Assembly: GCF_013201075.1 (NCBI RefSeq) | Contig: NZ_CP053710.1 | Location: forward strand, 248,001 to 312,000 | Direction: 5' to 3' | From: Lichenicola cladoniae | Lineage (GTDB): Bacteria > Pseudomonadota > Alphaproteobacteria > Acetobacterales > Acetobacteraceae | DNA length: 64,000 bases | Shown: positions 1 to 64,000 of the stretch, one piece after another | Numbering within the stretch: the stretch's first letter is position 1 | Layout: each line of letters begins with the position of its first letter | Position numbers and translations under genes: made by a program | The notes under the pieces: generated by a model | Seen by the model: the letters and a program-made list of their open reading frames with translations, nothing else | Told to the model about the DNA's origin: nothing | Databases searched by the model: none

Positions 1-1084
1 TATAGCCGTGGGGGCTACCGCCATAGAGCGTCGCGGGCTCCATGAGCGGCGACAGTGGGAGATCCTCTCTAAGACGCCGGACGAGGTCTGGGTTGGAGAT
101 GAAGGCCCGTCCGAAGGAGACCAGGTCAGCGCGGCCGGACGCGATAGCATCCATCGCCATTGCACGGTCGTAGCCGTTATTCACCATCCAGACTCCATCG
201 AAACGATCCTGAAGGGCTGTGTAATCGAACGGCAGGTTATCCCGCGCGCCGCCTGTGGCTCCCTCCACAATATGCAAGTAGGCAAGGCCGAAGGTGCTCA
301 ACTGCTCGACAACGTAATTGAACAGCATCTGAGGATTGCTGTCCCGCTGATCACCGGCGGGTGAGACCGGAGATAGACGAACGCCCAAACGGTTGGCGCC
401 GATCTGCTCCGCTACAGCTTCCGTCGTCTCCAGGATTAAGCGGGCTCGGCGTTCAACCGAGCCCCCATATAGGTCGGTGCGATGATTGGATCCGTCACGC
501 AGGAACGCGTCTAGAAGATAGCCATGCGCGCCGTGAAGCTCGACACCATCAAAGCCCGCCTCAATCGCACGTGCCGCCGCATAGCGGAAGTCTGCAATGA
601 TGCCGGGGATTTCGGAGAGGTCGAGGGCACGCGGCATGGAGACGTCGATCAGCCCCAGGCTTGCAGCGAAAGTTTTAGCGTTCGCGCGGATTGCAGAAGG
701 TCCAACCGGCGCCGCGCCGTCCTTCTGAAAGATCGTGTGCGACATGCGTCCAGTGTGCCAAAGCTGGATGACGATGGTGCCGCCTCTGGCGTGGACAGCG
801 TCCGTGACCTTCTTCCAGCCGGCGACCTGAGCGTCAGTGTAGCAACCCGGTGTATCCGCATAGCCCTGAGCTTGTGCCGAGATCTGGGTAGCCTCGGCAA
901 TGATCAGGCCAGCAGTGGCGCGTTGCGTATAATATTCTGCCGCGAACGGGCCCGGAACCAGGGCCGGCCCGGCCCGGCTGCGTGTTAGTGGCGCCATCAC
1001 GATCCTGTTCGCGAGCTTCAGGGCACCAGCCGCTGTCGGTTCGAATAACGACCGGGATAAAGGCTCGCGATACAATTTCAGCAC
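1..1084 (-). CDS. Old yellow enzyme family NADH:flavin oxidoreductase (3' end beyond window)
   Basis: FMN-dependent ene-reductase of the OYE/NemA family, which reduces activated C=C bonds or nitro-esters with NAD(P)H. The frame is open from GTG at 1084 to the window edge without a stop, about 361 codons, so only the last few residues are missing. Visible family blocks are NRIVMAPLTRSRA near the N-terminus, EYYTQRATAGLIIAEATQIS, IVIQLWHTGRMSH, the substrate-binding pair in HGAHGYLLDAF (His-x-x-His as in PETN and morphinone reductases), RTDLYGGSVE, and the FMN phosphate region SGRADLVSFGRAFISNPDL. GTG is chosen because AAGGAAA lies about 9 nt upstream and the next residues (LKLYREPLSRSLFEPT) look native. 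No copy of the shared box was seen upstream, so it may lie outside the island regulon. Confidence 0.9.
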   Translation of the reverse strand, partial: MLKLYREPLSRSLFEPTAAGALKLANRIVMAPLTRSRAGPALVPGPFAAEYYTQRATAGLIIAEATQISAQAQGYADTPGCYTDAQVAGWKKVTDAVHARGGTIVIQLWHTGRMSHTIFQKDGAAPVGPSAIRANAKTFAASLGLIDVSMPRALDLSEIPGIIADFRYAAARAIEAGFDGVELHGAHGYLLDAFLRDGSNHRTDLYGGSVERRARLILETTEAVAEQIGANRLGVRLSPVSPAGDQRDSNPQMLFNYVVEQLSTFGLAYLHIVEGATGGARDNLPFDYTALQDRFDGVWMVNNGYDRAMAMDAIASGRADLVSFGRAFISNPDLVRRLREDLPLSPLMEPATLYGGSPHGY

Positions 1085-1198
1085 AAATACGTTTCCTTAG
1101 AAAAGTCTCTGATGCAATCCTTGCTTCACCAGAGGGGAATCTTGATCCACCAGCTTGAATTGTTCAGACCGGATGATGCAATGGCTCCTTTGACCAGT

Positions 1199-1237
1199 GC
1201 CTCCGTGACAGGTGACAGGTGGGGCTGTCACGGAGGC
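1199..1237. terminator. 13-bp perfect inverted repeat between dnaK and the OYE gene
   Basis: GCCTCCGTGACAG at 1199-1211 is exactly complementary to CTGTCACGGAGGC at 1225-1237 with a 13-nt loop. It lies about 80 bp beyond the dnaK stop and 115 bp upstream of the OYE start. There is no T-run on either strand, so it is either a Rho-independent-like stem lacking a U tract or an operator for the OYE gene. The rest of 1085-1319 shows no coding signal. Confidence 0.4.
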
Positions 1238-1319
1238 ATGTCCTATCGATCAGGTCGCCTGCTTGTCCTACCGAGCGTGCTGTGTTGGCATGCTCACTGC
1301 ATCGAGCCTGAGCGCGGTT

Positions 1320-3215
<1,896 letters not shown>

Positions 3216-3338
3216 TGTGGACTCCCTTGAAGAAAACCGCAGCGTCGAGACGTTCCGTCTTCCCGGAGATGTCCGCCGGACGGTGCGTGATCGCCTTGTC
3301 TATCTACTCATACGGCGCGTTCTCCACGGGAGGCAGGA

Positions 3339-3356
3339 TCGGAAACTACTTATCGG
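3339..3356 (-). promoter_or_regulatory. Conserved regulon box upstream of dnaK
   Basis: On the coding strand it reads CCGATAAGTAGTTTCCGA. This is one of about 16 copies of the island box (consensus TRMGTAGTTTCCGA), placed 124 bp upstream of the dnaK ATG. This copy contains TAAGTAG, 7 of 8 positions of the FixJ-type half box GTAMGTAG. Confidence 0.7.
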
Positions 3357-3384
3357 CCGACGCGCCCCGGACCGATGTTGAGCG

Positions 3385-3400
3385 GTGAGTAGATTCCGAC
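3385..3400 (+). promoter_or_regulatory. Conserved regulon box upstream of the first BON gene
   Basis: GTGAGTAGATTCCGAC reads in the direction of the BON gene and lies 69 bp before its ATG. It has one T-to-A change inside GTAGTTTCC. With 3339-3356 it forms a divergent pair in the dnaK/BON intergenic region. Confidence 0.6.
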
Positions 3401-3468
3401 TCTATCAAACGTCTAAGTCTGTATTTCAAATGCAACAGACCAAACTGCGGCATCAACAGGGCATCACC

Positions 3469-4119
3469 ATGACCGAAGACAGCAATCTGCAATATGCGGT
3501 GCTCGCAGAGTTCAACTGGGAACCGAGCGTTGATCCAGCCAATATCGGCGTGACCGCGCGCAATGGCATCGTGACTCTCAGCGGCCACGTCGGGACTTTC
3601 GTCGAAAAATACGCCGCCGAATCGGCCGCCGCCCGCGTTAAGGGCGTGCTAGGCGTGGCCGAGGAGATCGAGGTCCGGCTGCCTTTTGGTATAACCCGCA
3701 CCGATGGTGAGATCGCTGCCGCGGCAGTCGAGCGCATGGCCTGGGACGTCGTCATCCCACGCGACGCCGTCAAGATCAAGGTGGAAGCCGGCTGGGTCAC
3801 TCTCAGTGGCGAAGTGGACGCATATCACCAGAAAAACGCGGCCGAACGTGAGATCCGGTCGCTGATCGGTGTCATCGGGCTATCGAATCAGATCGTCATC
3901 AGGCCTCGCATCGATACGCGAAATCTCAGCGACAACGTGATGCACGCCCTGCACCGGTCTCGGTTCTTCGACGCCAACACCATTACCGTCGAGGCCAATG
4001 GTGGCCATATCCATCTTACCGGCAACGTCCACACCCCACATGAACGCCGCGTGGCGGCAGCGACCGCATGGGCGGCCCCGGGCGCCACTTCGGTTCAGAA
4101 CGACCTGGCGATCCTCTAA
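3469..4119 (+). CDS. Protein with three BON domains
   Basis: 216 residues with three consecutive BON (OsmY/nodulation) repeats, each with the ITV..G.V.L.G.V pattern: roughly residues 19-65 (GIVTLSGHVGTFVEK), 90-145 (GWVTLSGEVDAYHQK) and 160-216 (GHIHLTGNVHTPHER). BON domains are thought to bind phospholipid or envelope surfaces and are often stress-induced. No signal peptide is visible, so location is uncertain. ATG 3469 is preferred over the upstream in-frame start at 3385 because the same N-terminus (M-x-x-D-S-x-L-Q-x-A-V-L-A-E-F) recurs in the truncated paralogue at 49229. Divergent from dnaK. Confidence 0.85.
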   Translation: MTEDSNLQYAVLAEFNWEPSVDPANIGVTARNGIVTLSGHVGTFVEKYAAESAAARVKGVLGVAEEIEVRLPFGITRTDGEIAAAAVERMAWDVVIPRDAVKIKVEAGWVTLSGEVDAYHQKNAAEREIRSLIGVIGLSNQIVIRPRIDTRNLSDNVMHALHRSRFFDANTITVEANGGHIHLTGNVHTPHERRVAAATAWAAPGATSVQNDLAIL

Positions 4120-4401
4120 TTCACTAGAAAAGTTCCGGTCCATGCACGTGATGGTGTTGAGCAGGATCGGGGCACTTTTGGGGCTGGACGGAACTGCTTT
4201 ATCTCGTCCCCCCGGCCCTAGTGCTCGACGCAGTTCGTAAGGGGGTTCGCATGGCCTGCGGCTGTATTCATATGCGCGACATTCCGAGTTGTCGCTACGA
4301 TCGGCTATGTGAGGAAATCTAGCTGGCGTCGGTCGCAAGACTGTAACTGCAGGACGGCCTGGGGCGTAGCTGTGCTCCTGCCGTAGCTTTGGCAAACTGA
4401 T
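4120..4401. other. Non-coding gap between convergent BON and adh genes
   Basis: About 280 bp separates the convergent 3' ends. The long minus-strand frame here continues the adh frame past its TAG, but it runs antisense to the BON gene and resembles nothing I recognise. No hairpin with a T-run was seen. Confidence 0.5.
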
Positions 4402-5436
4402 CTAGGTGTCGCTGAAGTCGATGACGACGCGGGAGGCGACATTCCCGCTTTCAAGTCGATCGAGCACGTCGTTGATCGACGACAGTTTCTGCAGCTCGAT
4501 ATCCGCCTTGACCTTGCCCTCCGCCGCGAAGGCAAGCGCTTCGGCCATGTCCTTGCGGGTTCCGACGAAAGATCCCCGCACCGTAATGCAGTCTGCTACG
4601 ACGTTGAACAGCGGTAAAGGCAGCTCGCCTGACGGGAGCCCCACCAGCACGCATGTTCCGCGCTTGCGCGTCATGCTCAGCCCCTGACAGAACGCCGGCA
4701 ACGATGCGGCGGTGATCAGAACGCCATGCGCGCCGCCATCGGTCGCGCGTCTCACCGCATCACCGACGTCCGGCTGCGAAGCGTTGAATTTCAGTTCCGC
4801 GCCTAGCTGTCGCGCGTGCTCGAGCTTACCGTCGTCAATATCAACCGCACAGACCTTCAGTCCCATAACCCTGGCATACTGGATCGCAAGATGGCCCAGT
4901 CCGCCGGCGCCGGAAATGACGATCCAATCGCCTGGTCGTGCTTCCATCTCCTTGATACCCTTGTAGGTCGTTACGCCGGCACAGATAATTGGAGCGGCCT
5001 CACGTGGGCCGAGTCCCGGCGGAATATGCGCGACATAGTCTGGGTCGGCGATGATGTATTCTGCGAAGCCGCCATTCTTTGTGTAGCCGCCGAATTCCGC
5101 CTTTGCGCAAACAGTCTCCCAGGCGGACAGACAGTATTCGCAGTGCCCGCATGCCGAGTAGAGCCATGGTACGCCCACGCGCTCACCCTCCGTCACGCTC
5201 GTCACACCTGCGCCGAGTGCCACCACGATGCCGATGCCTTCATGTCCTGGAATGAACGGAAGATGCGGCTTGATCGGCCAGTCGCCGCGTGCCGCGTGCA
5301 GATCGGTGTGGCAGACACCGCAGGCCTCGGTCTTCACCAGGATCTGCCCGGGCCCAGGCGTTGGAATGTCCCATTCCTGCAGGACCAGCTTCTTGCCTAG
5401 TCGTTCGACGACGGCCACTTGCATCTTCAATGCCAT
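4402..5436 (-). CDS. adhP: Zinc-dependent alcohol dehydrogenase, AdhP type
   Basis: Medium-chain Zn-dependent NAD(P)-alcohol dehydrogenase, 344 aa, interconverting primary alcohols and aldehydes; in fermentation it would reoxidise NADH. Catalytic-zinc ligands are visible in GVCHTDLH (Cys42) and GHEG (His65/Glu66). The four structural-zinc cysteines are Cys96, 99, 102 and 110 in CGHCEYC...C. The Rossmann motif GAGGLG is at 176-181. It ends at the usual family length with a TAG stop. A regulon box lies 186 bp upstream, its far edge now abutting an inserted IS5 element, which may cut the promoter from sequences further upstream. Confidence 0.95.
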   Translation of the reverse strand: MALKMQVAVVERLGKKLVLQEWDIPTPGPGQILVKTEACGVCHTDLHAARGDWPIKPHLPFIPGHEGIGIVVALGAGVTSVTEGERVGVPWLYSACGHCEYCLSAWETVCAKAEFGGYTKNGGFAEYIIADPDYVAHIPPGLGPREAAPIICAGVTTYKGIKEMEARPGDWIVISGAGGLGHLAIQYARVMGLKVCAVDIDDGKLEHARQLGAELKFNASQPDVGDAVRRATDGGAHGVLITAASLPAFCQGLSMTRKRGTCVLVGLPSGELPLPLFNVVADCITVRGSFVGTRKDMAEALAFAAEGKVKADIELQKLSSINDVLDRLESGNVASRVVIDFSDT

Positions 5437-5621
5437 GATATTCCTGTCAGCTTTGGGACTACGCTACGGCGTCGATAGCGGCGACGCGGACCAGCTTCTT
5501 ATTGATGGAATCCTGACATCTATGCCGAACCGTTTAGGTCGGAGGCTTGGTCGGACGTCTGCATGAAGATCCACAGCGTGTATGATCAGACACTACGCCG
5601 AAGCATCGCGCGAGCGGAGGG

Positions 5622-5636
5622 GCGGAAACTACCTAG
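5622..5636 (-). promoter_or_regulatory. Conserved regulon box upstream of adhP, edge hit by IS insertion
   Basis: Coding-strand reading CTAGGTAGTTTCCGC, 186 bp from the adhP start. The outer CTAG of this box is the insertion point of the IS5-family element at 5636-6484; the uninterrupted site can be reconstructed by joining 5635 to the DNA after 6486. Confidence 0.6.
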
Positions 5637-6484
5637 AGGCTGTTATGAACCTCTGATTTGGGTAGATTTTGTGGGTGATGAAAACCCGCAAAGCGTATCC
5701 GTCTGATGTCCCTGATGATGAGTGGGCGCTTGTAGCCCCTTATCTGGCGCTGCTTCCTGAGGAGGCGGGCCAGCGACGCTACGAGCTGCGCGAGGTCTTC
5801 AACGGCCTGCGGTATGTCGTCAAGACGGGGGCGCCCTGGCGCTGGATGCCGAACGACCTGCCACCTTGGGAGATGGTTTATCAGCAGGCGCAGCGCTGGC
5901 TGACGGCGGGCGTGTTCGAGAACCTGGTGCATGACCTGCGCGTGCTGCTTCGTCTGGAGGCACGGCGAAAAGCGGAGCCCAGCGCTGTGATCATCGACAG
6001 CCGCACACTCCGCTCAACCCCGGAAAGTGGTGCACGTGCTGGCTATGATGGGGCCAAACGGAAGAAGGGCTCCAAGGTACATATCGCCGTCGACACGCTT
6101 GGGCACCTGCTGGCGTTGCACGTGACCCCGGCGACCGATCAGGATCGCGCCGAGGTCACGCACCTGGCCAGCGCGGTGCAGGACATCACCGCCCACTCTG
6201 TCGAGATCGCCTACGTCGACCAGGGATATACCGGTGCAGCCACCGCCGAAGCTGCGGCCGAGCACGGCATCCGTCTGGAAGTGGTCAAGCATCACGAAGC
6301 CAAACGCGGGTTCGTCCTGCTGCCGAGACGATGGGTCGTCGAGCGATCGTTTGCCTGGGCCACGCGCTTCCGACGTCTTGTCAAAGACTATAAACGGCTG
6401 CCGAGACTGTCCGAGGGCTGCATCTCGTGGCCTTCGTTTGCCTCATGCTCAAGCATGCCGCAGCCGCCAGTTCATAACAGCCTC
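5636..6484 (+). mobile_element. IS5-family insertion sequence, copy 1 (about 849 bp)
   Basis: Bounded by perfect 15-bp terminal inverted repeats, GAGGCTGTTATGAAC at 5636-5650 and its complement at 6470-6484, flanked by TA on both sides within CTAG (target duplication TA, or CTAG if one base is assigned differently). A second copy lies at 34624-35474 in the opposite orientation. One DDE transposase gene. Confidence 0.92.
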
Positions 6485-6487
6485 TAG
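5678..6487 (+). pseudogene. IS5-family transposase, frameshifted near its C-terminus
   Basis: DDE transposase matching the copy at 34631-35431 almost throughout (MKTRKAYPSDVPDDEWAL at the start, APWRWMPNDLPPWEMVYQQ, IDSRTLRSTPESGARAGYDG, YVDQGYTG, RRWVVERSFAWATRFRRLVKDY). Relative to the other copy, one base is missing in the codons after KDYKRLP, so the last about 25 residues read out of frame (LSEGCISWPSF...) and run to the IS edge. Expected end is RGLHLVAFVCLMLKHAAA. This copy is probably inactive, although the catalytic Glu is upstream of the shift. Confidence 0.85.
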
Positions 6488-6531
6488 AGCCCCGGCGAGA
6501 CTGGCCGTGCAATGGATTACGCGCGCAGCAC

Positions 6532-7929
6532 TCAATTTCTTCGTATCATTGAGGGGAGCCCGAGCACATCGTTTAGAAGCAGGGAGACCTGCAGACCGAC
6601 CGTCCATGCATGAGTATCTCCAGGATCGGGTCGGGATAAGCCAATCTGGTCAGGATGCATCACCAGCTGACCAAACGGTTTGACAAGGAGCCCTCGCATA
6701 AGCGCGACGCTGTAGTTCAGCTCGAATACAGTCTCGGAGCGCGACAGATCACCTGTGCGCTTCTCGGCTTTGAGCGTGTCCGCATAGGCCTCGAGCACAC
6801 GCTGGTTCAGCAGGGTCGTGTAGGTCATGAACCCGAGCGCATCATCCGGCCGGATCGCCAGTATCCCGCGATCAACCAGTCCCGCCAGGAAATAGCTGTT
6901 GGTCTGGGATGGACCACTTACTCCGAAGAGCGCACCGCCGAAGATCGTCAGTCCGCGTGCCGAAACCCGGTCTGGCCGCCAGACCGTCTGCTGCGCCTGC
7001 ACATAGACAGAGGCACGGTGTTGATTGACCCGGTAGACGCCATGATAAAGCGGATATGGCCGACCGGACTGGTTATAGAGCGCATCGTTAACGCCGGTCG
7101 TGTCGAGGTAACCGCCGACATCTATGCCGTTTGGGAATGGCTTGTCGGCAAGGCTGGTCGCATAGCCGATCTCTGCCGGGATGAACGCACCGCTCGCGGC
7201 GGAGGAACTCCAACCTCCTTTCCACGGCCAGCCCGAATGAGCATAGGCATATGGATCGGCGTTAAAGATACCGGTCTTTATATAAGTCTGCGGCGTAGGC
7301 TTAAGCGTGATTCGGCCGCCCCAGGATGCCAGCGGCCAGTAGCCGATGCTGCTGTTGCGGGGCCATGCATAAGGCGACATGTTGAGGCACACGCCTGACA
7401 CGAACTGGCAGTAGAGGGTTGAGGTGGCAAATTCCTGTCCCACAGGAACACGCCCGAACAGAAGCCTGACACGGTCTCCGAACAGCGACTGGTCGTAGGA
7501 AAACTCTGCCAGCCGCGTTGTGACGATCGGACCTGCATTGGACAAGGTTTCGTAGACGCTGCCAATGTATTTCTTGTTATCGGAGGCGCCAAAGCGGGAG
7601 ACAATCAGCGCGTGGACCTCCCCACCGGCGATGCCGACGATCCTCTGGAGATCGAGATCGACGCCATACGCGACCTGATTGTCGCCGATGGCGCCCGTTT
7701 TCCTGCCACCAGCGGCATAGTCGATGAAATCCCCGGTATAGGCGCTGCGCAGATATACACCGACGTCCCGCAAGCTTTTACCGATAGGCGACACCTCTTG
7801 CGGACGAACCGGGGGTATCCCGCTCAGTGTGGGGTCGGGAACCACCGGTCCGGGAACCGCCGCCCGACCGCTGCATGGTGCTGCCAGAACCGCGGCCAGC
7901 AGCCAGGCCTTGCCATACCGGCATACCAT
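6532..7929 (-). CDS. oprB: Outer-membrane carbohydrate-selective porin (OprB family)
   Basis: 466 residues from ATG 7929, which gives a signal peptide (MVCRYGKAWLLAAVLAAPCSGRA) followed by a beta-rich porin. OprB-like blocks include DLQRIVGIAGGEVHALIVSRFG, the conserved Cys-containing FATSTLYCQFVSGVCLNM, and strands ending each half with aromatic residues; the C-terminal region GDTHAWTVGLQVSLLL is typical. The longer frame to 8115 would overlap mdcH and lacks a signal sequence, so it is not used. The gene starts 14 bp after the mdcH stop and looks like the last gene of the malonate operon, suggesting an uptake pore for the operon substrate; family specificity alone would suggest sugars. Its stop lies just beyond the IS5 right end. 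Confidence 0.85.
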   Translation of the reverse strand: MVCRYGKAWLLAAVLAAPCSGRAAVPGPVVPDPTLSGIPPVRPQEVSPIGKSLRDVGVYLRSAYTGDFIDYAAGGRKTGAIGDNQVAYGVDLDLQRIVGIAGGEVHALIVSRFGASDNKKYIGSVYETLSNAGPIVTTRLAEFSYDQSLFGDRVRLLFGRVPVGQEFATSTLYCQFVSGVCLNMSPYAWPRNSSIGYWPLASWGGRITLKPTPQTYIKTGIFNADPYAYAHSGWPWKGGWSSSAASGAFIPAEIGYATSLADKPFPNGIDVGGYLDTTGVNDALYNQSGRPYPLYHGVYRVNQHRASVYVQAQQTVWRPDRVSARGLTIFGGALFGVSGPSQTNSYFLAGLVDRGILAIRPDDALGFMTYTTLLNQRVLEAYADTLKAEKRTGDLSRSETVFELNYSVALMRGLLVKPFGQLVMHPDQIGLSRPDPGDTHAWTVGLQVSLLLNDVLGLPSMIRRN

Positions 7930-7943
7930 CCGCGTATGCGTGC

Positions 7944-8882
7944 TCAAGATGCTGGCCTTTTTATCCACTGCAGAAAGCCATCGAGTGAATGGAATTCCGA
8001 CAGGCTGTGTGCATCGACGTTTGGGATCGCATTCTGCATCAGGCGAGCGAGTGCATTGCCTGGACCGAGCTCGATGACTTTGGACACGTTCGACTCGCGG
8101 CACGTCGACATGCAAGCGGCCCAGTCGACGGTCTGGCGGATCTGGCGCGCGAGCTTCTCTGCACCCGCCGCAACTGCAAAGACCGGGGCGCCGTCGATCC
8201 CGCTCAGCAACCGCACATTGGCTGGCATCCTCCCTGGTAGATGGGCGTCTGCGAGATCGCGTCCGAACTGGATGCTCGCAGTTTTTAACAGGGGCGTATG
8301 CGATGCCACCTCGACAGCCAGTAGTGTTGCCCTTACGGCCCCGGCCGCCTCGGCGTCGGTGATGACAGCTGCAAGCGCTGTCCTGGTCCCACCGACCAGC
8401 ATCTGATCACTGGCGTTGATGATGGCGATGTAGGCGCCGTGCGCGGTGCAGATCGGATCGAGTGTATCCCGCTTCAGTCCGCGTATGGCCACGAGGCCTG
8501 ACGGTTCGGTCGTGGCGGCATCCATGGCGGCCGCACGTTGGACAGCAAGCCGCAGAACCTCAGCGGCGTCCATGAGGCCGGCCACGCCCCAGGCGCCCAG
8601 CTCTCCGACGCTGTAGCCAGCCATAACCAGAGGCCCGGAGAGCTTCCCGCGGATGACTGCCCATGCGGCCATGGTCTGGGTGCAGCACAGGATCTGCCCG
8701 AGGTGGTTGGTGTGGATATCCTGACTACTCGCCTGCCGCACGAGCTCCCGCGGATCGCGACCGTCCAAGAGTGTCGTCGCTGCCTCGAAAACCGGAGCGG
8801 CCTCAGGGGCATCGGCCAGGAGGTCGAACATGCTGGCACTCTGAGCGCCCTGGCCAGAGCACACGATGGCCGTGCCAGTCAT
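7944..8882 (-). CDS. mdcH: Malonate decarboxylase malonyl-CoA:ACP transacylase, epsilon subunit
   Basis: 312-residue FabD-like acyltransferase that charges the malonate decarboxylase acyl carrier protein to start the cycle. The N-terminal GQGAQ motif, active-site serine 91 in GYSVGELGAWG, histidine in VASHTPLL and late ELGPGNALARLM are as in FabD/MdcH. The start overlaps the mdcB stop by 4 bp (ATGA), indicating translational coupling. Confidence 0.93.
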   Translation of the reverse strand: MTGTAIVCSGQGAQSASMFDLLADAPEAAPVFEAATTLLDGRDPRELVRQASSQDIHTNHLGQILCCTQTMAAWAVIRGKLSGPLVMAGYSVGELGAWGVAGLMDAAEVLRLAVQRAAAMDAATTEPSGLVAIRGLKRDTLDPICTAHGAYIAIINASDQMLVGGTRTALAAVITDAEAAGAVRATLLAVEVASHTPLLKTASIQFGRDLADAHLPGRMPANVRLLSGIDGAPVFAVAAGAEKLARQIRQTVDWAACMSTCRESNVSKVIELGPGNALARLMQNAIPNVDAHSLSEFHSLDGFLQWIKRPAS

Positions 8883-9772
8883 GAACGGCGCTCCAGCGCG
8901 TCGAGAAACAACGTAATCGCGAGAAGGTCGGCGCAGCCCCCGGGGCTGAGGCGCCGCTCAACGAAGGTCCGGTGGATCGTCCCTGCCGCTTGCCGCCAAT
9001 CCGGCTGTGCAACTCCTCCAAATCTCAGGAAGCTGGTTGCTGCTTTCCGGGCGTAGTTCAGGCCTTCAGGACCGCCACGGTGCAGCAGGTTGGTGTCCTC
9101 GGTGCATGCCATGAGGGCAAAGAAAGCTTGCACGCGGGCGGCTTCCGGATCTCCCGGTGCCTGCGCGCGACCGAGCCGCAGTGCCGGCAGCCCGATGCCA
9201 TATGCATCCGGAAATCCGGCGGCCGCCTGCGCTCTGGCTCCACCGGCGCCATATCGGCGCAGCGCGTCGGCGCCGTGGCTCCTCAGCGGGATCGGTCCCC
9301 GCGTGATCGATCTCCCCCACCGCGTACGCACGGTCCTGCACAGCACGTGCGGCGATACGCCGAGCGCGTCGCTGTCAACCTCGCTTTGGGCGGCACCTGC
9401 TGCGGCGCAAAGCAGACCGAGACCGAAGATGGCGCCCCGATGGGTGTTGACGCCGCCAGTTGCAGCCAGCATCGCGCACTCTGCCGCGACGCCGATTGCA
9501 CGTAGCCTATCCATAGGTGCCCCGGCGGCGCCTGCGATGACAAGTTCGGCAAAGAATGGCTCGATCGCCGTCGCACTGGCCCGGAAGGTCGCTTCCGTCA
9601 TGTCGAAATGACTGCCCTGGTCTATGTGGCTCACCAGGCCGGGCTTAGGCCAGGTCTCGAGTTCGGCGATCAGCGCCGCGGTCGCGATCTCGGCCACCCG
9701 AAGAGGGCTTTGGAGGTCGTGCGGATCGGGAAGCGGATCGGCTTCGGGTGCGAGCTGCAGGGCGACGTTCAT
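8879..9772 (-). CDS. mdcB: Triphosphoribosyl-dephospho-CoA synthase
   Basis: 297 residues of the CitG/MdcB family, which makes 2'-(5-triphosphoribosyl)-3-dephospho-CoA from ATP and dephospho-CoA, the precursor of the MdcC prosthetic group. Recognised by ELETWPKPGLVSHIDQGSHFDM near the N-terminus, GVNTHRGAIFGLGLL, and SPGGCADLLAITLFLDAL at the end. Overlaps mdcG and mdcH by 4 bp on each side. Confidence 0.92.
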   Translation of the reverse strand: MNVALQLAPEADPLPDPHDLQSPLRVAEIATAALIAELETWPKPGLVSHIDQGSHFDMTEATFRASATAIEPFFAELVIAGAAGAPMDRLRAIGVAAECAMLAATGGVNTHRGAIFGLGLLCAAAGAAQSEVDSDALGVSPHVLCRTVRTRWGRSITRGPIPLRSHGADALRRYGAGGARAQAAAGFPDAYGIGLPALRLGRAQAPGDPEAARVQAFFALMACTEDTNLLHRGGPEGLNYARKAATSFLRFGGVAQPDWRQAAGTIHRTFVERRLSPGGCADLLAITLFLDALERRS

Positions 9773-10425
9773 GACGAGGCGCAGCCCTGAAACAACCCGG
9801 CAATGGCTCGTGTTTCCACACCATCCATCGTCTTCAGCAGCATGCTGGAACAGTCCCGGCTGTCCGCGAACTCGCGCCAGTTGAACGCAGATCCGTCCGG
9901 CAGCTCCAGTTCGCCATCGATGCGAATTGGACTGTCGCGGTCCAGCCGAAGCAGTCCGGCAACGAGCGTCTCGACGCGGGTCCGGTCAGCGCCTGACCAG
10001 AGTAGATCGAGATCCGACCGCATCGTCAGATACGAGAGGCCCGTCAGGTGCTGCCACAGCAGTGAACCGAAAACGCGCGGCGAGACGCCGACTGTCTCGC
10101 CGAGCTCGACGAGCCCGGCGATCACCGCCTGCCACGCATCGGGTGCAGTAAGGGCCGCATCGCTGACGGAAACGGGCGCCAGGGGCAGCAGGCCGAGCGA
10201 GTCCGGGAAGCTGAAGGCGAGCCGGCGCTTGCCGTGCTCCGGCGGCAACGGCAATGCGGCCGGCACGGAGCCAAGCGCGTCGCCTGCCATGCGTCGCCGC
10301 ACGATCACCGGCCAGCCGTGGCGTGACCAGTCAGCCAGAAGCGGCAGGTCGCGCAACGCCGGATGGCGGCCGAGCATGGCCTCCCAGACAATCGGGTCCA
10401 CTGTCAGCAGGTCATGCCGACGCAT
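9769..10425 (-). CDS. mdcG: Phosphoribosyl-dephospho-CoA transferase (malonate decarboxylase holo-ACP synthase)
   Basis: 218 residues from ATG 10425. MdcG attaches the dephospho-CoA-based cofactor to the ACP subunit. Family features are MRRHDLLTVDP at the start, GWPVIVRRR, GLSYLTMRSDLDLLW (nucleotidyl-transferase-like Asp motif) and PDGSAFNWREFADS. The longer frame to 10524 would extend deep into mdcE; ATG 10425 gives only a 14-bp overlap with the mdcE 3' end and has a GGGCGG-like ribosome site. Confidence 0.9.
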   Translation of the reverse strand: MRRHDLLTVDPIVWEAMLGRHPALRDLPLLADWSRHGWPVIVRRRMAGDALGSVPAALPLPPEHGKRRLAFSFPDSLGLLPLAPVSVSDAALTAPDAWQAVIAGLVELGETVGVSPRVFGSLLWQHLTGLSYLTMRSDLDLLWSGADRTRVETLVAGLLRLDRDSPIRIDGELELPDGSAFNWREFADSRDCSSMLLKTMDGVETRAIAGLFQGCASS

Positions 10426-11155
10426 GACCACCGCCCTTGCCCAGCGCCTCGGCGACGACCCTCTTCGCGACGGCGGCAGCCATGGGCCGTCCTCCACGCT
10501 GTGCGCCGGTCTTGTCACGGACATCGGTGGACGACGTGGTCGCTAGCGTCTCCTCCAGCTGCGCGTCCAGCGGTTTTGCCGGGTCCCAGACTGCAGCCAC
10601 GGCGCCCATCTGGACCATGTGATCAAGCCCGGGTGCGAATACCGAGGTCGTCTTCGCGAGCTCCTCCAGCTGTTTCACCGGCAGCTTGGTCACCCGCGCG
10701 ACCGAGGGCAGATCCATGACCGTGGGCGTCGCACCGGGAAGGCCGATGAGCACGTCGGTCGCCAGCGCCGTCGCCAGGAAGGCACCCGCGGCGGCCTTGC
10801 CGTATTCCAGGCCGATCGTCCGGTGGCCCTGCTGGCTGGCGAGCAGCAGGCACTTGGCGAGATGGGCGAGATACTCGTTCAGCCCGCGCATCTCGTCGCG
10901 CCGCGCCATGAGCTGGCCCTGTGTGTCCACGAGGACCAGGATCGGCGTATCACCACCGGCATCGACCACCTGCAGCACCTGTTCCGCCAGCGGCAGAACG
11001 CCGGCCGTTCCCAGCGCTACGCCATTGGCCACGCCGATCACCGCGATCGTTCCGCCGTCGCGCCGCTTGCCCGAGCCGGTGATAGAGCCGTCCGCGCTAA
11101 CGCTGACGCCGTGGCCGGACGGGAACAGGCTCTTCAGGATCTCATCGAGCGTCAT
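10412..11155 (-). CDS. mdcE: Malonate decarboxylase gamma subunit
   Basis: 247 residues, crotonase-like carboxyltransferase partner of MdcD that decarboxylates malonyl-S-ACP to acetyl-S-ACP. Recognised by the start MTLDEILKSLFPSGHGV, ILVLVDTQGQLMARRDEM, and the glycine-rich GAATPTVMDLPSVARVT-type segment around residues 140-160. Start overlaps the mdcD stop by 14 bp. Confidence 0.92.
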   Translation of the reverse strand: MTLDEILKSLFPSGHGVSVSADGSITGSGKRRDGGTIAVIGVANGVALGTAGVLPLAEQVLQVVDAGGDTPILVLVDTQGQLMARRDEMRGLNEYLAHLAKCLLLASQQGHRTIGLEYGKAAAGAFLATALATDVLIGLPGATPTVMDLPSVARVTKLPVKQLEELAKTTSVFAPGLDHMVQMGAVAAVWDPAKPLDAQLEETLATTSSTDVRDKTGAQRGGRPMAAAVAKRVVAEALGKGGGHASA

Positions 11156-12068
11156 GATTGGCTCCCTTGATGCTGTTGGCGAGCGTCACGAAGCCATCGG
11201 TGTCCATCGCGCTGACTGCTTCGGGATCGTCGATCCCCAGGATCTTCCACATCGAGACTGCGTCCGTGCAGCCGCCGAACAGTTTCTCCCGCTCCGCCAA
11301 CCGGTCCTGCTCCGCACGCATGGAGCGGAGGTCGAAGCTCGGCACACGGTCGAGGATCGCTTTGGCGGCAGTGCGAAACCCGTCCATCGAGTCGGCGGTG
11401 AACGCGTCCGCGCCGCCGATCAGCCGGCGGTTCTTGCCGCCCGCGACACTCCAGACCAGCGCCTTGTCCTTCGAGTCGAATTCATCAACCCCCTTGTTGG
11501 TCTCGATGACCTCGGGTCCGGAAACACCGATGCGACCCTGTTCCGACACGATGATCCGCGAGCAGGTCGCAGCCGTCAGGCCCGCGCCGCCGAAGGCGCC
11601 GGCCTTGCCGCCGACCAGCGCGATCACGGCGACCCCGGCACAACGTGCCTCGATCACCGCCCGCATGATCTCGGCGACCGCAAGCTCGCCCGCATTGGCC
11701 TCCTGCAACCGGACGCCACCGCTATCCAGCAGCAGCAGGACCGTGCGCGGCAGCTCCTGATGGTCTCTCGCGGCCCGCAGCAGGCCGACGATCTTGGCGC
11801 CGCTGACCTCGCCGAAGGTACCGCCCATGAACTGGCCCTCCTGTGCTGCCAGCAGCACCAGTGTGCCGTCCAAGGATCCACGCCCGATGACCACGCCGTC
11901 ATCGAAGGCGGACGGAAGATCGAACAGATGCAGATGCGGGCTCTGCACACGCTCGATCGGCTGGAGGAACTCGGTGAAGCTGTGCGGGTCCAGCAGCCCG
12001 GTGATACGCTGGCGCGCCGTCGACTGCAGCCAGCTGCTGTGGCCATAGGCCGGTTGGGTATCCATCAC
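11142..12068 (-). CDS. mdcD: Malonate decarboxylase beta subunit
   Basis: 308 residues, beta-carboxyltransferase fold. Together with MdcE it removes CO2 from malonyl-ACP without biotin. Visible blocks: RQRITGLLDPHSFTEF, GTFGEVSGAKIVGLLRAA, LLLDSGGVRLQEANAGE (oxyanion-hole region), GGKAGAFGGAGL and the acidic C-terminal half. Separated from mdcC by 10 bp. Confidence 0.94.
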   Translation of the reverse strand: MMDTQPAYGHSSWLQSTARQRITGLLDPHSFTEFLQPIERVQSPHLHLFDLPSAFDDGVVIGRGSLDGTLVLLAAQEGQFMGGTFGEVSGAKIVGLLRAARDHQELPRTVLLLLDSGGVRLQEANAGELAVAEIMRAVIEARCAGVAVIALVGGKAGAFGGAGLTAATCSRIIVSEQGRIGVSGPEVIETNKGVDEFDSKDKALVWSVAGGKNRRLIGGADAFTADSMDGFRTAAKAILDRVPSFDLRSMRAEQDRLAEREKLFGGCTDAVSMWKILGIDDPEAVSAMDTDGFVTLANSIKGANHDAR

Positions 12069-12078
12069 TGGTTATCCA

Positions 12079-12390
12079 TCATTGGGCATCCATCAGGGCG
12101 CTGCCCTGCAGCAGACGCAGAAACACCGTGTCGGGGCGGGCGCCGCCATCGTTGATCGAGATCCGCAGGCCGCCGGGGGAGCAGCGTTCGACGAATTCAT
12201 CGACCACGGCCTTCCAGGTTTCGTCGAAGCCCTTCACCGGGGTGGCGATGACCACCTCGCAGTCGCTTCCGGGAAGCAGGCGCTCCAGCAGGACCTCCAG
12301 GTTTCCGGATGCCACGACGCCGATGATGGCATGGGCTTTCGTGCCTGGCAGTCTCTGCCGCGCGGTATGGTTGAATGTCAGGGTTAGCAT
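12079..12390 (-). CDS. mdcC: Malonate decarboxylase acyl carrier protein, delta subunit
   Basis: 103 residues. Ser28 in VVASGNLEVLLE is the expected attachment site for the phosphoribosyl-dephospho-CoA arm, and the C-terminal NDGGARPDTVFLRLLQG is the family signature. It carries malonyl and acetyl groups between MdcA and MdcDE. Located 12 bp after mdcA. Confidence 0.94.
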   Translation of the reverse strand: MLTLTFNHTARQRLPGTKAHAIIGVVASGNLEVLLERLLPGSDCEVVIATPVKGFDETWKAVVDEFVERCSPGGLRISINDGGARPDTVFLRLLQGSALMDAQ

Positions 12391-12402
12391 GGTCCGCGTC
12401 TC

Positions 12403-14046
12403 CTACCAGTTCCGGAACTTGCTTGGTGGCGCGTAGAGGTTCCCCGACCAGTGCATCAGGTCACGGATCGACTGCGCGGCGAGCAGGCCGCGCTGCGCGT
12501 CCAGCGGATTGATGCCGAGGTCTTCCGGCCGTTGGATGATCTTCCGCTCGCGCAGCTTCTCGACCATGGCGCGGTCGCGCCTGCGACCGACATCGGTGAA
12601 GCCCGCGATACCGCGGATCGCCTGCTCGCGCTCCTCCGGCGTGCGGCACAGCAGCAGGTTGGCGATGCCTTCCTCGCTGATGATGTGAGTAACGTCGTCG
12701 CCGTAGATCATCACCGGCGCCAGCTCCAGATTAAGCTTGCTGGCCAGCTCGAGACTGTCGAGCTTCTCAACGAACACCGGCACCATCTTCTCGCTGAAGC
12801 TCTCCACGAGCTGGACCACCAGCTTGCGGCCGCGCATCAGCTGCGGATTGCCGTCGTTCGCCTCGCTCCCGGCCTTCAGCCAGGGGTCGCTCGGATGGCG
12901 TCGTCCATGTGGATCCGAGCCCATGTTCGGTGCGCCGCCGAACCCGGCGATCCGGTCGGCGGTGACCGTCGAGCTGTTGCCCTGGAGGTCGATCTGCAGG
13001 GTCGAGCCGATAAACAGGTCGGTGGCATACAGGCCGGCGACCTGGCAATACATCCGGTTCGAGCTCATCGAGCCGTCATGCCCGGTGAAATAGATGTCCG
13101 GACGCGCACGCATATACTCGTCCATGCCGACTTCGGAGCCGAAGCTGTGGATCTGCTTGACCCAGCCGGACTCGATCGCCGGAATGAGCGTCGGATGCGG
13201 ATTGAGCGCCCAATGCGTGGCGATCTTTCCCTTGAGCCCGAGCTTCTCCGCGAAAGTCGGCAACAGCAGCTCGATCGCCGCCGTGTTGTAGCCGATACCG
13301 TGGTTCAGCCGCTTGATGCCGTACTCGGCATAGATCCCCTTGATGGCCATCATGGCAGCCAAGATCTGCATCTCGGTGATGCTGGCCGGATCACGGGTGA
13401 ACAGCGGCTCCACGTAGAACGGCTTCGGCGTCACGATCACGTAGTCGATCCGGTCGCCGGGAATATCGACCCGTGGCAGCGTGTCCATGAGCTCGTTCAC
13501 CTGGGCGATGACGATGCCCTGCTTGAACGCGGTCGCCTCGATCACCGCCGGCGAGTCCTCGGTGTTCGGTCCCATGTAGAGATTGCCGTTGCGGTCAGCC
13601 GCGCGGGCGACCGTCAGCGCTACATGCGGCGTGAGATCGACGAAATACCGCGCGAACAGCTCGATATACGTGTGGATCGCTCCGAGCTCGATCTTGCCCG
13701 CGTTCAGGACGCGCGCAATGGCCCCGCCTTGCGGACCGGAATAGGAGAAATCGAGCTTCTTCGCGATGCCCTTCTCAAACAGGTCGATATGCTCGGGCAG
13801 CACGATCCCGGATTGCACGATATGCAGATCGTGAAGCCTGCCCGGATCGGCCTTGGCCAGGCATGCGGCCAGGAAGTCCGCCTGCTTCTGGTTGTCTCCC
13901 TCGAGGCAGACGCGATCGCCCGGCCGTATCACCGCTTCGAGCAGCGCCGTCACGTCGCCGGGGGCGACAAGCTTGCCCTTGGCGAACGCACTGCCCGCCG
14001 TCAGCCGCTCGTCGCGGGATTTTCGCTGGGTTTGCCATTCGGCCAT
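12403..14046 (-). CDS. mdcA: Malonate decarboxylase alpha subunit (acetyl-ACP:malonate ACP transferase)
   Basis: 547 residues, full family length. It swaps acetyl for malonyl on the ACP and releases acetate. Recognised by MAEWQTQRKSRDERL, HIVQSGIVLPEHIDLFEKG, NLYMGPNTEDSPAVIEATAF, GHDGSMSSNRMYCQVAGLYA and the Gly-Gly-rich FGGAPNMGSDPHGRRH block. It ends in TAG and is followed directly by mdcC, showing UAG acts as an ordinary stop here. A 76-bp gap to mdcF contains a heptamer repeat. Confidence 0.95.
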   Translation of the reverse strand: MAEWQTQRKSRDERLTAGSAFAKGKLVAPGDVTALLEAVIRPGDRVCLEGDNQKQADFLAACLAKADPGRLHDLHIVQSGIVLPEHIDLFEKGIAKKLDFSYSGPQGGAIARVLNAGKIELGAIHTYIELFARYFVDLTPHVALTVARAADRNGNLYMGPNTEDSPAVIEATAFKQGIVIAQVNELMDTLPRVDIPGDRIDYVIVTPKPFYVEPLFTRDPASITEMQILAAMMAIKGIYAEYGIKRLNHGIGYNTAAIELLLPTFAEKLGLKGKIATHWALNPHPTLIPAIESGWVKQIHSFGSEVGMDEYMRARPDIYFTGHDGSMSSNRMYCQVAGLYATDLFIGSTLQIDLQGNSSTVTADRIAGFGGAPNMGSDPHGRRHPSDPWLKAGSEANDGNPQLMRGRKLVVQLVESFSEKMVPVFVEKLDSLELASKLNLELAPVMIYGDDVTHIISEEGIANLLLCRTPEEREQAIRGIAGFTDVGRRRDRAMVEKLRERKIIQRPEDLGINPLDAQRGLLAAQSIRDLMHWSGNLYAPPSKFRNW

Positions 14047-14081
14047 GTGGTTCAGATCCCGTTCATGTTGTCGGCGAGAAG

Positions 14082-14102
14082 CCAGGAGTCAGGAGTCAGG
14101 AG
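14082..14102. repeat. Heptamer tandem repeat (about three YCAGGAG units)
   Basis: CCAGGAG then TCAGGAG twice, in the mdcF-mdcA gap. One of three different 7-bp tandem repeats in the window (others at 20019 and 23374). Confidence 0.85.
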
Positions 14103-14122
14103 TGGGACGTGCCGGATGGCCG

Positions 14123-15058
14123 TTATCCCATGCCGGCGGTCAGATAGATCGCGGCAGCCAGAGTCGCCGCACTGAGGACAGTGCTTGCGATCAACGTCGA
14201 GCCGACGACCTCTGACGCGATGCCGAAGCGCAACCCGAACAGGATGCCGAAGAAGCCGACCGGGAGCGCTGAAAGCACAATAGACTCCCGCATTGCCAGA
14301 GGCGGCACGGCGAGTGCCCAGGCCAGGGCCGCCGCGAGCAGCGGATGGATGACGTTGGCCGTAAGGGTTTGAATGCTCACGCTCAGGCCGAGCCGCACCT
14401 TCTGGGCCGACAGGATCAACCCGGTCAGGAACAGCGCCGCGCCGCCGCCAGCCTGCCCGATCAACGACACCGAACGTGCCAGCGGTTCGGGTAGTCCCAG
14501 CCCGGTGGCAACGAAGGCGACCGCGAGCAAGGGTGCCAGCACAATCGGCTTCTTGAAGGTGCTCAGAAACGCTTTTCCGATACCGCCCTGTCCCGGCTTC
14601 TGGGAGTTCCTGTTCAGAATGATGAGCGTTATCGGTGAGACCACGATCGATCCGCAGGCGATCGCCACCGCAACGGACACCAGTTGGGGAGCGCCGAGAA
14701 GTGCCGCGATCAGTGGCAGACCCGCCGACGCATAGTTCGGCAGCGACGTGGTCAGGGCCTGGACCGATGCCTCGCCAGGTTGCACGCCATAGACGCGACG
14801 AGCCATGACATACATCAAGACATAAAGAATTAGCATGGAGAGGGAGAGGATCGCCGCGAGCGGAAGTTGCTGATACAGGGTTGTCCGGGATGCCTGAACG
14901 ACGGTCGCGAAGATCGCGGCGGGAACCGCAAAGTCCATGACAAGCGCGTTCAACTGAGCGACATTCTTGTTGTCGAGGTCGCGGCTCCAACCGCCCAGGT
15001 AGCCCAATCCGATACCAAAGAATACAGGAAGCAGCGCATCCAAAATAATCTTTATCAA
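14123..15058 (-). CDS. mdcF: Malonate transporter, auxin efflux carrier (AEC) family
   Basis: 311 residues with about ten hydrophobic segments and the AEC N-terminus (LLPVFFGIGLGYLGGW, then LNALVMDFAVPAAIF), plus PNYASAGLPLIAALLG mid-protein. As first gene of the mdc cluster it fits MdcF, a malonate permease; an efflux role cannot be excluded from sequence alone. A regulon box stands 122 bp upstream of its ATG, so the whole mdc-oprB operon (about 8.5 kb) would be driven from there. No mdcR-type LysR regulator is in the window. Confidence 0.88.
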   Translation of the reverse strand: MIKIILDALLPVFFGIGLGYLGGWSRDLDNKNVAQLNALVMDFAVPAAIFATVVQASRTTLYQQLPLAAILSLSMLILYVLMYVMARRVYGVQPGEASVQALTTSLPNYASAGLPLIAALLGAPQLVSVAVAIACGSIVVSPITLIILNRNSQKPGQGGIGKAFLSTFKKPIVLAPLLAVAFVATGLGLPEPLARSVSLIGQAGGGAALFLTGLILSAQKVRLGLSVSIQTLTANVIHPLLAAALAWALAVPPLAMRESIVLSALPVGFFGILFGLRFGIASEVVGSTLIASTVLSAATLAAAIYLTAGMG

Positions 15059-15179
15059 GTGCGCTCCGTGAATAGATATTGATTATATTTGACCGATGAC
15101 GAGCGGTTCAAGTGAACTGACCCACTCGCTTCCGCGTCGATATCAGTTTTCTACCGTCGCAGGCGATACGCCACTAGGC

Positions 15180-15195
15180 TCGGAAACTACTCATC
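15180..15195 (-). promoter_or_regulatory. Conserved regulon box upstream of the mdc operon
   Basis: Coding-strand reading GATGAGTAGTTTCCGA, continuing GCCT as in the ndvB and ATPase boxes; 122 bp before mdcF. The flanking 15059-15464 has no other convincing gene. Confidence 0.65.
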
Positions 15196-15464
15196 TTGTC
15201 GGTCAGCCTCGGCTTTATTGCTGGTTCATACCGTCTGCATCTGGCTTGACGTACGGATTTGCCCGACAGGAACCAAATATCATGTCGACGCTCGCGTTGC
15301 GTTGCCTGCACGGGTCGGTGGTCCTGTTCATTCGCTCGACGCCAAGGGCGTGTTAGTTCCGCGCACTCATCGGCATGAGGCAGATCAGGTGCACACGCTC
15401 CAATGAACAGACCACGCAATCACCCGGCTACCAGAGGATCTTGTCCATGATGCGCCGCTTTGAT

Positions 15465-15824
15465 TCACGCGCCACGGCTGTCAAGGACAAGATTATCCTC
15501 GATCCCTGTAACGCCCGGAACTGCCCAGGCGAGATCCAGCGCAATCTGCTTTTCAATGCAAGACTTTGAAAATCCCGTCAGAACGATGATACCGCCTCTG
15601 CTTGTCACTGTAACAGCGTCATGATCATAGGCGCGAGACTGCTCTATCGCCGCCGTTATCGCATCAGTCAGGCCAGCAAGATTTAAATCCCGCACCGGCT
15701 GCCTCCGGTGCAGCGATGGGTTGACCGTCACGCTCGGCACCGTCGGCTTACTCGCCGCATATCGGGAGACTACGCTGCTCTGATTTGACAAGGCTTCATC
15801 CTTCCTCTTGGATTGCATGACCAC
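15465..15824 (-). CDS. Small BON-domain protein
   Basis: 119 residues; the last about 70 form a single BON domain (LAGLTDAITAAIEQ..., VTVTSRGGIIVLTGFSKSCIEKQIALDLAWAVPGVTGIEDNLVL). The N-terminal half is polar and unrecognised. Unlike the other BON proteins in the window it has one repeat. A box lies 85 bp upstream. The exact start is uncertain (ATG 15824 or 15818). Confidence 0.75.
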   Translation of the reverse strand: MVMQSKRKDEALSNQSSVVSRYAASKPTVPSVTVNPSLHRRQPVRDLNLAGLTDAITAAIEQSRAYDHDAVTVTSRGGIIVLTGFSKSCIEKQIALDLAWAVPGVTGIEDNLVLDSRGA

Positions 15825-15908
15825 ATGGATACGTAGTTGTCTCCAGAGTCCTCATCCATACCGGCTTTAGAGTTTATTTAAACCAGCTCGGGGTGAATGG
15901 AGATAGGA

Positions 15909-15925
15909 TCGGAATCTACTTAATC
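15909..15925 (-). promoter_or_regulatory. Conserved regulon box upstream of the small BON gene
   Basis: Coding-strand reading GATTAAGTAGATTCCGA, 85 bp from the start of the gene to its left; one mismatch in the core, the same T-to-A change as the box before the first BON gene. Confidence 0.6.
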
Positions 15926-16175
15926 ATCGCTTGCATTCGCGACGCATTGATGAAGCCCGGGGAGCTCTAACCATTGGTTATAGACACGGTACCACCATGT
16001 TTTCTAGTGCGGCTTCACAAATCATAGATGATCACGGCGGCAGGATTATACCGTGTTCCCGAGCTCTAATTCAGGATATCTCAACCTGCATATTCTCCGA
16101 TCCGCCTACGATATTATCTACCAGGCTTGGCTTTAGGACTCCTTCGATAAGCAGCCTCATCCCAATGTGGCAGCA
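15926..16175. other. Intergenic, no gene seen
   Basis: About 250 bp of lower-GC sequence between the box and the 3' end of the GH65 gene. The plus-strand frame from 15931 has no recognisable content. Confidence 0.5.
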
Positions 16176-18467
16176 TTATCTTCGCGAGGAAAAGGTCCGG
16201 GTCTCGCCGGCCCGAGAGATTTCATGCTGTTTTCCGCAGAGGACAATTAGCATCGGTTCGCCAGCGTCGAGAGTTGCATCAAGGGTTCCGTCTGATTGTC
16301 TGATGCTGATAGAGAGCTGTCGGCCTCGCCACTGTACGGAAAAAGAGAGGCTCTCCCAACCGCTTGGTAGCTGAGGCTCGAAACCCAGGCCTGCCGGCAG
16401 CAACGACAGTCCGGCAAAACCGAATATAGCAGTCAGCCAGGAGCCACCCAGTGCCGCCATATGTATTCCGCCGTCTACAGCGACCTTGGTATCTCCCAGA
16501 TCGATCTCCGCACTCTCGCGAAAGAACGACAGAGCCACCGATGAAGAGCCCATCCGTGCTGCGGCAAGGGCGTGCATCGTGCGACTGAGCGAGCTGCCGT
16601 GACTGCAGCGCGGCTCGTAATAGTCGAAGTTGACTGCAGCGGTACTAGCATCAAACTCATCCGGCAGAAGCGCGAGCAGCGCCACGACGTCGGCCTGCTT
16701 GACGATCTGCGAAGCGGCGGTTCGCTCGCGTCCCAGCACAACGTCTATCGGCACCGACGGCCCTGCATACTGCGACAGATCGATAGGATCGAGACCGAAG
16801 AAGCCGCCGAACTGCTCATACAGGCCAGTCGCGACGTCTAACCCGGTGACAATCGTGTCGGCGACCGTCGACCATTGCGCCAGTTCTGAATCATCGATGA
16901 CCAACCGACCGGCCAGTACCGACCAGCATTCAGGCCAGCGACTGCGAAGTAGCGTCGCGGTCTCGATCGCCCGGCGGATGGTCCAGCGCGCCATGACGTT
17001 GGTGTAGGCGTTGTCATCAACCCGCTCGTGATATTCATCCGGCCCAATCACTTGTTGAATATGACACAGTCCGTCACCCTCGAGTATTGCACGGCTCGAC
17101 CAGAAACGACCGCTCTCCAGCAGGATCTCAGCGCCGGCGTCGCGCAGGAATGCCTCGTCACCTGTTGCCTGCCAGTATTGCCATACTGCATATGCGACGT
17201 CGGCGCCGATATGCTGCTCGAGTGTGCCGCACAGGATGTCAACCACCTGACGATCGGCCGCGATGGCATGTTCTGGTGTTGCTTCGGCGCCGGTGTCGGC
17301 GGACTCCCACGCATACAGGGCTCCACGGTAACCGAGGCGGCGAGCTTTTGCCCGGGCCTGATCCAGGGTGTGGAACCGATACATAAGGAGGACGCGCGCT
17401 GCTTCAGGCCAGGTCAGACTGTAGAAGGGAAGCAGGAATATCTCGGTGTCCCAGAAGACATGACCGTGATAGTCATTGCCTGTTAGGCCCCTGGCGGCGA
17501 TCGAGACATACTCATTGCCCGGGTCGGCCGCTCCGTTCAGGTGGTAGCATGCAAAACGCAATGCCTGTTGTGCGCCCGGATCACCCTCGACCCGTACATC
17601 GCTGCAACGCCAGCGCTCGGTCCAGGCCGCCTCGTGCCGGGATACGCAGTTTCGCGAACCCAGCGTCCGTGACTTGTGCAGGCTAGTCTCGACAGCCTGT
17701 ATGGGGTCGACATCGCGCGAGCTACAGGCCACGGCGACCATCCGCTCGAACCAGAGGATCTGTCCTGCGCGTGCGTGCCACTTCCAGGCGCGGCTGAACG
17801 GCCCGAGCGAGTTGGCTTCGATGGTAGCTCCGTCCAGCGTCAGTGTCGCCAGATCTGCGATTGCCAGGCGGTGGCTGAGACGCGTGGTGTGCCAGACGCC
17901 GCGATCTTCATCCAGCCGATCAACGTTAAGGCCGAAATCAAGGCCGTCAAAGCCAGTCTGCAGTGTGACTTCTCCCGCACCAGCCTCGATCTCGAATTGG
18001 ATCAACTGCAATCCGGACGACCGGTCGCTCATCGAAACCAGACGCAGGACTCGCACGCTGATGACCAGTCCGCTGGGGCTCGACAGACGGCCCTCGGTCA
18101 ACAGGACGCCTCGCCGCAGGTCAAGCGTGCGACGGTGGATGTGGCTGTCATCCGAATGAAGAGCCGGTACCCCGGCCGGTGTCGACAAATGCGCCCGCAA
18201 CCAACTAGGAACCTGGACAAGGCCCGGGATCGGCTGGTCGGTGCCGATGGTTTCGAACAGGCCGGCTACCAACATATAGGGCGTGCCTAGGCCGTGTAGT
18301 TGACGGTTGACCGTCCGGCCCCCGCGCACACCCAGGAAGCCGTTGCTCACCGTGAAGCGTGACTGCCGGCTGCTGTCACGGAGGGCGTCATAACCGACTT
18401 GTTCGAGCACCCAAGCCGGATCAGAGGTCGGTTCGAGCACCTGGTCGGCTCTAGGCATGCTACTCAC
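16176..18467 (-). CDS. GH65 family disaccharide phosphorylase
   Basis: 763 residues of glycoside hydrolase family 65 (maltose, trehalose or kojibiose phosphorylase), which splits an alpha-glucoside with phosphate to beta-glucose-1-phosphate plus glucose. N-terminal domain with SRQSRFTVSNGFLGVRGG, (alpha/alpha)6 barrel with GNDYHGHVFWDTEIFLLPFY, the catalytic acid Glu in QVIGPDEYHERVDDNAYTN, KQADVVALLALLPDEFD and the phosphate-site region YYEPRCSHGSSLS. The start overlaps the HAD gene stop by 4 bp. Coupling to a beta-phosphoglucomutase supports a phosphorylase that feeds glycolysis while saving ATP. Substrate not determinable here. Confidence 0.92.
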   Translation of the reverse strand: MSSMPRADQVLEPTSDPAWVLEQVGYDALRDSSRQSRFTVSNGFLGVRGGRTVNRQLHGLGTPYMLVAGLFETIGTDQPIPGLVQVPSWLRAHLSTPAGVPALHSDDSHIHRRTLDLRRGVLLTEGRLSSPSGLVISVRVLRLVSMSDRSSGLQLIQFEIEAGAGEVTLQTGFDGLDFGLNVDRLDEDRGVWHTTRLSHRLAIADLATLTLDGATIEANSLGPFSRAWKWHARAGQILWFERMVAVACSSRDVDPIQAVETSLHKSRTLGSRNCVSRHEAAWTERWRCSDVRVEGDPGAQQALRFACYHLNGAADPGNEYVSIAARGLTGNDYHGHVFWDTEIFLLPFYSLTWPEAARVLLMYRFHTLDQARAKARRLGYRGALYAWESADTGAEATPEHAIAADRQVVDILCGTLEQHIGADVAYAVWQYWQATGDEAFLRDAGAEILLESGRFWSSRAILEGDGLCHIQQVIGPDEYHERVDDNAYTNVMARWTIRRAIETATLLRSRWPECWSVLAGRLVIDDSELAQWSTVADTIVTGLDVATGLYEQFGGFFGLDPIDLSQYAGPSVPIDVVLGRERTAASQIVKQADVVALLALLPDEFDASTAAVNFDYYEPRCSHGSSLSRTMHALAAARMGSSSVALSFFRESAEIDLGDTKVAVDGGIHMAALGGSWLTAIFGFAGLSLLPAGLGFEPQLPSGWESLSFSVQWRGRQLSISIRQSDGTLDATLDAGEPMLIVLCGKQHEISRAGETRTFSSRR

Positions 18468-19264
18468 CCAAATCGCCTGCTACACCGGCCGGCGGCCAGG
18501 GCGGCAAGATCGACATCGTCGAGGCTGTCGACGACCAGATCTGCTCCGGCTACCGCGAGAGTCGCCTCGTCGTTTGACCGAGCGATGCCGAGTGCAGTCA
18601 TGTTGCCGGCGTGCGCCGCCCGGATGCCTGCGGGCGCATCCTCTATTACGAGGCAGTGGATCGGTTCGATCGCCAACTCCGCGGCAGCCGCAAGGAAGAT
18701 AGCCGGGTCAGGTTTTCCATGCTGGAAGGTCTGGCCGCACAGGTTCGCGTTGAATAGCCCGAGGAGCGGCTTGTCATTCGCGAGACGGACGAGTTGCAGC
18801 ATCGAATTTGCGTTCATGGACGATGATGCGACTGCCATCTTCCAGCCTAATGCGGATATCGCCTGGACAAGGCGCAGCGCGTCAGGAAATGCAACGATGG
18901 GACCCAACTGGATTAACTGCTCGAGCCGCTCCTGCTTGCGCGCGGCGTAGAGCGGCGCCTGACGCTCGACATCGGCAACGCCCAGGGCTCGCAATGCAGC
19001 TCGTGCACCTGCTAACCGCGGCTTTCCGGCGACCTGTTTTTGGTAGATGGCTGTCGTGAAGAAGATCGGATCCGCAAATCCTGTCAGTGCTTCGCGCCAT
19101 GCCCGCTCATGTGGGGACGCCAGCAGAACGCCATCTACATCGAAAATCGCTGCTCTCAGTGAAGTATCCGAGTTTGCGATCGATAGTCTCGGATATGAGC
19201 CGGTCTCCGAACGACGAAGCACGGGCTTGATGACACCTTGTCCATCAGCCATGACGCAGATCAT
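18464..19264 (-). CDS. pgmB: HAD-superfamily beta-phosphoglucomutase
   Basis: 266 residues. The HAD nucleophile motif is AIFDVDGVLLASPHERAW (the second Asp acts as acid/base), motif II lies in KMAVASSSMNA, the Lys in FQHGKPDPAIFL and motif III in LVIEDAPAGIRAAHAG. It converts beta-glucose-1-phosphate from the GH65 enzyme to glucose-6-phosphate. About 35 residues precede the HAD core, so the true start could be internal. A box lies 107 bp upstream. Confidence 0.9.
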   Translation of the reverse strand: MICVMADGQGVIKPVLRRSETGSYPRLSIANSDTSLRAAIFDVDGVLLASPHERAWREALTGFADPIFFTTAIYQKQVAGKPRLAGARAALRALGVADVERQAPLYAARKQERLEQLIQLGPIVAFPDALRLVQAISALGWKMAVASSSMNANSMLQLVRLANDKPLLGLFNANLCGQTFQHGKPDPAIFLAAAAELAIEPIHCLVIEDAPAGIRAAHAGNMTALGIARSNDEATLAVAGADLVVDSLDDVDLAALAAGRCSRRFG

Positions 19265-19370
19265 ATTAGTTACTCACTCGAGTCGTTACCCATGTTGTTG
19301 CCCTGGCTCGGGACGATTTCCATGGGACTGGTGAAGGGAGTGTGCGGGGTTTACACTGGAGCGGATAGAC

Positions 19371-19386
19371 TCGGAAACTACTCAGG
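19371..19386 (-). promoter_or_regulatory. Conserved regulon box upstream of the pgmB-GH65 operon
   Basis: Coding-strand reading CCTGAGTAGTTTCCGA, 107 bp before the HAD gene. It forms a divergent pair with the opposite-strand box at 19438. Confidence 0.7.
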
Positions 19387-19437
19387 CCTGAACCGGGCCT
19401 CTTTTTCTACCGATTGAAGCAACGTGCGTGCAGCGCC

Positions 19438-19455
19438 TATACGTAGTTTCCGACC
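19438..19455 (+). promoter_or_regulatory. Conserved regulon box upstream of the 65-residue protein gene
   Basis: TATACGTAGTTTCCGACC on the plus strand, 125 bp before the small gene at 19580. It contains TACGTAG, matching 7 of 8 bases of the FixJ-type half box GTAMGTAG. Its orientation is reversed relative to 19371, as expected for a divergently transcribed gene. Confidence 0.7.
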
Positions 19456-19579
19456 CTCCTCATGCGGCATCAGTGCGCCTAAGCACGCATGTCGGGAGAA
19501 CGGCTGGAACCCCATCCGATTGCACCATTTGAAGTGCTGGCCGTCTTGCCGCCTATCGTGATATCGAGGAGCCCTATAG

Positions 19580-19777
19580 ATGATGATCGTCTCTCAACAG
19601 GCAAATGGTCTTTTCGCCGTCCGCGATATTAGCGGACTTGCCTTGCATGATGTGCTTGGCCTGTTCAAAACCCGCCTCGAAGCTGAGGAATGGCTGCTTG
19701 ACAGAGCGTTGCATACCGATGAGGCCGACAACGGTCTGAGCGTTCAAAAGCCCGGTAATGGACAGGGCCTCACCTAA
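19580..19777 (+). CDS. Small protein of unknown function (65 aa), paralogue of 25399-25596
   Basis: A GAGGAG site stands about 8 nt before the ATG. The product is clearly related to the 66-residue product at 25399: both start MM, then share QQ..G..AVRDI.G.AL.DVL, EAEEWLLD.AL, DEA and KPG.G near the end. Conservation between two genes, each behind a regulon box, supports real coding. No membrane segment, signal peptide or known motif; a predicted mixed alpha/beta cytosolic protein. I do not recognise the family. Confidence 0.7.
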   Translation: MMIVSQQANGLFAVRDISGLALHDVLGLFKTRLEAEEWLLDRALHTDEADNGLSVQKPGNGQGLT

Positions 19778-20444
19778 GCGACGATACACCGCCATATTTC
19801 AACACTCGATGCTTTCCTTAAAAGCTGACAATGGCTGACTATGGGCTTTCCATCTCCACTCTGTCTCACACTCTGACCACCGACTAAATTGCTGATAAAG
19901 TCTATACGGAACTGCCCGCAACCTAGTTTGCGGTCAGGATATTATAAAACTGCTCCCTTAGTCGCCTCGCCGCCGGGGGCTCTTTTGAAGTGTTTTAGGA
20001 TAATCGATAGCTTCTTCCTTCACCCTTCACCCTTCACCCTTCACCCTGCACTGAGCCAGCGTTCGTGCGCGCCGTAACGGATCTTCCCGTCCAATTAATC
20101 ATAATTAATCACTCGAGTCGTGCCGACGACGGGAAGACCTTTGCTCACCAAATCGACTTAACTAACGCGCTCCATAGACACCATAGTAGCGCCAGGCACA
20201 GAAATGGTAAAAGTTAAACCGTCACCGAGACCCGTGCTGCCGTTCCGGCTGGTTCAACCCCGTTAATGTTGTTCTGTTTCGGATACATACCGCCGGGAAC
20301 TACTCTGGCGCATTCAACTCTGCGCTTTCACCATGCGCCATCGGCCTCGGTATGAGTTCCGAATATGGCAAACACGGCATCATCTTTCTAAATAGTTAGT
20401 TCTCTCCGTAACGATGACGTTTGTACTGTAACCATCCGCCGAGC
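19778..20444. other. Gene-poor intergenic stretch
   Basis: About 670 bp with no supported gene. It contains the TTCACCC heptamer repeat (20019-20046) and a weak, displaced box-like string GGGAACTAC at about 20296-20304. Its last nine bases (20436-20444) are the target duplication of the IS4 element. Confidence 0.5.
20019..20046. repeat. Heptamer tandem repeat, four perfect TTCACCC units
   Basis: Four exact copies of TTCACCC in a row in non-coding DNA. Second of three distinct heptamer repeats in the window. Confidence 0.9.
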
Positions 20445-22002
20445 CTTGCGATTACCCACAAGTAGCTGACTCCTTTATGACTATTTTAGAGAAGACTATT
20501 GAATTGGATAAATCGGCTATGATTCATCCACCGGCACCGTGATGTGTTCGTAAGGTGCGCGATGCAGGCCGAAAACGAAAGACTGTTGCCTCGAGGTGAT
20601 CACTGGTCGCGCAGCGAGGTCGATAAGACAGCATTCAGAGATGCCCGTCTCGGGCGCCGGTTCGGCGATTTGCTCTGCCGCCTGAGCGATAGGATAGGCG
20701 GCACGATCCCTCTGGCCTGTCAAGACTGGGCGAGCACCAAAGCCGCCTATCGGTTCTTTGCCAATCCAAAAGTTGAGGAAGGGGATATCCTGGCGGGCCA
20801 CCTTGAGGCGACCAAGGCGCGGTATGCAGCATCCGATGGACCGATCCTCGTGCTTCAGGATGCGACCAAGTTTACCTATCAGCGCCGGAACCCACGCGAC
20901 GTCGGTTTTACCAAATGCATCAACAGTGGTCGCGACAAGAATGGCCGACTTCGGCATCATGCGGTGTGCGGAATCTTGATGCATTCGAGCCTGGTTGTGA
21001 CCGAGGAAGGACTTCCCCTCGGTCTGGCGGCCATCAAGTTCTGGAACCGCGACAAGTTCAAGGGTACCGCTCAACTCAAGCGGAAGATCAACCCGACACG
21101 GGTTCCGATCGAAGCAAAGGAGAGCATTCGTTGGCTCGATAATCTCCGTCAATCGGTCAGCTTGCTGGGGCGAGCGGATCGGTGTGTTCATGTTGGTGAT
21201 CGGGAAAGCAACATTTACGAGCTCTATTGCCTTGCCAAAGATATCGGCACCCACTTTGTCGTTCGTACCGTTGTCGATCGGCTAGCTGGCAGCGGCGACC
21301 ACACCGTGAAGAGCGAAATGCGTGACGCTCCAAGTGCCGGTAAGCATAGTATCGAGGTGAGAGTCGATAACGATACGGTTGAGCGCGTGACCCTCGATAT
21401 TCATTATAAACGGATCCACGTCTGCCCACCGATGGGAAAGCAGAAGCGCTACCCGGCGCTCGATCTGACGGTGATCCATGCGGTGGAGGTCGGCGCCCCG
21501 CCAGGCCGAAGGCCGATCCTCTGGAAGCTCGTCACCGATCTTGAGGTCAGCAACCTTCATTAGGCAATCGAGAAGGTCCGTTGGTATTCCATGCGTTGGA
21601 AGATCGAAGTCTTTCATAAAATCCTGAAGTCGGGATGCCGCGCCGAGGACGCCAAGCTCCGTACTGCCGATCGGTTAGCCAATCTCGTCGCGCTGTTTTG
21701 TATCGTGAGCTGGCGCGTCATGTGGATCACCATGATGGCACGTGCGGCCCCCGAGGCCGATCCGACGACCGTATTTACAGTGACGGAAATTACATTTCTC
21801 GACCGTCTGATTGCTCACAGCGGGAACCGCGAGGCCAAACCGGGCACGCTCAAGCTTTATCTTACGAAGCTGTCCCGTCTTGGCGGCTATCTTGCGCGAA
21901 CATCCGATCCACCGCCCGGAAATACCGTCGTCTGGCGCGGCCTACGGCGCCTCGTAGACATCCAGATCGGCGCGGAGCTTGCAACTTGTGGGTAATCGCA
22001 AG
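20445..22002 (+). mobile_element. IS4-family insertion sequence with intact target duplication (1558 bp)
   Basis: Ends are perfect 19-bp inverted repeats, CTTGCGATTACCCACAAGT at 20445 and its complement ending at 22002. A perfect 9-bp direct repeat CCGCCGAGC flanks it (20436-20444 and 22003-22011), so insertion was a simple and probably recent event. Confidence 0.93.
20562..21995 (+). pseudogene. IS4-family (Tn5-like) transposase with one in-frame TAG
   Basis: DDE transposase of the IS4 family. N-terminal DNA-binding part with AFRDARLGRRF and ASTKAAYRFF; first Asp in LVLQDATKFTY; second in VHVGDRESNIYEL; the Y-R-E-K signature in WYSMRWKIEVFHKILKSGC. The frame is continuous to 21995 except for TAG at 21561-21563, ten codons before the signature tyrosine, between SNLH and AIEKVRWY. 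Without readthrough the catalytic Glu is lost. Terminal repeats and target duplication are intact, so the nonsense change may have followed insertion, or the protein is made by readthrough. Confidence 0.85.
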
Positions 22003-22045
22003 CCGCCGAGCACCGCGGCATCAGGTCTGACCAGATCGCGCGCTG

Positions 22046-22270
22046 CTACTCGGACGTCTTGTGAGGTTCGTATTCATCGAGCAGATGCGTGGGGTTTTCG
22101 ATACCGAATGCGGTGAGTACCGTCGTTGACACATCATCTTCGAGATCTATGACGCAAAGACGGCCGTCTTCGGGATCCATCTGCATCGCGATCTCTTTCA
22201 GGCTGTCTTCATCCTCGCCCAGCACCCTGGCCACGCGCGTGAAGGTAAAGACATAGCTTGGGGCGGCCAT
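22046..22270 (-). CDS. Small ORF at the 3' end of the IS66-type unit (74 aa)
   Basis: 74 residues, just beyond the tnpC stop (2-bp gap), beginning MAAPSYVFTFTRVARVLGEDED. Such small downstream ORFs accompany tnpC in some alphaproteobacterial IS66 elements; function unknown. An alternative is a host gene of the adjacent island, but tight coupling to tnpC argues against that. Confidence 0.5.
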   Translation of the reverse strand: MAAPSYVFTFTRVARVLGEDEDSLKEIAMQMDPEDGRLCVIDLEDDVSTTVLTAFGIENPTHLLDEYEPHKTSE

Positions 22271-22272
22271 GA

Positions 22273-23672
22273 TCAGGCAGCTTGGCCGATCGCGGCGGCA
22301 CTGGATTTAACCCAGCGCCACGGCAGCAGATCATCGAGGCGCTGCGCCGGATGTTCCGCAATACGAGCCAGGACGTCGGCCAGCCAAGCCTGCGGGTCGA
22401 TGTCGTTCATCTTGGCCGTGACGATCAAGCTATACATGATCGCAGCACGCTGTCCGCCGCGATCCGAACCACAGAACAGCCAGGATTTTCGTCCGAGAGC
22501 GATGCCCCTCAGCGCGCGTTCGGCCGCGTTGTTGCTGAGGCAGACCCGTCCATCGTCCAGGAACCGGGTGAACGCCGTCCAGCGTTTCAGCATGTAGTCG
22601 ATGACCTTGGCGACGTCGTTGCCACGCGCGAGCTTGACCCGCTGCTGACCCAACCAGTCCTGCAGGTCCATCACCAGAGGAAGTGATAAAGCCTGCCGGA
22701 TCGTCCGGCGCTCCTCGACGCTGTGGCCGTTGATGTCGCGTTTGATGTCGAACAGGGCATCGATGCGTTGCACGGCTTCCAGGCAGATTTGCGACCGAAC
22801 CGCGGGGGCCTTGCCGTGCGCTGCGCGGTGCGCACTGCCTGCAAGATCGGCCAGTACGAAAGACTTCCCGCGTGCATGCGCCCAGCAGGCGGCTTCTTCG
22901 ATCGGCCGAGTTTTGCGTCCCGGTTCATAAAGCTTGCCATAGCCGCCATAGGCATCGGCCTGCGGATGCCGGTGTAGGCTACCAGATGGCTTTGTGGGTG
23001 CTCGCCACCGCGATCGCGCGAGTAGTGGAATACGGCTCCCGTCGGAGCGGGACCGCCGAATGGCCGATCGTCACGCACGTAGACCCAGAGACGGGCAATG
23101 TCGGTCTTGCCGCGGGCCAGCACCGGCACCGTGGTGTCATCGCCATGCAGCCGTTCTGCCGCCATGACATGAGCTTGCAGGCGCCCAAACAGCGGCATCA
23201 GCACGGCTGTGCAGGCGCCGACCTGGTCGGCCAGCGTCGACAGGCTGACCGCCACGCCCTCGCGGGCGTAGCGTTCCGCCTGACGGTTGAGCTGCCGATG
23301 CTGGCCAAACTTCTCGAACAAGATCATGGCCAGCAGGTTTGGTCCGGCCCAGCCGCGGGGCGTCACGTGGAATGGGGCTGGGGGCTGGGGGCTGGCTGAT
23401 GCGCTCGCAATCACGGCGGGAGAATTTCTCGCGAACATGTTGTAGGACTTTCCAGCTGCGCGGGATGACCTCCAGGGTCTCGGTAACATCCTCTCCCAGC
23501 CCGGACAGGCGTGTGCCGCCGCAGCAGGCGCACGCCGACGGACCTGCGATGACGACGCGCTCGCGAGGAAGGTGTTCGGGAAACGGGCGCCGGGCCGGGC
23601 GCTTGCGGGTAAAGCCGGTGACGGCCGTGGTCTTGGCCGCGGCGGCCTCGGCAGCCAGCTCGTCCTCGGAAG
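22273..23672 (-). pseudogene. tnpC: IS66-family transposase TnpC, broken by two frameshifts and 5' truncation
   Basis: Three frames in series read as one IS66 TnpC. N-terminal part 23672 to about 23400 has the zinc-ribbon CACCGG and SWKVLQHVREKFSRRDCER; the middle (23390-22980) has PFHVTPRGWAGPNLLAMILFEKFGQH, LADQVGACT and HGDDTTVPVLARGKT; the C-terminal frame (22970-22273) has ALFDIKRDINGHSVEERR and CLSNNAAERALRGIALGRKSWLFCGSDRGG. The first shift is caused by an extra 7-bp unit in the repeat at 23374-23394; the second is near 22975. The 5' end is fused to an IS6 fragment. Confidence 0.85.
23374..23394. repeat. Heptamer tandem repeat, three GGGGCTG units, inside tnpC
   Basis: Three exact GGGGCTG units. 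On the coding strand, two units would keep the conserved frame (SQPPAPFHVTPRG); the third adds 7 bp and shifts it. This is direct evidence of repeat expansion causing a frameshift. Confidence 0.85.
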
Positions 23673-23673
23673 C

Positions 23674-23917
23674 TAATGTCGCTGGGCAGGCAGGTCCGGT
23701 TCAGCACGCCACCGCTGCGCTCGTTGAACTGACGTCCGCAGGCCCGGCAACGGAAGCGCCGCTATCCGCGTGCCGTTATCTCCGGCCGTTCCGTCACTGC
23801 CGCAGCCCCACAGCACACGCAGTTCATCCCGATATCCTCCCAGTGCCACGGCTTGCGACGCTACGGCAGGCTTCAAGCGGCCACTAGACCGCCCCTGGCG
23901 CGAGAGCTGACAGAACC
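23674..23917 (-). mobile_element. Truncated IS6-family element, copy A (transposase 5' end only)
   Basis: About 244 bp matching the transposase 5' end and terminal repeat of the full copies at 32527 and 58389 (ends GACAGAACC at 23917). It includes the start region and the same in-frame TAG (CTA on the plus strand at 23762-23764). Joined to IS66 sequence on one side and to a membrane-protein fragment on the other. Confidence 0.85.
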
Positions 23918-24040
23918 GGGCCAACCTTCAAGAGCCCCTATGCCGGCACCGATGACCTAGTCTGGATCAACATCATCACGGTGATGACGACCTCGATACT
24001 GCTGGCCTGTCTGGCGATCGCGGCACTGAGGGGGATCGGT
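23918..24040 (+). pseudogene. Fragment of a small membrane protein, paralogue of 51268-51540
   Basis: About 40 residues (TFKSPYAGTDDLVWINIITV..., then a hydrophobic helix TSILLACLAIAALRG) align with the C-terminal half of the intact 90-residue gene at 51268 (FRTPYAGTEHLFWINIVTV...). The 5' half is gone at the IS6 end, so this is a deletion remnant and possibly the trace of a second copy of the xfp-type operon. Confidence 0.7.
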
Positions 24041-24132
24041 CCGGACCGATCCGGACCGATTCGCCATCGGGCGACCCTGCGTCGACGCCGCCCGGACTAT
24101 CGGCCGCGGCGCTGGTCGCTGCAGCGTCTCGA

Positions 24133-24987
24133 TCAGGCATTGCCCAGGGACATCTCCTTGGCGCCCACACCGTGCAGCACCCCGTTGGAAGCCGGCGGCT
24201 TGCCAGCCTTTTCCATGATTTCCAGGAACGGCTTGATGATGTCGATCGGCATCGGGAACACCACCGTCGAATTCTGTTCGGCGCCGATCTCGGTCAATGT
24301 CTGCAGGTAGCGCAGTTGCATGGCGGCCGGTGTGCTTCCAAGGATCTTGGCCGCATTGACCAGCGTCTGTGACGCCTGGAATTCCGCTTCGGCATGGATG
24401 ATCTTGGCCCGCCGGTCACGCTCCGCCTCGGCCTGCTTGGCGATGGCACGCACCATGTTCTCGGTGAGCTCGACCGTGCGGATTTCTACATTGGTCACCT
24501 TGATCCCCCAGCCTTCGGTCTGGGTGTCGATGATCCCCTGGACATCGGTGCTGAGCTTCTTCCGCTCCGACAGCATTTCGTCCAGCTCGTGCTGGCCTAG
24601 CACCGCCCTCAAGGTCGTCTGGGCGAGCATGTTGGTAGCAGGTAGGTAATTCTGAACCTTGATGATGGCGCGCTCGGGGCTGACCACGTTGAAATAGAGG
24701 ACGGCATCGACCTTCATCGACACATTGTCGCGCGAGATAACGTCCTGGCTCGGGATCTCGATGACCTGGGTTCGGAGATCGACCCGCACCATTTCCTGGA
24801 TGAACGGGATCAGCAGCACAAGCCCCGGTCCCCTCACCCTCTGAAAGCGCCCGAGCTGGAAAACCACAGCGCGCTCGTATTCCCGCAGGATCTTGATCGA
24901 GCTTCTGGCCAGCGCGACGAGGAGAAATAGGAGCACCAGGAGAAAGACAGTCGAACCGATGGCTTCATCCAGAACAGTCGATAACAT
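24133..24987 (-). CDS. Slipin / stomatin-like SPFH-domain membrane protein
   Basis: 284 residues from ATG 24987 (GGGAG about 9 nt upstream). One N-terminal hydrophobic hairpin or helix (VFLLVLLFLLVALA) is followed by the SPFH/band-7 domain: REYERAVVFQLGRFQRVRGPGLVLLIPFIQ, DLRTQVIEIPSQDVISRDNVSMKVDAVLYF, and the charged helix EAERDRRAKIIHAEAEFQAS. Slipins oligomerise on the inner face of the membrane and organise or protect membrane proteins, often with an NfeD protease, which is absent here. It is preceded by a bidirectional regulon box at 25106-25122. Confidence 0.92.
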   Translation of the reverse strand: MLSTVLDEAIGSTVFLLVLLFLLVALARSSIKILREYERAVVFQLGRFQRVRGPGLVLLIPFIQEMVRVDLRTQVIEIPSQDVISRDNVSMKVDAVLYFNVVSPERAIIKVQNYLPATNMLAQTTLRAVLGQHELDEMLSERKKLSTDVQGIIDTQTEGWGIKVTNVEIRTVELTENMVRAIAKQAEAERDRRAKIIHAEAEFQASQTLVNAAKILGSTPAAMQLRYLQTLTEIGAEQNSTVVFPMPIDIIKPFLEIMEKAGKPPASNGVLHGVGAKEMSLGNA

Positions 24988-25103
24988 GACGTCAAGCTCC
25001 CAATCTACCAAGGCCAATAAGGTTGACAGTCTCAACCCGGCTGACGGCCGTCTTCCATCACGAATACATCTCGACACTAATCCTGGGCCTTAGCACCTCG
25101 GTA

Positions 25104-25127
25104 GAGTAGTTTCGGAAACTACCTAGA
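25104..25127. promoter_or_regulatory. Bidirectional palindromic regulon box between slipin and the 66-residue protein
   Basis: GTAGTTTCGGAAACTAC at 25106-25122 is an 8+1+8 palindrome, so the box core is present on both strands. It lies 119 bp before the slipin ATG on one side and about 277 bp before the small gene on the other. It also ends in CTAG. Confidence 0.72.
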
Positions 25128-25398
25128 AGCGCCCGATCCTATGGGAGCGGACGTTGTTGAATGATGTTCAGCCGCATCGGCACTGCCTCGTGACCACTCA
25201 ATCCGCTTCGCTACCAACCTGCGCAGTTTCCGAGGCTGCCGCCACGGTCTGGAGCCAGCTAAAGTCAGCCCTCACCAGGGTCGCGCCAGCCACGTGCACC
25301 GAGAGGAGATTACAATCCATGGACGACTGTTTCACACAGCTGGCTGTCGGGAGCCATGGATGTGGCGCGGCCTTTCTCTTGCAAGTGAGTTGATTCAG

Positions 25399-25596
25399 AT
25401 GATGCAAGTTCTTCAACAGCCGGACGGGCGCTATGCGGTCCGTGACATCGGCGGCATCGCGCTGGACGATGTTCTCGCTGTTTTCGACAGTCGCACAGAG
25501 GCAGAAGAATGGCTTCTCGACCACGCGCTGCAGGGCGACGAGGCGGGGGACGGACTGGGCGTGATGAAGCCGGGAAGCGGGGAGGCAGTTCGCTAG
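25399..25596 (+). CDS. Small protein of unknown function (66 aa), paralogue of 19580-19777
   Basis: Starts MMQVLQQPDGRYAVRDIGG and shares the EAEEWLLDHALQGDEA core with the other copy. No clear ribosome site precedes the ATG; a longer in-frame start exists at 25294 but lacks paralogue support. The stop TAG lies inside CTAG, exactly where the following IS5-type element begins, so the original C-terminus may have been altered by insertion. Function unknown. Confidence 0.68.
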   Translation: MMQVLQQPDGRYAVRDIGGIALDDVLAVFDSRTEAEEWLLDHALQGDEAGDGLGVMKPGSGEAVR

Positions 25597-26395
25597 GGCT
25601 GATCGACATTCATGCGAGCCATATTGTGATCGCGGCCAAGTGTATGAAGGCGGTGAAGTGGGTCGTTCTTCGATCGTAGCGTGTGGAAATGCGGCGGAGA
25701 TGCTTGAGGCGATTGAAGCATCGTTCGATCCGATTTCGGTGCTTGTAGGTTTCGATATTGTGGGGGATGAACACCTTGCGGTTCCGCCTGGACGGGATCA
25801 CTGCGTCGGCGTTAATCGCCGCAATTCGTTTGCGCAACGCGTTGCTGCCATAAGCCCCATCTGCGAGGACAGCTTGACCTGCTTGCTCTTCAAGCAGGGC
25901 CGCTGCCTGAGTGATGTCGCTTGCCTGTCCGGCGGTGACGATCACGCGCAATGGCCTGCCAAGGGCATTGGCCAACATGTGGATCTTGGTGGTTAATCCA
26001 CCTCGGGAACGCCCCAGCCCCTGATTTTGGGCCCCCCTTTTCCGGTCGCTGCCTGCTGGTGCGCCCCGACGATGGTGCTGTCGATCATGAGTTACTGGTG
26101 GTCGGGGTCGGCGGTCAGAGCCGTGAAGACGCGCTCCCACACGCCAGCATGGCACCAGCGGCTGAACCGTCGGTGCACCGTCTTCCACTGACCGTAACGC
26201 TCAGGCAGATCACGCCAGTGCGCGCCCGAGCGTAAAACCCATAAACATCCGTTCACGAACAAGCGGTTGTCCGATCCCGTCCGGCCTGGATCACCCGCCT
26301 TGCTAGGGAGCGACGAAGCGATCCGATCCCACTGCGCCTCGTTCACCTCGTGGCACTTGATCCCCATCATCGACCCCGTGGCTCACACGGAGCCC
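25596..26395 (-). mobile_element. IS5-family (IS427-like) insertion sequence, about 800 bp
   Basis: Different from the other IS5 copies. Left edge at a CTAG (25593-25596), short imperfect ends GGGCT/AGCCC. Two overlapping transposase frames with an A4G6 slippery run between them. The right boundary lacks a matching TA, so that edge is approximate. Confidence 0.7.
25610..26370 (-). pseudogene. IS427-group transposase, two frames plus a TAA
   Basis: orfA (26370 to about 26092) reads CHEVNEAQWDRIASSLPSK and NRLFVNGCLWVLRSGAHWRDLPERYG, then meets TAA after DPDHQ; the conserved continuation LMIDSTIVGAHQQAAT follows directly. The shift into orfB (GLGRSRGGLTTKIHMLAN, ADGAYGSNALRKRI, NRIERCFNRLKHLRRISTRYDR) occurs at AAAAGGGGGG and is the family's programmed -1 frameshift, not damage. 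The TAA is damage. Confidence 0.78.
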
Positions 26396-27087
26396 TGTGA
26401 ATCACCGATCAAGCCTCTTGGGAATCATAAATGTCGATTGGCCCTAGGATCGAGCACGCTCGGGGGTTACGCGGCCGATCGCTGGCCGGTTGCTGCTTAA
26501 GACTTTGGACTTTGTCGTTGTCTCATAATATACCGTGATTAATCCCGAAAAGGTCGTCGACACGCTTACAAGATGCGCGGCGGTTTTTGGCGCCGCCGTA
26601 TAGGCGCAGCTTCGGCTTGGAGGGTGTGCGTGCCTTGGCGCGCCAGCTCTGCGACGCCGTGACCTTGCGGCAGGAATCCGCCGCGGCGCGGGTGGGCCAC
26701 AGCTTTGCCTGTCCTCTGGATCTGCACGCCCTCGTGCCGGTGCCGCAGGAGATCCTGCAGCTGGGACCCGATCACCCGGAGGCCCTTTCCTCGCTGTAGG
26801 CGCGTTGGGGCACCATCGACACGCTGTGCCAGGTTGCTCGCGCGCCGTATCCGACCCTGCGTGTCCAGCTGACCACCGTTACAATGTCGATGCGATACAG
26901 CTTCTGGTCGACCAACTGTACGCCGTGGCGATAGGGAAACGTCCGGATGTCGTTCATGTGGATGCCGGCGCAGACGACGCGGTCGCCCTTGCGCACGGGC
27001 TTCAACGCGGCGGCACAAGCGCACCAACTGTCGCGAAGATGATGGCGGCGCCGATCGGCTGCGGTGGCATCTCGTCTAGACGCTGGC
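26396..27087. pseudogene. Decayed DNA with an unrecognised ORF and a Zn-alcohol-dehydrogenase scrap
   Basis: Plus strand 26587-26802 reads FGLEGVRALARQLCDAVTL...ILQLGPDHPEALSSL, then TAG, then ARWGTIDTLCQVA in the same frame; I do not recognise it. Minus strand about 26930-27030 reads LKPVRKGDRVVCAGIHMNDI, matching the cofactor-domain end of medium-chain zinc alcohol dehydrogenases (V-x-K-G-G-x-V-V-C-A-G-I-H-M). Neither is complete. No box was seen. Confidence 0.5.
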
Positions 27088-27426
27088 TTAGCAAGCGCCG
27101 AGGCTGTGGGCGAAATCCTGTCCTTTGGTATCACCCGGCTGGGTGGCGGTCACGAACCGCACGGCGATGTCGCGATAGGTCGCACGCTCGATCCGTCGCG
27201 ACGAGAAGATGCCGTTTGCAGTGCAGTAAATTAGCAGCGCCAGCATGAGCCGAGGGTGATACTGCGGATTGCCGCCGGTCCGCCCCGGCACGGCGAGAGC
27301 GGCAAAGGGCACACGCTCGACCGCCGCCACCACGAAATTCGCCAGGTCGTCATCCGGCAGCCAGGACTTCAGGTCCGGAGGAAGCAGGAACGCCCGGTCG
27401 CGGTTGGGTGGAATGAAACTTGCCAT
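27088..27426 (-). pseudogene. IS1182-family transposase, N-terminal fragment
   Basis: About 112 residues beginning MASFIPPNRDRAFLLPPDLKSWLPDDDLANFVV, with YHPRLMLALLIYCTANGIFSSRRIERATYRDIAVRFV, the classical IS1182 N-terminus. The catalytic two-thirds is missing; the frame ends in unrelated residues near 27110. Confidence 0.85.
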
Positions 27427-27654
27427 CCCTGGATCCTACCCAGGATCAGCCAAGCCGTGTATGGCCCTAATCCGACAGGCTGTAGAACCGCCTGCTGTCG
27501 CAGTATATTATCTTGCGACTGGATTTAGTGGCTGATCATCTGATGACAGTCGTAAGGGTGCTCATACGATGATGCGCAGTCCAAAGCTTGATTTTAGACC
27601 TGATTCGTTTTCGGATTAAAGGTCATGAGCGAAGTGGAGCAATAACTAGAGATA
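27427..27654. other. Intergenic, nothing recognised
   Basis: Lower-GC, no supported gene. A possible ATG at 27625 leads after six codons to TAA and then continues in frame into the short ORF at 27655. Confidence 0.4.
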
Positions 27655-27825
27655 GTGGCCCCGACCATCGGTACGCGCATCCGCGCGGCTCATGGCTACG
27701 ACTCACAGCATGTCGAAGTCATTCTCGGCAATTTCAAAGTCGCCGAGAGGACGCCTCGGCGGTTTGCCCTGGCGTCCAAGGGGCCGGGTTACCTCTGGCG
27801 ACGCGGCTGGGTGCCAAGGTACTAG
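27655..27825 (+). CDS. Possible short ORF, 56 aa, unknown
   Basis: GTG start, reads VAPTIGTRIRAAHGYDSQHV...FALASKGPGYLWRRGWVPRY, ending TAG 10 bp before the convergent PPK2 3' end. Composition looks protein-like (Gly/Trp/Tyr-rich C-terminus), but no family is recognised. An upstream in-frame ATG is separated by TAA, so this may be a broken gene. Confidence 0.3.
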   Translation: MAPTIGTRIRAAHGYDSQHVEVILGNFKVAERTPRRFALASKGPGYLWRRGWVPRY

Positions 27826-27835
27826 ACGCACCGCA

Positions 27836-28708
27836 TCAGGTCACGAGCCCCTCCCTAATCGACTTCAGTTCGAGTGCACGCTTGGCCGTCACCTCGGGAT
27901 AGCTCATGCCGATCCCCTCCAGCGTGTCGACGACAATTTGGGAGATGATCAAGCGGGCATTCTCCTTGTCGTCCGCGGGCACCGCGTACCACGGCGAGCC
28001 ATCGGTGCTTGTAGCACTTAGGCAATCCTCATAGGCCTTCCTATACTGCTTCCAGAACTTGCGTTCTTCGATGTCGGCCGAGGTGACTTTCCAGTTCTTG
28101 TCAGGCTGGTCGATCCGGGCGAGGAAGCGCCGCCGTTGCTCCTCCTTCGAGAGGTGGAGGAAGAACTTCACCACGAGCGTGCCGTTCGCATGCAGGTGGC
28201 GTTCCATATCCACGATAGACCGGTATCGCCCGTGCCACAGATCGTCGTCGTGTCCGGAATGATCCGGGATGTCCTCGCTGAGCAGGATCTCGTGATGGAC
28301 GCGGACGATGAGGACTTCCTCGTAATAGGAGCGGGTGAAGATGCCGATCCGGCCGCGTTCCGGCAGGTCGCGCGTGGTCCGCCAGAGGAAGTCGTGCTCA
28401 AGCTCGGTGGCGCTGGGATGCTTGAAACTATACACTTGGCAGCCTTGCGGATTCACCCCGGACATCACGTGGCGGATCGCTCCGTCCTTGCCGGCGGCGT
28501 CCATCGCCTGGAAGATCAGCAGGACGGCATGACGGCTGGATGCGTAATGAAGCTGCTGCAGTGCGCTCAGCTTTTCGATGTGCGTGGCAAGGATATCGTT
28601 GTAGTCGGATTTCGACCCGTAGACGGGATCGACGCTCGTTGGCCGCTTCTTCAGGTTAACGTCTTCGCCTTCGCGGACCAGATAGTCCTTGGTGTGGATA
28701 TGCTTCAT
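27836..28708 (-). CDS. ppk2: Polyphosphate kinase 2 family protein
   Basis: 290 residues from ATG 28708 (GGAG upstream). PPK2 enzymes move phosphate between polyphosphate and nucleoside mono- or diphosphates, regenerating ATP/GTP when respiration fails. P-loop-like [35 protein letters not shown], catalytic [14 protein letters not shown], lid [23 protein letters not shown], then [15 protein letters not shown]. The longer frame upstream overlaps the ATPase gene and is Arg-rich, so it is not used. It follows the proton ATPase gene by 22 bp and is probably co-transcribed from its box. Confidence 0.93.
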
Positions 28709-28730
28709 CTCGCTCTCCATGCATGACCGG

Positions 28731-31661
28731 TTATTCCGCGGCAGTTTTTGGCGCCGGCGGCTGCACGGTTTTTGCAACCGTCGGAGCTGCCGTCTTCGGG
28801 GTGACCGTTGCGGGCGACCCCGCCCCAGAGATCGCCTGGGCGACGAGACGCCCGGCATCCGCGGGGTCCCTGCCCAGCACGTCGAGAAGAACGTCACCGA
28901 GCTTTGCATCCATCAGGGCCGCGATGTTGGCATAAGCGGGTTCAAGCTGGGGCGGTTGGGGCGTCGGCGCGTGCGACGCGGCGGGCGGCGGCTTGGGCGC
29001 GTCGGCGGCGTTCGTCTCAGACTTCCATACCGGATCGGGTGCGTGCTTGCCCTCGCTTTCGGGAGCGGGTGCATCCTCTTGGTCCGGCTCAACTTTTGCC
29101 ACGGACCCTGACGCGGTCGTCCCGCTGGCGGCGGCTAACACTGCCGCGCCGGGTTTCGATCCGGCGTAGGCGGGCGCGCTGTCGGCTCTGATCGTATCGA
29201 GAACCTTGTAGGCCAGGAGCTTGACCGGGTCGGTGATCAGGAACCACGTGAAAGCATACGCCCAGACGATGCCCGCATACATCCAGCCGAGAGGCGTCAC
29301 GAGTCCAGCGCCGTAGACCGCGATCAGCGTTGCCAGAATCTGGGTTCCGCAAACCGCCGCCAGCAGGATCCAGGCAGGGCGTGTGGACCACCACGGGCCG
29401 CGTGTCCGCGTCTGGAATATCGTCAGATGCCCAGCCACCGACAGCATCAGGTACATCATCGTCTGAAGCTGCGGATGGCCCAGTTTGAAGTATCGGTTAC
29501 CCAGGAAAAACAAGCCGAAGGCGGCCATGGGACCGACCAGGCCGAGCACCGTAGCGACACCCAGCACCAGCCGCATGTTCCAGGCTTCAGGCACGTTCCG
29601 GTAGCGGACATTGTCGTAGGCGATCGAAAGGATCGCGCCATCGTTCAGCAGGGCCAACATCACGATCATGATCGCGGTGAGCGGATAGAAGTTGAAGACC
29701 AGGATGGCGAGCGTCATGAAGATCAGCACGCGCAGCGTCTCAGCGATGCGGTAGATCGCGTAGCTGTTCATGCGCTGGAAGATGCGCCGGCTTTCCTTGA
29801 TCGCTTCGATGATGACCGAGAGACCCGGCGTCACCAGCACGATGGGCGCTGCCGCCCGTGCCGCATCTGTCGCACCGGACACGGCAAAGCCGCAATCGGC
29901 CTTCTTCAGTGCCGGCGCGTCGTTCACGCCGTCACCGGTCATGCCAACAATATGGTCGTGCTTCTGCAGGATATCGACGATGTGGAACTTGTGCTCCGGA
30001 AACACCTGGGCAAAGCCGTCGGCGTCCTCAACAGACTTGATCTCTGCCGCGGTCTCCTTGCTCTTTGAGTCTCCCAAATTGGCACCATCGAGGATATTAG
30101 TGCCCATGCCCAGTGTCTTGGCGGTCTCCTTGGCGATCGCGAGCGCGTCGCCGGTCACCATCTTGATCTTGACGCCCATCGCGGCCGCGGTCGCGACCGT
30201 CGATTTTGCGTCCTCACGCGGGGGGTCAAACAGTGCCAGCACCCCGAGAAGCTGCCAGTCACCGCCGTCATCCGCCCGCGCCACGCCGAGTGCGCGGAAC
30301 CCGCGTTTGGCGAAGTCATCGACCGCTTTGTCGACTGCGTCCTTTGCGGAGGCGCCATTTGCCGCCAGCGCCTGGATGACCTGAGGCGCTCCCTTGGTCA
30401 CCTTGAATGTCTTGCCGTCCGCCGCGGTCACGCTCGCCTCGGTGCGCTTATGCACCGGATCGAAGGGCTGGAAGTGCCCGATCTTGAACGGCTTCAGCGC
30501 CGCCTTGTCCTTCAGGCCGCCGAGTACGGCGAGGTCGATCGTGTCGTCGTTCTCGGACCGCGATGCGAGTGCCGCGGCCAGAATGAGCTGATCGGGAGTG
30601 ATCTTGTCCAGACAGAACGGATTGCCCAGCGTCAGCTTGTTCTGCGTCAGGGTCCCGGTCTTGTCGGCACACAGCACGTCGACGCCGGCCAGTTCCTCGA
30701 TGGCAACCAGCTTGCTGACGATCGCCTGCTTCTTGGCGAGCAGACGCGCTCCGACCGCCATCGTCACCGAGAGGACCGTGGGCATGGCGACCGGGATCGC
30801 CGCCACGGTCAGCACCAACGCGAATTGCAGCACCGTGAGAATGTGCTCGCCTCGGTAAATGCCGACAGCAATGATGAGCGAGACCAGCACCACCGCGAGC
30901 ATGATCAGGTAGTTCCCGATCCGAAGCACCGCCTTCTGGAAGTGGCTCACCGTGACGGCCGACTGCACCAGTTCGGCCGTCCTGCCGAAATAGGTCTTGC
31001 CACCTGTCGCGTAAACCAGCGCGCCGATCTCGCCACGACGGACGATCGAGCCGGAAAACACTGCATCGCCCGATTTTTTGGTGGTCGGCATAGACTCGCC
31101 CGTCAGCGCGGACTGATCTAGCGAGATCTCGTCGCCGTCTAGCAGACGCGCGTCCGCCGGAACGATATCACCGAGCCGCAATCTGATGACGTCACCTGGC
31201 ACTATCTCCTTGGCCGGGGGAGTGACCCATTTGCCGTCACGCTGCACCCGGGCCTTGATCGCCAGTCTTGCCTTCAACGCATCGATGGCATTGCCGGCCT
31301 GCCGTTCCTCCCAGAAGCCGATCGTGGCGTTTGCGACGAGCAGCAGCAGGATGATGAAGAAGTCAGGCCAGTGTCGGACGACGCCTGACAGGATAACGGC
31401 TACCTCGATCATCCAGGGGATCGGGCCCCAGAAATACTTCAGGAACTTGAGGAGCGCGTTGGTTTTCTCTTCCTCGATCTCGTTCGGCCCGTACTGCGCT
31501 AGGCGCTTCGTTGCCTCGGCCTGCGTGAGCCCTTCCCTCGATGCGCTCAGGCGTTTCTCAACCTCCGCCAAAGGAAGCGTTTTCAGATCGTCCTTGGCAT
31601 CCGAAGCCGAGGCCGGCTTGGCGTCCGGTGACTTGGCGTGGGCGGCTTCTGGCTTCGCCAT
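28731..31661 (-). CDS. Plasma-membrane proton-pumping P-type ATPase (type IIIA)
   Basis: 976 residues. Pumps H+ outward at the expense of ATP, for pH homeostasis or membrane potential. N-terminal cation-ATPase domain [19 protein letters not shown], helices about residues 70-115, TGES loop at about 188, phosphorylated Asp333 in [18 protein letters not shown] nucleotide site, [20 protein letters not shown], hinge [32 protein letters not shown] and six C-terminal helices. The last about 120 residues form an Ala/Pro-rich tail that may be regulatory. GAGAGG precedes the ATG. Box 105 bp upstream. Confidence 0.94.
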
Positions 31662-31765
31662 GACGGATCTACCTCTCGATTGGGTGCAGGCCTGAAAGCC
31701 GCCAAGGCCGGGCTTCGGTGCGAGCGAAAATTCAACAATAGAAGGCGCGGCCGGGGTGGGTAGGC

Positions 31766-31780
31766 TCGGATACTACGCAG
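31766..31780 (-). promoter_or_regulatory. Conserved regulon box upstream of the ATPase-ppk2 operon
   Basis: Coding-strand reading CTGCGTAGTATCCGA, followed by GCCTA; one mismatch in the core; 105 bp from the ATPase start. Confidence 0.62.
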
Positions 31781-31845
31781 GCCACAGCCGTTGACTCGGT
31801 CGTCGTTTCAAGCCACTCCAACCTGCCTACTGCTTGTGACGGTCA

Positions 31846-32526
31846 CTAGATAACAACTTCGACGCCGCTGTCGTTGGCGAAGACGGCCGCTGATGCACCA
31901 GTCGCGTGTCGGGTGAACCTCACCGATACCGTGGCATTGCCGACAGCCACACGGTGCAGCGTAAGCGTATCCACGCTGTCTGGGAGCAGCGGCCGCCGGA
32001 TGTCCAGACGCTTGTCGAAGCCATCGGCCTCCAGCCCGAGCAATTCGCTGACCATGAAAGGCATGGCGGCCGCCGGCCAGGCCTTCATGGGATCCGCACG
32101 TGGGGTATGGGTCGGGGCGTCACCGGCCAGGCGCTGCACTCCGGCGATGAACTCTGGCAGCCGCCCATTGCGGAAGCCACGCGCCGAATCCAGGGTCGCG
32201 GCGGTGACACGGAGGGCCGATTTATCCTCCGCGTTGCGGCGGAGGTCCGAGACAATAAGCGCGTTGTCGAAGGACCAAACACTTCCCTGCTGATATGCAA
32301 GCGGGTCGAAGGCCGCATGATCCGCCGAAAGGGTGCGGACGCCCGAGCCGGAGAACATGTCCGGGCGCATCATCCGCTCCGACGTCTTCCTGGCGTGTTC
32401 TGGGGTCGCAATTGCGGTCAAGAGCACCTGAGCCGCATTAGATGTGACAGACGTGATCTGCCGCCCATCCTGTTCCAGACCGAGGCAGTAGCAGTCCTCG
32501 CTCTCCATCCAGAACTCCCGTAGGAA
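31846..32526 (-). pseudogene. Glycogen debranching enzyme (amylo-alpha-1,6-glucosidase), C-terminal remnant
   Basis: About 226 codons, open from the IS6 edge ([21 protein letters not shown]) to a normal stop. Features of the GDE/amyloglucosidase C-terminus: [88 protein letters not shown]. The N-terminal two-thirds and its promoter have been removed at the IS6 element. It would have fed glycogen breakdown. Confidence 0.85.
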
Positions 32527-33410
32527 GGTTCTGTCAGCACTCGCGCCAGAGTCCCAGGCTTTCTTCGTAACAGCCTGCGGGGTGACGCGTTCTGCATGAT
32601 CCCGAGCGCAAGTTTAGCGCCTCTTGCGAAGCGGAAGCGTCGGAGGGAGGCGGAGACAATTTGGTTGTGACGGCGACGAGAGCGAAAGAGGTTGCGGAGT
32701 TCGCCATGCTCTCGGCAGAAGCGGTGGGCGGCATCGTGGTTTTTGAAGCCACGCATACATCGGATTTTGCCCTTGATGCCGCAATGGTCCTGTTCGAGAC
32801 GGTTGTTCAGGTACGCGCTGGTGCGGTGGCGGACTGCCTTGCCCGGCACAGTGCGAATCGCCCTTGGGTAGGAGCCGTGCCCGTCTGTCATCACCCGGTC
32901 CGGCCGCAGGCCCATAACCGCCCGCGCCGAGCGGAAGAACGCGTTGGCGGCCTTCATGTCGCGGTGCTCGCTGAGCATGGCGTCGATCAGGTTCCCATCC
33001 CGGTCGATCGCCCGATACAGGTAAGTCCAGCGGCCGCGGACCTTCAGGTAGGTCTCGTCGACATACCAGCTCACGCCGGATTGCCGTCCGGTGCCGCGGC
33101 GGCGTTTGCGCAGCTCCTCGCCGAGGACCGGCAGCAGCTTTGCCTCCCAGTCACGCACGGCCTCGTAGCTGACCTCGATCCCACGCAGCGCCATGATCTC
33201 GCTCAGGTCGCGCAGCGTCAGCCGGTAGCGGAGCCTGCAGAACACCACGAAGGCGATAATGTCGCTGGGCAGGCAGGTCCGGTTCAGCACGCCACCGCTG
33301 CGCTCGTTGAACTGACGTCCGCAGGCCCGGCAACGGAAGCGCCGCTATCCGCGTGCCGTCATCTCCGGCCGTTCCGTCACTGCCGCAGCCCTACAGCACA
33401 CGCAGTTCAT
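32418..33410 (-). CDS. IS6-family transposase with an in-frame TAG at codon 22
   Basis: From ATG 33410 (GGGAGG upstream) the frame reads MNCVCCG..., TAG at 33347-33345, then [29 protein letters not shown] and the DDE core [48 protein letters not shown] CxxC pair on each side of the TAG makes one zinc ribbon. The normal stop seen in copy C (TGA) is TCA here, so the frame runs past the element into the debranching remnant until 32418. An internal start downstream of the TAG is possible. Confidence 0.8.
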
Positions 33411-33500
33411 CCCGATATCCTCCCAGTGCCACGGCTTGCGACGCTACGGCAGGCTTCAAGCGGCCATTAGACCGCCCCTGGCGCGAGGGCTGACAGAACC
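32527..33500 (-). mobile_element. IS6-family element, copy B (974 bp)
   Basis: Ends GGTTCTGTCAG at 32527 and CTGACAGAACC ending at 33500. Exactly the same length as copy C (58389-59362). The 8 bases on each side (CGTAGGAA and TGATCAGC) do not match, so there is no target duplication; the left flank is a debranching-enzyme gene and the right flank is groEL. This fits a deletion or recombination junction rather than simple insertion. Confidence 0.92.
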
Positions 33501-34621
<1,121 letters not shown>

Positions 34622-34623
34622 TA

Positions 34624-35474
34624 GAGGCTGTTATGAACTGACGGCTGCGGCATGCTTGAGCATGAGGCAAACGAAGGCCACGAGATGCAGTCCTCGGACA
34701 GTCTCTGGCAGCCGCTCATAGTCTTTGACAAGGCGTCGAAAGCGCGTGGCCCAGGCAAACGATCGCTCGACGACCCATCGTCTCGGCAGCAGGACGAACC
34801 CGCGTTTGGCTTCGTGATGCTTGACCACTTCCAGACGGATGCCGTGCTCGGCCGCAGCTTCGGCGGTGGCTGCACCGGTATATCCCTGGTCGACGTAGGC
34901 GATCTCGACAGAGTGGGCGGTGATGTCCTGCACCGCGCTGGCCAGGTGCGTGACCTCGGCGCGATCCTGATCGGTCGCCGGGGTCACGTGCAACGCCAGC
35001 AGGTGCCCAAGCGTGTCGACGGCGATATGTACATTGGAGCCCTTCTTTCGTTTGGCCCCATCATAGCCAGCACGTGCACCACTTTCCGGGGTTGAGCGGA
35101 GTGTGCGGCTGTCGATGATCACAGCGCTGGGCTCCGCTTTTCGCCGTGCCTCCAGACGAAGCAGCACGCGCAGGTCATGCACCAGGTTCTCGAACACGCC
35201 CGCCGTCAGCCAACGCTGCGCCTGCTGATAAACCATCTCCCAAGGTGGCAGGTCGTTCGGCATCCAGCGCCAGGGCGCCCCCGTCTTGACGACATACCGC
35301 AGGCCGTTGAAGACCTCGCGCAGTTCGTAGCTTCGCTGGCCCGCCTCCTCAGGAAGCAGCGCCAGATAAGGGGCTACAAGCGCCCACTCATCATCAGGGA
35401 CATCAGACGGATACGCTTTGCGGGTTTTCATCACCCACAAAATCTACCCAAATCAGAGGTTCATAACAGCCTCT
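34624..35474 (-). mobile_element. IS5-family insertion sequence, copy 2 (about 851 bp), inside groEL
   Basis: Same element as 5636-6484 in the opposite orientation, with GAGGCTGTTATGAAC repeats at both ends and TA (within CTAG) on both sides. The CTAG target is itself an in-frame TAG of groEL (35474-35476). Confidence 0.93.
34631..35431 (-). CDS. IS5-family transposase, apparently intact
   Basis: 266 residues from MKTRKAYPSDVPDDEWAL to LPETVRGLHLVAFVCLMLKHAAAVSS. DDE residues in IIDSRTLRS, YVDQGYTG and RRWVVERSFAWATRFRRL. It has the complete C-terminus that copy 1 lost by a one-base deletion, so this is the likely source of mobility for the pair. Confidence 0.9.
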   Translation of the reverse strand: MKTRKAYPSDVPDDEWALVAPYLALLPEEAGQRSYELREVFNGLRYVVKTGAPWRWMPNDLPPWEMVYQQAQRWLTAGVFENLVHDLRVLLRLEARRKAEPSAVIIDSRTLRSTPESGARAGYDGAKRKKGSNVHIAVDTLGHLLALHVTPATDQDRAEVTHLASAVQDITAHSVEIAYVDQGYTGAATAEAAAEHGIRLEVVKHHEAKRGFVLLPRRWVVERSFAWATRFRRLVKDYERLPETVRGLHLVAFVCLMLKHAAAVSS

Positions 35475-35865
<391 letters not shown>

Positions 35866-35873
35866 TCAGCAGT

Positions 35874-36188
35874 TTAGGCGACTTTGGCGGGGGCATGCGA
35901 CTCCTCGATGACGCCCATCAGGTCACTTTCCTTCATGATCAGGAGCTACTCGCCGTCGATCTTGACCTCGGTGCCCGACCACTTGCCGAATAGCACGCGG
36001 TCTCCGGCCGCCAGGTCGAGCGCAACGACGGCCCCTTCCTCGTTGCGGGCACGTGATCCGACGGCGATGACCACGTCCTCCATCGGCTTCTCCTGGACAG
36101 TGTCCGGGATGATGATCCTGCCGGCCGATTTCTCGAGAGATGTGACACGGTGGATCACGACCCGATCGTGCAATGGGCGGAACTTCAT
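35874..36188 (-). pseudogene. groES: groES with one in-frame TAG
   Basis: Co-chaperonin of 104 codons: [73 protein letters not shown] (35948-35946), LLIMKESDLMGVIEE. The usual residue at the TAG is Glu (E-E-L-L-I-M-K), so one GAG-to-TAG change explains it. Without readthrough about 25 C-terminal residues including the final beta strand are lost. Box 155 bp upstream. Confidence 0.88.
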
Positions 36189-36342
36189 CCGTTCTGCTTC
36201 GGCAACGACCGGTAAATGGAAGACCGACCACACGAAATAATTCGCGCGCGACCGGCTCAGCGGCAGAGCGCCGTTAACTGGGGGAAGCCTGGACCGCTCT
36301 GACCATCCGAATCTTAAAGGCGCTCCATGAGCACTGATAGGC

Positions 36343-36360
36343 TCGGGAACTACCTGCAGG
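36343..36360 (-). promoter_or_regulatory. Conserved regulon box upstream of groES-groEL
   Basis: Coding-strand reading CCTGCAGGTAGTTCCCGA, followed by GCCTA; one core mismatch; 155 bp before groES and just beyond the extended end of the tpi pseudogene. Confidence 0.6.
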
Positions 36361-36383
36361 AGCGGTGCAGATCCGCCCGGCAC

Positions 36384-37136
36384 TCAGCCTGCGACCGGCA
36401 GCGCGCGCAGTACTGCATCGAAGTCCTAGGCCAGCAGGCTCGCGCCGCCGATCAGTACGCCGTCGACATCCGCCAGCCCGAGGATATCGTGCACGTTATC
36501 CGACCAGACCGATCCGCCGTAGAGAATGCGGATGTCGGCGCCGGCTGCACCTGCACGTTCCAGCAGGCATTCCCGGATTTTTCGATGCACCTCGATGATC
36601 TGACCGGGCGCCGGCACATGTCCGCTGCCGATGGCCGAGAGCGGTTCATACGCGATGGCAATCGTGCCTGACCGGGCGAGGTCAGTCGGGACGCTGCCTG
36701 CGATCTGCTGGCCGCAGACGGCGAGCGCATTACCGCCATCGCGTTGTGCCTGCGTCTCACCGATGCAGATGATCGTGGTCAGGCCGGCTCGGCGCGCGGG
36801 TTCGGCTTTCGCAGCGACCATGGCATCGGTCTCGCCATGGTATTTGCGTCGGTCCGAATGGCCGGCGTTCATTGTCGTGGCCCCCGCGTCCTTCAGCATG
36901 TCGGCGCTGCAATCGCCCGTGTAGGCGCCGGATGCCTGCGCATGACAATCCTCGCCGCCGATGCCGATGCGGCCGGCAGCAATCGATGCCGCCCTGGACA
37001 ACAAGGCCGCCGGAACACAGATCAGCACGTCGGCGGCAGTCCTTGCCGCATGAACGGTTTTCGACATGGCCTCGATTTCGCGAAGCTGCGCGGCCATTCC
37101 GTGCATCTTCCAGTTTCCGGCGATCAGCGGCCGCAT
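36384..37136 (-). pseudogene. tpiA: Triosephosphate isomerase, decayed copy with in-frame TAG
   Basis: From ATG 37136: MRPLIAGNWKMHGMAAQ; the GGEDCHAQASGAYTGDCSADMLKDAGAT block is intact. Compared with the intact paralogue (57112-57858), VIVGHSERR has become MNAGHSDRR and AYEPLWAIGSG has become AYEPLSAIGSG, both changes near catalytic His/Glu. TAG at 36428-36426 replaces the expected Glu after GGASLLA; in-frame sequence DFDAVLRALPVAG then runs to TGA at 36384. It follows the PRC-barrel and membrane-protein genes and may share their box. Confidence 0.82.
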
Positions 37137-37179
37137 AGGGATCTCACCATTGTCCGGAGTTCCAGGCATGCAGCGCGGC

Positions 37180-37688
37180 TCATCGACGGAGTGTCACTGA
37201 ATTCGTTGCTGCAGCTGACCCCCGGGTCGCGGTCAGTGTCGCATGGTCGCCCGGCGACGTGAGATTGGCCGACAATCTGGGGATCAGAAGCAGACTCAGC
37301 GCCATCCCGACGGCAAGAGCGCAGTACAGAATGGTGATCGGCGCCAGCTGCGGGTTGACCTTTTCCAACTTCGGGGCACCCGATTGCCAGACAGTCTGCG
37401 TGCTGGCGGGCAGCAGTTGCACCAGCCGCTTGCACTGTCATGGGCACCGGCAAGCGCGGATGGAGCGAGCGGCATCTCGGCGATGCTGCGCGCCAGGGCC
37501 TCGATTACGACAGCCTTCGGCAGTGCCGCCCATCGCGCCGCCTCCATCCAGGGATCCTTGCCCAGCCGTGCCAGGATCGAGAGGATCGTAAGCGTGGATC
37601 CGCTCGCCTCCGGCCCGACATCGGCGTACAGGAACGGCTCGAGACCGGACTTCTTGAAAACGAATACGTTCGATTGTGTCGCCTGCAT
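37180..37688 (-). pseudogene. Small membrane-anchored protein of unknown function, frameshifted
   Basis: Frame one (37688 to about 37435): MQATQSNVFVFKKSGLEPFLYADVG...LARLGKDPWMEAARWAALPKAVVIEALARSIAEMP. Frame two (about 37430 to 37180): LVQLLPASTQTVWQSGAPKLEKVNPQLAPITILYCALAVGMALSLLLIPRLS, with one transmembrane helix. One indel near 37430 separates them. It is either a real lesion or a sequence error. Sits 54 bp after the PRC gene. Function not recognised. Confidence 0.65.
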
Positions 37689-37742
37689 CGGGAGTCTCCT
37701 CTGGACGAGCGGCTTCGCGCGGATTTCTAGCCTCGAACCGGC

Positions 37743-38534
37743 TCACCATCCATATCCGGGCCAGCCATAGTGGCTGTGGAGCTGCCTCTGGATTTTCGTG
37801 TTGATCATGTCCGCGGGATCCCAGGGCGGGCTCGACTTCACCTTGTCCCGAGTGAGGTCGAGCGTGATCTGGTGATCGGTCCAGTTCACTGCCGTTACTG
37901 CGTGCGGCGAGATCAGCACATGCTGACCGATCCACCAGTTCGAGGTCTCGACGATTAGGTAGCGGACGTCCCAGGTTTCGGTCTCCACGAGGACATCACC
38001 GATATGGCCGATGGTGCCGCCGATGGCGCGCACGTGGTAGCCGGTGACCTCTGCGACGCTACGCAGGTGGGGGTCTCCCTCATCGAGGTCAATCTGTCCG
38101 CGCTCGGTCTCCCGCACGGCACTTGCGCCGAAGAATATGGGGGCCGACAGCGGAGCGGCGATCACACTGGTTCCGGCGCCATCCATGCCGCCGCCGCCGG
38201 ATAATGCCGAGCCCCAGGCAGGATCCCAGCCGTAATAGTTGCAGAGGTCGTTCTGCATCTGTCGAGAGACTGGGCGGTCCTGCAGGATGTCGGGGCTTTC
38301 CTTCACCTGCTGCGTCGACAGGGAAACGGTCAGTTCCCTCGCACCGTAATCTGCCGATACGACGGCGGAGGGATGGATCAGGACCGTTCGCCCGCTCAAC
38401 CACCGGCCGGTATCGACGACCATCCAGCGCACCTTCCAGGTGCTGTCATCAAACAGGAAGTCTCTCACGCTCCCGAGGCTGCCATCTTTCGCTTGAAGCT
38501 CGAAGCCCTTGAGCGAGGATACGACGTTCAGCAT
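37743..38534 (-). CDS. Protein with two PRC-barrel domains
   Basis: 263 residues. Two PRC-barrel repeats: residues 1-75 (LKGFELQAKDGSLGSVRDFLFDDSTWKVRWMVVDTGRWLSGRTVLI) and about 155-230 (VTGYHVRAIGGTIGHIGDVLVETETWDVRYLIVETSNWWIGQHVLISPHAV), with a Gly-rich linker. PRC barrels bind RNA or protein partners and are common in alphaproteobacterial stress genes. Cytosolic, no signal. Box 92 bp upstream. Confidence 0.88.
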   Translation of the reverse strand: MLNVVSSLKGFELQAKDGSLGSVRDFLFDDSTWKVRWMVVDTGRWLSGRTVLIHPSAVVSADYGARELTVSLSTQQVKESPDILQDRPVSRQMQNDLCNYYGWDPAWGSALSGGGGMDGAGTSVIAAPLSAPIFFGASAVRETERGQIDLDEGDPHLRSVAEVTGYHVRAIGGTIGHIGDVLVETETWDVRYLIVETSNWWIGQHVLISPHAVTAVNWTDHQITLDLTRDKVKSSPPWDPADMINTKIQRQLHSHYGWPGYGW

Positions 38535-38625
38535 GATGACCGGTCCTTTGGCGCATTGATGATCGGCGCTTCAAGTGGCGTCGGTCGTGTACATCATGCG
38601 GCTGACCGAACCGTGCGCGACAGGC

Positions 38626-38641
38626 TCGGAAAACACTTACG
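38626..38641 (-). promoter_or_regulatory. Conserved regulon box upstream of the PRC-barrel operon, overlapping the pgm stop codon
   Basis: Coding-strand reading CGTAAGTGTTTTCCGA, followed by GCCTG; two differences in the core. The TAA stop of pgm (38637-38639) lies inside it. It contains GTAAGTG, close to the FixJ-type half box. Confidence 0.58.
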
Positions 38642-40292
38642 CCGGCGCGCGCTTGCTGAAGAGCCGTGCCAGGGCATCCTGCGCCGCCTGCTGGATCGCG
38701 CGCAGATGTGCCTCGCTGCGAAAGCTTTCGGCGTAGATCTTGTAGATGTCCTCCGTGCCCGAGGGCCGTGCCGCGAACCAGCCATGATCCGCCGCCACCT
38801 TCACCCCGCCGATGGCGGCACCGTTGCCAGGGGCGGTGGTGATCGTGGACCGCACCGGCTCGCCGGCGAACTCCGTCATGGCGATCGCTTCGGGTGTGAG
38901 CGCCTTCAATTGCCGACGCTCTGCCGCCGTTGCGGGTGCGTCGGTACGCTCATACCACGAACTGCCGAGATCGTTCGCGATCCTGTCATAGGCGACAGCA
39001 GGGTTGGTGCCGGTCCGGGCGGTGATCTCCGCCGCGAGCAGGCCCACGATCATCCCATCCTTGTCCGTCGTCCAGGCGGTCCCGTCGCGACGCAGGAAGC
39101 TCGCACCACCGCTCTCCTCACCGGCAAAGCCCAGGCTTCCGGCAAGCAGGCCCTTGGTGAACCATTTGAATCCGACAGGCACCTCGATAAGTGCGCGACC
39201 GAGCCGGGCGGTCACGCGGTCGATGGTGCCGCTGCTTACGAGCGTCTTGCCGACCGCCGGCGCCGGTCCCCAGGCTGGACGATTGGCGAACAGGTAATCG
39301 ATCGCGGCGGCCAGCACATGGTTGGGGTTCATCAGCCCATCCGCGCCGGCGACGATACCATGCCGGTCCGCATCCGTATCGGTGGCAAAGGCGACGTCGA
39401 ACCGGCCGCGCAGCGCGACCAGACGCGTCATCGCGTAGGTTGAGGAGCAGTCCATCCGGATCCGGCCATCCCAGTCGGCGGTCATGAACCGGAAGGTGGG
39501 GTCGACGATGTCGCTCACCATGGTGGCCGCAATGCCGTAGCGCTCAATGACCGGCTGCCAGTAAGCGACCGCAGCACCACCGAGCGGATCGATGCCGATA
39601 CGCACGCCCGATGAGCGGATGATGTCCATGTCGACTACGTTGGCAAGATCCGCAACATATGGTCCGACATAATCGTGCCGGTGGATGTGTGCGGATTTCA
39701 GCGCACGATTGAGCGGGATGCGCCTGACGTAGCGGAGGCTCGCCGCGAGCAGCGTATTAGCAGTCTGCTCGATGGCGCTGGTGACGTCGAGATCAGCCGG
39801 TCCGCCATCGGGGGTATTGTATTTGAAGCCGCCATCCTCGGGAGGATTGTGCGACGGCGTGATGACGACCCCGTCCGCCAGCCCCGTCGTGCGGCCGCGA
39901 TTATAGGTCAGGATGGCGTGCGAGATGACCGGGGTCGGGGTGTAGCCATCATGCGCGTCGATGAACGCCTCCACACCGTTCGCCGCGAACACCTCCAGCG
40001 CCGTGGCCAGCGCCGGGCGGGACAGGGCGTGGGTGTCGATGCCGATGAACAGCGGGCCGTCGACCCCCGCCGCTTGACGATGCCGGCAGACCGCCTGGCT
40101 GATCGCCAGGATGTGCGCCTCGTTGAACGTACAGTCGAACGCGGACCCGCGATGGCCCGAGGTCCCGAAGGCCACGCGCTGCTCCGGGCTGGCCGGATCT
40201 GGCGTCAGGGTGAAGTACGCGGTGACCAGGCGCGGCACATCCACCAGGGCGGAGTTTGGCAGCAGCGTGCCGGCGAGCGGGCTGATCGTCAT
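38637..40292 (-). CDS. pgm: Alpha-D-glucose phosphate-specific phosphoglucomutase
   Basis: 551 residues from ATG 40292, which overlaps the ndvB stop by 4 bp. Interconverts glucose-1-phosphate and glucose-6-phosphate, supplying UDP-glucose for glucan synthesis or draining glycogen. Features: VAFGTSGHRGSAFDCTFNEAHI, phosphoserine loop VITPSHNPPEDGGFKYN, metal loop ATDTDADRHGIV, sugar loop GFAGEESGGASFL and phosphate loop ARPSGTEDIYKIYAES. Frames longer than 40292 enter ndvB and are not used. Confidence 0.96.
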   Translation of the reverse strand: MTISPLAGTLLPNSALVDVPRLVTAYFTLTPDPASPEQRVAFGTSGHRGSAFDCTFNEAHILAISQAVCRHRQAAGVDGPLFIGIDTHALSRPALATALEVFAANGVEAFIDAHDGYTPTPVISHAILTYNRGRTTGLADGVVITPSHNPPEDGGFKYNTPDGGPADLDVTSAIEQTANTLLAASLRYVRRIPLNRALKSAHIHRHDYVGPYVADLANVVDMDIIRSSGVRIGIDPLGGAAVAYWQPVIERYGIAATMVSDIVDPTFRFMTADWDGRIRMDCSSTYAMTRLVALRGRFDVAFATDTDADRHGIVAGADGLMNPNHVLAAAIDYLFANRPAWGPAPAVGKTLVSSGTIDRVTARLGRALIEVPVGFKWFTKGLLAGSLGFAGEESGGASFLRRDGTAWTTDKDGMIVGLLAAEITARTGTNPAVAYDRIANDLGSSWYERTDAPATAAERRQLKALTPEAIAMTEFAGEPVRSTITTAPGNGAAIGGVKVAADHGWFAARPSGTEDIYKIYAESFRSEAHLRAIQQAAQDALARLFSKRAPA

Positions 40293-43200
40293 GAATGTAC
40301 CTTTCCGCCGAGCATCACCTCGACCAGGTGGGTACCGCCATCGTCGCGCAATGCGACCGGTCCGTTGTCCGCGTCCGCGCCGTCCAGCCGCATCCCAGCC
40401 ACGCCACTGCACACCTTGTCCGGATTGCTGACCACGACGCGGTAATGGGCCGAGCGCCAGGTTAGCGTGGCCTCGAAACCCGGCCAGTCGCGCGGAATAC
40501 ACGGGTCGAGATGCAGTGCGGCGCCCAGGATGCGCAGGCCCAGGATGCCCTCCACCCCGGCCCGCTGCATCCATCCGGCGGATCCGGTGTACCAGGACCA
40601 GCCGCCTCGGCCGACATGCGGCGGCACCGAATACGCGTCCGCCACCACCGCATAGGGCTCCACCTTGGACCGGTCGGCATCCGCCTCGGTCAGCGCGCGT
40701 CGGATCGGGTTGAGCAGGCCGAACAGCATCGCCGCCCGGTCGCCGTCGCCCATAGCCGCGGTGGCCAGCACCGCCCAGGTCGCGGCATGGGTGTACTGGC
40801 CGCCATTCTCGCGCAGGCCCGGCGGGTAGCCCTTGATGTAGCCGGGATCGTGCGTCGTGCGGTCGAAGGGCGGGGTCAGCACCAGCAGAAGCCCGTCATC
40901 GGGCCGCACCAGCTCACGGTTAAGCGAGGCCATTGCCGTCGCCGCCCTATCCGGTGGCGCCACGCCAGACAGCACCGCCCAGGACTGCGCGATGGAGTCG
41001 ATCCGGCACTCGGCGTCGGTGTGCGACCCGAGTGGGGTGCCGTCATCGTAGTAGGCACGAAGATACCATTCTCCATTCCAGGCCGCCGCAAGTGCCGGTT
41101 CCAGCGCCGCCGCGTGGGCACGCCAGACTGCGGCGCGGGCGTGATCACGCGCGTCGGGCCGTGCTTCGGCCAGCGGTGCGAATGCCAGCAGCGCCTTGTG
41201 CAGGAACCAGCCGAGCCACACGCTCTCACCCCGCCCGGCCTCGCCGACGCGGTTCATGCCGTCGTTCCAGTCGCCGGTGCCCATCAGCGGCAGGCCGTGC
41301 GTGCCGGTGGAAAGGCTGTGGTCGAGGGCGCGGGCGCAATGCTCGAACATGGTCCCGCCACTGTCGGCAGGCTCGGGTGCAAAGAACCGGTCGTGTTCCG
41401 CCTCGGTCAGCGCCGGCGCCTGCAGGAACCCCGCCTGTGCGTCGAGCAGCGCGCCGTCGCCGGTCGCCTCGACATAATGCGCGACGGCGGTCGCCAGCCA
41501 GGCGCAGTCGTCGGAGATCCGGGTGCGAACGCCCATGCCGGACCCCGGCAGCCACCAATGCTGCACGTCGCCCTCGACGAACTGCCGAGCCGCCGCCCGC
41601 AGCAGGTGCTCGCGGACCAGGTCCGGGCGGGATGCGGTCAGCGCCATGCCGTCCTGCAGCTGGTCGCGGAACCCGTACGCGCCGCTCGCCTGGTAGAAGC
41701 CGGCGCGCGCCCACACACGACAGGCGAGCGCCTGGTACAACAGCCAGCCATTCAGCATGATGTCCATGCTGCGGTCCGGCGTGCGCACTTCAACCGCGCC
41801 GAGCACGCCGTCCCACAAGTGATGGATCCCGACCAGGACGGCATCGAGGTCGGCGCCCCGGTACTTCATGACCAGGGCCCGCGCCGCGTCCGCGCTCGCC
41901 GCTTCGCCGAGCAGGAAGACGATCTCCGCATGCCCGTCCGGCGGCAGGTGGATGGTGGCCTGCATCGCCCCGCACGGGTCCAGCCCGGCCCCGACGCACC
42001 CGGATAATGGCGCCGCGCGGGCGACACCGGCCGGGCAGTCAAGCGAGCCGTTGCGACCGATGAACTCGCGCCGATCGCCAGTCCAGCTCGTCTGGCTGCC
42101 ACCGAGATCGGCAAACGCGACATGCCCGCTGTTTGCCGCACCCCAGGGGTTGGTCGCGAACATCGCGCCGGTCTCGCTGTCCATCGTTGTCGTGACGAAC
42201 GCGGCCGTGGCAGTGCGGGAGGCGCCGAGCACCCACTCCACGTAGGCCGACACGCTCAGCGTCCGGGCGCGGCCGGACAGGTTGTGCAGTTGCAGGCGGG
42301 ACAGCTTCACCGGGTCAGCGGTCGGCACGTATTGCAGCAGGGAGCTGGCGATGCCGTGGGCCACGCGCTCGAAGCGGGAAAAGCCGCGGCCATGGGTGAT
42401 CACGTAGGTCGCCGCCGGGTCGCGGCGCGGTGATGCGGTCGGACACCACAACCCGTGGGTGTCGACGTCCCGGATGTAGAACGCCTCGCCCGAGCGGTTG
42501 GTGACCGGGTCGTTGGACCAGGGGGTCAGCTGGTTCTCGCGGCTGTTCCGGCTCCAGCTGTAGCCGCCACCCTCGGCCGCGACCAGGAAACCGAAGCCCG
42601 GGTTGGCAATCACGTTGATCCAGGGCGCCGGCGTGGCTTGGCCGGGGCGGAGCACCACAACGTACTCTCGGCCGTCATCGGCAAAGCCACCATGGCCGTT
42701 AAAAAACTCCAGGGGGGGCACCGGGGGGATCGCGGTTCCCGTGTCACGGGGTGGCTGCAGGGCCGGTACGGGCAGCACCGCAGTGCTCCGCGTACGCAGC
42801 TGCTCGGACAGGCTGCCGCGTTCGGCCGACAGCACGACGCGCGCGGCCGAGGCCAGCAGGGCGACGGTCTCCTTGGCAACCAGGTCGCTGCGCAACAGGA
42901 AGAGCGCGCCCTCTGCCGCCGCCCCGATGACCGGCGGGGTCCGGGGCTGCATCCGCACCAGCGCCTCGAGCGCGATCTGCAGGTCTTGCGAATAGGAGGC
43001 TGCGTGCTCGTTCAGGATCACCAGATCCACCGCGAGCTGCTTCAGCCGGAAATACTCGTGTGCGAGCAGGACCTGCCGCGCGACATCCAGGTCGGCGCTG
43101 TCGCGGATGCGGAGCAGCAGGATCGGCAAGTCGCCCGAGACGCCCTGCCCCCAGAGCCCTTTTTGCGCGCTACTGCCACGCCGGATGCAGTCCGACCCCG

Positions 43201-46200
43201 GCCGCAGCGCCGGACCGGCGAACACTAGGTGCCCTGCCAGGCGCTGGAACAGGTCTGCCTCGGTCGGGCGAATGCCAAGGTGGCGCAGCTGTACTTGCGC
43301 CTGCGCCCAGGCCAGCGTCGAGGCACGGTCAAAAGCGGCGGCATCACGATGCTTGTCTATGGCGCCAGCCAGCGCGTCGCGGCTGCCAGCCACCATGGTC
43401 CAGAACGCGACGCGCACCACCGCCCCGGGCGGGACCGTCACGCGACAGCGCAGGGCGAATACGGCGTCCAGCACGGTCCCTGTGGTCCCGGACAGCCTTC
43501 GCCCATCCATCGCGGCAGCGTCACGGACGCACCGTCCGCGGCCCAGGAAGCGGGCGCGATCGGTCTCCGTCTCGATAGTGGCCGCCGTACCCTCCGCGAC
43601 CAGCAGATGTGCCGCCCATATCTCCGGCTCATTGGGGGCCCGCCGCCTGCGGGTCGCCAGGATGGCGTCACCCAGCCGCTCGGTCTGCACAAACATCTTG
43701 GCGAAGGCGGGATGCGCGATGTCGTCGGCGCCGCGGATCAATGCGAGCTCGGCGTACGAGGTGATGTCGATGGTGCGTGCTACCCGGCCGCCGTTTGTCA
43801 CGGATATGCGACGAACTTCGGCATCCTCCTCGGCCGAGACCAGGACCTCCATGGTGGTCGTCAGGGTTCCGTCGCGTCGGGCGAACTCGGCCCGGTCCTC
43901 TCCGAAAGCCACCTCGTATTGGTCCGGTGCCACGCCGATCGGCTGCAGCCCTGCCGACCAGACCTCCCGACTGACCGCGTCGCGCAGGAGGATCCAGGAT
44001 CCCCAATCATCAAGGGTCGGGTCCTCTCGCCAGCGGGTGACAGCCACATCTCCCCACCGACTGCTGCCTGCACCTGCTTCCGTCAGCATGACGGCATAGC
44101 GTCCGTTCGACAGCAGGTGCGTGACGGGTTGTGGCGCGTCCGCGCTGGTGTAGCGCCGCCCACCCGGCCGCCCGACGGTTTTTGCGGCTGACGGTTTCTT
44201 GACCATGGGTAGGGGTCGCGCGATCGCCACGTTGCGGGGCGCACGCTCCTGTAGCAGCAGCTCAGCCGCCTGGATGATGGGTTCGGCGTGGAAGCGCGAC
44301 CGCATGACCCCGACCAGCACGGCATCGGCGATCGCGATGATCGTCATTCCCTGGTGGTGCGCCATGAATGCCCGCACCACGGCCACCCGCTTGCCGGCCG
44401 GGACCCTCTCCGGAGTGTAGTCGAGCGCCTCGTAGAAGCCGTAGCGCCCCTGCCCGCCGGCATTTGCAAGCAGCAGGAGGTTGCGGACGGCTGCCGCGGG
44501 ATTGACCATGGCTGCCAGCGCCGTGGCGTAGGGCGCGATCACCAGGTCGGCGTCCAGGCCGCGTTTCAGTCCCAATCCGGGGACGCCGAAATTGGAATAC
44601 TGGTAGGTGTACTCGACGTCACGCACGTTGTAGGCGGATTCTGACACGCCCCACGGCACGTCATGATCGCCGCCGAAGCCGATCTGGCGATGCACCACCA
44701 GATGGCTGGTGTCCTCGAGCAGGCTGCCGTGCGGAGCTCGCATCACCAGGGACGGCATCAGGTACTCGAACATCGAGCCTGACCAGGACACCAGCACGGC
44801 GCCGCCATCCATCGGTGTCAGGGCGCGGCCGAGCCGGAACCAGTCGCGCGCCGGGATGTCGCCCTTGGCGATGGCGATGAAGCAGGCAAGCCGTGCCTCG
44901 GAGGCAAGCAGGTCGTAGCAGTTGGCATCGAGCACGCCTTCGTCGGCAAGGAAGCCGATGGAAAGCAGCTTGCGCTCAGTGTTGCGGAGGAAGCGGAACT
45001 CCATTTCCAGGGCCATGCCGCGCGACGCCTGTTCGATGGCGAGCAGCCGGGGGCCTAGGTTCGCCGCCTCGGCCCAATCCCGTCGATGACTTTCGACGGA
45101 CCGGTCCAGAGCGGTGATCCAGAACTCGAGATCCGCAGCATCCGGCCTTGCAGCACTCAGCAGCTTTGCAACGGCTGCTGCCGAAGCGGTATCGGCAGCG
45201 AGTCCGTCAAAGGCTGCATTACGATCGCCGCCCGGGGGTTGTGCCAGCCGGGTCGTGATCGCCGCGAGTGTCGTGCCAATATCGCCCAGGAGGGGCGTCG
45301 GCGGGGTGGTCGTGGACAAGCGGGCCAGTTCATCGACGGCGATACCGGCGGTGTCGACCAGGCCTGCACGATAGGGCGAGGCTGCCACCGTATCGCACTG
45401 CCAGGACCTGCACGTGTTGGCGAGCGCGATCAGGTGGCCGGCCAGGTTGCCGCTATCGACGGTGGAGACGTAGCGCGGCTCTAACGGACGCAGGTCGGCG
45501 GTGCCGTACCAGTTGTAGAAATGCCCGCGGAAGCGCTGCAGCCGCGCCATCGTGCCCAGCGTCGCCTCAAGGCGGTCTACCGTGTCTATAAGCCCAGCCC
45601 AGCCGAAATCATGCGCGGCTGCGGATGAGAGCAGATAGAGGCCGATATTGGTCGGCGAGGTCCGGCGTGCCAGCACGGGCGCTGGGTCCTCCTGGAAGTT
45701 ATCGGGCGGCAGCATGGTGTCAGCGGACGTCACGAAGCTCTCGAAGAACCGCCAGGTCCGCCGGGCGGTCATCCGCAGTGCCCGCCTGTCTTGCTCCGAC
45801 AGCGCCGGACGGTTGCCGGTGGTCACCCGGCTGCACCAGTACGCGACCGCCGGCGAGGCGATCCAGGCCACCGCAAATGGCAGCGTCAGCATCCAGCTGT
45901 GGGCCGGAGCACCCGCCCGTGGCCAGACTGCCACCCCAAGGGCGAGGACGCCCAGCACTGGAGCGCCGGCCATGCGTCGATAATAACCGGCAACGCCGAG
46001 GGGCGCCCCGTCCGCTGCCTGCGCCGCCGTGACCCACTCCAGCAGGTGGCGGCGCGTCCAGAACACCCGCACGGTGGTCCGCGCGATCGCGTCGCCCATC
46101 AGCACGGCCTGGTGCGCCAGGAACACGACCACCAGCCCGGCCAGCGCGGTGGCGTGGCGCAGTCCGTCGGCCAGCACGCCCAGGTAGCTGCGCCACGTGA

Positions 46201-48799
46201 CCCAGCGCGAGCCCGGCGCGACGTCGGCGAACACCGGCAGCAGGGCGGGCAGTGCGATCGTCAGCAGCACGAACACGGTCCAGGCCAGGGCCGCGGGAAA
46301 CGGCAGCAGCCACCCGGCCAGCAGCGCCCCCACACCGGCCGGCGCCGACAGCGTCCGCCGCAAATTGTCCAGCATCTTCCAGCGACCCATCGCCGGGATG
46401 GCGTCGCGGGCAGCCGCCCCGTGATGCGGAACGATCCAAGGCAGCAGCTGCCAGTCGCCCCGGGCCCAGCGATGCTGACGCAGCACTGCGACCGCATAGG
46501 CAGCGGGGAACTCCTCGACCACCTCGATGTCGGACGCCAGTGCCGCGCGGGCGAACACACCCTCGAACAGATCGTGGCTCAGCAGCGTCGAATCTGCGAC
46601 CCGGCCTTGCAGTGCCGCTTCGAACGCATCCACCTCGTAGATGCCCTTGCCGGCATAGGAGCCCTCGCCGAACACGTCCTGGTACACGTCGGAGACGGCA
46701 CCCGCGTACGGATCGATCCCGTCCAGGCTGGAGAAGATGCGCTGGAACATCGTGCTGCCGCATCCGGTCGGCAGCGACGGAGTGACCCGCGGCTGCAGCA
46801 CCGCGTAGCCCTCCACGACACGCAAGCGGACCGGGTCGAGACGCGGCGCGTTCAGCGGGTGCGCCATCTTGCCGACCATGCGTCGCACCGCGCCCTGCGG
46901 CAGCCGTGTGTCGGAATCCAGCGTCACGACGTAGCGCACGCCGGACGGCACCGGTGGCGGGTCCAGGAACGTCGTGTCGGTGGCGCCACGCAGCAGCCGG
47001 TTCAGCTCGTGCAGCTTGCCGCGCTTGCGCTCCCAGCCGATCCAGCGCGCCTCGCCGGCATTCCAGACCCGGCGCCGATGCAGCAGCAGAAAGCGGTCGC
47101 CGCCCGGTGCGCCGCCGTACAGCCGGTTCAGTCGGTCGATGCCGGACCGGGCCTCTGCCAGCAGTGACGCATCGGTGTCGACATGCTCCGCCCGGCTGTC
47201 GGTCCAGTCGGACAGCAGCGCGAAATGCACCTCGCCATCCCGGCTCGCCAGATGGTGGACCTCCAGCCGAGCGACCTGCTCCGCCACCGCCGCCTGCGTG
47301 GTCAGCAGGATCGGCACGGCGACGAGGGTGCGTAGCGGTGCGGTGATGCCGGACTTCAGCTCGAGCCCGGGCAGAGCCGTGGCGCCGAATACCGACGTCG
47401 CCAGCCGGTTCACGCAGGCGACGGACGCATCGGAAGCCAACACGAATCCGGCCGCGCTTAGCAGTGCCAGCATGAGCACGCCAGCCCCCGCCCCTGCCGC
47501 AAGCCGCAGCGGCACCGCCACGAAGGCCAGCGCGAGCAGCACGACAGCGGCACCGTAGCCACTGATGCCCAGCCTGCGGCAGCCCTTCTCCAGCCAGGCG
47601 CGCCAGGTCGGCCGATAGCCGATCGCCGCCTCGAACGCCGCACGGCCGCTGCCGATCAGCGAGTAGCCGGGGTCGTGCTGCCTCCCATCGGGGTGCCCGG
47701 CGGCGATGCTGGCGGCCTTGCGGGCGATGTCGAGCTCGGACCAGTCGGAGCCGCGCGACAAGGTCTCGATGGCAATGCGATAGAGATTGCGGGTGGTGAA
47801 ATCCATCTCCGCGAACGGCGCCTCGGCGGCTAGCACGTCGTCGACCAGGGAGACCCGCTCGAACAGGTCGGTCCAGTCCATGCCGGCGATCATCCGCATG
47901 CTGGTGATCACGTTGCGCACGGTCGCGTTGGCCATGCCGTGCTTGTGCAGCTCGTCGCGCACCACGTCCTGCACCGTCGTACCCTGCGCCTCGAGCCGCC
48001 GGTCGAGCCAGGCCAGTGCCGGGTTGGTGCGGGGGTCGTGGCCGCGCAGCCGGTGCGCCAGCTGGACCGCGAAGGGATCGCTCACCCTGGTGTCGCGGGG
48101 CAGGCCATCCGGCAGGTTCAGCGCGCTGCCACCGACGCCCTCGACCCGGTCCGCCAGCTCATCGGCCGATTGCCGTGCGGCCGCGTCATCCACCACGAGC
48201 TCGGCGACACGCCGGAGATTCTCGATCAGCACGATCCGCAGCGTGATCGGCAACGCCCACAGCTCGCCGATGGTGAGCGGCTGCACCGACTGGTACGCGA
48301 CCAAGTAGCGGCGCAGCGTTTCGATGTCGATATGGCTGTCGGTGTGGGCCACCAGCGACCACATCGCCCCGAACACCTGCGGCAGGCCGGTGAACGGGCC
48401 GGCCGCGAGCTTCGGCAATTGCACGTAGAAGCCCGGCGGCAGGTCGATGCCAATCTCGCGGATCTGCATGTCCACCAGGTGATAGTTGTCGGCCAGCCAC
48501 TCTGCCGCAGGCGTGGCGTGGTGACCGTCCTCGGCCGACTTCGCGAGAACGCGGTTGGCCTGCAGCAGGAACGCGGCATTGTCGGCCAGCCTATTGGACA
48601 GCCGGCTGCCACGCGTGCGTCCGGCGGTCACCGTCTGTGCCGCGGCCAGGCTCCGAGCATGCTGCTCGAGACGCTCCACCCCGAACAATTCGGCCCGCAC
48701 CGGGGTCCGGGCCCACGGCAGCGGACGGGCCCGATGCCCTAGCCCGCGGCTCGCGATTAGCGGCCCGCGCGCGGGAAGCCGGAGAGCGCTGACACTCAC
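40289..48799 (-). CDS. ndvB: Cyclic beta-1,2-glucan synthase
   Basis: About 2,836 residues, the normal size for NdvB/ChvB/Cgs. Inner-membrane enzyme that starts, elongates, cyclises and length-trims periplasmic beta-1,2-glucan from UDP-glucose. In order: N-terminal region LADNYHLVDMQIREIGIDLPPGFY; first helices around LALAFVAVPLRLAAGAGAGV; GT84 glycosyltransferase with VVTLDSDTRLPQGAVRRMVGKMAHP and FEGVFARAAL; further helices; glycoamylase-like domain RRTSPTNIGLYLLSSAAAHDFGW; AFMAHHQGMTIIAIADAVL; C-terminal GH94 phosphorylase-like domain GAYGFRDQLQDGMAL, HWWLPGSGMGVRTRISDDCAWLA, GTGDWNDGMN and GGWSWYTGSAGWM. GTG 48799 is chosen because it sits 4 bp after the leader gene; the longer frame overlaps that gene. 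Confidence 0.95.
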   Translation of the reverse strand: MSVSALRLPARGPLIASRGLGHRARPLPWARTPVRAELFGVERLEQHARSLAAAQTVTAGRTRGSRLSNRLADNAAFLLQANRVLAKSAEDGHHATPAAEWLADNYHLVDMQIREIGIDLPPGFYVQLPKLAAGPFTGLPQVFGAMWSLVAHTDSHIDIETLRRYLVAYQSVQPLTIGELWALPITLRIVLIENLRRVAELVVDDAAARQSADELADRVEGVGGSALNLPDGLPRDTRVSDPFAVQLAHRLRGHDPRTNPALAWLDRRLEAQGTTVQDVVRDELHKHGMANATVRNVITSMRMIAGMDWTDLFERVSLVDDVLAAEAPFAEMDFTTRNLYRIAIETLSRGSDWSELDIARKAASIAAGHPDGRQHDPGYSLIGSGRAAFEAAIGYRPTWRAWLEKGCRRLGISGYGAAVVLLALAFVAVPLRLAAGAGAGVLMLALLSAAGFVLASDASVACVNRLATSVFGATALPGLELKSGITAPLRTLVAVPILLTTQAAVAEQVARLEVHHLASRDGEVHFALLSDWTDSRAEHVDTDASLLAEARSGIDRLNRLYGGAPGGDRFLLLHRRRVWNAGEARWIGWERKRGKLHELNRLLRGATDTTFLDPPPVPSGVRYVVTLDSDTRLPQGAVRRMVGKMAHPLNAPRLDPVRLRVVEGYAVLQPRVTPSLPTGCGSTMFQRIFSSLDGIDPYAGAVSDVYQDVFGEGSYAGKGIYEVDAFEAALQGRVADSTLLSHDLFEGVFARAALASDIEVVEEFPAAYAVAVLRQHRWARGDWQLLPWIVPHHGAAARDAIPAMGRWKMLDNLRRTLSAPAGVGALLAGWLLPFPAALAWTVFVLLTIALPALLPVFADVAPGSRWVTWRSYLGVLADGLRHATALAGLVVVFLAHQAVLMGDAIARTTVRVFWTRRHLLEWVTAAQAADGAPLGVAGYYRRMAGAPVLGVLALGVAVWPRAGAPAHSWMLTLPFAVAWIASPAVAYWCSRVTTGNRPALSEQDRRALRMTARRTWRFFESFVTSADTMLPPDNFQEDPAPVLARRTSPTNIGLYLLSSAAAHDFGWAGLIDTVDRLEATLGTMARLQRFRGHFYNWYGTADLRPLEPRYVSTVDSGNLAGHLIALANTCRSWQCDTVAASPYRAGLVDTAGIAVDELARLSTTTPPTPLLGDIGTTLAAITTRLAQPPGGDRNAAFDGLAADTASAAAVAKLLSAARPDAADLEFWITALDRSVESHRRDWAEAANLGPRLLAIEQASRGMALEMEFRFLRNTERKLLSIGFLADEGVLDANCYDLLASEARLACFIAIAKGDIPARDWFRLGRALTPMDGGAVLVSWSGSMFEYLMPSLVMRAPHGSLLEDTSHLVVHRQIGFGGDHDVPWGVSESAYNVRDVEYTYQYSNFGVPGLGLKRGLDADLVIAPYATALAAMVNPAAAVRNLLLLANAGGQGRYGFYEALDYTPERVPAGKRVAVVRAFMAHHQGMTIIAIADAVLVGVMRSRFHAEPIIQAAELLLQERAPRNVAIARPLPMVKKPSAAKTVGRPGGRRYTSADAPQPVTHLLSNGRYAVMLTEAGAGSSRWGDVAVTRWREDPTLDDWGSWILLRDAVSREVWSAGLQPIGVAPDQYEVAFGEDRAEFARRDGTLTTTMEVLVSAEEDAEVRRISVTNGGRVARTIDITSYAELALIRGADDIAHPAFAKMFVQTERLGDAILATRRRRAPNEPEIWAAHLLVAEGTAATIETETDRARFLGRGRCVRDAAAMDGRRLSGTTGTVLDAVFALRCRVTVPPGAVVRVAFWTMVAGSRDALAGAIDKHRDAAAFDRASTLAWAQAQVQLRHLGIRPTEADLFQRLAGHLVFAGPALRPGSDCIRRGSSAQKGLWGQGVSGDLPILLLRIRDSADLDVARQVLLAHEYFRLKQLAVDLVILNEHAASYSQDLQIALEALVRMQPRTPPVIGAAAEGALFLLRSDLVAKETVALLASAARVVLSAERGSLSEQLRTRSTAVLPVPALQPPRDTGTAIPPVPPLEFFNGHGGFADDGREYVVVLRPGQATPAPWINVIANPGFGFLVAAEGGGYSWSRNSRENQLTPWSNDPVTNRSGEAFYIRDVDTHGLWCPTASPRRDPAATYVITHGRGFSRFERVAHGIASSLLQYVPTADPVKLSRLQLHNLSGRARTLSVSAYVEWVLGASRTATAAFVTTTMDSETGAMFATNPWGAANSGHVAFADLGGSQTSWTGDRREFIGRNGSLDCPAGVARAAPLSGCVGAGLDPCGAMQATIHLPPDGHAEIVFLLGEAASADAARALVMKYRGADLDAVLVGIHHLWDGVLGAVEVRTPDRSMDIMLNGWLLYQALACRVWARAGFYQASGAYGFRDQLQDGMALTASRPDLVREHLLRAAARQFVEGDVQHWWLPGSGMGVRTRISDDCAWLATAVAHYVEATGDGALLDAQAGFLQAPALTEAEHDRFFAPEPADSGGTMFEHCARALDHSLSTGTHGLPLMGTGDWNDGMNRVGEAGRGESVWLGWFLHKALLAFAPLAEARPDARDHARAAVWRAHAAALEPALAAAWNGEWYLRAYYDDGTPLGSHTDAECRIDSIAQSWAVLSGVAPPDRAATAMASLNRELVRPDDGLLLVLTPPFDRTTHDPGYIKGYPPGLRENGGQYTHAATWAVLATAAMGDGDRAAMLFGLLNPIRRALTEADADRSKVEPYAVVADAYSVPPHVGRGGWSWYTGSAGWMQRAGVEGILGLRILGAALHLDPCIPRDWPGFEATLTWRSAHYRVVVSNPDKVCSGVAGMRLDGADADNGPVALRDDGGTHLVEVMLGGKVHS

Positions 48800-48803
48800 C
48801 GGG

Positions 48804-49013
48804 TCAGCGACGGAACAGGCTTCTGCGGCCCTGCGGCACGGCGGCGCCGGACAACAGCGTGTGGCCACCGAGATGGGCGCCCTCAGCCGCGTCGTAGTCG
48901 CCGAAAGGCTCCGCGCCGGAAATTGTTGCCGGGGCTGTGGGACCGTCGGAGACAGCCTCGGCAAAACCCGGATTTGCGTTGCTGGGCTGCGGGCTGGTCT
49001 GAACGTCGCTCAT
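48804..49013 (-). CDS. 69-residue protein of unknown function, first gene of the ndvB operon
   Basis: ATG 49013 has a very strong ribosome site (AAGGGAGG). The product starts MSDVQTSPQPSNANPGFAEAV, is Ala/Gly-rich and disordered-looking, and ends in the basic GRRSLFRR. No helix or signal peptide. It stops 4 bp before ndvB, so it may be a coupling leader or a small partner of the synthase. Box 63 bp upstream. Confidence 0.65.
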   Translation of the reverse strand: MSDVQTSPQPSNANPGFAEAVSDGPTAPATISGAEPFGDYDAAEGAHLGGHTLLSGAAVPQGRRSLFRR

Positions 49014-49075
49014 CGTGTCCTCCCTTATTGGTGATCCGGCAGCATAGGAAACCGGAACCGACGCCAACGGCAGGC

Positions 49076-49092
49076 TCGGAAACTACTTATCG
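49076..49092 (-). promoter_or_regulatory. Conserved regulon box upstream of the ndvB-pgm operon
   Basis: Coding-strand reading CGATAAGTAGTTTCCGA followed by GCCTG, almost identical to the dnaK box; 63 bp before the 69-residue leader gene. Divergent from the box at 49122. Confidence 0.7.
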
Positions 49093-49121
49093 ATCGGGCG
49101 CAGCGTCTGACCGGCGTGCGG

Positions 49122-49139
49122 CTGAGTAGTTTTCGGTCC
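49122..49139 (+). promoter_or_regulatory. Conserved regulon box upstream of a truncated BON gene
   Basis: CTGAGTAGTTTTCGGTCC, plus orientation, 90 bp before the BON stub at 49229; one core mismatch. The same arrangement as dnaK/BON at 3.3 kb. Confidence 0.6.
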
Positions 49140-49228
49140 TTCGCCTGGCAGAACGGATTTGATAGCGTCCGCGTATCGAGAGATGCTCGGCCATCCAGCC
49201 GGCGTCATTGTCCTCATGGGAGATCGTG

Positions 49229-49292
49229 ATGTCTCAAGACAGCCAGTTGCAGCAAGCCGTCCTGGCGGAATTCGACTGGGAGCCTGGTGTTT
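49229..49292 (+). pseudogene. N-terminal stub of a third BON-domain gene
   Basis: MSQDSQLQQAVLAEFDWEPGV matches the N-terminus of the BON protein at 3469 residue for residue at most positions, then the frame enters IS481 sequence. A GGGAG site precedes the ATG. The rest of the gene is not found on the far side of the IS, so it has been deleted. Confidence 0.78.
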
Positions 49293-50170
49293 CGTCCCAG
49301 GTTTTGATGGTGCATTCTTATCCGGTGTATGGAAGGAAGGATTATGGGCCAGGTTCTGCATGGCTGCGCCACGACGACCGCGGCAATCCGTCGAGCGATA
49401 AAGCATAGTCAAAAGAGCCTCAGGGCTCTCGCCCGACGTTACGGCATCAACCAGAAAACCGTCGCCAAGTGGAAGCGGCGGAATTTCGGTGACGGACCAG
49501 CCAACCGGTCCAAGAGACCCGAAATCCGCCGTGTTGTGGGTTGAGAACGAGACGATCATCGTGGCCTTCCGTTGCCATACGCTGCTGCCACTCAACGACT
49601 GCCTCTACGCCCTGCAGGCGACTATCCCGCATCTGACCCGCTCGTCACTGCATCGCTGTCTGCAACGCCACGACATCTCGCGCCTGCCTGACGTCACTGG
49701 CGACAAGCCCGACAAGCAGAAATTCAAGGAATATCCGCTCGCTATTTCCATTTCGACATCACCGAGGTCCGCACCGAGCAGGGCAAGCTCTACCTTCTTG
49801 TCGCCATCCACCGGACTTCGAAGTTCCCTTTCACCCAGCTGCATGAGAAAGCCACCAGGTAGGTCGCCGAAGCCTTTCTCCGCACCCTCATCAAAGCCGT
49901 GCCCTACAAGATCCACACCGTCCTGACAGACAATGGCACCCATTTCACAACGCCGGGAAATGTCTGCTCGGCCGCCGCCAATATCCCTATTGCCATGGAT
50001 AGGGGTGAATTCTACCGGGCGCGCTCGTTCGAGTATGCGTGCGCTCAGAACAGCATCGATCATCGACTGACCAAGCCGTGCCACCCGTGGACCAACGGGC
50101 ATGTCGAACGCATGAGCCGGACCCTCAAGGAGGCCACCGTCAAGCGATACCACTATGAGAGCCAAGACTA

Positions 50171-51001
50171 GGTTCAGGACCCTTTACGCGGCTCGATGCA
50201 GTGTGATTCATAGGGGATTGGAGGTGTCCGATGTCCCGTTTGATCCTGCTTTCCATCGCTCAGATGAACCGGCTCTCGCCACATTTCCCGCGCCCCCGGG
50301 GGCTTGCGCGCGTGGACGACCGTCGCGTCGTCAGCGGGATCGTCTACGTGATCCGCAACGGGCTTCAGTGGAAGGACGCCCCAGCGGGATACGGGCCGCA
50401 CAAGACCCTCTACAACCGGTTCATCCGGTGGAGCCGCCTCGGCGTATTCGACCGGATCTTCGCAGCCCTGGCCGCCAAGGCAGGCGTGCCTGAGCGCCTG
50501 ATGATCGACAGCACGCATCTCAAGGCACACCGAACGGCCGCGAGCCTGCTTAAAAAGGGGCTGCTCCGCGCTGCATCGGACGCACAAAGGGCGGCTTGAA
50601 CTCCAAGCTGCACGCCGTCTGCGACGGCGAGGGCCGCCCGGTCATCATGATGCTGACGGAGGGCCAGATGAACGATCACAAGGGTGCCGCTCTCCTGCTT
50701 CCAGCGCTCCCCGCCGCGCGTGAACTGCTTGGCGATCGTGGGTATGACAGCGACAAGTTCCGGAATGGTCTGCGAGAGCGCGGTATTGAGCCCTGTATTC
50801 CGCCAACAAGGAACCGGAAGGCCCCTCCCGCCTACGACAAGATCCTGTATCGTCAGCGCCATCGCATCGAAAATACCTTCGGTCGCCTCAAGGACTGGCG
50901 ACGGATTGCCACCCGCTACGACCGATGCGCCCACACCTTCTTCTCGGCAATCTGCATCGCAGCAACCATTACGTTCTGGCTCCCACAATGAGTCCTGACC
51001 C
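50171..51001 (+). mobile_element. IS5-family (IS427-group) element nested in IS481 (831 bp)
   Basis: Ends GGTTCAGGACCC and, complemented, GGGTCAGGACTC, flanked by TA within CTAG on both sides (50168-50171 and 51001-51004). Distinct from the GAGGCTGTT element. Transposase in two overlapping frames. Confidence 0.88.
50231..50991 (+). CDS. IS427-group transposase made by -1 frameshifting (orfA/orfB)
   Basis: orfA (50231-50599) reads MSRLILLSIAQMNRLSPHFPRPRG, VIRNGLQWKDAPAGYGPHKTLYNRF, LMIDSTHLKAHRTAASLLKKG. At AAAAAGGGG (about 50550) a -1 shift continues as GAAPRCIGRTKGGLNSKLHAV, LLGDRGYDSDKFR, RHRIENTFGRLKDWRRIATRYDR in orfB (to 50991). D, D and E are all present, so the element may be active. 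The frameshift is a family feature, not damage. Confidence 0.85.
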
Positions 51002-51267
51002 TAGCTCAAAAGCCACTTGGCGGACTTCATCACGGCCTACAACTTCGCCCGGCGCCTGAAGACCCTCAAGGGCATCACAGCCTACAAAACCCATCTGCAA
51101 AACCTGGACAAACCAGCCACAGCGATTCATCGTAGACCCGATCCACCAAATGCCGGGACTGAACATCTAGCTTAAACCGTTACCGGTTGTCTCGGCGGCC
51201 TGCGGCTTGAAATTGTTCATGACGGATTATCCCGGACCGTTCCGTGGACGGCCTCGCGCCAATCTGA

Positions 51268-51540
51268 TCAGTCAGGGTCCCGCGCCAGCATTGCCGCTGT
51301 CGCCAGCCAGGCCAGAACCACCGAGGTCGTCGCCACCGTGACGATGTTGATCCAGAACAGGTGCTCGGTGCCTGCATAAGGGGTACGAAACTTTCTGCCC
51401 GGGATGAGCAGCAAAAGCCACTGTATGATGAGCGTCACGCAGCCCGCCTTCAGGATCATCAGATAGCGGGACTGGCCATGCCGGAAGCTGACGCTCGTCA
51501 GCAGCGCCGCCATCACGCTGGCTGTCACCAGCCATATCAT
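51268..51540 (-). CDS. Small three-helix membrane protein of unknown function, last gene of the xfp operon
   Basis: 90 residues with hydrophobic segments MIWLVTASVMAALLTSV, ILKAGCVTLIIQWLLLLIP and FWINIVTVATTSVVLAWLATAAML, separated by SFRHGQSRYL and GRKFRTPYAGTEHL. Start overlaps the gpm stop by 4 bp (ATGA). A paralogous C-terminal fragment is at 23918-24040, so this is a real conserved gene. Role unknown; inner membrane. Confidence 0.75.
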   Translation of the reverse strand: MIWLVTASVMAALLTSVSFRHGQSRYLMILKAGCVTLIIQWLLLLIPGRKFRTPYAGTEHLFWINIVTVATTSVVLAWLATAAMLARDPD

Positions 51541-52151
51541 CGCGACGCGCTGAGGTTCCAGGCGCTGATGACTGGTAGATCGGCGTGGCCGGGATTGGAT
51601 CCGAGGACGCCCACGGCAGCGGTCCCGAGCACGAAATGCTGGCCTTCGATTACCGGCAGCCCGATCCACCGCACTGTCAGGCTGCTGCCGATCTGGCCGT
51701 GGGAGAACAGGGCGATGCTGCCCCCTAAGGCCCGCAACCGCGCGATGAGGCGATCGGCGCGCAAGGTGACCTCGGCCGGTCCTTCCCCCTCTGGACAACC
51801 GTCGCGATAGACGCTCCAGCCTGACCGCTCCGCACGAATCTCGATCGACCGTCGGCCCTCATAGGCGCCGTAGTCCCACTCGGCCAGGTCCGGCTCCTCC
51901 TCCGCCATGTCCCCCAGTCCCGCCAGCATGCAGGTCTGGCGGGCACGTCCGGCCGGGCTCACGAACACCCGGTCGAACGACACCGTGGCCAGCATCGGAC
52001 GCAGCGCCCGAGCTTGGTCCTCACCGTGTCCGGTGAGCGCGATATCGGTCCGTCCGGTGTGGCGGCCGGACAGCGACCACGCGGTCTCGCCGTGACGCAC
52101 GAGATAGACGCAGCTCGTCGGCCGCTCAGCTTGGACACGGTGATGCTCCAT
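51537..52151 (-). CDS. Histidine phosphatase / phosphoglycerate mutase family protein
   Basis: 204 residues from ATG 52151. Phosphohistidine RHGET in CVYLVRHGETAWSLSGRHTGRTDIALTGHG, second His in ALFSHGQIGSSL, and DLAEWDYGAYEGRRS as in cofactor-dependent mutases and phosphatases. Placed between fba and a membrane gene in a glycolytic operon, so phosphoglycerate mutase activity is plausible, but the sequence is equally compatible with a broad phosphatase. The longer upstream frame overlaps fba. Confidence 0.82.
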   Translation of the reverse strand: MEHHRVQAERPTSCVYLVRHGETAWSLSGRHTGRTDIALTGHGEDQARALRPMLATVSFDRVFVSPAGRARQTCMLAGLGDMAEEEPDLAEWDYGAYEGRRSIEIRAERSGWSVYRDGCPEGEGPAEVTLRADRLIARLRALGGSIALFSHGQIGSSLTVRWIGLPVIEGQHFVLGTAAVGVLGSNPGHADLPVISAWNLSASR

Positions 52152-52153
52152 CG

Positions 52154-53248
52154 TCAGGGGCTGGAGAGGCCGGCTGTCATCGTGCTGGTCGGTCCTACCG
52201 GAACGCCGTTGAGCCCGACCTGCCACTCCATCAACGCGTCGTAATCGCCGCGAAGCGCTGCCTGATTGCACAGGGCGCGATGCTGCAACGCCTCCTGTGC
52301 GTCATGCCGGTTGGCGTCGTCGCCACGCCATATCTCCAGGGCAGGCTGCTGGATAGCGCGCGCAAACGAGAAGACGAGGGGCCATGGGAGATCTCGGCGC
52401 GGATAGCCGGCCTGGATGTTCATCGCGTTGAGTCGCGCCGACGCCAGCTCGCCGGACTGTCCGCCCGACAGGAACGCGATGCCGGCGACCTCCGCCGGCA
52501 CGTGCTGCAGCAGGCACGCGATCGTAGCTGTCGCAACCGCGTCTGCTGACACCTGCACTGTACTCGTCAGCCCGGGGAGAACCATGTTCGGCTTCAGGAT
52601 CAGTCCGTCGAGGGCCACACCCTGGGTGGCGAGTTCATCGAAGACAGCCGCGAGCACGTCGCCAGTAACGATCTGGCAGCGTTCCAGCGTGTGGTTGCCG
52701 GTCATCAGGACTTCCGGCTCGACGATCGGGACTAGGCCCGCCTCCTGGCAAAGGGCGGCATAACGGGCCAAGGCTTGAGCATTCGCCTTAATGCAGGCGA
52801 GGCTCGGGAAGCCTTGCCCGATGCCGATCACGCCGCGCCACTTGGCAAACCGTGCGCCGAGCAGGGCATAATCCTTCAAGCGATCGCGCAGCCCGTCCAG
52901 CCCTTCGGTGACTGTCTCGCCCGGATGCAGCGCCAGTGGCTTGGCGCCCAGATCTACCTTGATCCCGGGGATGATGCCGGCGGCCACCAGCCGTTCGACC
53001 ATGAGCACACCGTGGCTGTCCTGCTGGCGGATAGTCTCGTCATAGAGGATCGCCCCGCTGATGCAGTCGCCAAGCCCGGGCGTGGTCACCAGCAGCTCGC
53101 GATAGGCCCGCCGCGCATCCACTGTCTGCGGGATGTCGACAACCGCGAAGCGCTTGTTGCAGGTGGGCGTGCTCTCATCCATCGCGAGCAGGCCGCGGCC
53201 CTCCGCGACCAGAGCATGCGCCGTGGCAGTCAACCCGCGCCGGCTCAT
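52154..53248 (-). CDS. fba: Class I fructose-1,6-bisphosphate aldolase
   Basis: 364 residues from ATG 53248, whose ATGA overlaps the xfp stop. Schiff-base class I aldolase: [83 protein letters not shown] and the Schiff-base Lys in [11 protein letters not shown]. Splits fructose-1,6-bisphosphate to triose phosphates, complementing phosphoketolase and TPI in this cluster. Confidence 0.95.
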
Positions 53249-55668
53249 GCTGTGGCGCTCCATTTCCAGTTGCGTATCTCGGGCAGGTCCTCACCGTGCT
53301 TGTCGATGTACTGCTTGTGCTCGATCAGCTTGTCGGCCATCAGCTGCCGCAGATAGGCACCCTTGGTGCCGAGCCCCGGCACGCGGTCGACGACGTCCTG
53401 CACGAGATGGAAACGGTCGAGCTTGTTCTGGACACGGATGTCGAAGGCGGTGGTGATGGTTCCCTCCTCGACATAGCCGCGCACGTGGATATTGCGGTTC
53501 GTGCGACGGTAGGTCAGGCGGTGTACCAGCGACGGGTAGCCGTGGAACGCGAAGATGATGTGCTTCTGCTTGGTGAACAGCTCGTCGTACTCGACCTCGC
53601 TCAGCCCATGCGGATGCTCGCTCGCCGATTGCAGCCGCATCAGGTCCACCACGTTGATCACCCGTATCTTCAGATCCGGCAGATGCTCCCGCAGGATCGA
53701 TACCGTAGCGAGGATCTCGAGCGTCGGCGTGTCGCCGCAGCAGGCCATGACGACATCCGGCTCCTCGGTGTGATCGTTGCTCGCCCATCTCCAGATGCCG
53801 AGCCCCTGGGTGCAGTGGATCACCGCCTCGTCCATGGTGAGCCATTGCGGCATCAGATGCTTGCCGGCGACCACGACGTTCACGTAATGGCGGCTGCGCA
53901 AGCAGTGGTCGAACACCGACAGCAGGCAGTTCGCATCCGGCGGTAGATACGCACGCACAATGTCGGCCTTCTTGTTGATCACGTGGTCGAGGAAGCCCGG
54001 ATCCTGATGCGTGAAGCCGTTATGATCCTGCTGCCACACATGCGATGCGAGCAGATAATTGAGCGATGCGATCTTGCGGCGCCAAGGCAATTCCGACGTG
54101 ACCTTCAACCATTTCGCGTGCTGGCTGAACATGGAATCAACGATCCGGATGAACGCCTCGTAGCTGTTGAACAGGCCGTGGCGACCGGTCAGCAGATAGC
54201 CCTCGAGGAAGCCCTCCGACTGATGCTCGCTCAGCATCGAGTCGACGACGCCGCCGTCCGGCGAAAGGAACTCGTCATCGGGCACCTCCAGCGCGTCCCA
54301 CTGGCGGTTCGTGACCTCGAAGACCGCACCGAGCATGTTCGACAGCGTCTCGTCCGGGCCGAAGATACGGAAGTTGCGCGGCTGGTCGTTCGCCGACACG
54401 ATGTCGCGAAAGAACTGCCCGAGCACCGTGGTATCCGAGGCGACGACAGCGCCTGGCGACGGAACATCGACGGCGTGCACACGGAAATCGGGCATCAGCA
54501 GGTCGCGCAGCAGCTGCCCGCCATTAGTGTGTGGGTTGGCACCCATGCGGCTGTTTCCCTGCGGTGCAAGTGCTGCCAGCTCGGGAAGCAGTCGCCCCTG
54601 CGCGTCGAACAGCTCCTCGGGCTTATAGCTCCGCATCCAGCTCTCCAGCTGCGACACGTGTTCCGCATGTGCGTGATCCACCAGCAGCGGCACCTGATGC
54701 GCGCGGAAGGTGCCCTCCACCTTGAGGCCGTCGACCATCCTGGGGCCGGTCCAGCCCTTCGGCGACCGCAGCACGATCATGGGCCAGCGCGGACGGGCAG
54801 GTATGCCGGTCGTGCGCGCCTGGACCTGGATGTCGTGGATGTCCTGCACGACGCGCTCCAGGGTCGTCGCCATCAGCGTGTGCATGGCGTCTGGATCGTC
54901 GCCCTCCACGAAATAGGGCGTCCAGCCGCAGCCGCGGAAGAACTGCTCGAGCTCCTCGTGGTCGATCCGCGCGAGGATGGTGGGATTGCTGATCTTGAAG
55001 CCGTTGAGATGCAGGATCGGCAGCACGGCGCCGTCGGAAATCGGGTTCAGCAGCTTGTTGGAGTGCCAGGCGGTCGCCAGTGGTCCGGTTTCCGACTCTC
55101 CGTCACCCACCACGCAGGCGACGATGAGGCCGGGATTGTCTAACACGGCACCGAAGGCATGGCTCAAAGAATAGCCGAGCTCGCCGCCCTCGTGGATCGA
55201 TCCGGGCGTTGTCGGCGCGACATGGCTCGAGATGCCACCGGGAAAGGAGAACTGCGTGAACAGCCGCCTCAGTCCGGCCTCGTCCTGACTGATGCTCGGG
55301 TAGATCTCGCTGTAGCTGCCTTCAAGGTAAGTGTTTGCCACCAGCGCCGGCCCGCCGTGTCCGGGCCCAGATACATAGAACATGTCGAGGTCGTATTTCT
55401 TGATGACCCGGTTCAAATGCACATAGATGAAGTTCTGGCCTGGCGTGGTGCCCCAGTGACCGACGATCAACGGCTTGACGTGGGCGAGCGTCAACGGCTC
55501 ACGCAGCAGCGGATTGTCGTAGAGGTAGATCTGACCGACCGAGAGGTAGTTCGCGGCGCGCCAGTAGGCGTTCATCAGCCGGACTTCAGCGGCATTGATG
55601 ACCGCACCCTCCGGCGGCCGCTCCGTCGTGGCGATCGGAAGCCTTGGGCTTGTTACGATCGTATCCAT
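53245..55668 (-). CDS. xfp: Xylulose-5-phosphate / fructose-6-phosphate phosphoketolase
   Basis: 807 residues, full length. ThDP-dependent enzyme that cleaves X5P or F6P with phosphate to acetyl-phosphate plus G3P or E4P. Key blocks: [64 protein letters not shown], ThDP motif [70 protein letters not shown] and [16 protein letters not shown]. First gene of xfp-fba-gpm-membrane protein, all overlapping or spaced by 2 bp. A box lies 123 bp upstream. Acetyl-phosphate would go to acetate kinase, whose gene nearby is destroyed. Confidence 0.97.
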
Positions 55669-55764
55669 TCAAAGATCCTCGGGGTCCGTCACGTTCGGCA
55701 GCAGGCGCCGACCAACCTGTCCGCGGCGCCAGGAACATAAGCCCGGGCGGCGAGTGGTCGGAGG

Positions 55765-55773
55765 GTAGTTTCT
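55765..55773 (+). promoter_or_regulatory. Isolated half-box facing away from xfp
   Basis: GTAGTTTCT on the plus strand, about 22 bp from the xfp box (GGAAACTAC at 55796-55804) and inverted to it. No gene is read rightward from it. It may be a second binding site at the xfp promoter or chance. Confidence 0.35.
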
Positions 55774-55790
55774 GTCTGTGGATGGGTGCA

Positions 55791-55809
55791 GCCTCGGAAA
55801 CTACTCAGC
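55791..55809 (-). promoter_or_regulatory. Conserved regulon box upstream of the xfp operon, overlapping the glk stop codon
   Basis: Coding-strand reading CTGAGTAGTTTCCGAGGC, 123 bp before xfp. The TAG stop of the glucokinase gene (55803-55801) is the TAG of GTAGTTTCC. Confidence 0.7.
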
Positions 55810-56852
55810 TGCGGCAGTGCCGCTGCCAAGATCCGATCCGACGGGCGTGCGCGGCAGCCTGTGCCCGGCGTCCTGTTTCAGGCCATACATTGCAGTACCA
55901 AGCAGGGCGGCGTTCACGGTAATGACGCGGACGGGGACCGCGCGAAGAAGGTTGGCGAAACGCCCCTTCGACGTGAAGGCGTGCATGAACGCGCCATCCT
56001 GCAGCTGCGGCACCACACGTGGCGGCAGGCCGCCCGCAAGATACACGCCGCCGGTCGCCATGACCTTCAGCGCCAGGTTGCCGGCCTCGGCGCCCCAGAC
56101 ATCGATCACGATGCGCAAGGCAGCGGCGGCAAGCGGATTATTGTCTGGGTCATGCAGCGCGGCTTCGATAATGACCGGTGTCCTGTCATGTGCTGCGTGT
56201 AGAATTGCCGCGAATGCGGGATCTTTCGAGGACGGATCACGCGAGCGCACGTAATCATACATGTTGGGCAGACCGGAACCTGCAAAGACTCGCTCGTAGG
56301 CGGCATGACGGAACCGCTCGGTCAGGAACCGCCAGAGCCCGGCCTGGATCTCGTTGGTCGGTGGGAAATCCGCGTGGCCGCCTTCGGCGGCGCACGTCAC
56401 ATAGCTCTCGCCGCTCCAGATCAGGAACGCCTCGCCAAGGCCGGTGCCCGGCGCCAGCACAGCAATCGCCGTGTGGGGCACCGCCTGTCCTGCATTGATC
56501 TCGACCACTTCCTCGGGCAACAGATGCGGCACCGCATGCGCGATTGCCTCGAGGTCGTTCAGCAGGGTGACACGATCAAGATAGAGCGCTCGGGGCAGGG
56601 CCTGTTCCTCGAGATCCCAGGGCAGGTTGGTCAGGTGCGCCTTGCCGGCAATCACCGGACCTGCCACGTCGAAACAGGCGGAGGAGTCGGGTGGCCGCCA
56701 GTGCTCGTCAGGAACGCCTCGACGATCGGCTGCAGGCCGGAATTGTCGGTACTTTTGTAATCCTGTCGCGCTAGGAAGTTCCTGGGCCCCGCCTCCGCGG
56801 ACACCAGGGCCAGCCTAGTCGTGGTCCCGCCAATACCACCCGCGATCAGCAT
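55801..56852 (-). pseudogene. glk: Glucokinase (ROK/Glk-type), frameshifted
   Basis: Start at 56852: [34 protein letters not shown]; the canonical phosphate motif DIGGTK has become GIGGTT. The frame shifts near 56690 ([29 protein letters not shown] continues in another frame) and then runs to 55801 with [50 protein letters not shown]. The single indel, together with the altered first motif, suggests genuine decay rather than only a sequence error. Confidence 0.82.
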
Positions 56853-57111
56853 CCGGACCTCTTCGTTACTCTCTCGAACAGTATGCTCACTGCCGCGGCT
56901 GTCCTGACACCAGGGGCATCACAGGCCAAAGCGGCATCAGGATGGTTGCAAGCCGGCAACGTTCCGATCTTGCGTAAAGGCCGGAAGTCCAGCGCGCCCG
57001 TCTTGGTTTTGTGCCACCTAGCCCCGGATGATCTGGCGTGGTCTTGATCTGAGATCGCCATGATGCATCCTATCTCTGCAACGTCACGGTCGCCTGCTCG
57101 AGGTACAGAGG
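56853..57111. other. Gap between tpi and glk, no gene seen
   Basis: About 260 bp between two genes of one apparent operon. The minus-strand frame across it is not recognisable and may be a deleted gene's debris. Confidence 0.45.
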
Positions 57112-57858
57112 CTAGCGGTCCGTCAAGCCGAGTATTGCATCGAATTTATCTGCCTTCAGGCTGGCCCCGCCGATCAGCAGGCCCCCAACCTCGGGAATGC
57201 TCAGGATTTCTGCCGCATTATCTGACGTCACTGACCCGCCATACAGGATTCGGATTGCCGATCCGAAACCACCGAACTGGGTCATCAGGCAGGACCGGAT
57301 ATGCTGGTGCATTTCAGTGACCTGCTCCGAACTTGGCGGATGACCGCTTCCGATCGCCCAGAGCGGCTCATACGCGATCGCAGTTACCGCAGGTTTGCTC
57401 GGCGCGCTGAAAAGACTGCCGGCCAGCTGGCTGGCGCAGCTGGTCAGGGCTCTTCCGTTGCTGCGCTGTTCCTGTGTCTCGCCGATGCAGACGATGATAC
57501 TCAGGCCGGCCCTAAAGCCCGCCAGCGCCTTCGCCGCGACTACTGCGTCAGTTTCCTGGTGAAGCCGCCGGCGCTCGGAATGGCCGACGATCACTGTGGT
57601 CGCTCCCGCATCCTTCAGCATCTCGGCGCTGACATCTCCGGTAAACGAGCCAGAAGCCTCCGCGTGACAATCTTCACCCCCCATCGGAAGCCGACCGGCC
57701 GCGACTTGAACGGCTCGGGAGATCAAGGTCGCCGGAACGCAGAGCAGCACGTCGGCATGAAGCGGCCTCGACGCAACGCAGGCTGCCATCAGCTCGATTT
57801 CCGGAAGCTGATCACTGAGACCGTGCATCTTCCAGTTGCCGGCAATCAGCTGACGCAT
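57112..57858 (-). CDS. tpiA: Triosephosphate isomerase
   Basis: 248 residues, intact. N-terminal catalytic Asn/Lys in IAGNWKMHGL, electrophile His in TVIVGHSERRRLHQETD, catalytic Glu in IAYEPLWAIGSGHPPS, phosphate loop ILYGGSVTSDNAAEIL and GGLLIGGASLKADKF. Start ATG 57858 matches the conserved MRQLIAGNWK; the longer frame overlaps the SHOCT gene. Second TPI of the window and the only one without lesions. Confidence 0.96.
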   Translation of the reverse strand: MRQLIAGNWKMHGLSDQLPEIELMAACVASRPLHADVLLCVPATLISRAVQVAAGRLPMGGEDCHAEASGSFTGDVSAEMLKDAGATTVIVGHSERRRLHQETDAVVAAKALAGFRAGLSIIVCIGETQEQRSNGRALTSCASQLAGSLFSAPSKPAVTAIAYEPLWAIGSGHPPSSEQVTEMHQHIRSCLMTQFGGFGSAIRILYGGSVTSDNAAEILSIPEVGGLLIGGASLKADKFDAILGLTDR

Positions 57859-57868
57859 GGCACAGGCA

Positions 57869-58183
57869 TCACAGGGCTGTCCGGCCAACGAGAGTGGAGA
57901 TCGGAGCAGCTGAAGCGACAGCGCCACGCCGCGCGATCGGGGTTGAACTACCTGCGATGTCGGATTTCAGTTGAGCATACTCCTCGCGGGTGATGTCGCC
58001 GCGCGCATAACGCTCATCGAGGATGTCGAACGCCCGGTTATCCGGCCGGCCTGAAAACCTCTGATGCGCACGGTAGGTGTAGCCCCAGTTCCCGAAGCTC
58101 GACAGCATCAGGAAGATGAAGCCGAACCATAGGAACCAGCCCCAGCCAAGAAATCCGTCGTTCCAGTAGGTATGGATCATCAT
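57869..58183 (-). CDS. SHOCT-domain small membrane protein
   Basis: 104 residues. N-terminal Trp-rich membrane helix (FLGWGWFLWFGFIFLMLSSFGNW), then the SHOCT motif AFDILDERYARGDITREEYAQLKSDI (short C-terminal oligomerisation-type domain). Role unknown; such proteins often accompany stress genes. 10 bp before tpi, and a box lies 68 bp upstream, so it heads a SHOCT-tpi-(glk) unit. Confidence 0.82.
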   Translation of the reverse strand: MMIHTYWNDGFLGWGWFLWFGFIFLMLSSFGNWGYTYRAHQRFSGRPDNRAFDILDERYARGDITREEYAQLKSDIAGSSTPIARRGAVASAAPISTLVGRTAL

Positions 58184-58250
58184 GCCGCCTCATGGTCTTG
58201 AAGTTGATCTGTTGAGACAAATATTCCCCAATGCCGAAGTTAGCGGCAGC

Positions 58251-58267
58251 TTCGGAAACTACTTAGC
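58251..58267 (-). promoter_or_regulatory. Conserved regulon box upstream of the SHOCT-tpi unit, overlapping the ackA stop codon
   Basis: Coding-strand reading GCTAAGTAGTTTCCGAA, 68 bp before the SHOCT gene. It provides the TAG stop of the acetate-kinase remnant (58261-58259). Contains TAAGTAG. Confidence 0.7.
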
Positions 58268-58388
58268 TTCGGCAGGCTGCACGTTCGCGAGCTGGTTTCG
58301 AAGAACGGCCAGGGTGTGGCGAGCGATCATGGCCTCCTCGTCGGTGGCGATGACGCGCACCTCCACAGCACTCCCTGGGAGGCTGATC
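58259..58388 (-). pseudogene. ackA: Acetate kinase, last 42 codons only
   Basis: Reads SLPGSAVEVRVIATDEEAMIARHTLAVLRNQ, the C-terminal end of AckA (V-x-V-I-x-T-x-E-E-x-M-I-A-R-H-T). Everything upstream is replaced by IS6 copy C. AckA would have made ATP from the acetyl-phosphate produced by Xfp, so its loss breaks the pathway here unless another copy exists. Confidence 0.88.
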
Positions 58389-59362
58389 GGTTCGGTCAGC
58401 CCTCGCGCCAGGGGCGGTCTAATGGCCGCTTGAAGCCTGCCGTAGCGTCGCAAGCCGTGGCACTGGGAGGATATCGGGATGAACTGCGTGTGCTGTGGGG
58501 CTGCGGCAGTGACGGAACGGCCGGAGATGACGGCACGCGGATAGCGGTGCTTCCGTTGCCGGGCCTGCGGACGTCAGTTCAACGAGCGCAGCGGTGGCGT
58601 GCTGAACCGGACCTGCCTGCCCAGCGACATTATCGCCTTCGTGGTGTTCTGCAGGCTCCGCTACCGGCTGACGCTGCGCGACCTGAGCGAGATCATGGCG
58701 CTGCGTGGGATCGAGGTCAGCTACGAGGCCGTGCGTGACTGGGAGGCAAAGCTGCTGCCGGTCCTCGGCGAGGAGCTGCGCAAACGCCGCCGCGGCACCG
58801 GACGGCAATCCGGCGTGAGCTGGTATGTCGACGAGACCTACCTGAAGGTCCGCGGCCGCTGGACCTACCTGTATCGGGCGATCGACCGGGATGGGAACCT
58901 GATCGACGCCATGCTCAGCGAGCACCGCGACATGAAGGCCGCCAACGCGTTCTTCCGCTCGGCGCGGGCGGTTATGGGCCTGCGGCCGGACCGGGTGACG
59001 ACGGATGGGCACGGCTCCCACCCAAGGGCGATTCGCACTGTGCCGGACAAGGCAGTCCGCCACCGCACCAGCGCGTACCTGAACAACCGCCTCGAACAGG
59101 ACCATCGCGGCATCAAGGGCAGGATCCGATGTATGCGTGGCTTCAAAAACCACGATGCCGCCCACCGCCTCTGCCGAGAGCATGGCGAACTCCGCAACCT
59201 CCTTCGCCCTCGTCGCCGTCACAACCAGATCGTATCCGCCTCCCTCCGACGCACCCGCTTCGCAAGAGGCGCCCGAGCTGCACTCCGAATCATGCAGAAT
59301 GCGTGATCCCGCAAGCTTCCGCAGAGACCAGTGAGAACGATGGCACGGGTGCTGACAGAACC
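58389..59362 (+). mobile_element. IS6-family element, copy C (974 bp)
   Basis: Same length and ends as copy B in the opposite orientation (GGTTCGGTCAG at the left, CTGACAGAACC ending at 59362). Flanking 8-mers GGCTGATC and GTGTCGGC do not match. Left neighbour is ackA, right neighbour is IS5 debris, again suggesting a deletion or recombination junction. Confidence 0.92.
58479..59306 (+). CDS. IS6-family transposase with an in-frame TAG at codon 22
   Basis: GGGAGG precedes ATG 58479. [24 protein letters not shown] 58542-58544, [18 protein letters not shown], then the full DDE core ([44 protein letters not shown]) and a TGA stop. Related IS6 proteins have Tyr at the TAG position (G-Y-R-R-F-R-C). 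The zinc ribbon needs residues from both sides of the TAG. The nonsense codon is shared by all three copies; an internal start after it would give a core without the zinc ribbon. Confidence 0.8.
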
Positions 59363-59805
59363 GTGTCGGCTGCGGGCTCCCGGCCGGATCGACAGGAGCC
59401 ACGCATGCATCGACATCCCATCCCTGGCCGGCAAGAGGGGTATCAAAATAAGGCTAAACCTGACCGATCGAACTTGGTTCGGGACAAACCGCCATTTTCT
59501 AAAGTTCGGAACGGCACCCCGCTCGCCTTCGTCATGCTTGCGCTAACACGCCGTTCAAAGAGTCTCTCGGTTCAACCCCGCCAGTCCGCGGCAAGACAAA
59601 CCGCGCACGGCATCGAGACCAGCCAAAAGCTAAGGCATTACCGATAGGTCATCGAGCTGACCTTCGCCTGGATCGACCGCAACAGCCGCCTCGTCATACG
59701 CTACGAGCGGAGAAGCAGCATACATTACCCCCCCTCTCGCCTGCGCGCTCATCTGCTTCAACGGACTGCAGAGCGGTTTCGAAGGCATTCTAAGACCGCA
59801 CGGCG
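59363..59805 (+). pseudogene. IS5-type transposase debris and unassigned sequence
   Basis: 59363-59635 holds nothing I can assign. From about 59640 the plus strand reads (TAG)VIELTFAWIDRNSRLVIRYERRSSIHY, then in another frame LICFNGLQSGFEGI, which is the C-terminal region of IS5-type transposases (R-R-W-V-I-E-R-T-F-A-W). The Trp codon is TAG here. Confidence 0.6.
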
Positions 59806-61155
59806 TTAGTTTCTCGGATCCGGGATCGGCGTGAGCTTGCCGAGGAGAAAGACGTAGGAGAGGATCCCGATAATTAGCACGATACCGGCGACCAGGAACG
59901 CATCGGTGAAGGAATGCGTCGCTCCGACAATATAGCCGGTCGCGATCGGCGCGACGGCACCCATCATGTTGTTCAGGAAGTTCATGATGCCGCTGATCGT
60001 CCCGGTGGCACCCTTTGGAGCAATCAGTGAGGGAATGGACCAGCCAACCGGTGCTGCTGCGGCAAGGCCGCTCAGAGCGATCGAGATCCAGACGATCGCC
60101 CACACCGGGTCGGCCGTCAGGGTGGCGCCGAAGACTGCGAGACCGAGCAACATTCCAGACACGAGCACGGTCTTGCGAACCCGCGTATCGTCATAACCTT
60201 TCGTGATTAGGTGGTCAATCAGCCAGCCACCGACAACAAGATCGGCGACGGTCGCGCACGCCCATGGCACTGCGGCAAACCCCGCGGACTTCAGGATGCT
60301 CATATGCATCGTCTGGACGAGGTAGTTTGGCAGCCACGTGAGGAACAGATAAAATGAGTATCCGTAGGCCGCGAAGCCGATCGTCAGCCCCCAGAGCTTC
60401 CGGTTGCGCAAGAGATGGCCGAGCATGACCATACCGCCGCTCGCTGCCGGTCCCTCGACGGCGGCCCCGCCCGCACGAATATACTCGCGCTCCTCGGAAC
60501 TAAGCCGCGGATGCTTGCTGGGATCTCGGTAGAAGAAAAAGAACATCAGGAAATACAGGAAGCTCAACGACGCTGTTACCACGAACCCAAAACGCCAACC
60601 GAAGTTAACGACGACCAGGGCGACGATCGGAACGCCAATGACGTTAGAGAACTTCGCCCCAGCGTCGAAGATCGATGTCGCTAGCGATCGCTCCTGGCGC
60701 GGGAACCAGTAGCCCGTGGCCTTCGCACTTGCAGGGAAACCGGGTGCCTCAGCCGCGCCCAGCAGGATGCGCGCACCAAAGATACCCGCGAAGCCACTCA
60801 TGAATGCGGTCGAGGCGGAGATCATCGACCAGATCAGCGTGCTGCAGCGATTTGTTTTGGTGACGCCGAAACGATCCAGGATCATGCCCGTTGGGATCTG
60901 CATGAGGGCGTATGACCAGAAAAATCCACTGAAAAGCCAGCCTAACTGACCATCGGTGAGGGTGAAGGCATGCTTGAGCTGGGGCGCCGCGACGGACAGG
61001 TTGATCCGGTCGAAATAGTTGACGAGCACTCCACAACCCAGAAGCACACCGATACCCCATCGCAATCTTGGGACGTGTCGTGCCGCGCCGGCCGGTGCCG
61101 GCACTACCGTTTCTCGGATCGGCGCGCTTTGGGGAGCCGCAACATTGACTGTCAT
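59806..61155 (-). CDS. MFS transporter, anion:cation symporter type (sugar acid uptake)
   Basis: 449 residues, twelve predicted helices, ACS-family signature features: LLGCGVLVNYFDRINLSVAAPQL, LFSGFFWSYALMQIPTGMILDRFG, GARILLGAAEAPGFPASAKATGYWFPRQERSLATSIFDAG, GTISGIMNFLNNMMGAVAPI. Family members import hexuronates, galactonate, glucarate or related acids. The start overlaps the gluconokinase stop by 4 bp, suggesting gluconate or a related sugar acid as substrate. Confidence 0.9.
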   Translation of the reverse strand: MTVNVAAPQSAPIRETVVPAPAGAARHVPRLRWGIGVLLGCGVLVNYFDRINLSVAAPQLKHAFTLTDGQLGWLFSGFFWSYALMQIPTGMILDRFGVTKTNRCSTLIWSMISASTAFMSGFAGIFGARILLGAAEAPGFPASAKATGYWFPRQERSLATSIFDAGAKFSNVIGVPIVALVVVNFGWRFGFVVTASLSFLYFLMFFFFYRDPSKHPRLSSEEREYIRAGGAAVEGPAASGGMVMLGHLLRNRKLWGLTIGFAAYGYSFYLFLTWLPNYLVQTMHMSILKSAGFAAVPWACATVADLVVGGWLIDHLITKGYDDTRVRKTVLVSGMLLGLAVFGATLTADPVWAIVWISIALSGLAAAAPVGWSIPSLIAPKGATGTISGIMNFLNNMMGAVAPIATGYIVGATHSFTDAFLVAGIVLIIGILSYVFLLGKLTPIPDPRN

Positions 61156-61766
61156 ATCCGCGATCCTGACATTGCCGGCTGTTGCCGCGACGCCACGAGG
61201 TCCCGCTGTTCCAGCTGTTGCACGATGGTTGCGGCAATATCGGAAGGGGGAGTACCGATATTCACCGTGATTGGTCGCTCATCCTCCGTGGGTTCCTCTA
61301 AGGTCGAGAACTGGCTATCCAGCAGCGCTACCGGCATGAAGTGCTCGAGCCGTGCCGTCATGCGACGACGGATGAGGTCGTGTGATCCCTTCAGGTAAAC
61401 CAGCGTCACGTGGGAGCGATCTCCGATGAGGATCTTGCGATACGCGCGTTTCAGCGCCGAGCAGGTCACGACTGCTGACTCGCCCCTTGCGCGCCAGCCG
61501 TCGACCTCCTTGGCGATCTTCTGCAGCCAAGGCAGTCGGTCGGCATCCGTCAGCGGCGTTCCACTGTGCATCTTCTGCACATTAACGGCCGGGTGAAGGT
61601 CATCACCCTCCTGAAACTGGCAACCGAGAGCTGCCGCTAGGAGGGCAGCCACCGTGGTCTTACCTGATCCAGAGACCCCCATGATTACGACTATGACAGG
61701 ACGACTTAGCGAGGGCGTAAACGCTGGAGACCAAAAGCGCCGCGCTTGCCCATCATGTTCAACCAT
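61152..61766 (-). CDS. gntK: Gluconokinase (GntK type)
   Basis: 204 residues; AGGAGG stands 5 nt before ATG 61766. Walker A GVSGSGKT at residues 30-37, EGDDLHPAVNVQKMHSGTPLTDADRLPWLQ, VVTCSALKRAYRKIL, VYLKGSHDLIRRRM and HFMPVALLDSQFSTLE are diagnostic. Makes 6-phosphogluconate, which enters the pentose-phosphate or Entner-Doudoroff pathway and can supply Xfp with xylulose-5-phosphate. A box lies 109 bp upstream. Confidence 0.94.
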   Translation of the reverse strand: MVEHDGQARRFWSPAFTPSLSRPVIVVIMGVSGSGKTTVAALLAAALGCQFQEGDDLHPAVNVQKMHSGTPLTDADRLPWLQKIAKEVDGWRARGESAVVTCSALKRAYRKILIGDRSHVTLVYLKGSHDLIRRRMTARLEHFMPVALLDSQFSTLEEPTEDERPITVNIGTPPSDIAATIVQQLEQRDLVASRQQPAMSGSRI

Positions 61767-61874
61767 GGATACCTCCTACTCAAAGCCTTCGGACCTGCCC
61801 GTGTCACGCGATTGACGGATGCCCGCATTGTCAACACCGGGATTCGATAGGGCGCCATGGCAATCGCTCATAGC

Positions 61875-61890
61875 TTCGGAAAATACGCAG
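61875..61890 (-). promoter_or_regulatory. Conserved regulon box upstream of gntK-MFS
   Basis: Coding-strand reading CTGCGTATTTTCCGAA, two differences in the core; 109 bp before gntK. The rightmost box of the island. Confidence 0.55.
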
Positions 61891-61892
61891 AG

Positions 61893-62556
61893 CTTGAGCT
61901 TAAGACTTTACAAAACAGCGCCTGCAAAGTTGTGCCAGCTGGATAAGGCTTGAAGTAGGCCACGCCTGGCCGAGTGAAGCGCGGGTCTGGTCCACCTCAT
62001 CCGCGGGTTCGCGAACCTCTCGATGAGCCGGCCAAGCGGCATACGTCACTGGGCATTGCCGGATCCGTGGGGCTAGGCGTGACCGGGTGAAGGTTGCAGC
62101 TGGTGTTCGATCCCGACGATCCGCTGTTAGCGCAGTTCCGCCGGAGGATGGAGCACGAGCAGGGCACGCTGGCGGCAACTGCGGACAGAGGCTAAGCAGG
62201 GCACCCTGCTGTTATGACCCCTTGATCAGCTGCCGCTGGCGAAATACGGCATCACCCCTTGGCGAGCAACGCGCGAACGCTTCCCTTCCTGCGCCAGCTC
62301 TTATGATTCCCGATTTGCCAGAAGGGGCAGCATCGCAAACCAGGATCCGCCACAACGGCATAAAGTCATGCAGTTCTTTAATCGTAGTGACTACAGGGGT
62401 TTCGTCTGCTTGCGAACAGCAGAGATCGTCAGGCGGACCAAAACTCTATCCTAGGTCGTCTGCTGACACGGACGCAAAATCGCAGGTTGCCGATGAGAAT
62501 AACCTGTTACACTTCCGGGGACGGCACAGAGCCATCGCTAGCAGGGCGTCAACGCA
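61893..62556. other. Decayed, gene-free stretch
   Basis: About 660 bp of lower-GC sequence. A short plus-strand frame near 62095-62195 (LQLVFDPDDPLLAQFRRRMEHEQG) looks protein-like but begins after a stop and is not recognised. Confidence 0.45.
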
Positions 62557-63149
62557 ATGGATTGGGGCTTCCCTTTAGTTTGTGTGGGTGGCCCCGTCAG
62601 CGGGCTGGATGCATACACTCATCTGCTCCGGAATTTCCCACCCAACCTTGAATTGACGATCGCAATCGCTAATCACTTGAGAACGATGGCCACCCAACTT
62701 TATCAGATCCTCAGCCGTCACACGGGGATTCTGGTCAAGCACATCAGCGAGGGTTTTAATATCAAGCCTAATTGCGTTTTCATTATTCTGGCAAGCCGCG
62801 ACTTGCACGTGCAAGACGGCGAATTTCGTCTGAATCTTATATCCAAACCGCGGGGATGGCCAGATGTGATCACCGTCTTTCTCCATTCTCTAGCTGAGCA
62901 TTGGCAGGGCTAGTTAAAGCCGTCATCGTCTCCGACCTTGATGGCGACGGAGCAGACGCTCTTTGCGAGATATGAGACGTCGGAGGCGTGACTATTGCGC
63001 AGAGACCGGGTAGGGCTGAGCGGCCAGATATGCCCACGAGCGCGGTAGCTAGCGGGTGTATTGATTTCGTTCTTTCACCTGAAGCCATTCCAGAGGCAAT
63101 TCGTGAGATCAATTCTAGGGGACTGTCCGAGCGGCCGATAAGGCATTTA
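62557..63149 (+). pseudogene. CheB-type methylesterase domain remnant
   Basis: Frame 1: LVCVGGPVSGLDAYTHLLRNFP, IANHLRTMATQLYQIL, FIILASRDLHVQDGEFRLNLISKPRGWPDVITVFLHSLAEHW. After a one-base shift near 62908: LVKAVIVSDLDGDGADALCEI, TGA, DVGGVTIAQRPGRAERPDMPTSAVASGCIDFVLSPEAIPEAI. The catalytic serine motif GGSAGG reads GGPVSG. With the shift, the TGA and the lost serine, it cannot work. Lower GC than the island core. Confidence 0.75.
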
Positions 63150-63797
63150 TAAATTCAAGTGACAACTGTCGGCTTGGCCGCTCAACAAGCCCTGGATCAA
63201 TCTGCTGCCGTCAACGGTTTGCAGCTAGAAAACGTTTCTCCAGTGATAGGTCAGTCGCCGCCACAAGCTGCCTTCAGAGCGTCGGTGGTGATCTCCTGGA
63301 TGGTCTGGCCGGTTCGGCGGACCGACGCTGCAGCCAGCGATGCATTGGCACCGTTGCCCGGGAGGTCAGCGCGATGGTCGGCTCCGGCCGCACGAACCCG
63401 AAGCTTTCCTGCACCGGCCTACGCAGGCGATCTTCCGTTCCGGCCGGCCCATCTCCGCCAAAGAGGCTGCTCTGTCCCGCGACCTCGACCCGCGGCGCGC
63501 GCTGGCCCTCGAGCGTCACCATGCTGCATTCTAGATCCGTCTGGAGCATGCTCTGCCCGGTGGTCTGCAGGCGCTGCACCAGACGCTTTAGGCGATCATA
63601 ACGAGCCGAGCCGTGACCGGGATGGTACCGACCTTGCGCGCGACCATAGATCGGTCGTGCTGCAGCGGCCGGGCTTAAGACACCTCGTGAGCTTCAAAGG
63701 GCTGCATATTTGGTCCTTCACGACTCTTCGGCAGGGGCAAGAACTACGGACTCATCGAACGCCACTCCCTGCGTGTAGCGATGACCCTGCACCGGCC
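63150..63797. other. Unassigned region with a minus-strand ORF of unknown nature
   Basis: Minus strand 63274-63650 reads YDRLKRLVQRLQTTGQSMLQTDLECSMVTLEGQRAPRVEVAGQSSLFG without a stop. It looks protein-like, but I do not recognise the family and no start or ribosome site is evident; probably a fragment. Confidence 0.35.
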
Positions 63798-64000
63798 TCA
63801 TCGGTTTTGTCGCAAACTTTGACGGTGGATGAGGTAGGCGCAGGAACTGCGGAGTGGATTATCCTGTGAGGGAATAAAACTGCTGTGCTGGACGCAAATT
63901 TCTGTGGAGCGCAACTGGCCCTTGCGGATCATATGCATGATCTCGATGCCGGCGAGGGTGACTGCTGCCGACCAGAAACGCTTGAAGCCGAGCATCGGCC
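63798..64000 (-). pseudogene. C-terminal piece of an IS6-type transposase at the window edge
   Basis: Reads MLGFKRFWSAAVTLAGIEIMHMIRKGQLRSTEICVQHSSF to a stop at 63798. P-M-L-G-F-K-x-F-x-S-A-x-x-T-L-A-G-I-E-x-x-H-M-I-R-K-G-Q is the usual C-terminus of another IS6-family group. The remainder is outside the window. Confidence 0.7.

Follow-up and report, generated by a model that had tools for sequence, protein, structure and literature searches.

Why does one short DNA box recur ahead of so many stress, envelope and energy genes of Lichenicola cladoniae, and which protein is likely to read it? The window analysed here is a stretch of 64,000 nucleotides, positions 248,001 to 312,000 of contig NZ_CP053710.1 (hereafter C3). 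A first-pass annotation had recognised a conserved box ahead of nearly every transcription unit in it other than insertion sequences (IS), and had attributed this to a single regulator with a regulon of about 60 kb. The box is genuine. That it is an operator shared by regulators of a single kind is strongly supported by its confinement to one island, its placement outside genes, its prediction in held-out sequence and, in other Alphaproteobacteria, its occurrence together with one clade of regulators.

The box and its confinement

Allowing up to three mismatches, the window holds 25 copies of TRMGTAGTTTCCGA, where 7.2 would be expected, and the maximum in 100 shuffles was 15. Genome-wide, loose matches to this sequence are uninformative, because the bare 14-mer TRMGTAGTTTCCGA with at most two mismatches occurs at 71 places compared with 63 for its reversed control. 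Stricter forms are sharply confined. All 15 genome copies of exact GTAGTTTCCGA lie within C3:230873-331119 (reversed control, 1), as do all 19 copies in the 6.06-Mb genome of the 18-bp form TRNGTANWTTCCGANNCT, which was picked after the sites had been seen, within C3:230869-332199 (control, 0).

A 20-bp weight matrix was built from 16 window sites, matched to the targets named in the first-pass annotation, which gave few coordinates for them. The box can be written TRNGTAGTTTCCGANNCT and carries ∼21 bits across the 20 bp; at 12 bits or more the matrix gives 19 matches in the window (Table 1) against 1 for the reversed matrix. In held-out tests at 14 bits it found 14 matches in 50.5 kb of unseen flanks (reversed matrix, 0) and 1 in a 400-kb sample of the same genome (reversed matrix, 1). 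The random scatter over the genome that had been named beforehand as evidence against the box is thus not what is seen. An Rfam search of the window gave no match.

Table 1. Weight-matrix matches to the box in the window (window coordinates; strand of each gene or ORF in brackets).
Position	Strand	Score (bits)	Target or context	Gene or ORF
3334..3353	-	30.8	dnaK (HSP70)	1320-3215 (-)
3385..3404	+	25.5	three-domain BON gene	3385-4119 (+); called start 3430
5617..5636	-	23.3	zinc alcohol dehydrogenase (ADH_N)	4402-5436 (-)
15175..15194	-	31.6	AEC-type transporter (Mem_trans); malonate decarboxylase (mdc) genes come next after it on the same strand	14123-15058 (-)
15904..15923	-	27.9	one-domain BON gene	15465-15824 (-)
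19366..19385	-	30.4	HAD (pgmB-like)/GH65 pair	18464-19264, 16176-18467 (-)
19439..19458	+	26.9	65-aa ORF, no Pfam match	19580-19777 (+)
25102..25126	.	17.1 (+), 27.9 (-)	near-palindromic, reads on both strands; - reading points to slipin/Band_7 gene	24133-25077 (-)
25219..25238	+	21.4	extra box outside the 16 training sites; possible target a 65-aa call	25399-25596 (+)
30905..30924	+	14.9	inside ATPase gene, opposite strand; probably non-functional
31761..31780	-	26.2	cation ATPase/PPK2	28731-31661, 27836-28909 (-)
36338..36357	-	21.5	groES (Cpn10); the longest ORF would begin upstream of the box	called start 36188
38621..38640	-	24.5	PRC-barrel gene	37743-38534 (-)
49071..49090	-	31.3	2891-aa GH94/glucoamylase-domain (ndvB-like) gene	40289-48964 (-)
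49122..49141	+	22.1	66-aa ORF, no Pfam match	49208-49408 (+)
55789..55808	-	29.0	xfp/aldolase/phosphatase unit (XFP)	53245-55668 (-) and downstream
58247..58266	-	29.6	SHOCT/tpi pair	57869-58183, 57112-57927 (-)
61871..61890	-	25.7	gntK-like kinase/MFS transporter	61152-61766, 59806-61155 (-)

The boxed region extends from about C3:219.9 to 332.2 kb, with no match of at least 12 bits in the remainder of C3:190001-354209. It is thus ∼112 kb long, not the ∼60 kb first proposed, and the window is its middle. Several IS transposase genes lie within this island. Coding calls cover 78% of the island, and of its 34 matches at 12 bits or more, 31 fall outside called genes. For 25 of the 34, a called gene start in the same direction lies no more than 350 bp away, giving 24 distinct genes.

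At 3.3, 19.4 and 49.1 kb of the window the matrix matches confirm the divergent pairs first reported, and further divergent pairs occur at C3:219.9 and 230.9 kb. Other details need amendment. The two exceptions that had been allowed, at 55765 and 20296, do score below 12 bits. One match in the window, given in Table 1, lies inside a gene. Three BON genes had been said to be boxed; two are in the window and another lies outside it, at C3:313.5 kb.

Position relative to the putative promoter

A TAnnnT element stands 20–23 nt after the box at 61 of 132 sites, compared with 4 of 132 at the equivalent distance on the opposite flank, although only 8 of the 32 sites of this genome have the strict element at that spacing. 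With such a -10-like element, the box would come to lie near -44 and serve as a site for an activator.

Candidate regulators encoded in the island

In two island proteins a complete phosphorelay is joined to a DNA-binding end of the FixJ type. One is a LOV form (LOV-kinase-REC-REC-GerE, C3:239213-241516, 767 aa) and the other a CheB-CheR form (CheB-CheR-PAS-kinase-REC-REC-GerE, C3:321249-325628, 1459 aa); Pfam assigns LOV-like PAS_9 or PAS_10 sensor domains to the two. Eight GerE domains are encoded in the genome, six of them outside the island, and among these eight proteins only the island pair has the recognition helix SQRTVENHRA. The single regulator first proposed gives way here to two paralogues with near-identical recognition helices.

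Against the NCBIfam FixJ model NF006900 the LOV form scores 200.1 bits and the CheB-CheR form 220.7, both below the curated 255. The GerE end of the LOV form finds Sinorhizobium meliloti FixJ (1X3U) as the best of the 15 solved structures listed (E=3.4e-15). At its other end, GRNCRFLQG, NYRKDG (NYKKSG), FWN and SQLDVT align with structures of blue-light-activated histidine kinases (E ∼1e-42), the LOV adduct-cysteine motif G-x-N-C-R-F-L-Q is present, and flavin-contact residues are among those aligned. No box lies in the 700 bp ahead of the start of the LOV gene. A receiver-only gene beside it is boxed, as are receiver-only genes beside the regulator in several relatives, and the receiver-only proteins retain the phospho-Asp.

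The box itself appears, from its letters, to resemble the Sinorhizobium FixJ operator. Its core, GTAGTTTCCG, agrees in 9 of 10 letters with the FixJ site GTAGTTTCCC selected in vitro (SELEX class), as given in PMC4999443, although the 3′ part differs; the fixK site TAAGTAATTTCCCTTA provides a second reference operator.

Co-occurrence in other genomes

Among 200 genomes of the family, the 38 with the regulator contain 214 boxes and the 162 without it 72 (p=2.7e-18, uncorrected for relatedness), whereas the reversed-pattern control gives p=0.025. The regulator was scored as present at 45% identity or more, a cut chosen after the matches were seen, as was the division of loci into 20 core and 59 others. 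The association has exceptions in both directions: 4 of the 38 have no exact box, and 7 of the 162 carry 3–4. A REC-GerE search at 1e-20 found none in the box-bearing genomes G128, G053, G004, G193 and G106; the G053 and G106 assemblies are 97% complete. Of the other two box-bearing genomes, G078 shows a match of 34%, and a diverged version of the fused protein is present in G006.

Around the regulator of 20 relatives, the held-out matrix at 14 bits found 58 matches in 370 kb (reversed, 3). Placement in relatives is as in the island: 61 of 64 matches lie outside called genes, though 68–95% of the loci is called coding, and 44 of 64 have a co-directional start within 350 bp. At 14 bits the named regulator loci contained 51 matches in 364 kb, distributed over 18 of 20 loci (reversed, 2), compared with 2 in 1045 kb, at 2 of 59 loci, for other FixJ-type loci (reversed, 16); lowering the threshold to 12 bits raised the latter to 10 (reversed, 30). 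Counting from the first start possible for the regulator, a box of at least 12 bits lies between -700 and +200 in 12 of the 20 relatives, and one in the same position is found for the CheB-CheR form here and at 15 of 20 named loci.

Envelope and stress types (OmpA, PRC, BON, YflT, LTXXQ, ferritin and others) make up 15 of the 30 boxed targets scanned in relatives. Comparison of 47 island proteins with 40 regulator loci revealed few common boxed targets, namely BON, PRC, XFP, cation efflux and one weak ADH match, implying that, within the stretches compared, regulon content is only partly conserved. Among the proteins scanned from six relatives, a separate REC-GerE protein (369 aa) is present in Azospirillum cavernae. 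Carriers of the regulator include Novosphingobium and Magnetospirillum.

Proposed mechanism and alternatives

We consider it highly probable that the box is the operator of a hybrid regulator in which sensor, kinase, two receivers and GerE domain form one polypeptide, acting by class II activation through two paralogues on ∼25 units. The sensor (LOV, or CheB-CheR-PAS) would sit on a HisKA/HATPase kinase, followed by a first receiver and then by a FixJ-type receiver with its GerE helix-turn-helix. On receipt of a signal, which for the LOV form may be light, the kinase would phosphorylate the C-terminal receiver and the GerE domain would bind the box. Since the box takes the -35 position just upstream of the -10 element, the bound protein would be expected to recruit RNA polymerase (class II, centre ∼-44). 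Both paralogues would then switch on one set of stress, envelope and fermentation or energy genes, and the boxed receiver-only gene next to the LOV regulator may provide feedback.

Could the signal be low oxygen, as in the Burkholderia lxa system or canonical FixLJ? This is a question of signal, compatible with a fused regulator, and we regard it as possible but rather unlikely. The FixJ-type site is consistent with it, LOV kinases have been suggested as redox sensors (PMC4438053), and the phosphoketolase, acetate kinase, polyphosphate kinase and stress genes of the island would fit energy limitation. No such signal is required, however, since the sensors are LOV and CheB-CheR-PAS, with LOV-type PAS or PAS_10 domains and no evident heme-PAS FixL domain in Pfam, and envelope or stress types account for half of the boxed targets scanned among relatives.

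An ordinary stand-alone FixJ-type response regulator encoded elsewhere, for example the 266-aa protein at C3:110097, might instead bind the box, the fused regulators being in the island by chance. The likeness to the FixJ operator, the six GerE domains outside the island and the five family genomes with 3–4 boxes but no close REC-GerE match are in keeping with this. We nevertheless think it improbable, given that the C3:110097 helix is SEITVKIHRG, that the 59 other FixJ-type loci are nearly box-free and that co-occurrence in the family tracks the fused clade.

Far less plausible is an alternative sigma factor promoter, such as that of the EcfG general stress response, which has a -35 GGAAC, a spacer and GTT. 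The reverse strand of the box holds GGAAAC and the target types resemble general-stress genes, but GGAAC-N15-18-GTT occurs near the box at only 2 of 132 sites, and a box of ∼21 bits over 20 bp that tracks a DNA-binding regulator across genomes argues against it. Least credible is a dispersed repeat, which the first-pass annotation had itself raised, or an IS end, for which the island's transposase genes might speak, since across 32 sites of this genome flank identity (0.262 upstream, 0.264 downstream) is that of shuffled upstream sequence (0.261), compared with 0.721 for the box.

A broader reading, for which we judge the chances evenly balanced, is a widespread alphaproteobacterial stress regulon, undescribed as far as we have searched. 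One operator and one HK-REC-REC-FixJ-type GerE module would be kept and different sensors exchanged (CheB-CheR-PAS, CheB-PAS, PAS, LOV), in fused or split form; here, through the LOV paralogue, a single polypeptide would make the ∼25 stress and fermentation units of the 112-kb IS-bearing island respond to blue light or flavin redox state. A literature search covering few subscription journals gave no description of the fused regulator, nor of GTAGTTTCCGA as an operator, and the 9 texts containing the 11-mer or its complement had titles unrelated to bacterial gene control. Should this reading hold, sequence alone would allow a large number of stress, envelope and energy genes across many Alphaproteobacteria to be placed under one defined regulator and their start sites to be predicted. 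The rewiring of signals to regulons could be tested directly through natural exchanges of the sensor above an unchanging operator/output pair, and the LOV form would offer a ready-made light switch of one protein and one operator.

Comparison with known systems

Proteins of the EL222 type share with the LOV form a LOV domain and a GerE helix-turn-helix in one protein, as seen among the PDB matches, but EL222 has no kinase and no receivers. LOVHK/LovK with LovR, to which PMC4438053 gives a role in stress control, likewise has a LOV domain with the GRNCRFLQ motif on a kinase and a receiver-only protein nearby; its output, however, runs to PhyR and a sigma factor, whereas in the present case one chain also bears the DNA-binding domain. 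An extended, contiguous grouping of stress and metabolic genes under common control is likewise a feature of the Burkholderia lxa locus and the DosR regulon; lxa itself is tied to a regulator of the CRP/FNR type and abounds in universal stress proteins (PMC6127331).

Further parallels are with FixL-FixJ of Sinorhizobium and Caulobacter, which has a FixJ-type REC-GerE output and an operator core GTAGTTTCC (PMC4999443), and with FixT, of which the receiver-only protein in the regulon is reminiscent (PMC7078487). Phosphorylation of S. meliloti FixT is reported as undetected in vitro, whereas the receiver-only proteins here keep the phospho-Asp. The operator ends in CCGANNCT rather than CCCTTA, and 24 genes are directly boxed, compared with four candidate FixJ targets in Rhizobiales in PMC4999443. 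FixJ is a stand-alone two-domain REC-GerE protein, whereas here kinase and FixJ part, with an extra REC, form one chain of 767 or 1459 residues under a LOV or CheB-CheR-PAS sensor.

Distribution of the box

The first-pass annotation proposed a short conserved motif, here called the box, before almost all non-IS transcription units of the island. The motif occurs where it was claimed and above chance (25 matches compared with 7.2 expected, a count reached in none of 100 shuffles). A 20-bp matrix built from the 16 sites assigned to the targets of that annotation has an information content of ∼21 bits and gives leave-one-out scores of 16.4–30.7 bits. All 15 genome-wide copies of GTAGTTTCCGA lie in C3:230873-331119 (C3 being contig NZ_CP053710.1), and all 19 copies of TRNGTANWTTCCGANNCT, a form picked after inspection of the sites, lie in C3:230869-332199, with none for the backwards pattern. 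At one mismatch or fewer, TRMGTAGTTTCCGA is found at 27 places in the genome, 24 of them inside C3:219993-332195; at up to two mismatches there are 71 places compared with 63 for the reversed pattern, so that such loose matches are uninformative. Since the window spans C3:248001-312000 of a 354,209-bp contig, the boxed island runs beyond it on both sides.

With a threshold of 14 bits, the matrix trained on the window sites finds nine matches in the 29 kb to the left of the window and five in the 21.5 kb to its right, the reversed matrix giving none in either flank. A 400-kb sample of the remaining genome yields one match and one reversed match, and at 12 bits two and five, respectively. Random occurrence throughout the genome, which the first-pass annotation had recognised as a possible outcome, is thus not borne out; nor is membership of a dispersed repeat: the sequences on either side of the copies resemble one another no more than shuffled sequence does. 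The 34 matches of at least 12 bits in C3:190001-354209 all fall within 219–333.5 kb, and 31 of them are outside called genes, though 78% of the region is called coding. For 25 matches, a gene called in the same direction starts within 350 bp, which makes 24 distinct genes; the starts, from a simple in-house caller, are approximate. One near-palindromic copy differs from the others in the window (Table).

Genes behind the box

Within the window, the boxed units comprise dnaK, two BON genes, an alcohol dehydrogenase, an AEC transporter with malonate decarboxylase genes, a GH65 pair, slipin, a cation ATPase-PPK2 unit, groES, PRC-barrel, ndvB-like, phosphoketolase, tpi and gntK-like genes. Beyond it they comprise a porin, an amino-acid permease, adenylate kinase, an NAD(P)HX-repair gene, an FAD oxidoreductase, a CBS protein, acetate kinase, a PRC gene and a further alcohol dehydrogenase. 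Half of the 30 boxed targets scanned in relatives are of envelope or stress types (OmpA, PRC, BON, YflT, LTXXQ, WXXGXW, ferritin, LpxR, Ysc84 and DUF1269); seven are signalling proteins (six with a receiver, one GGDEF), six are enzymes or a transporter (phosphoketolase, two old-yellow-enzyme types, nitroreductase, 2-hydroxyacid dehydrogenase and MFS) and two have no match. Low oxygen is a possible signal for the boxed genes. The groES-groEL unit of the window looks broken, and the island carries two triosephosphate isomerase genes (Table).

Features of the island and of two named loci
Feature	Position	Strand	Description
LOV-form regulator	C3:239213-241516	-	767 aa, PAS(LOV)-HisKA-HATPase-REC-REC-GerE
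CheB-CheR-form regulator	C3:321249-325628	-	1459 aa, CheB-CheR-PAS_10-HisKA-HATPase-REC-REC-GerE
Receiver-only gene	C3:238696-239118		Adjoins LOV regulator (after it); 17.1-bit box in between
Near-palindromic box	Window 25102-25126		At least 12 bits on both strands
groES-groEL unit	Window 33391-36383		GroEL-like ORF aligns to later part of Cpn60 model alone
IS4/5-type transposase	Window 34631-35440		Between GroEL-like ORF and groES
Triosephosphate isomerase genes	Window 36426-37169; 57112-57927
L104 regulator (Acidiphilium iwatense)	8783-11842		Stop codon within frame
L117 regulator genes (Azospirillum cavernae)	4752-10939		Unfused; REC-GerE protein (369 aa) apart from divergent CheB-CheR-PAS kinase-REC

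Co-occurrence of box and regulator

Eight GerE domains are found in the genome at E≤0.001, two of them inside the island, in fused kinase-REC-REC-GerE regulators (Table). The recognition helices of this pair, SQRTVENHRASIMRKT and SQRTVENHRASIMRRT, differ from those of the remaining six.

In 38 of 200 family genomes the kinase-receiver-GerE protein has a match at 45% identity or above, a cut that was set after the list was seen; some of these matches are contig fragments. The 38 genomes hold 214 exact boxes (mean 5.6), compared with 72 in the other 162 (mean 0.44); with genomes treated as unrelated, the Mann-Whitney p is 2.7e-18 (8.4e-18 without the own genome), and 0.025 for the reversed pattern. 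Four regulator genomes have no exact box, and seven genomes counted as without the regulator hold three or four. One of these seven has a 34% REC-GerE match, one (G006) a diverged fused form, and five (G053, G106, G128, G004 and G193) no REC-GerE match at 1e-20, the G053 and G106 assemblies being 97% complete. Loss of the regulator, a replicon absent from the assembly, a different protein or chance could account for the boxes in these five.

The regulator surroundings of 20 relatives (370 kb) contain 58 matches at 14 bits, compared with three reversed; at 12 bits there are 64, of which 61 are outside called genes and 44 co-directional within 350 bp. Named loci came from a public genome scan that found 552 related stretches and retained the best 80. 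Twenty core regulator loci, selected after identity and coverage had been seen and with names including Hyphomicrobium, Parvibaculum, Acidiphilium, Shinella, Rhodoblastus, Rhizobium, Novosphingobium, Magnetospirillum and Azospirillum, hold 51 matches at 14 bits in 364 kb, in 18 of the 20 loci, with two reversed. The 59 loci of other FixJ-type genes (1045 kb) hold two, with 16 reversed (10 and 30 at 12 bits). L112, a partial match placed in neither set, carries three boxes. Relatives and named loci are not fully independent, as L108 is taken, from its identical box spacing, to be the same contig as the relative G055. Two core regulators have altered recognition helices (SPRTVEVHRA in L068, ISTRT... 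in L059), a possible shift of specificity; their loci have no box and one box, respectively.

Sensors and local circuit

The LOV-form PAS domain carries GRNCRFLQG, and its best structure matches are named blue-light-activated histidine kinase (E about 1e-42), the LOV-HK of Brucella. The regulators of the 20 relatives and of named loci L098–L119 showed no NCRFL motif, so that within this sample the LOV form is peculiar to the own genome; some weaker family matches, G114 and G098 among them, also extend over the LOV part. The CheB-CheR-PAS form recurs in L071, and most relatives have regulator frames of 1450–1620 aa, a size that fits it. L107 (Shinella) has a CheB-PAS sensor, L063 has PAS as its only sensor, and no sensor domain was recognised in the L111 (Magnetospirillum) regulator.

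A box of at least 12 bits lies at −700 to +200 of the regulator's first possible start in 12 of the 20 relatives, 15 of the 20 named loci and the own CheB-CheR form; the LOV gene has none within 700 bp before its start. The L104 regulator, possibly a decayed copy, has no box before its first start. In 23 of the 27 relatives and named loci with a box near the regulator start, a box points at the divergent neighbour. A receiver domain occurs in six of ten boxed neighbours scanned, five of them receiver-only proteins and one a ferritin-REC. The remaining four are a protein with GGDEF, a YflT-type protein, an own-genome ORF with HTH domains and one protein lacking a match. Asp9, Asp53 and Lys100 are retained in all six of the receivers that were compared, which could therefore serve as phosphate sinks, by analogy with the role proposed for LovR (PMC4438053), or as inhibitors like FixT (PMC7078487).

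Promoter anatomy and comparison with FixJ sites

The consensus of 132 distinct sites of at least 16 bits, from the own genome, relatives and named loci (L112 included, L108 excluded), is TRNGTAGTTTCCGANNCT. A second conserved patch, TA---T, begins 21–22 nt past the 20-mer; TAnnnT lies 20–23 nt after the box in 61 of the 132 sites, compared with four at the mirror position, and in eight of 32 own sites. By hand count, 12 of the 19 window boxes scoring at least 12 bits have TA at offsets 20–23. If this patch is the −10 element, the box centre lies near −44, over the −35 place, a geometry that suggests a class II activator site.

Among the solved structures listed for the LOV form, the nearest GerE domain is that of Sinorhizobium meliloti FixJ. 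Its in-vitro-selected sites, as given in PMC4999443, include GTAGTTTCCC, and its fixK site is TAAGTAATTTCCCTTA; the other selected class, GTAMGTAG, resembles the box less. For the fixK promoter of Rhodopseudomonas palustris, GTACGTAG is reported (PMC13327599).
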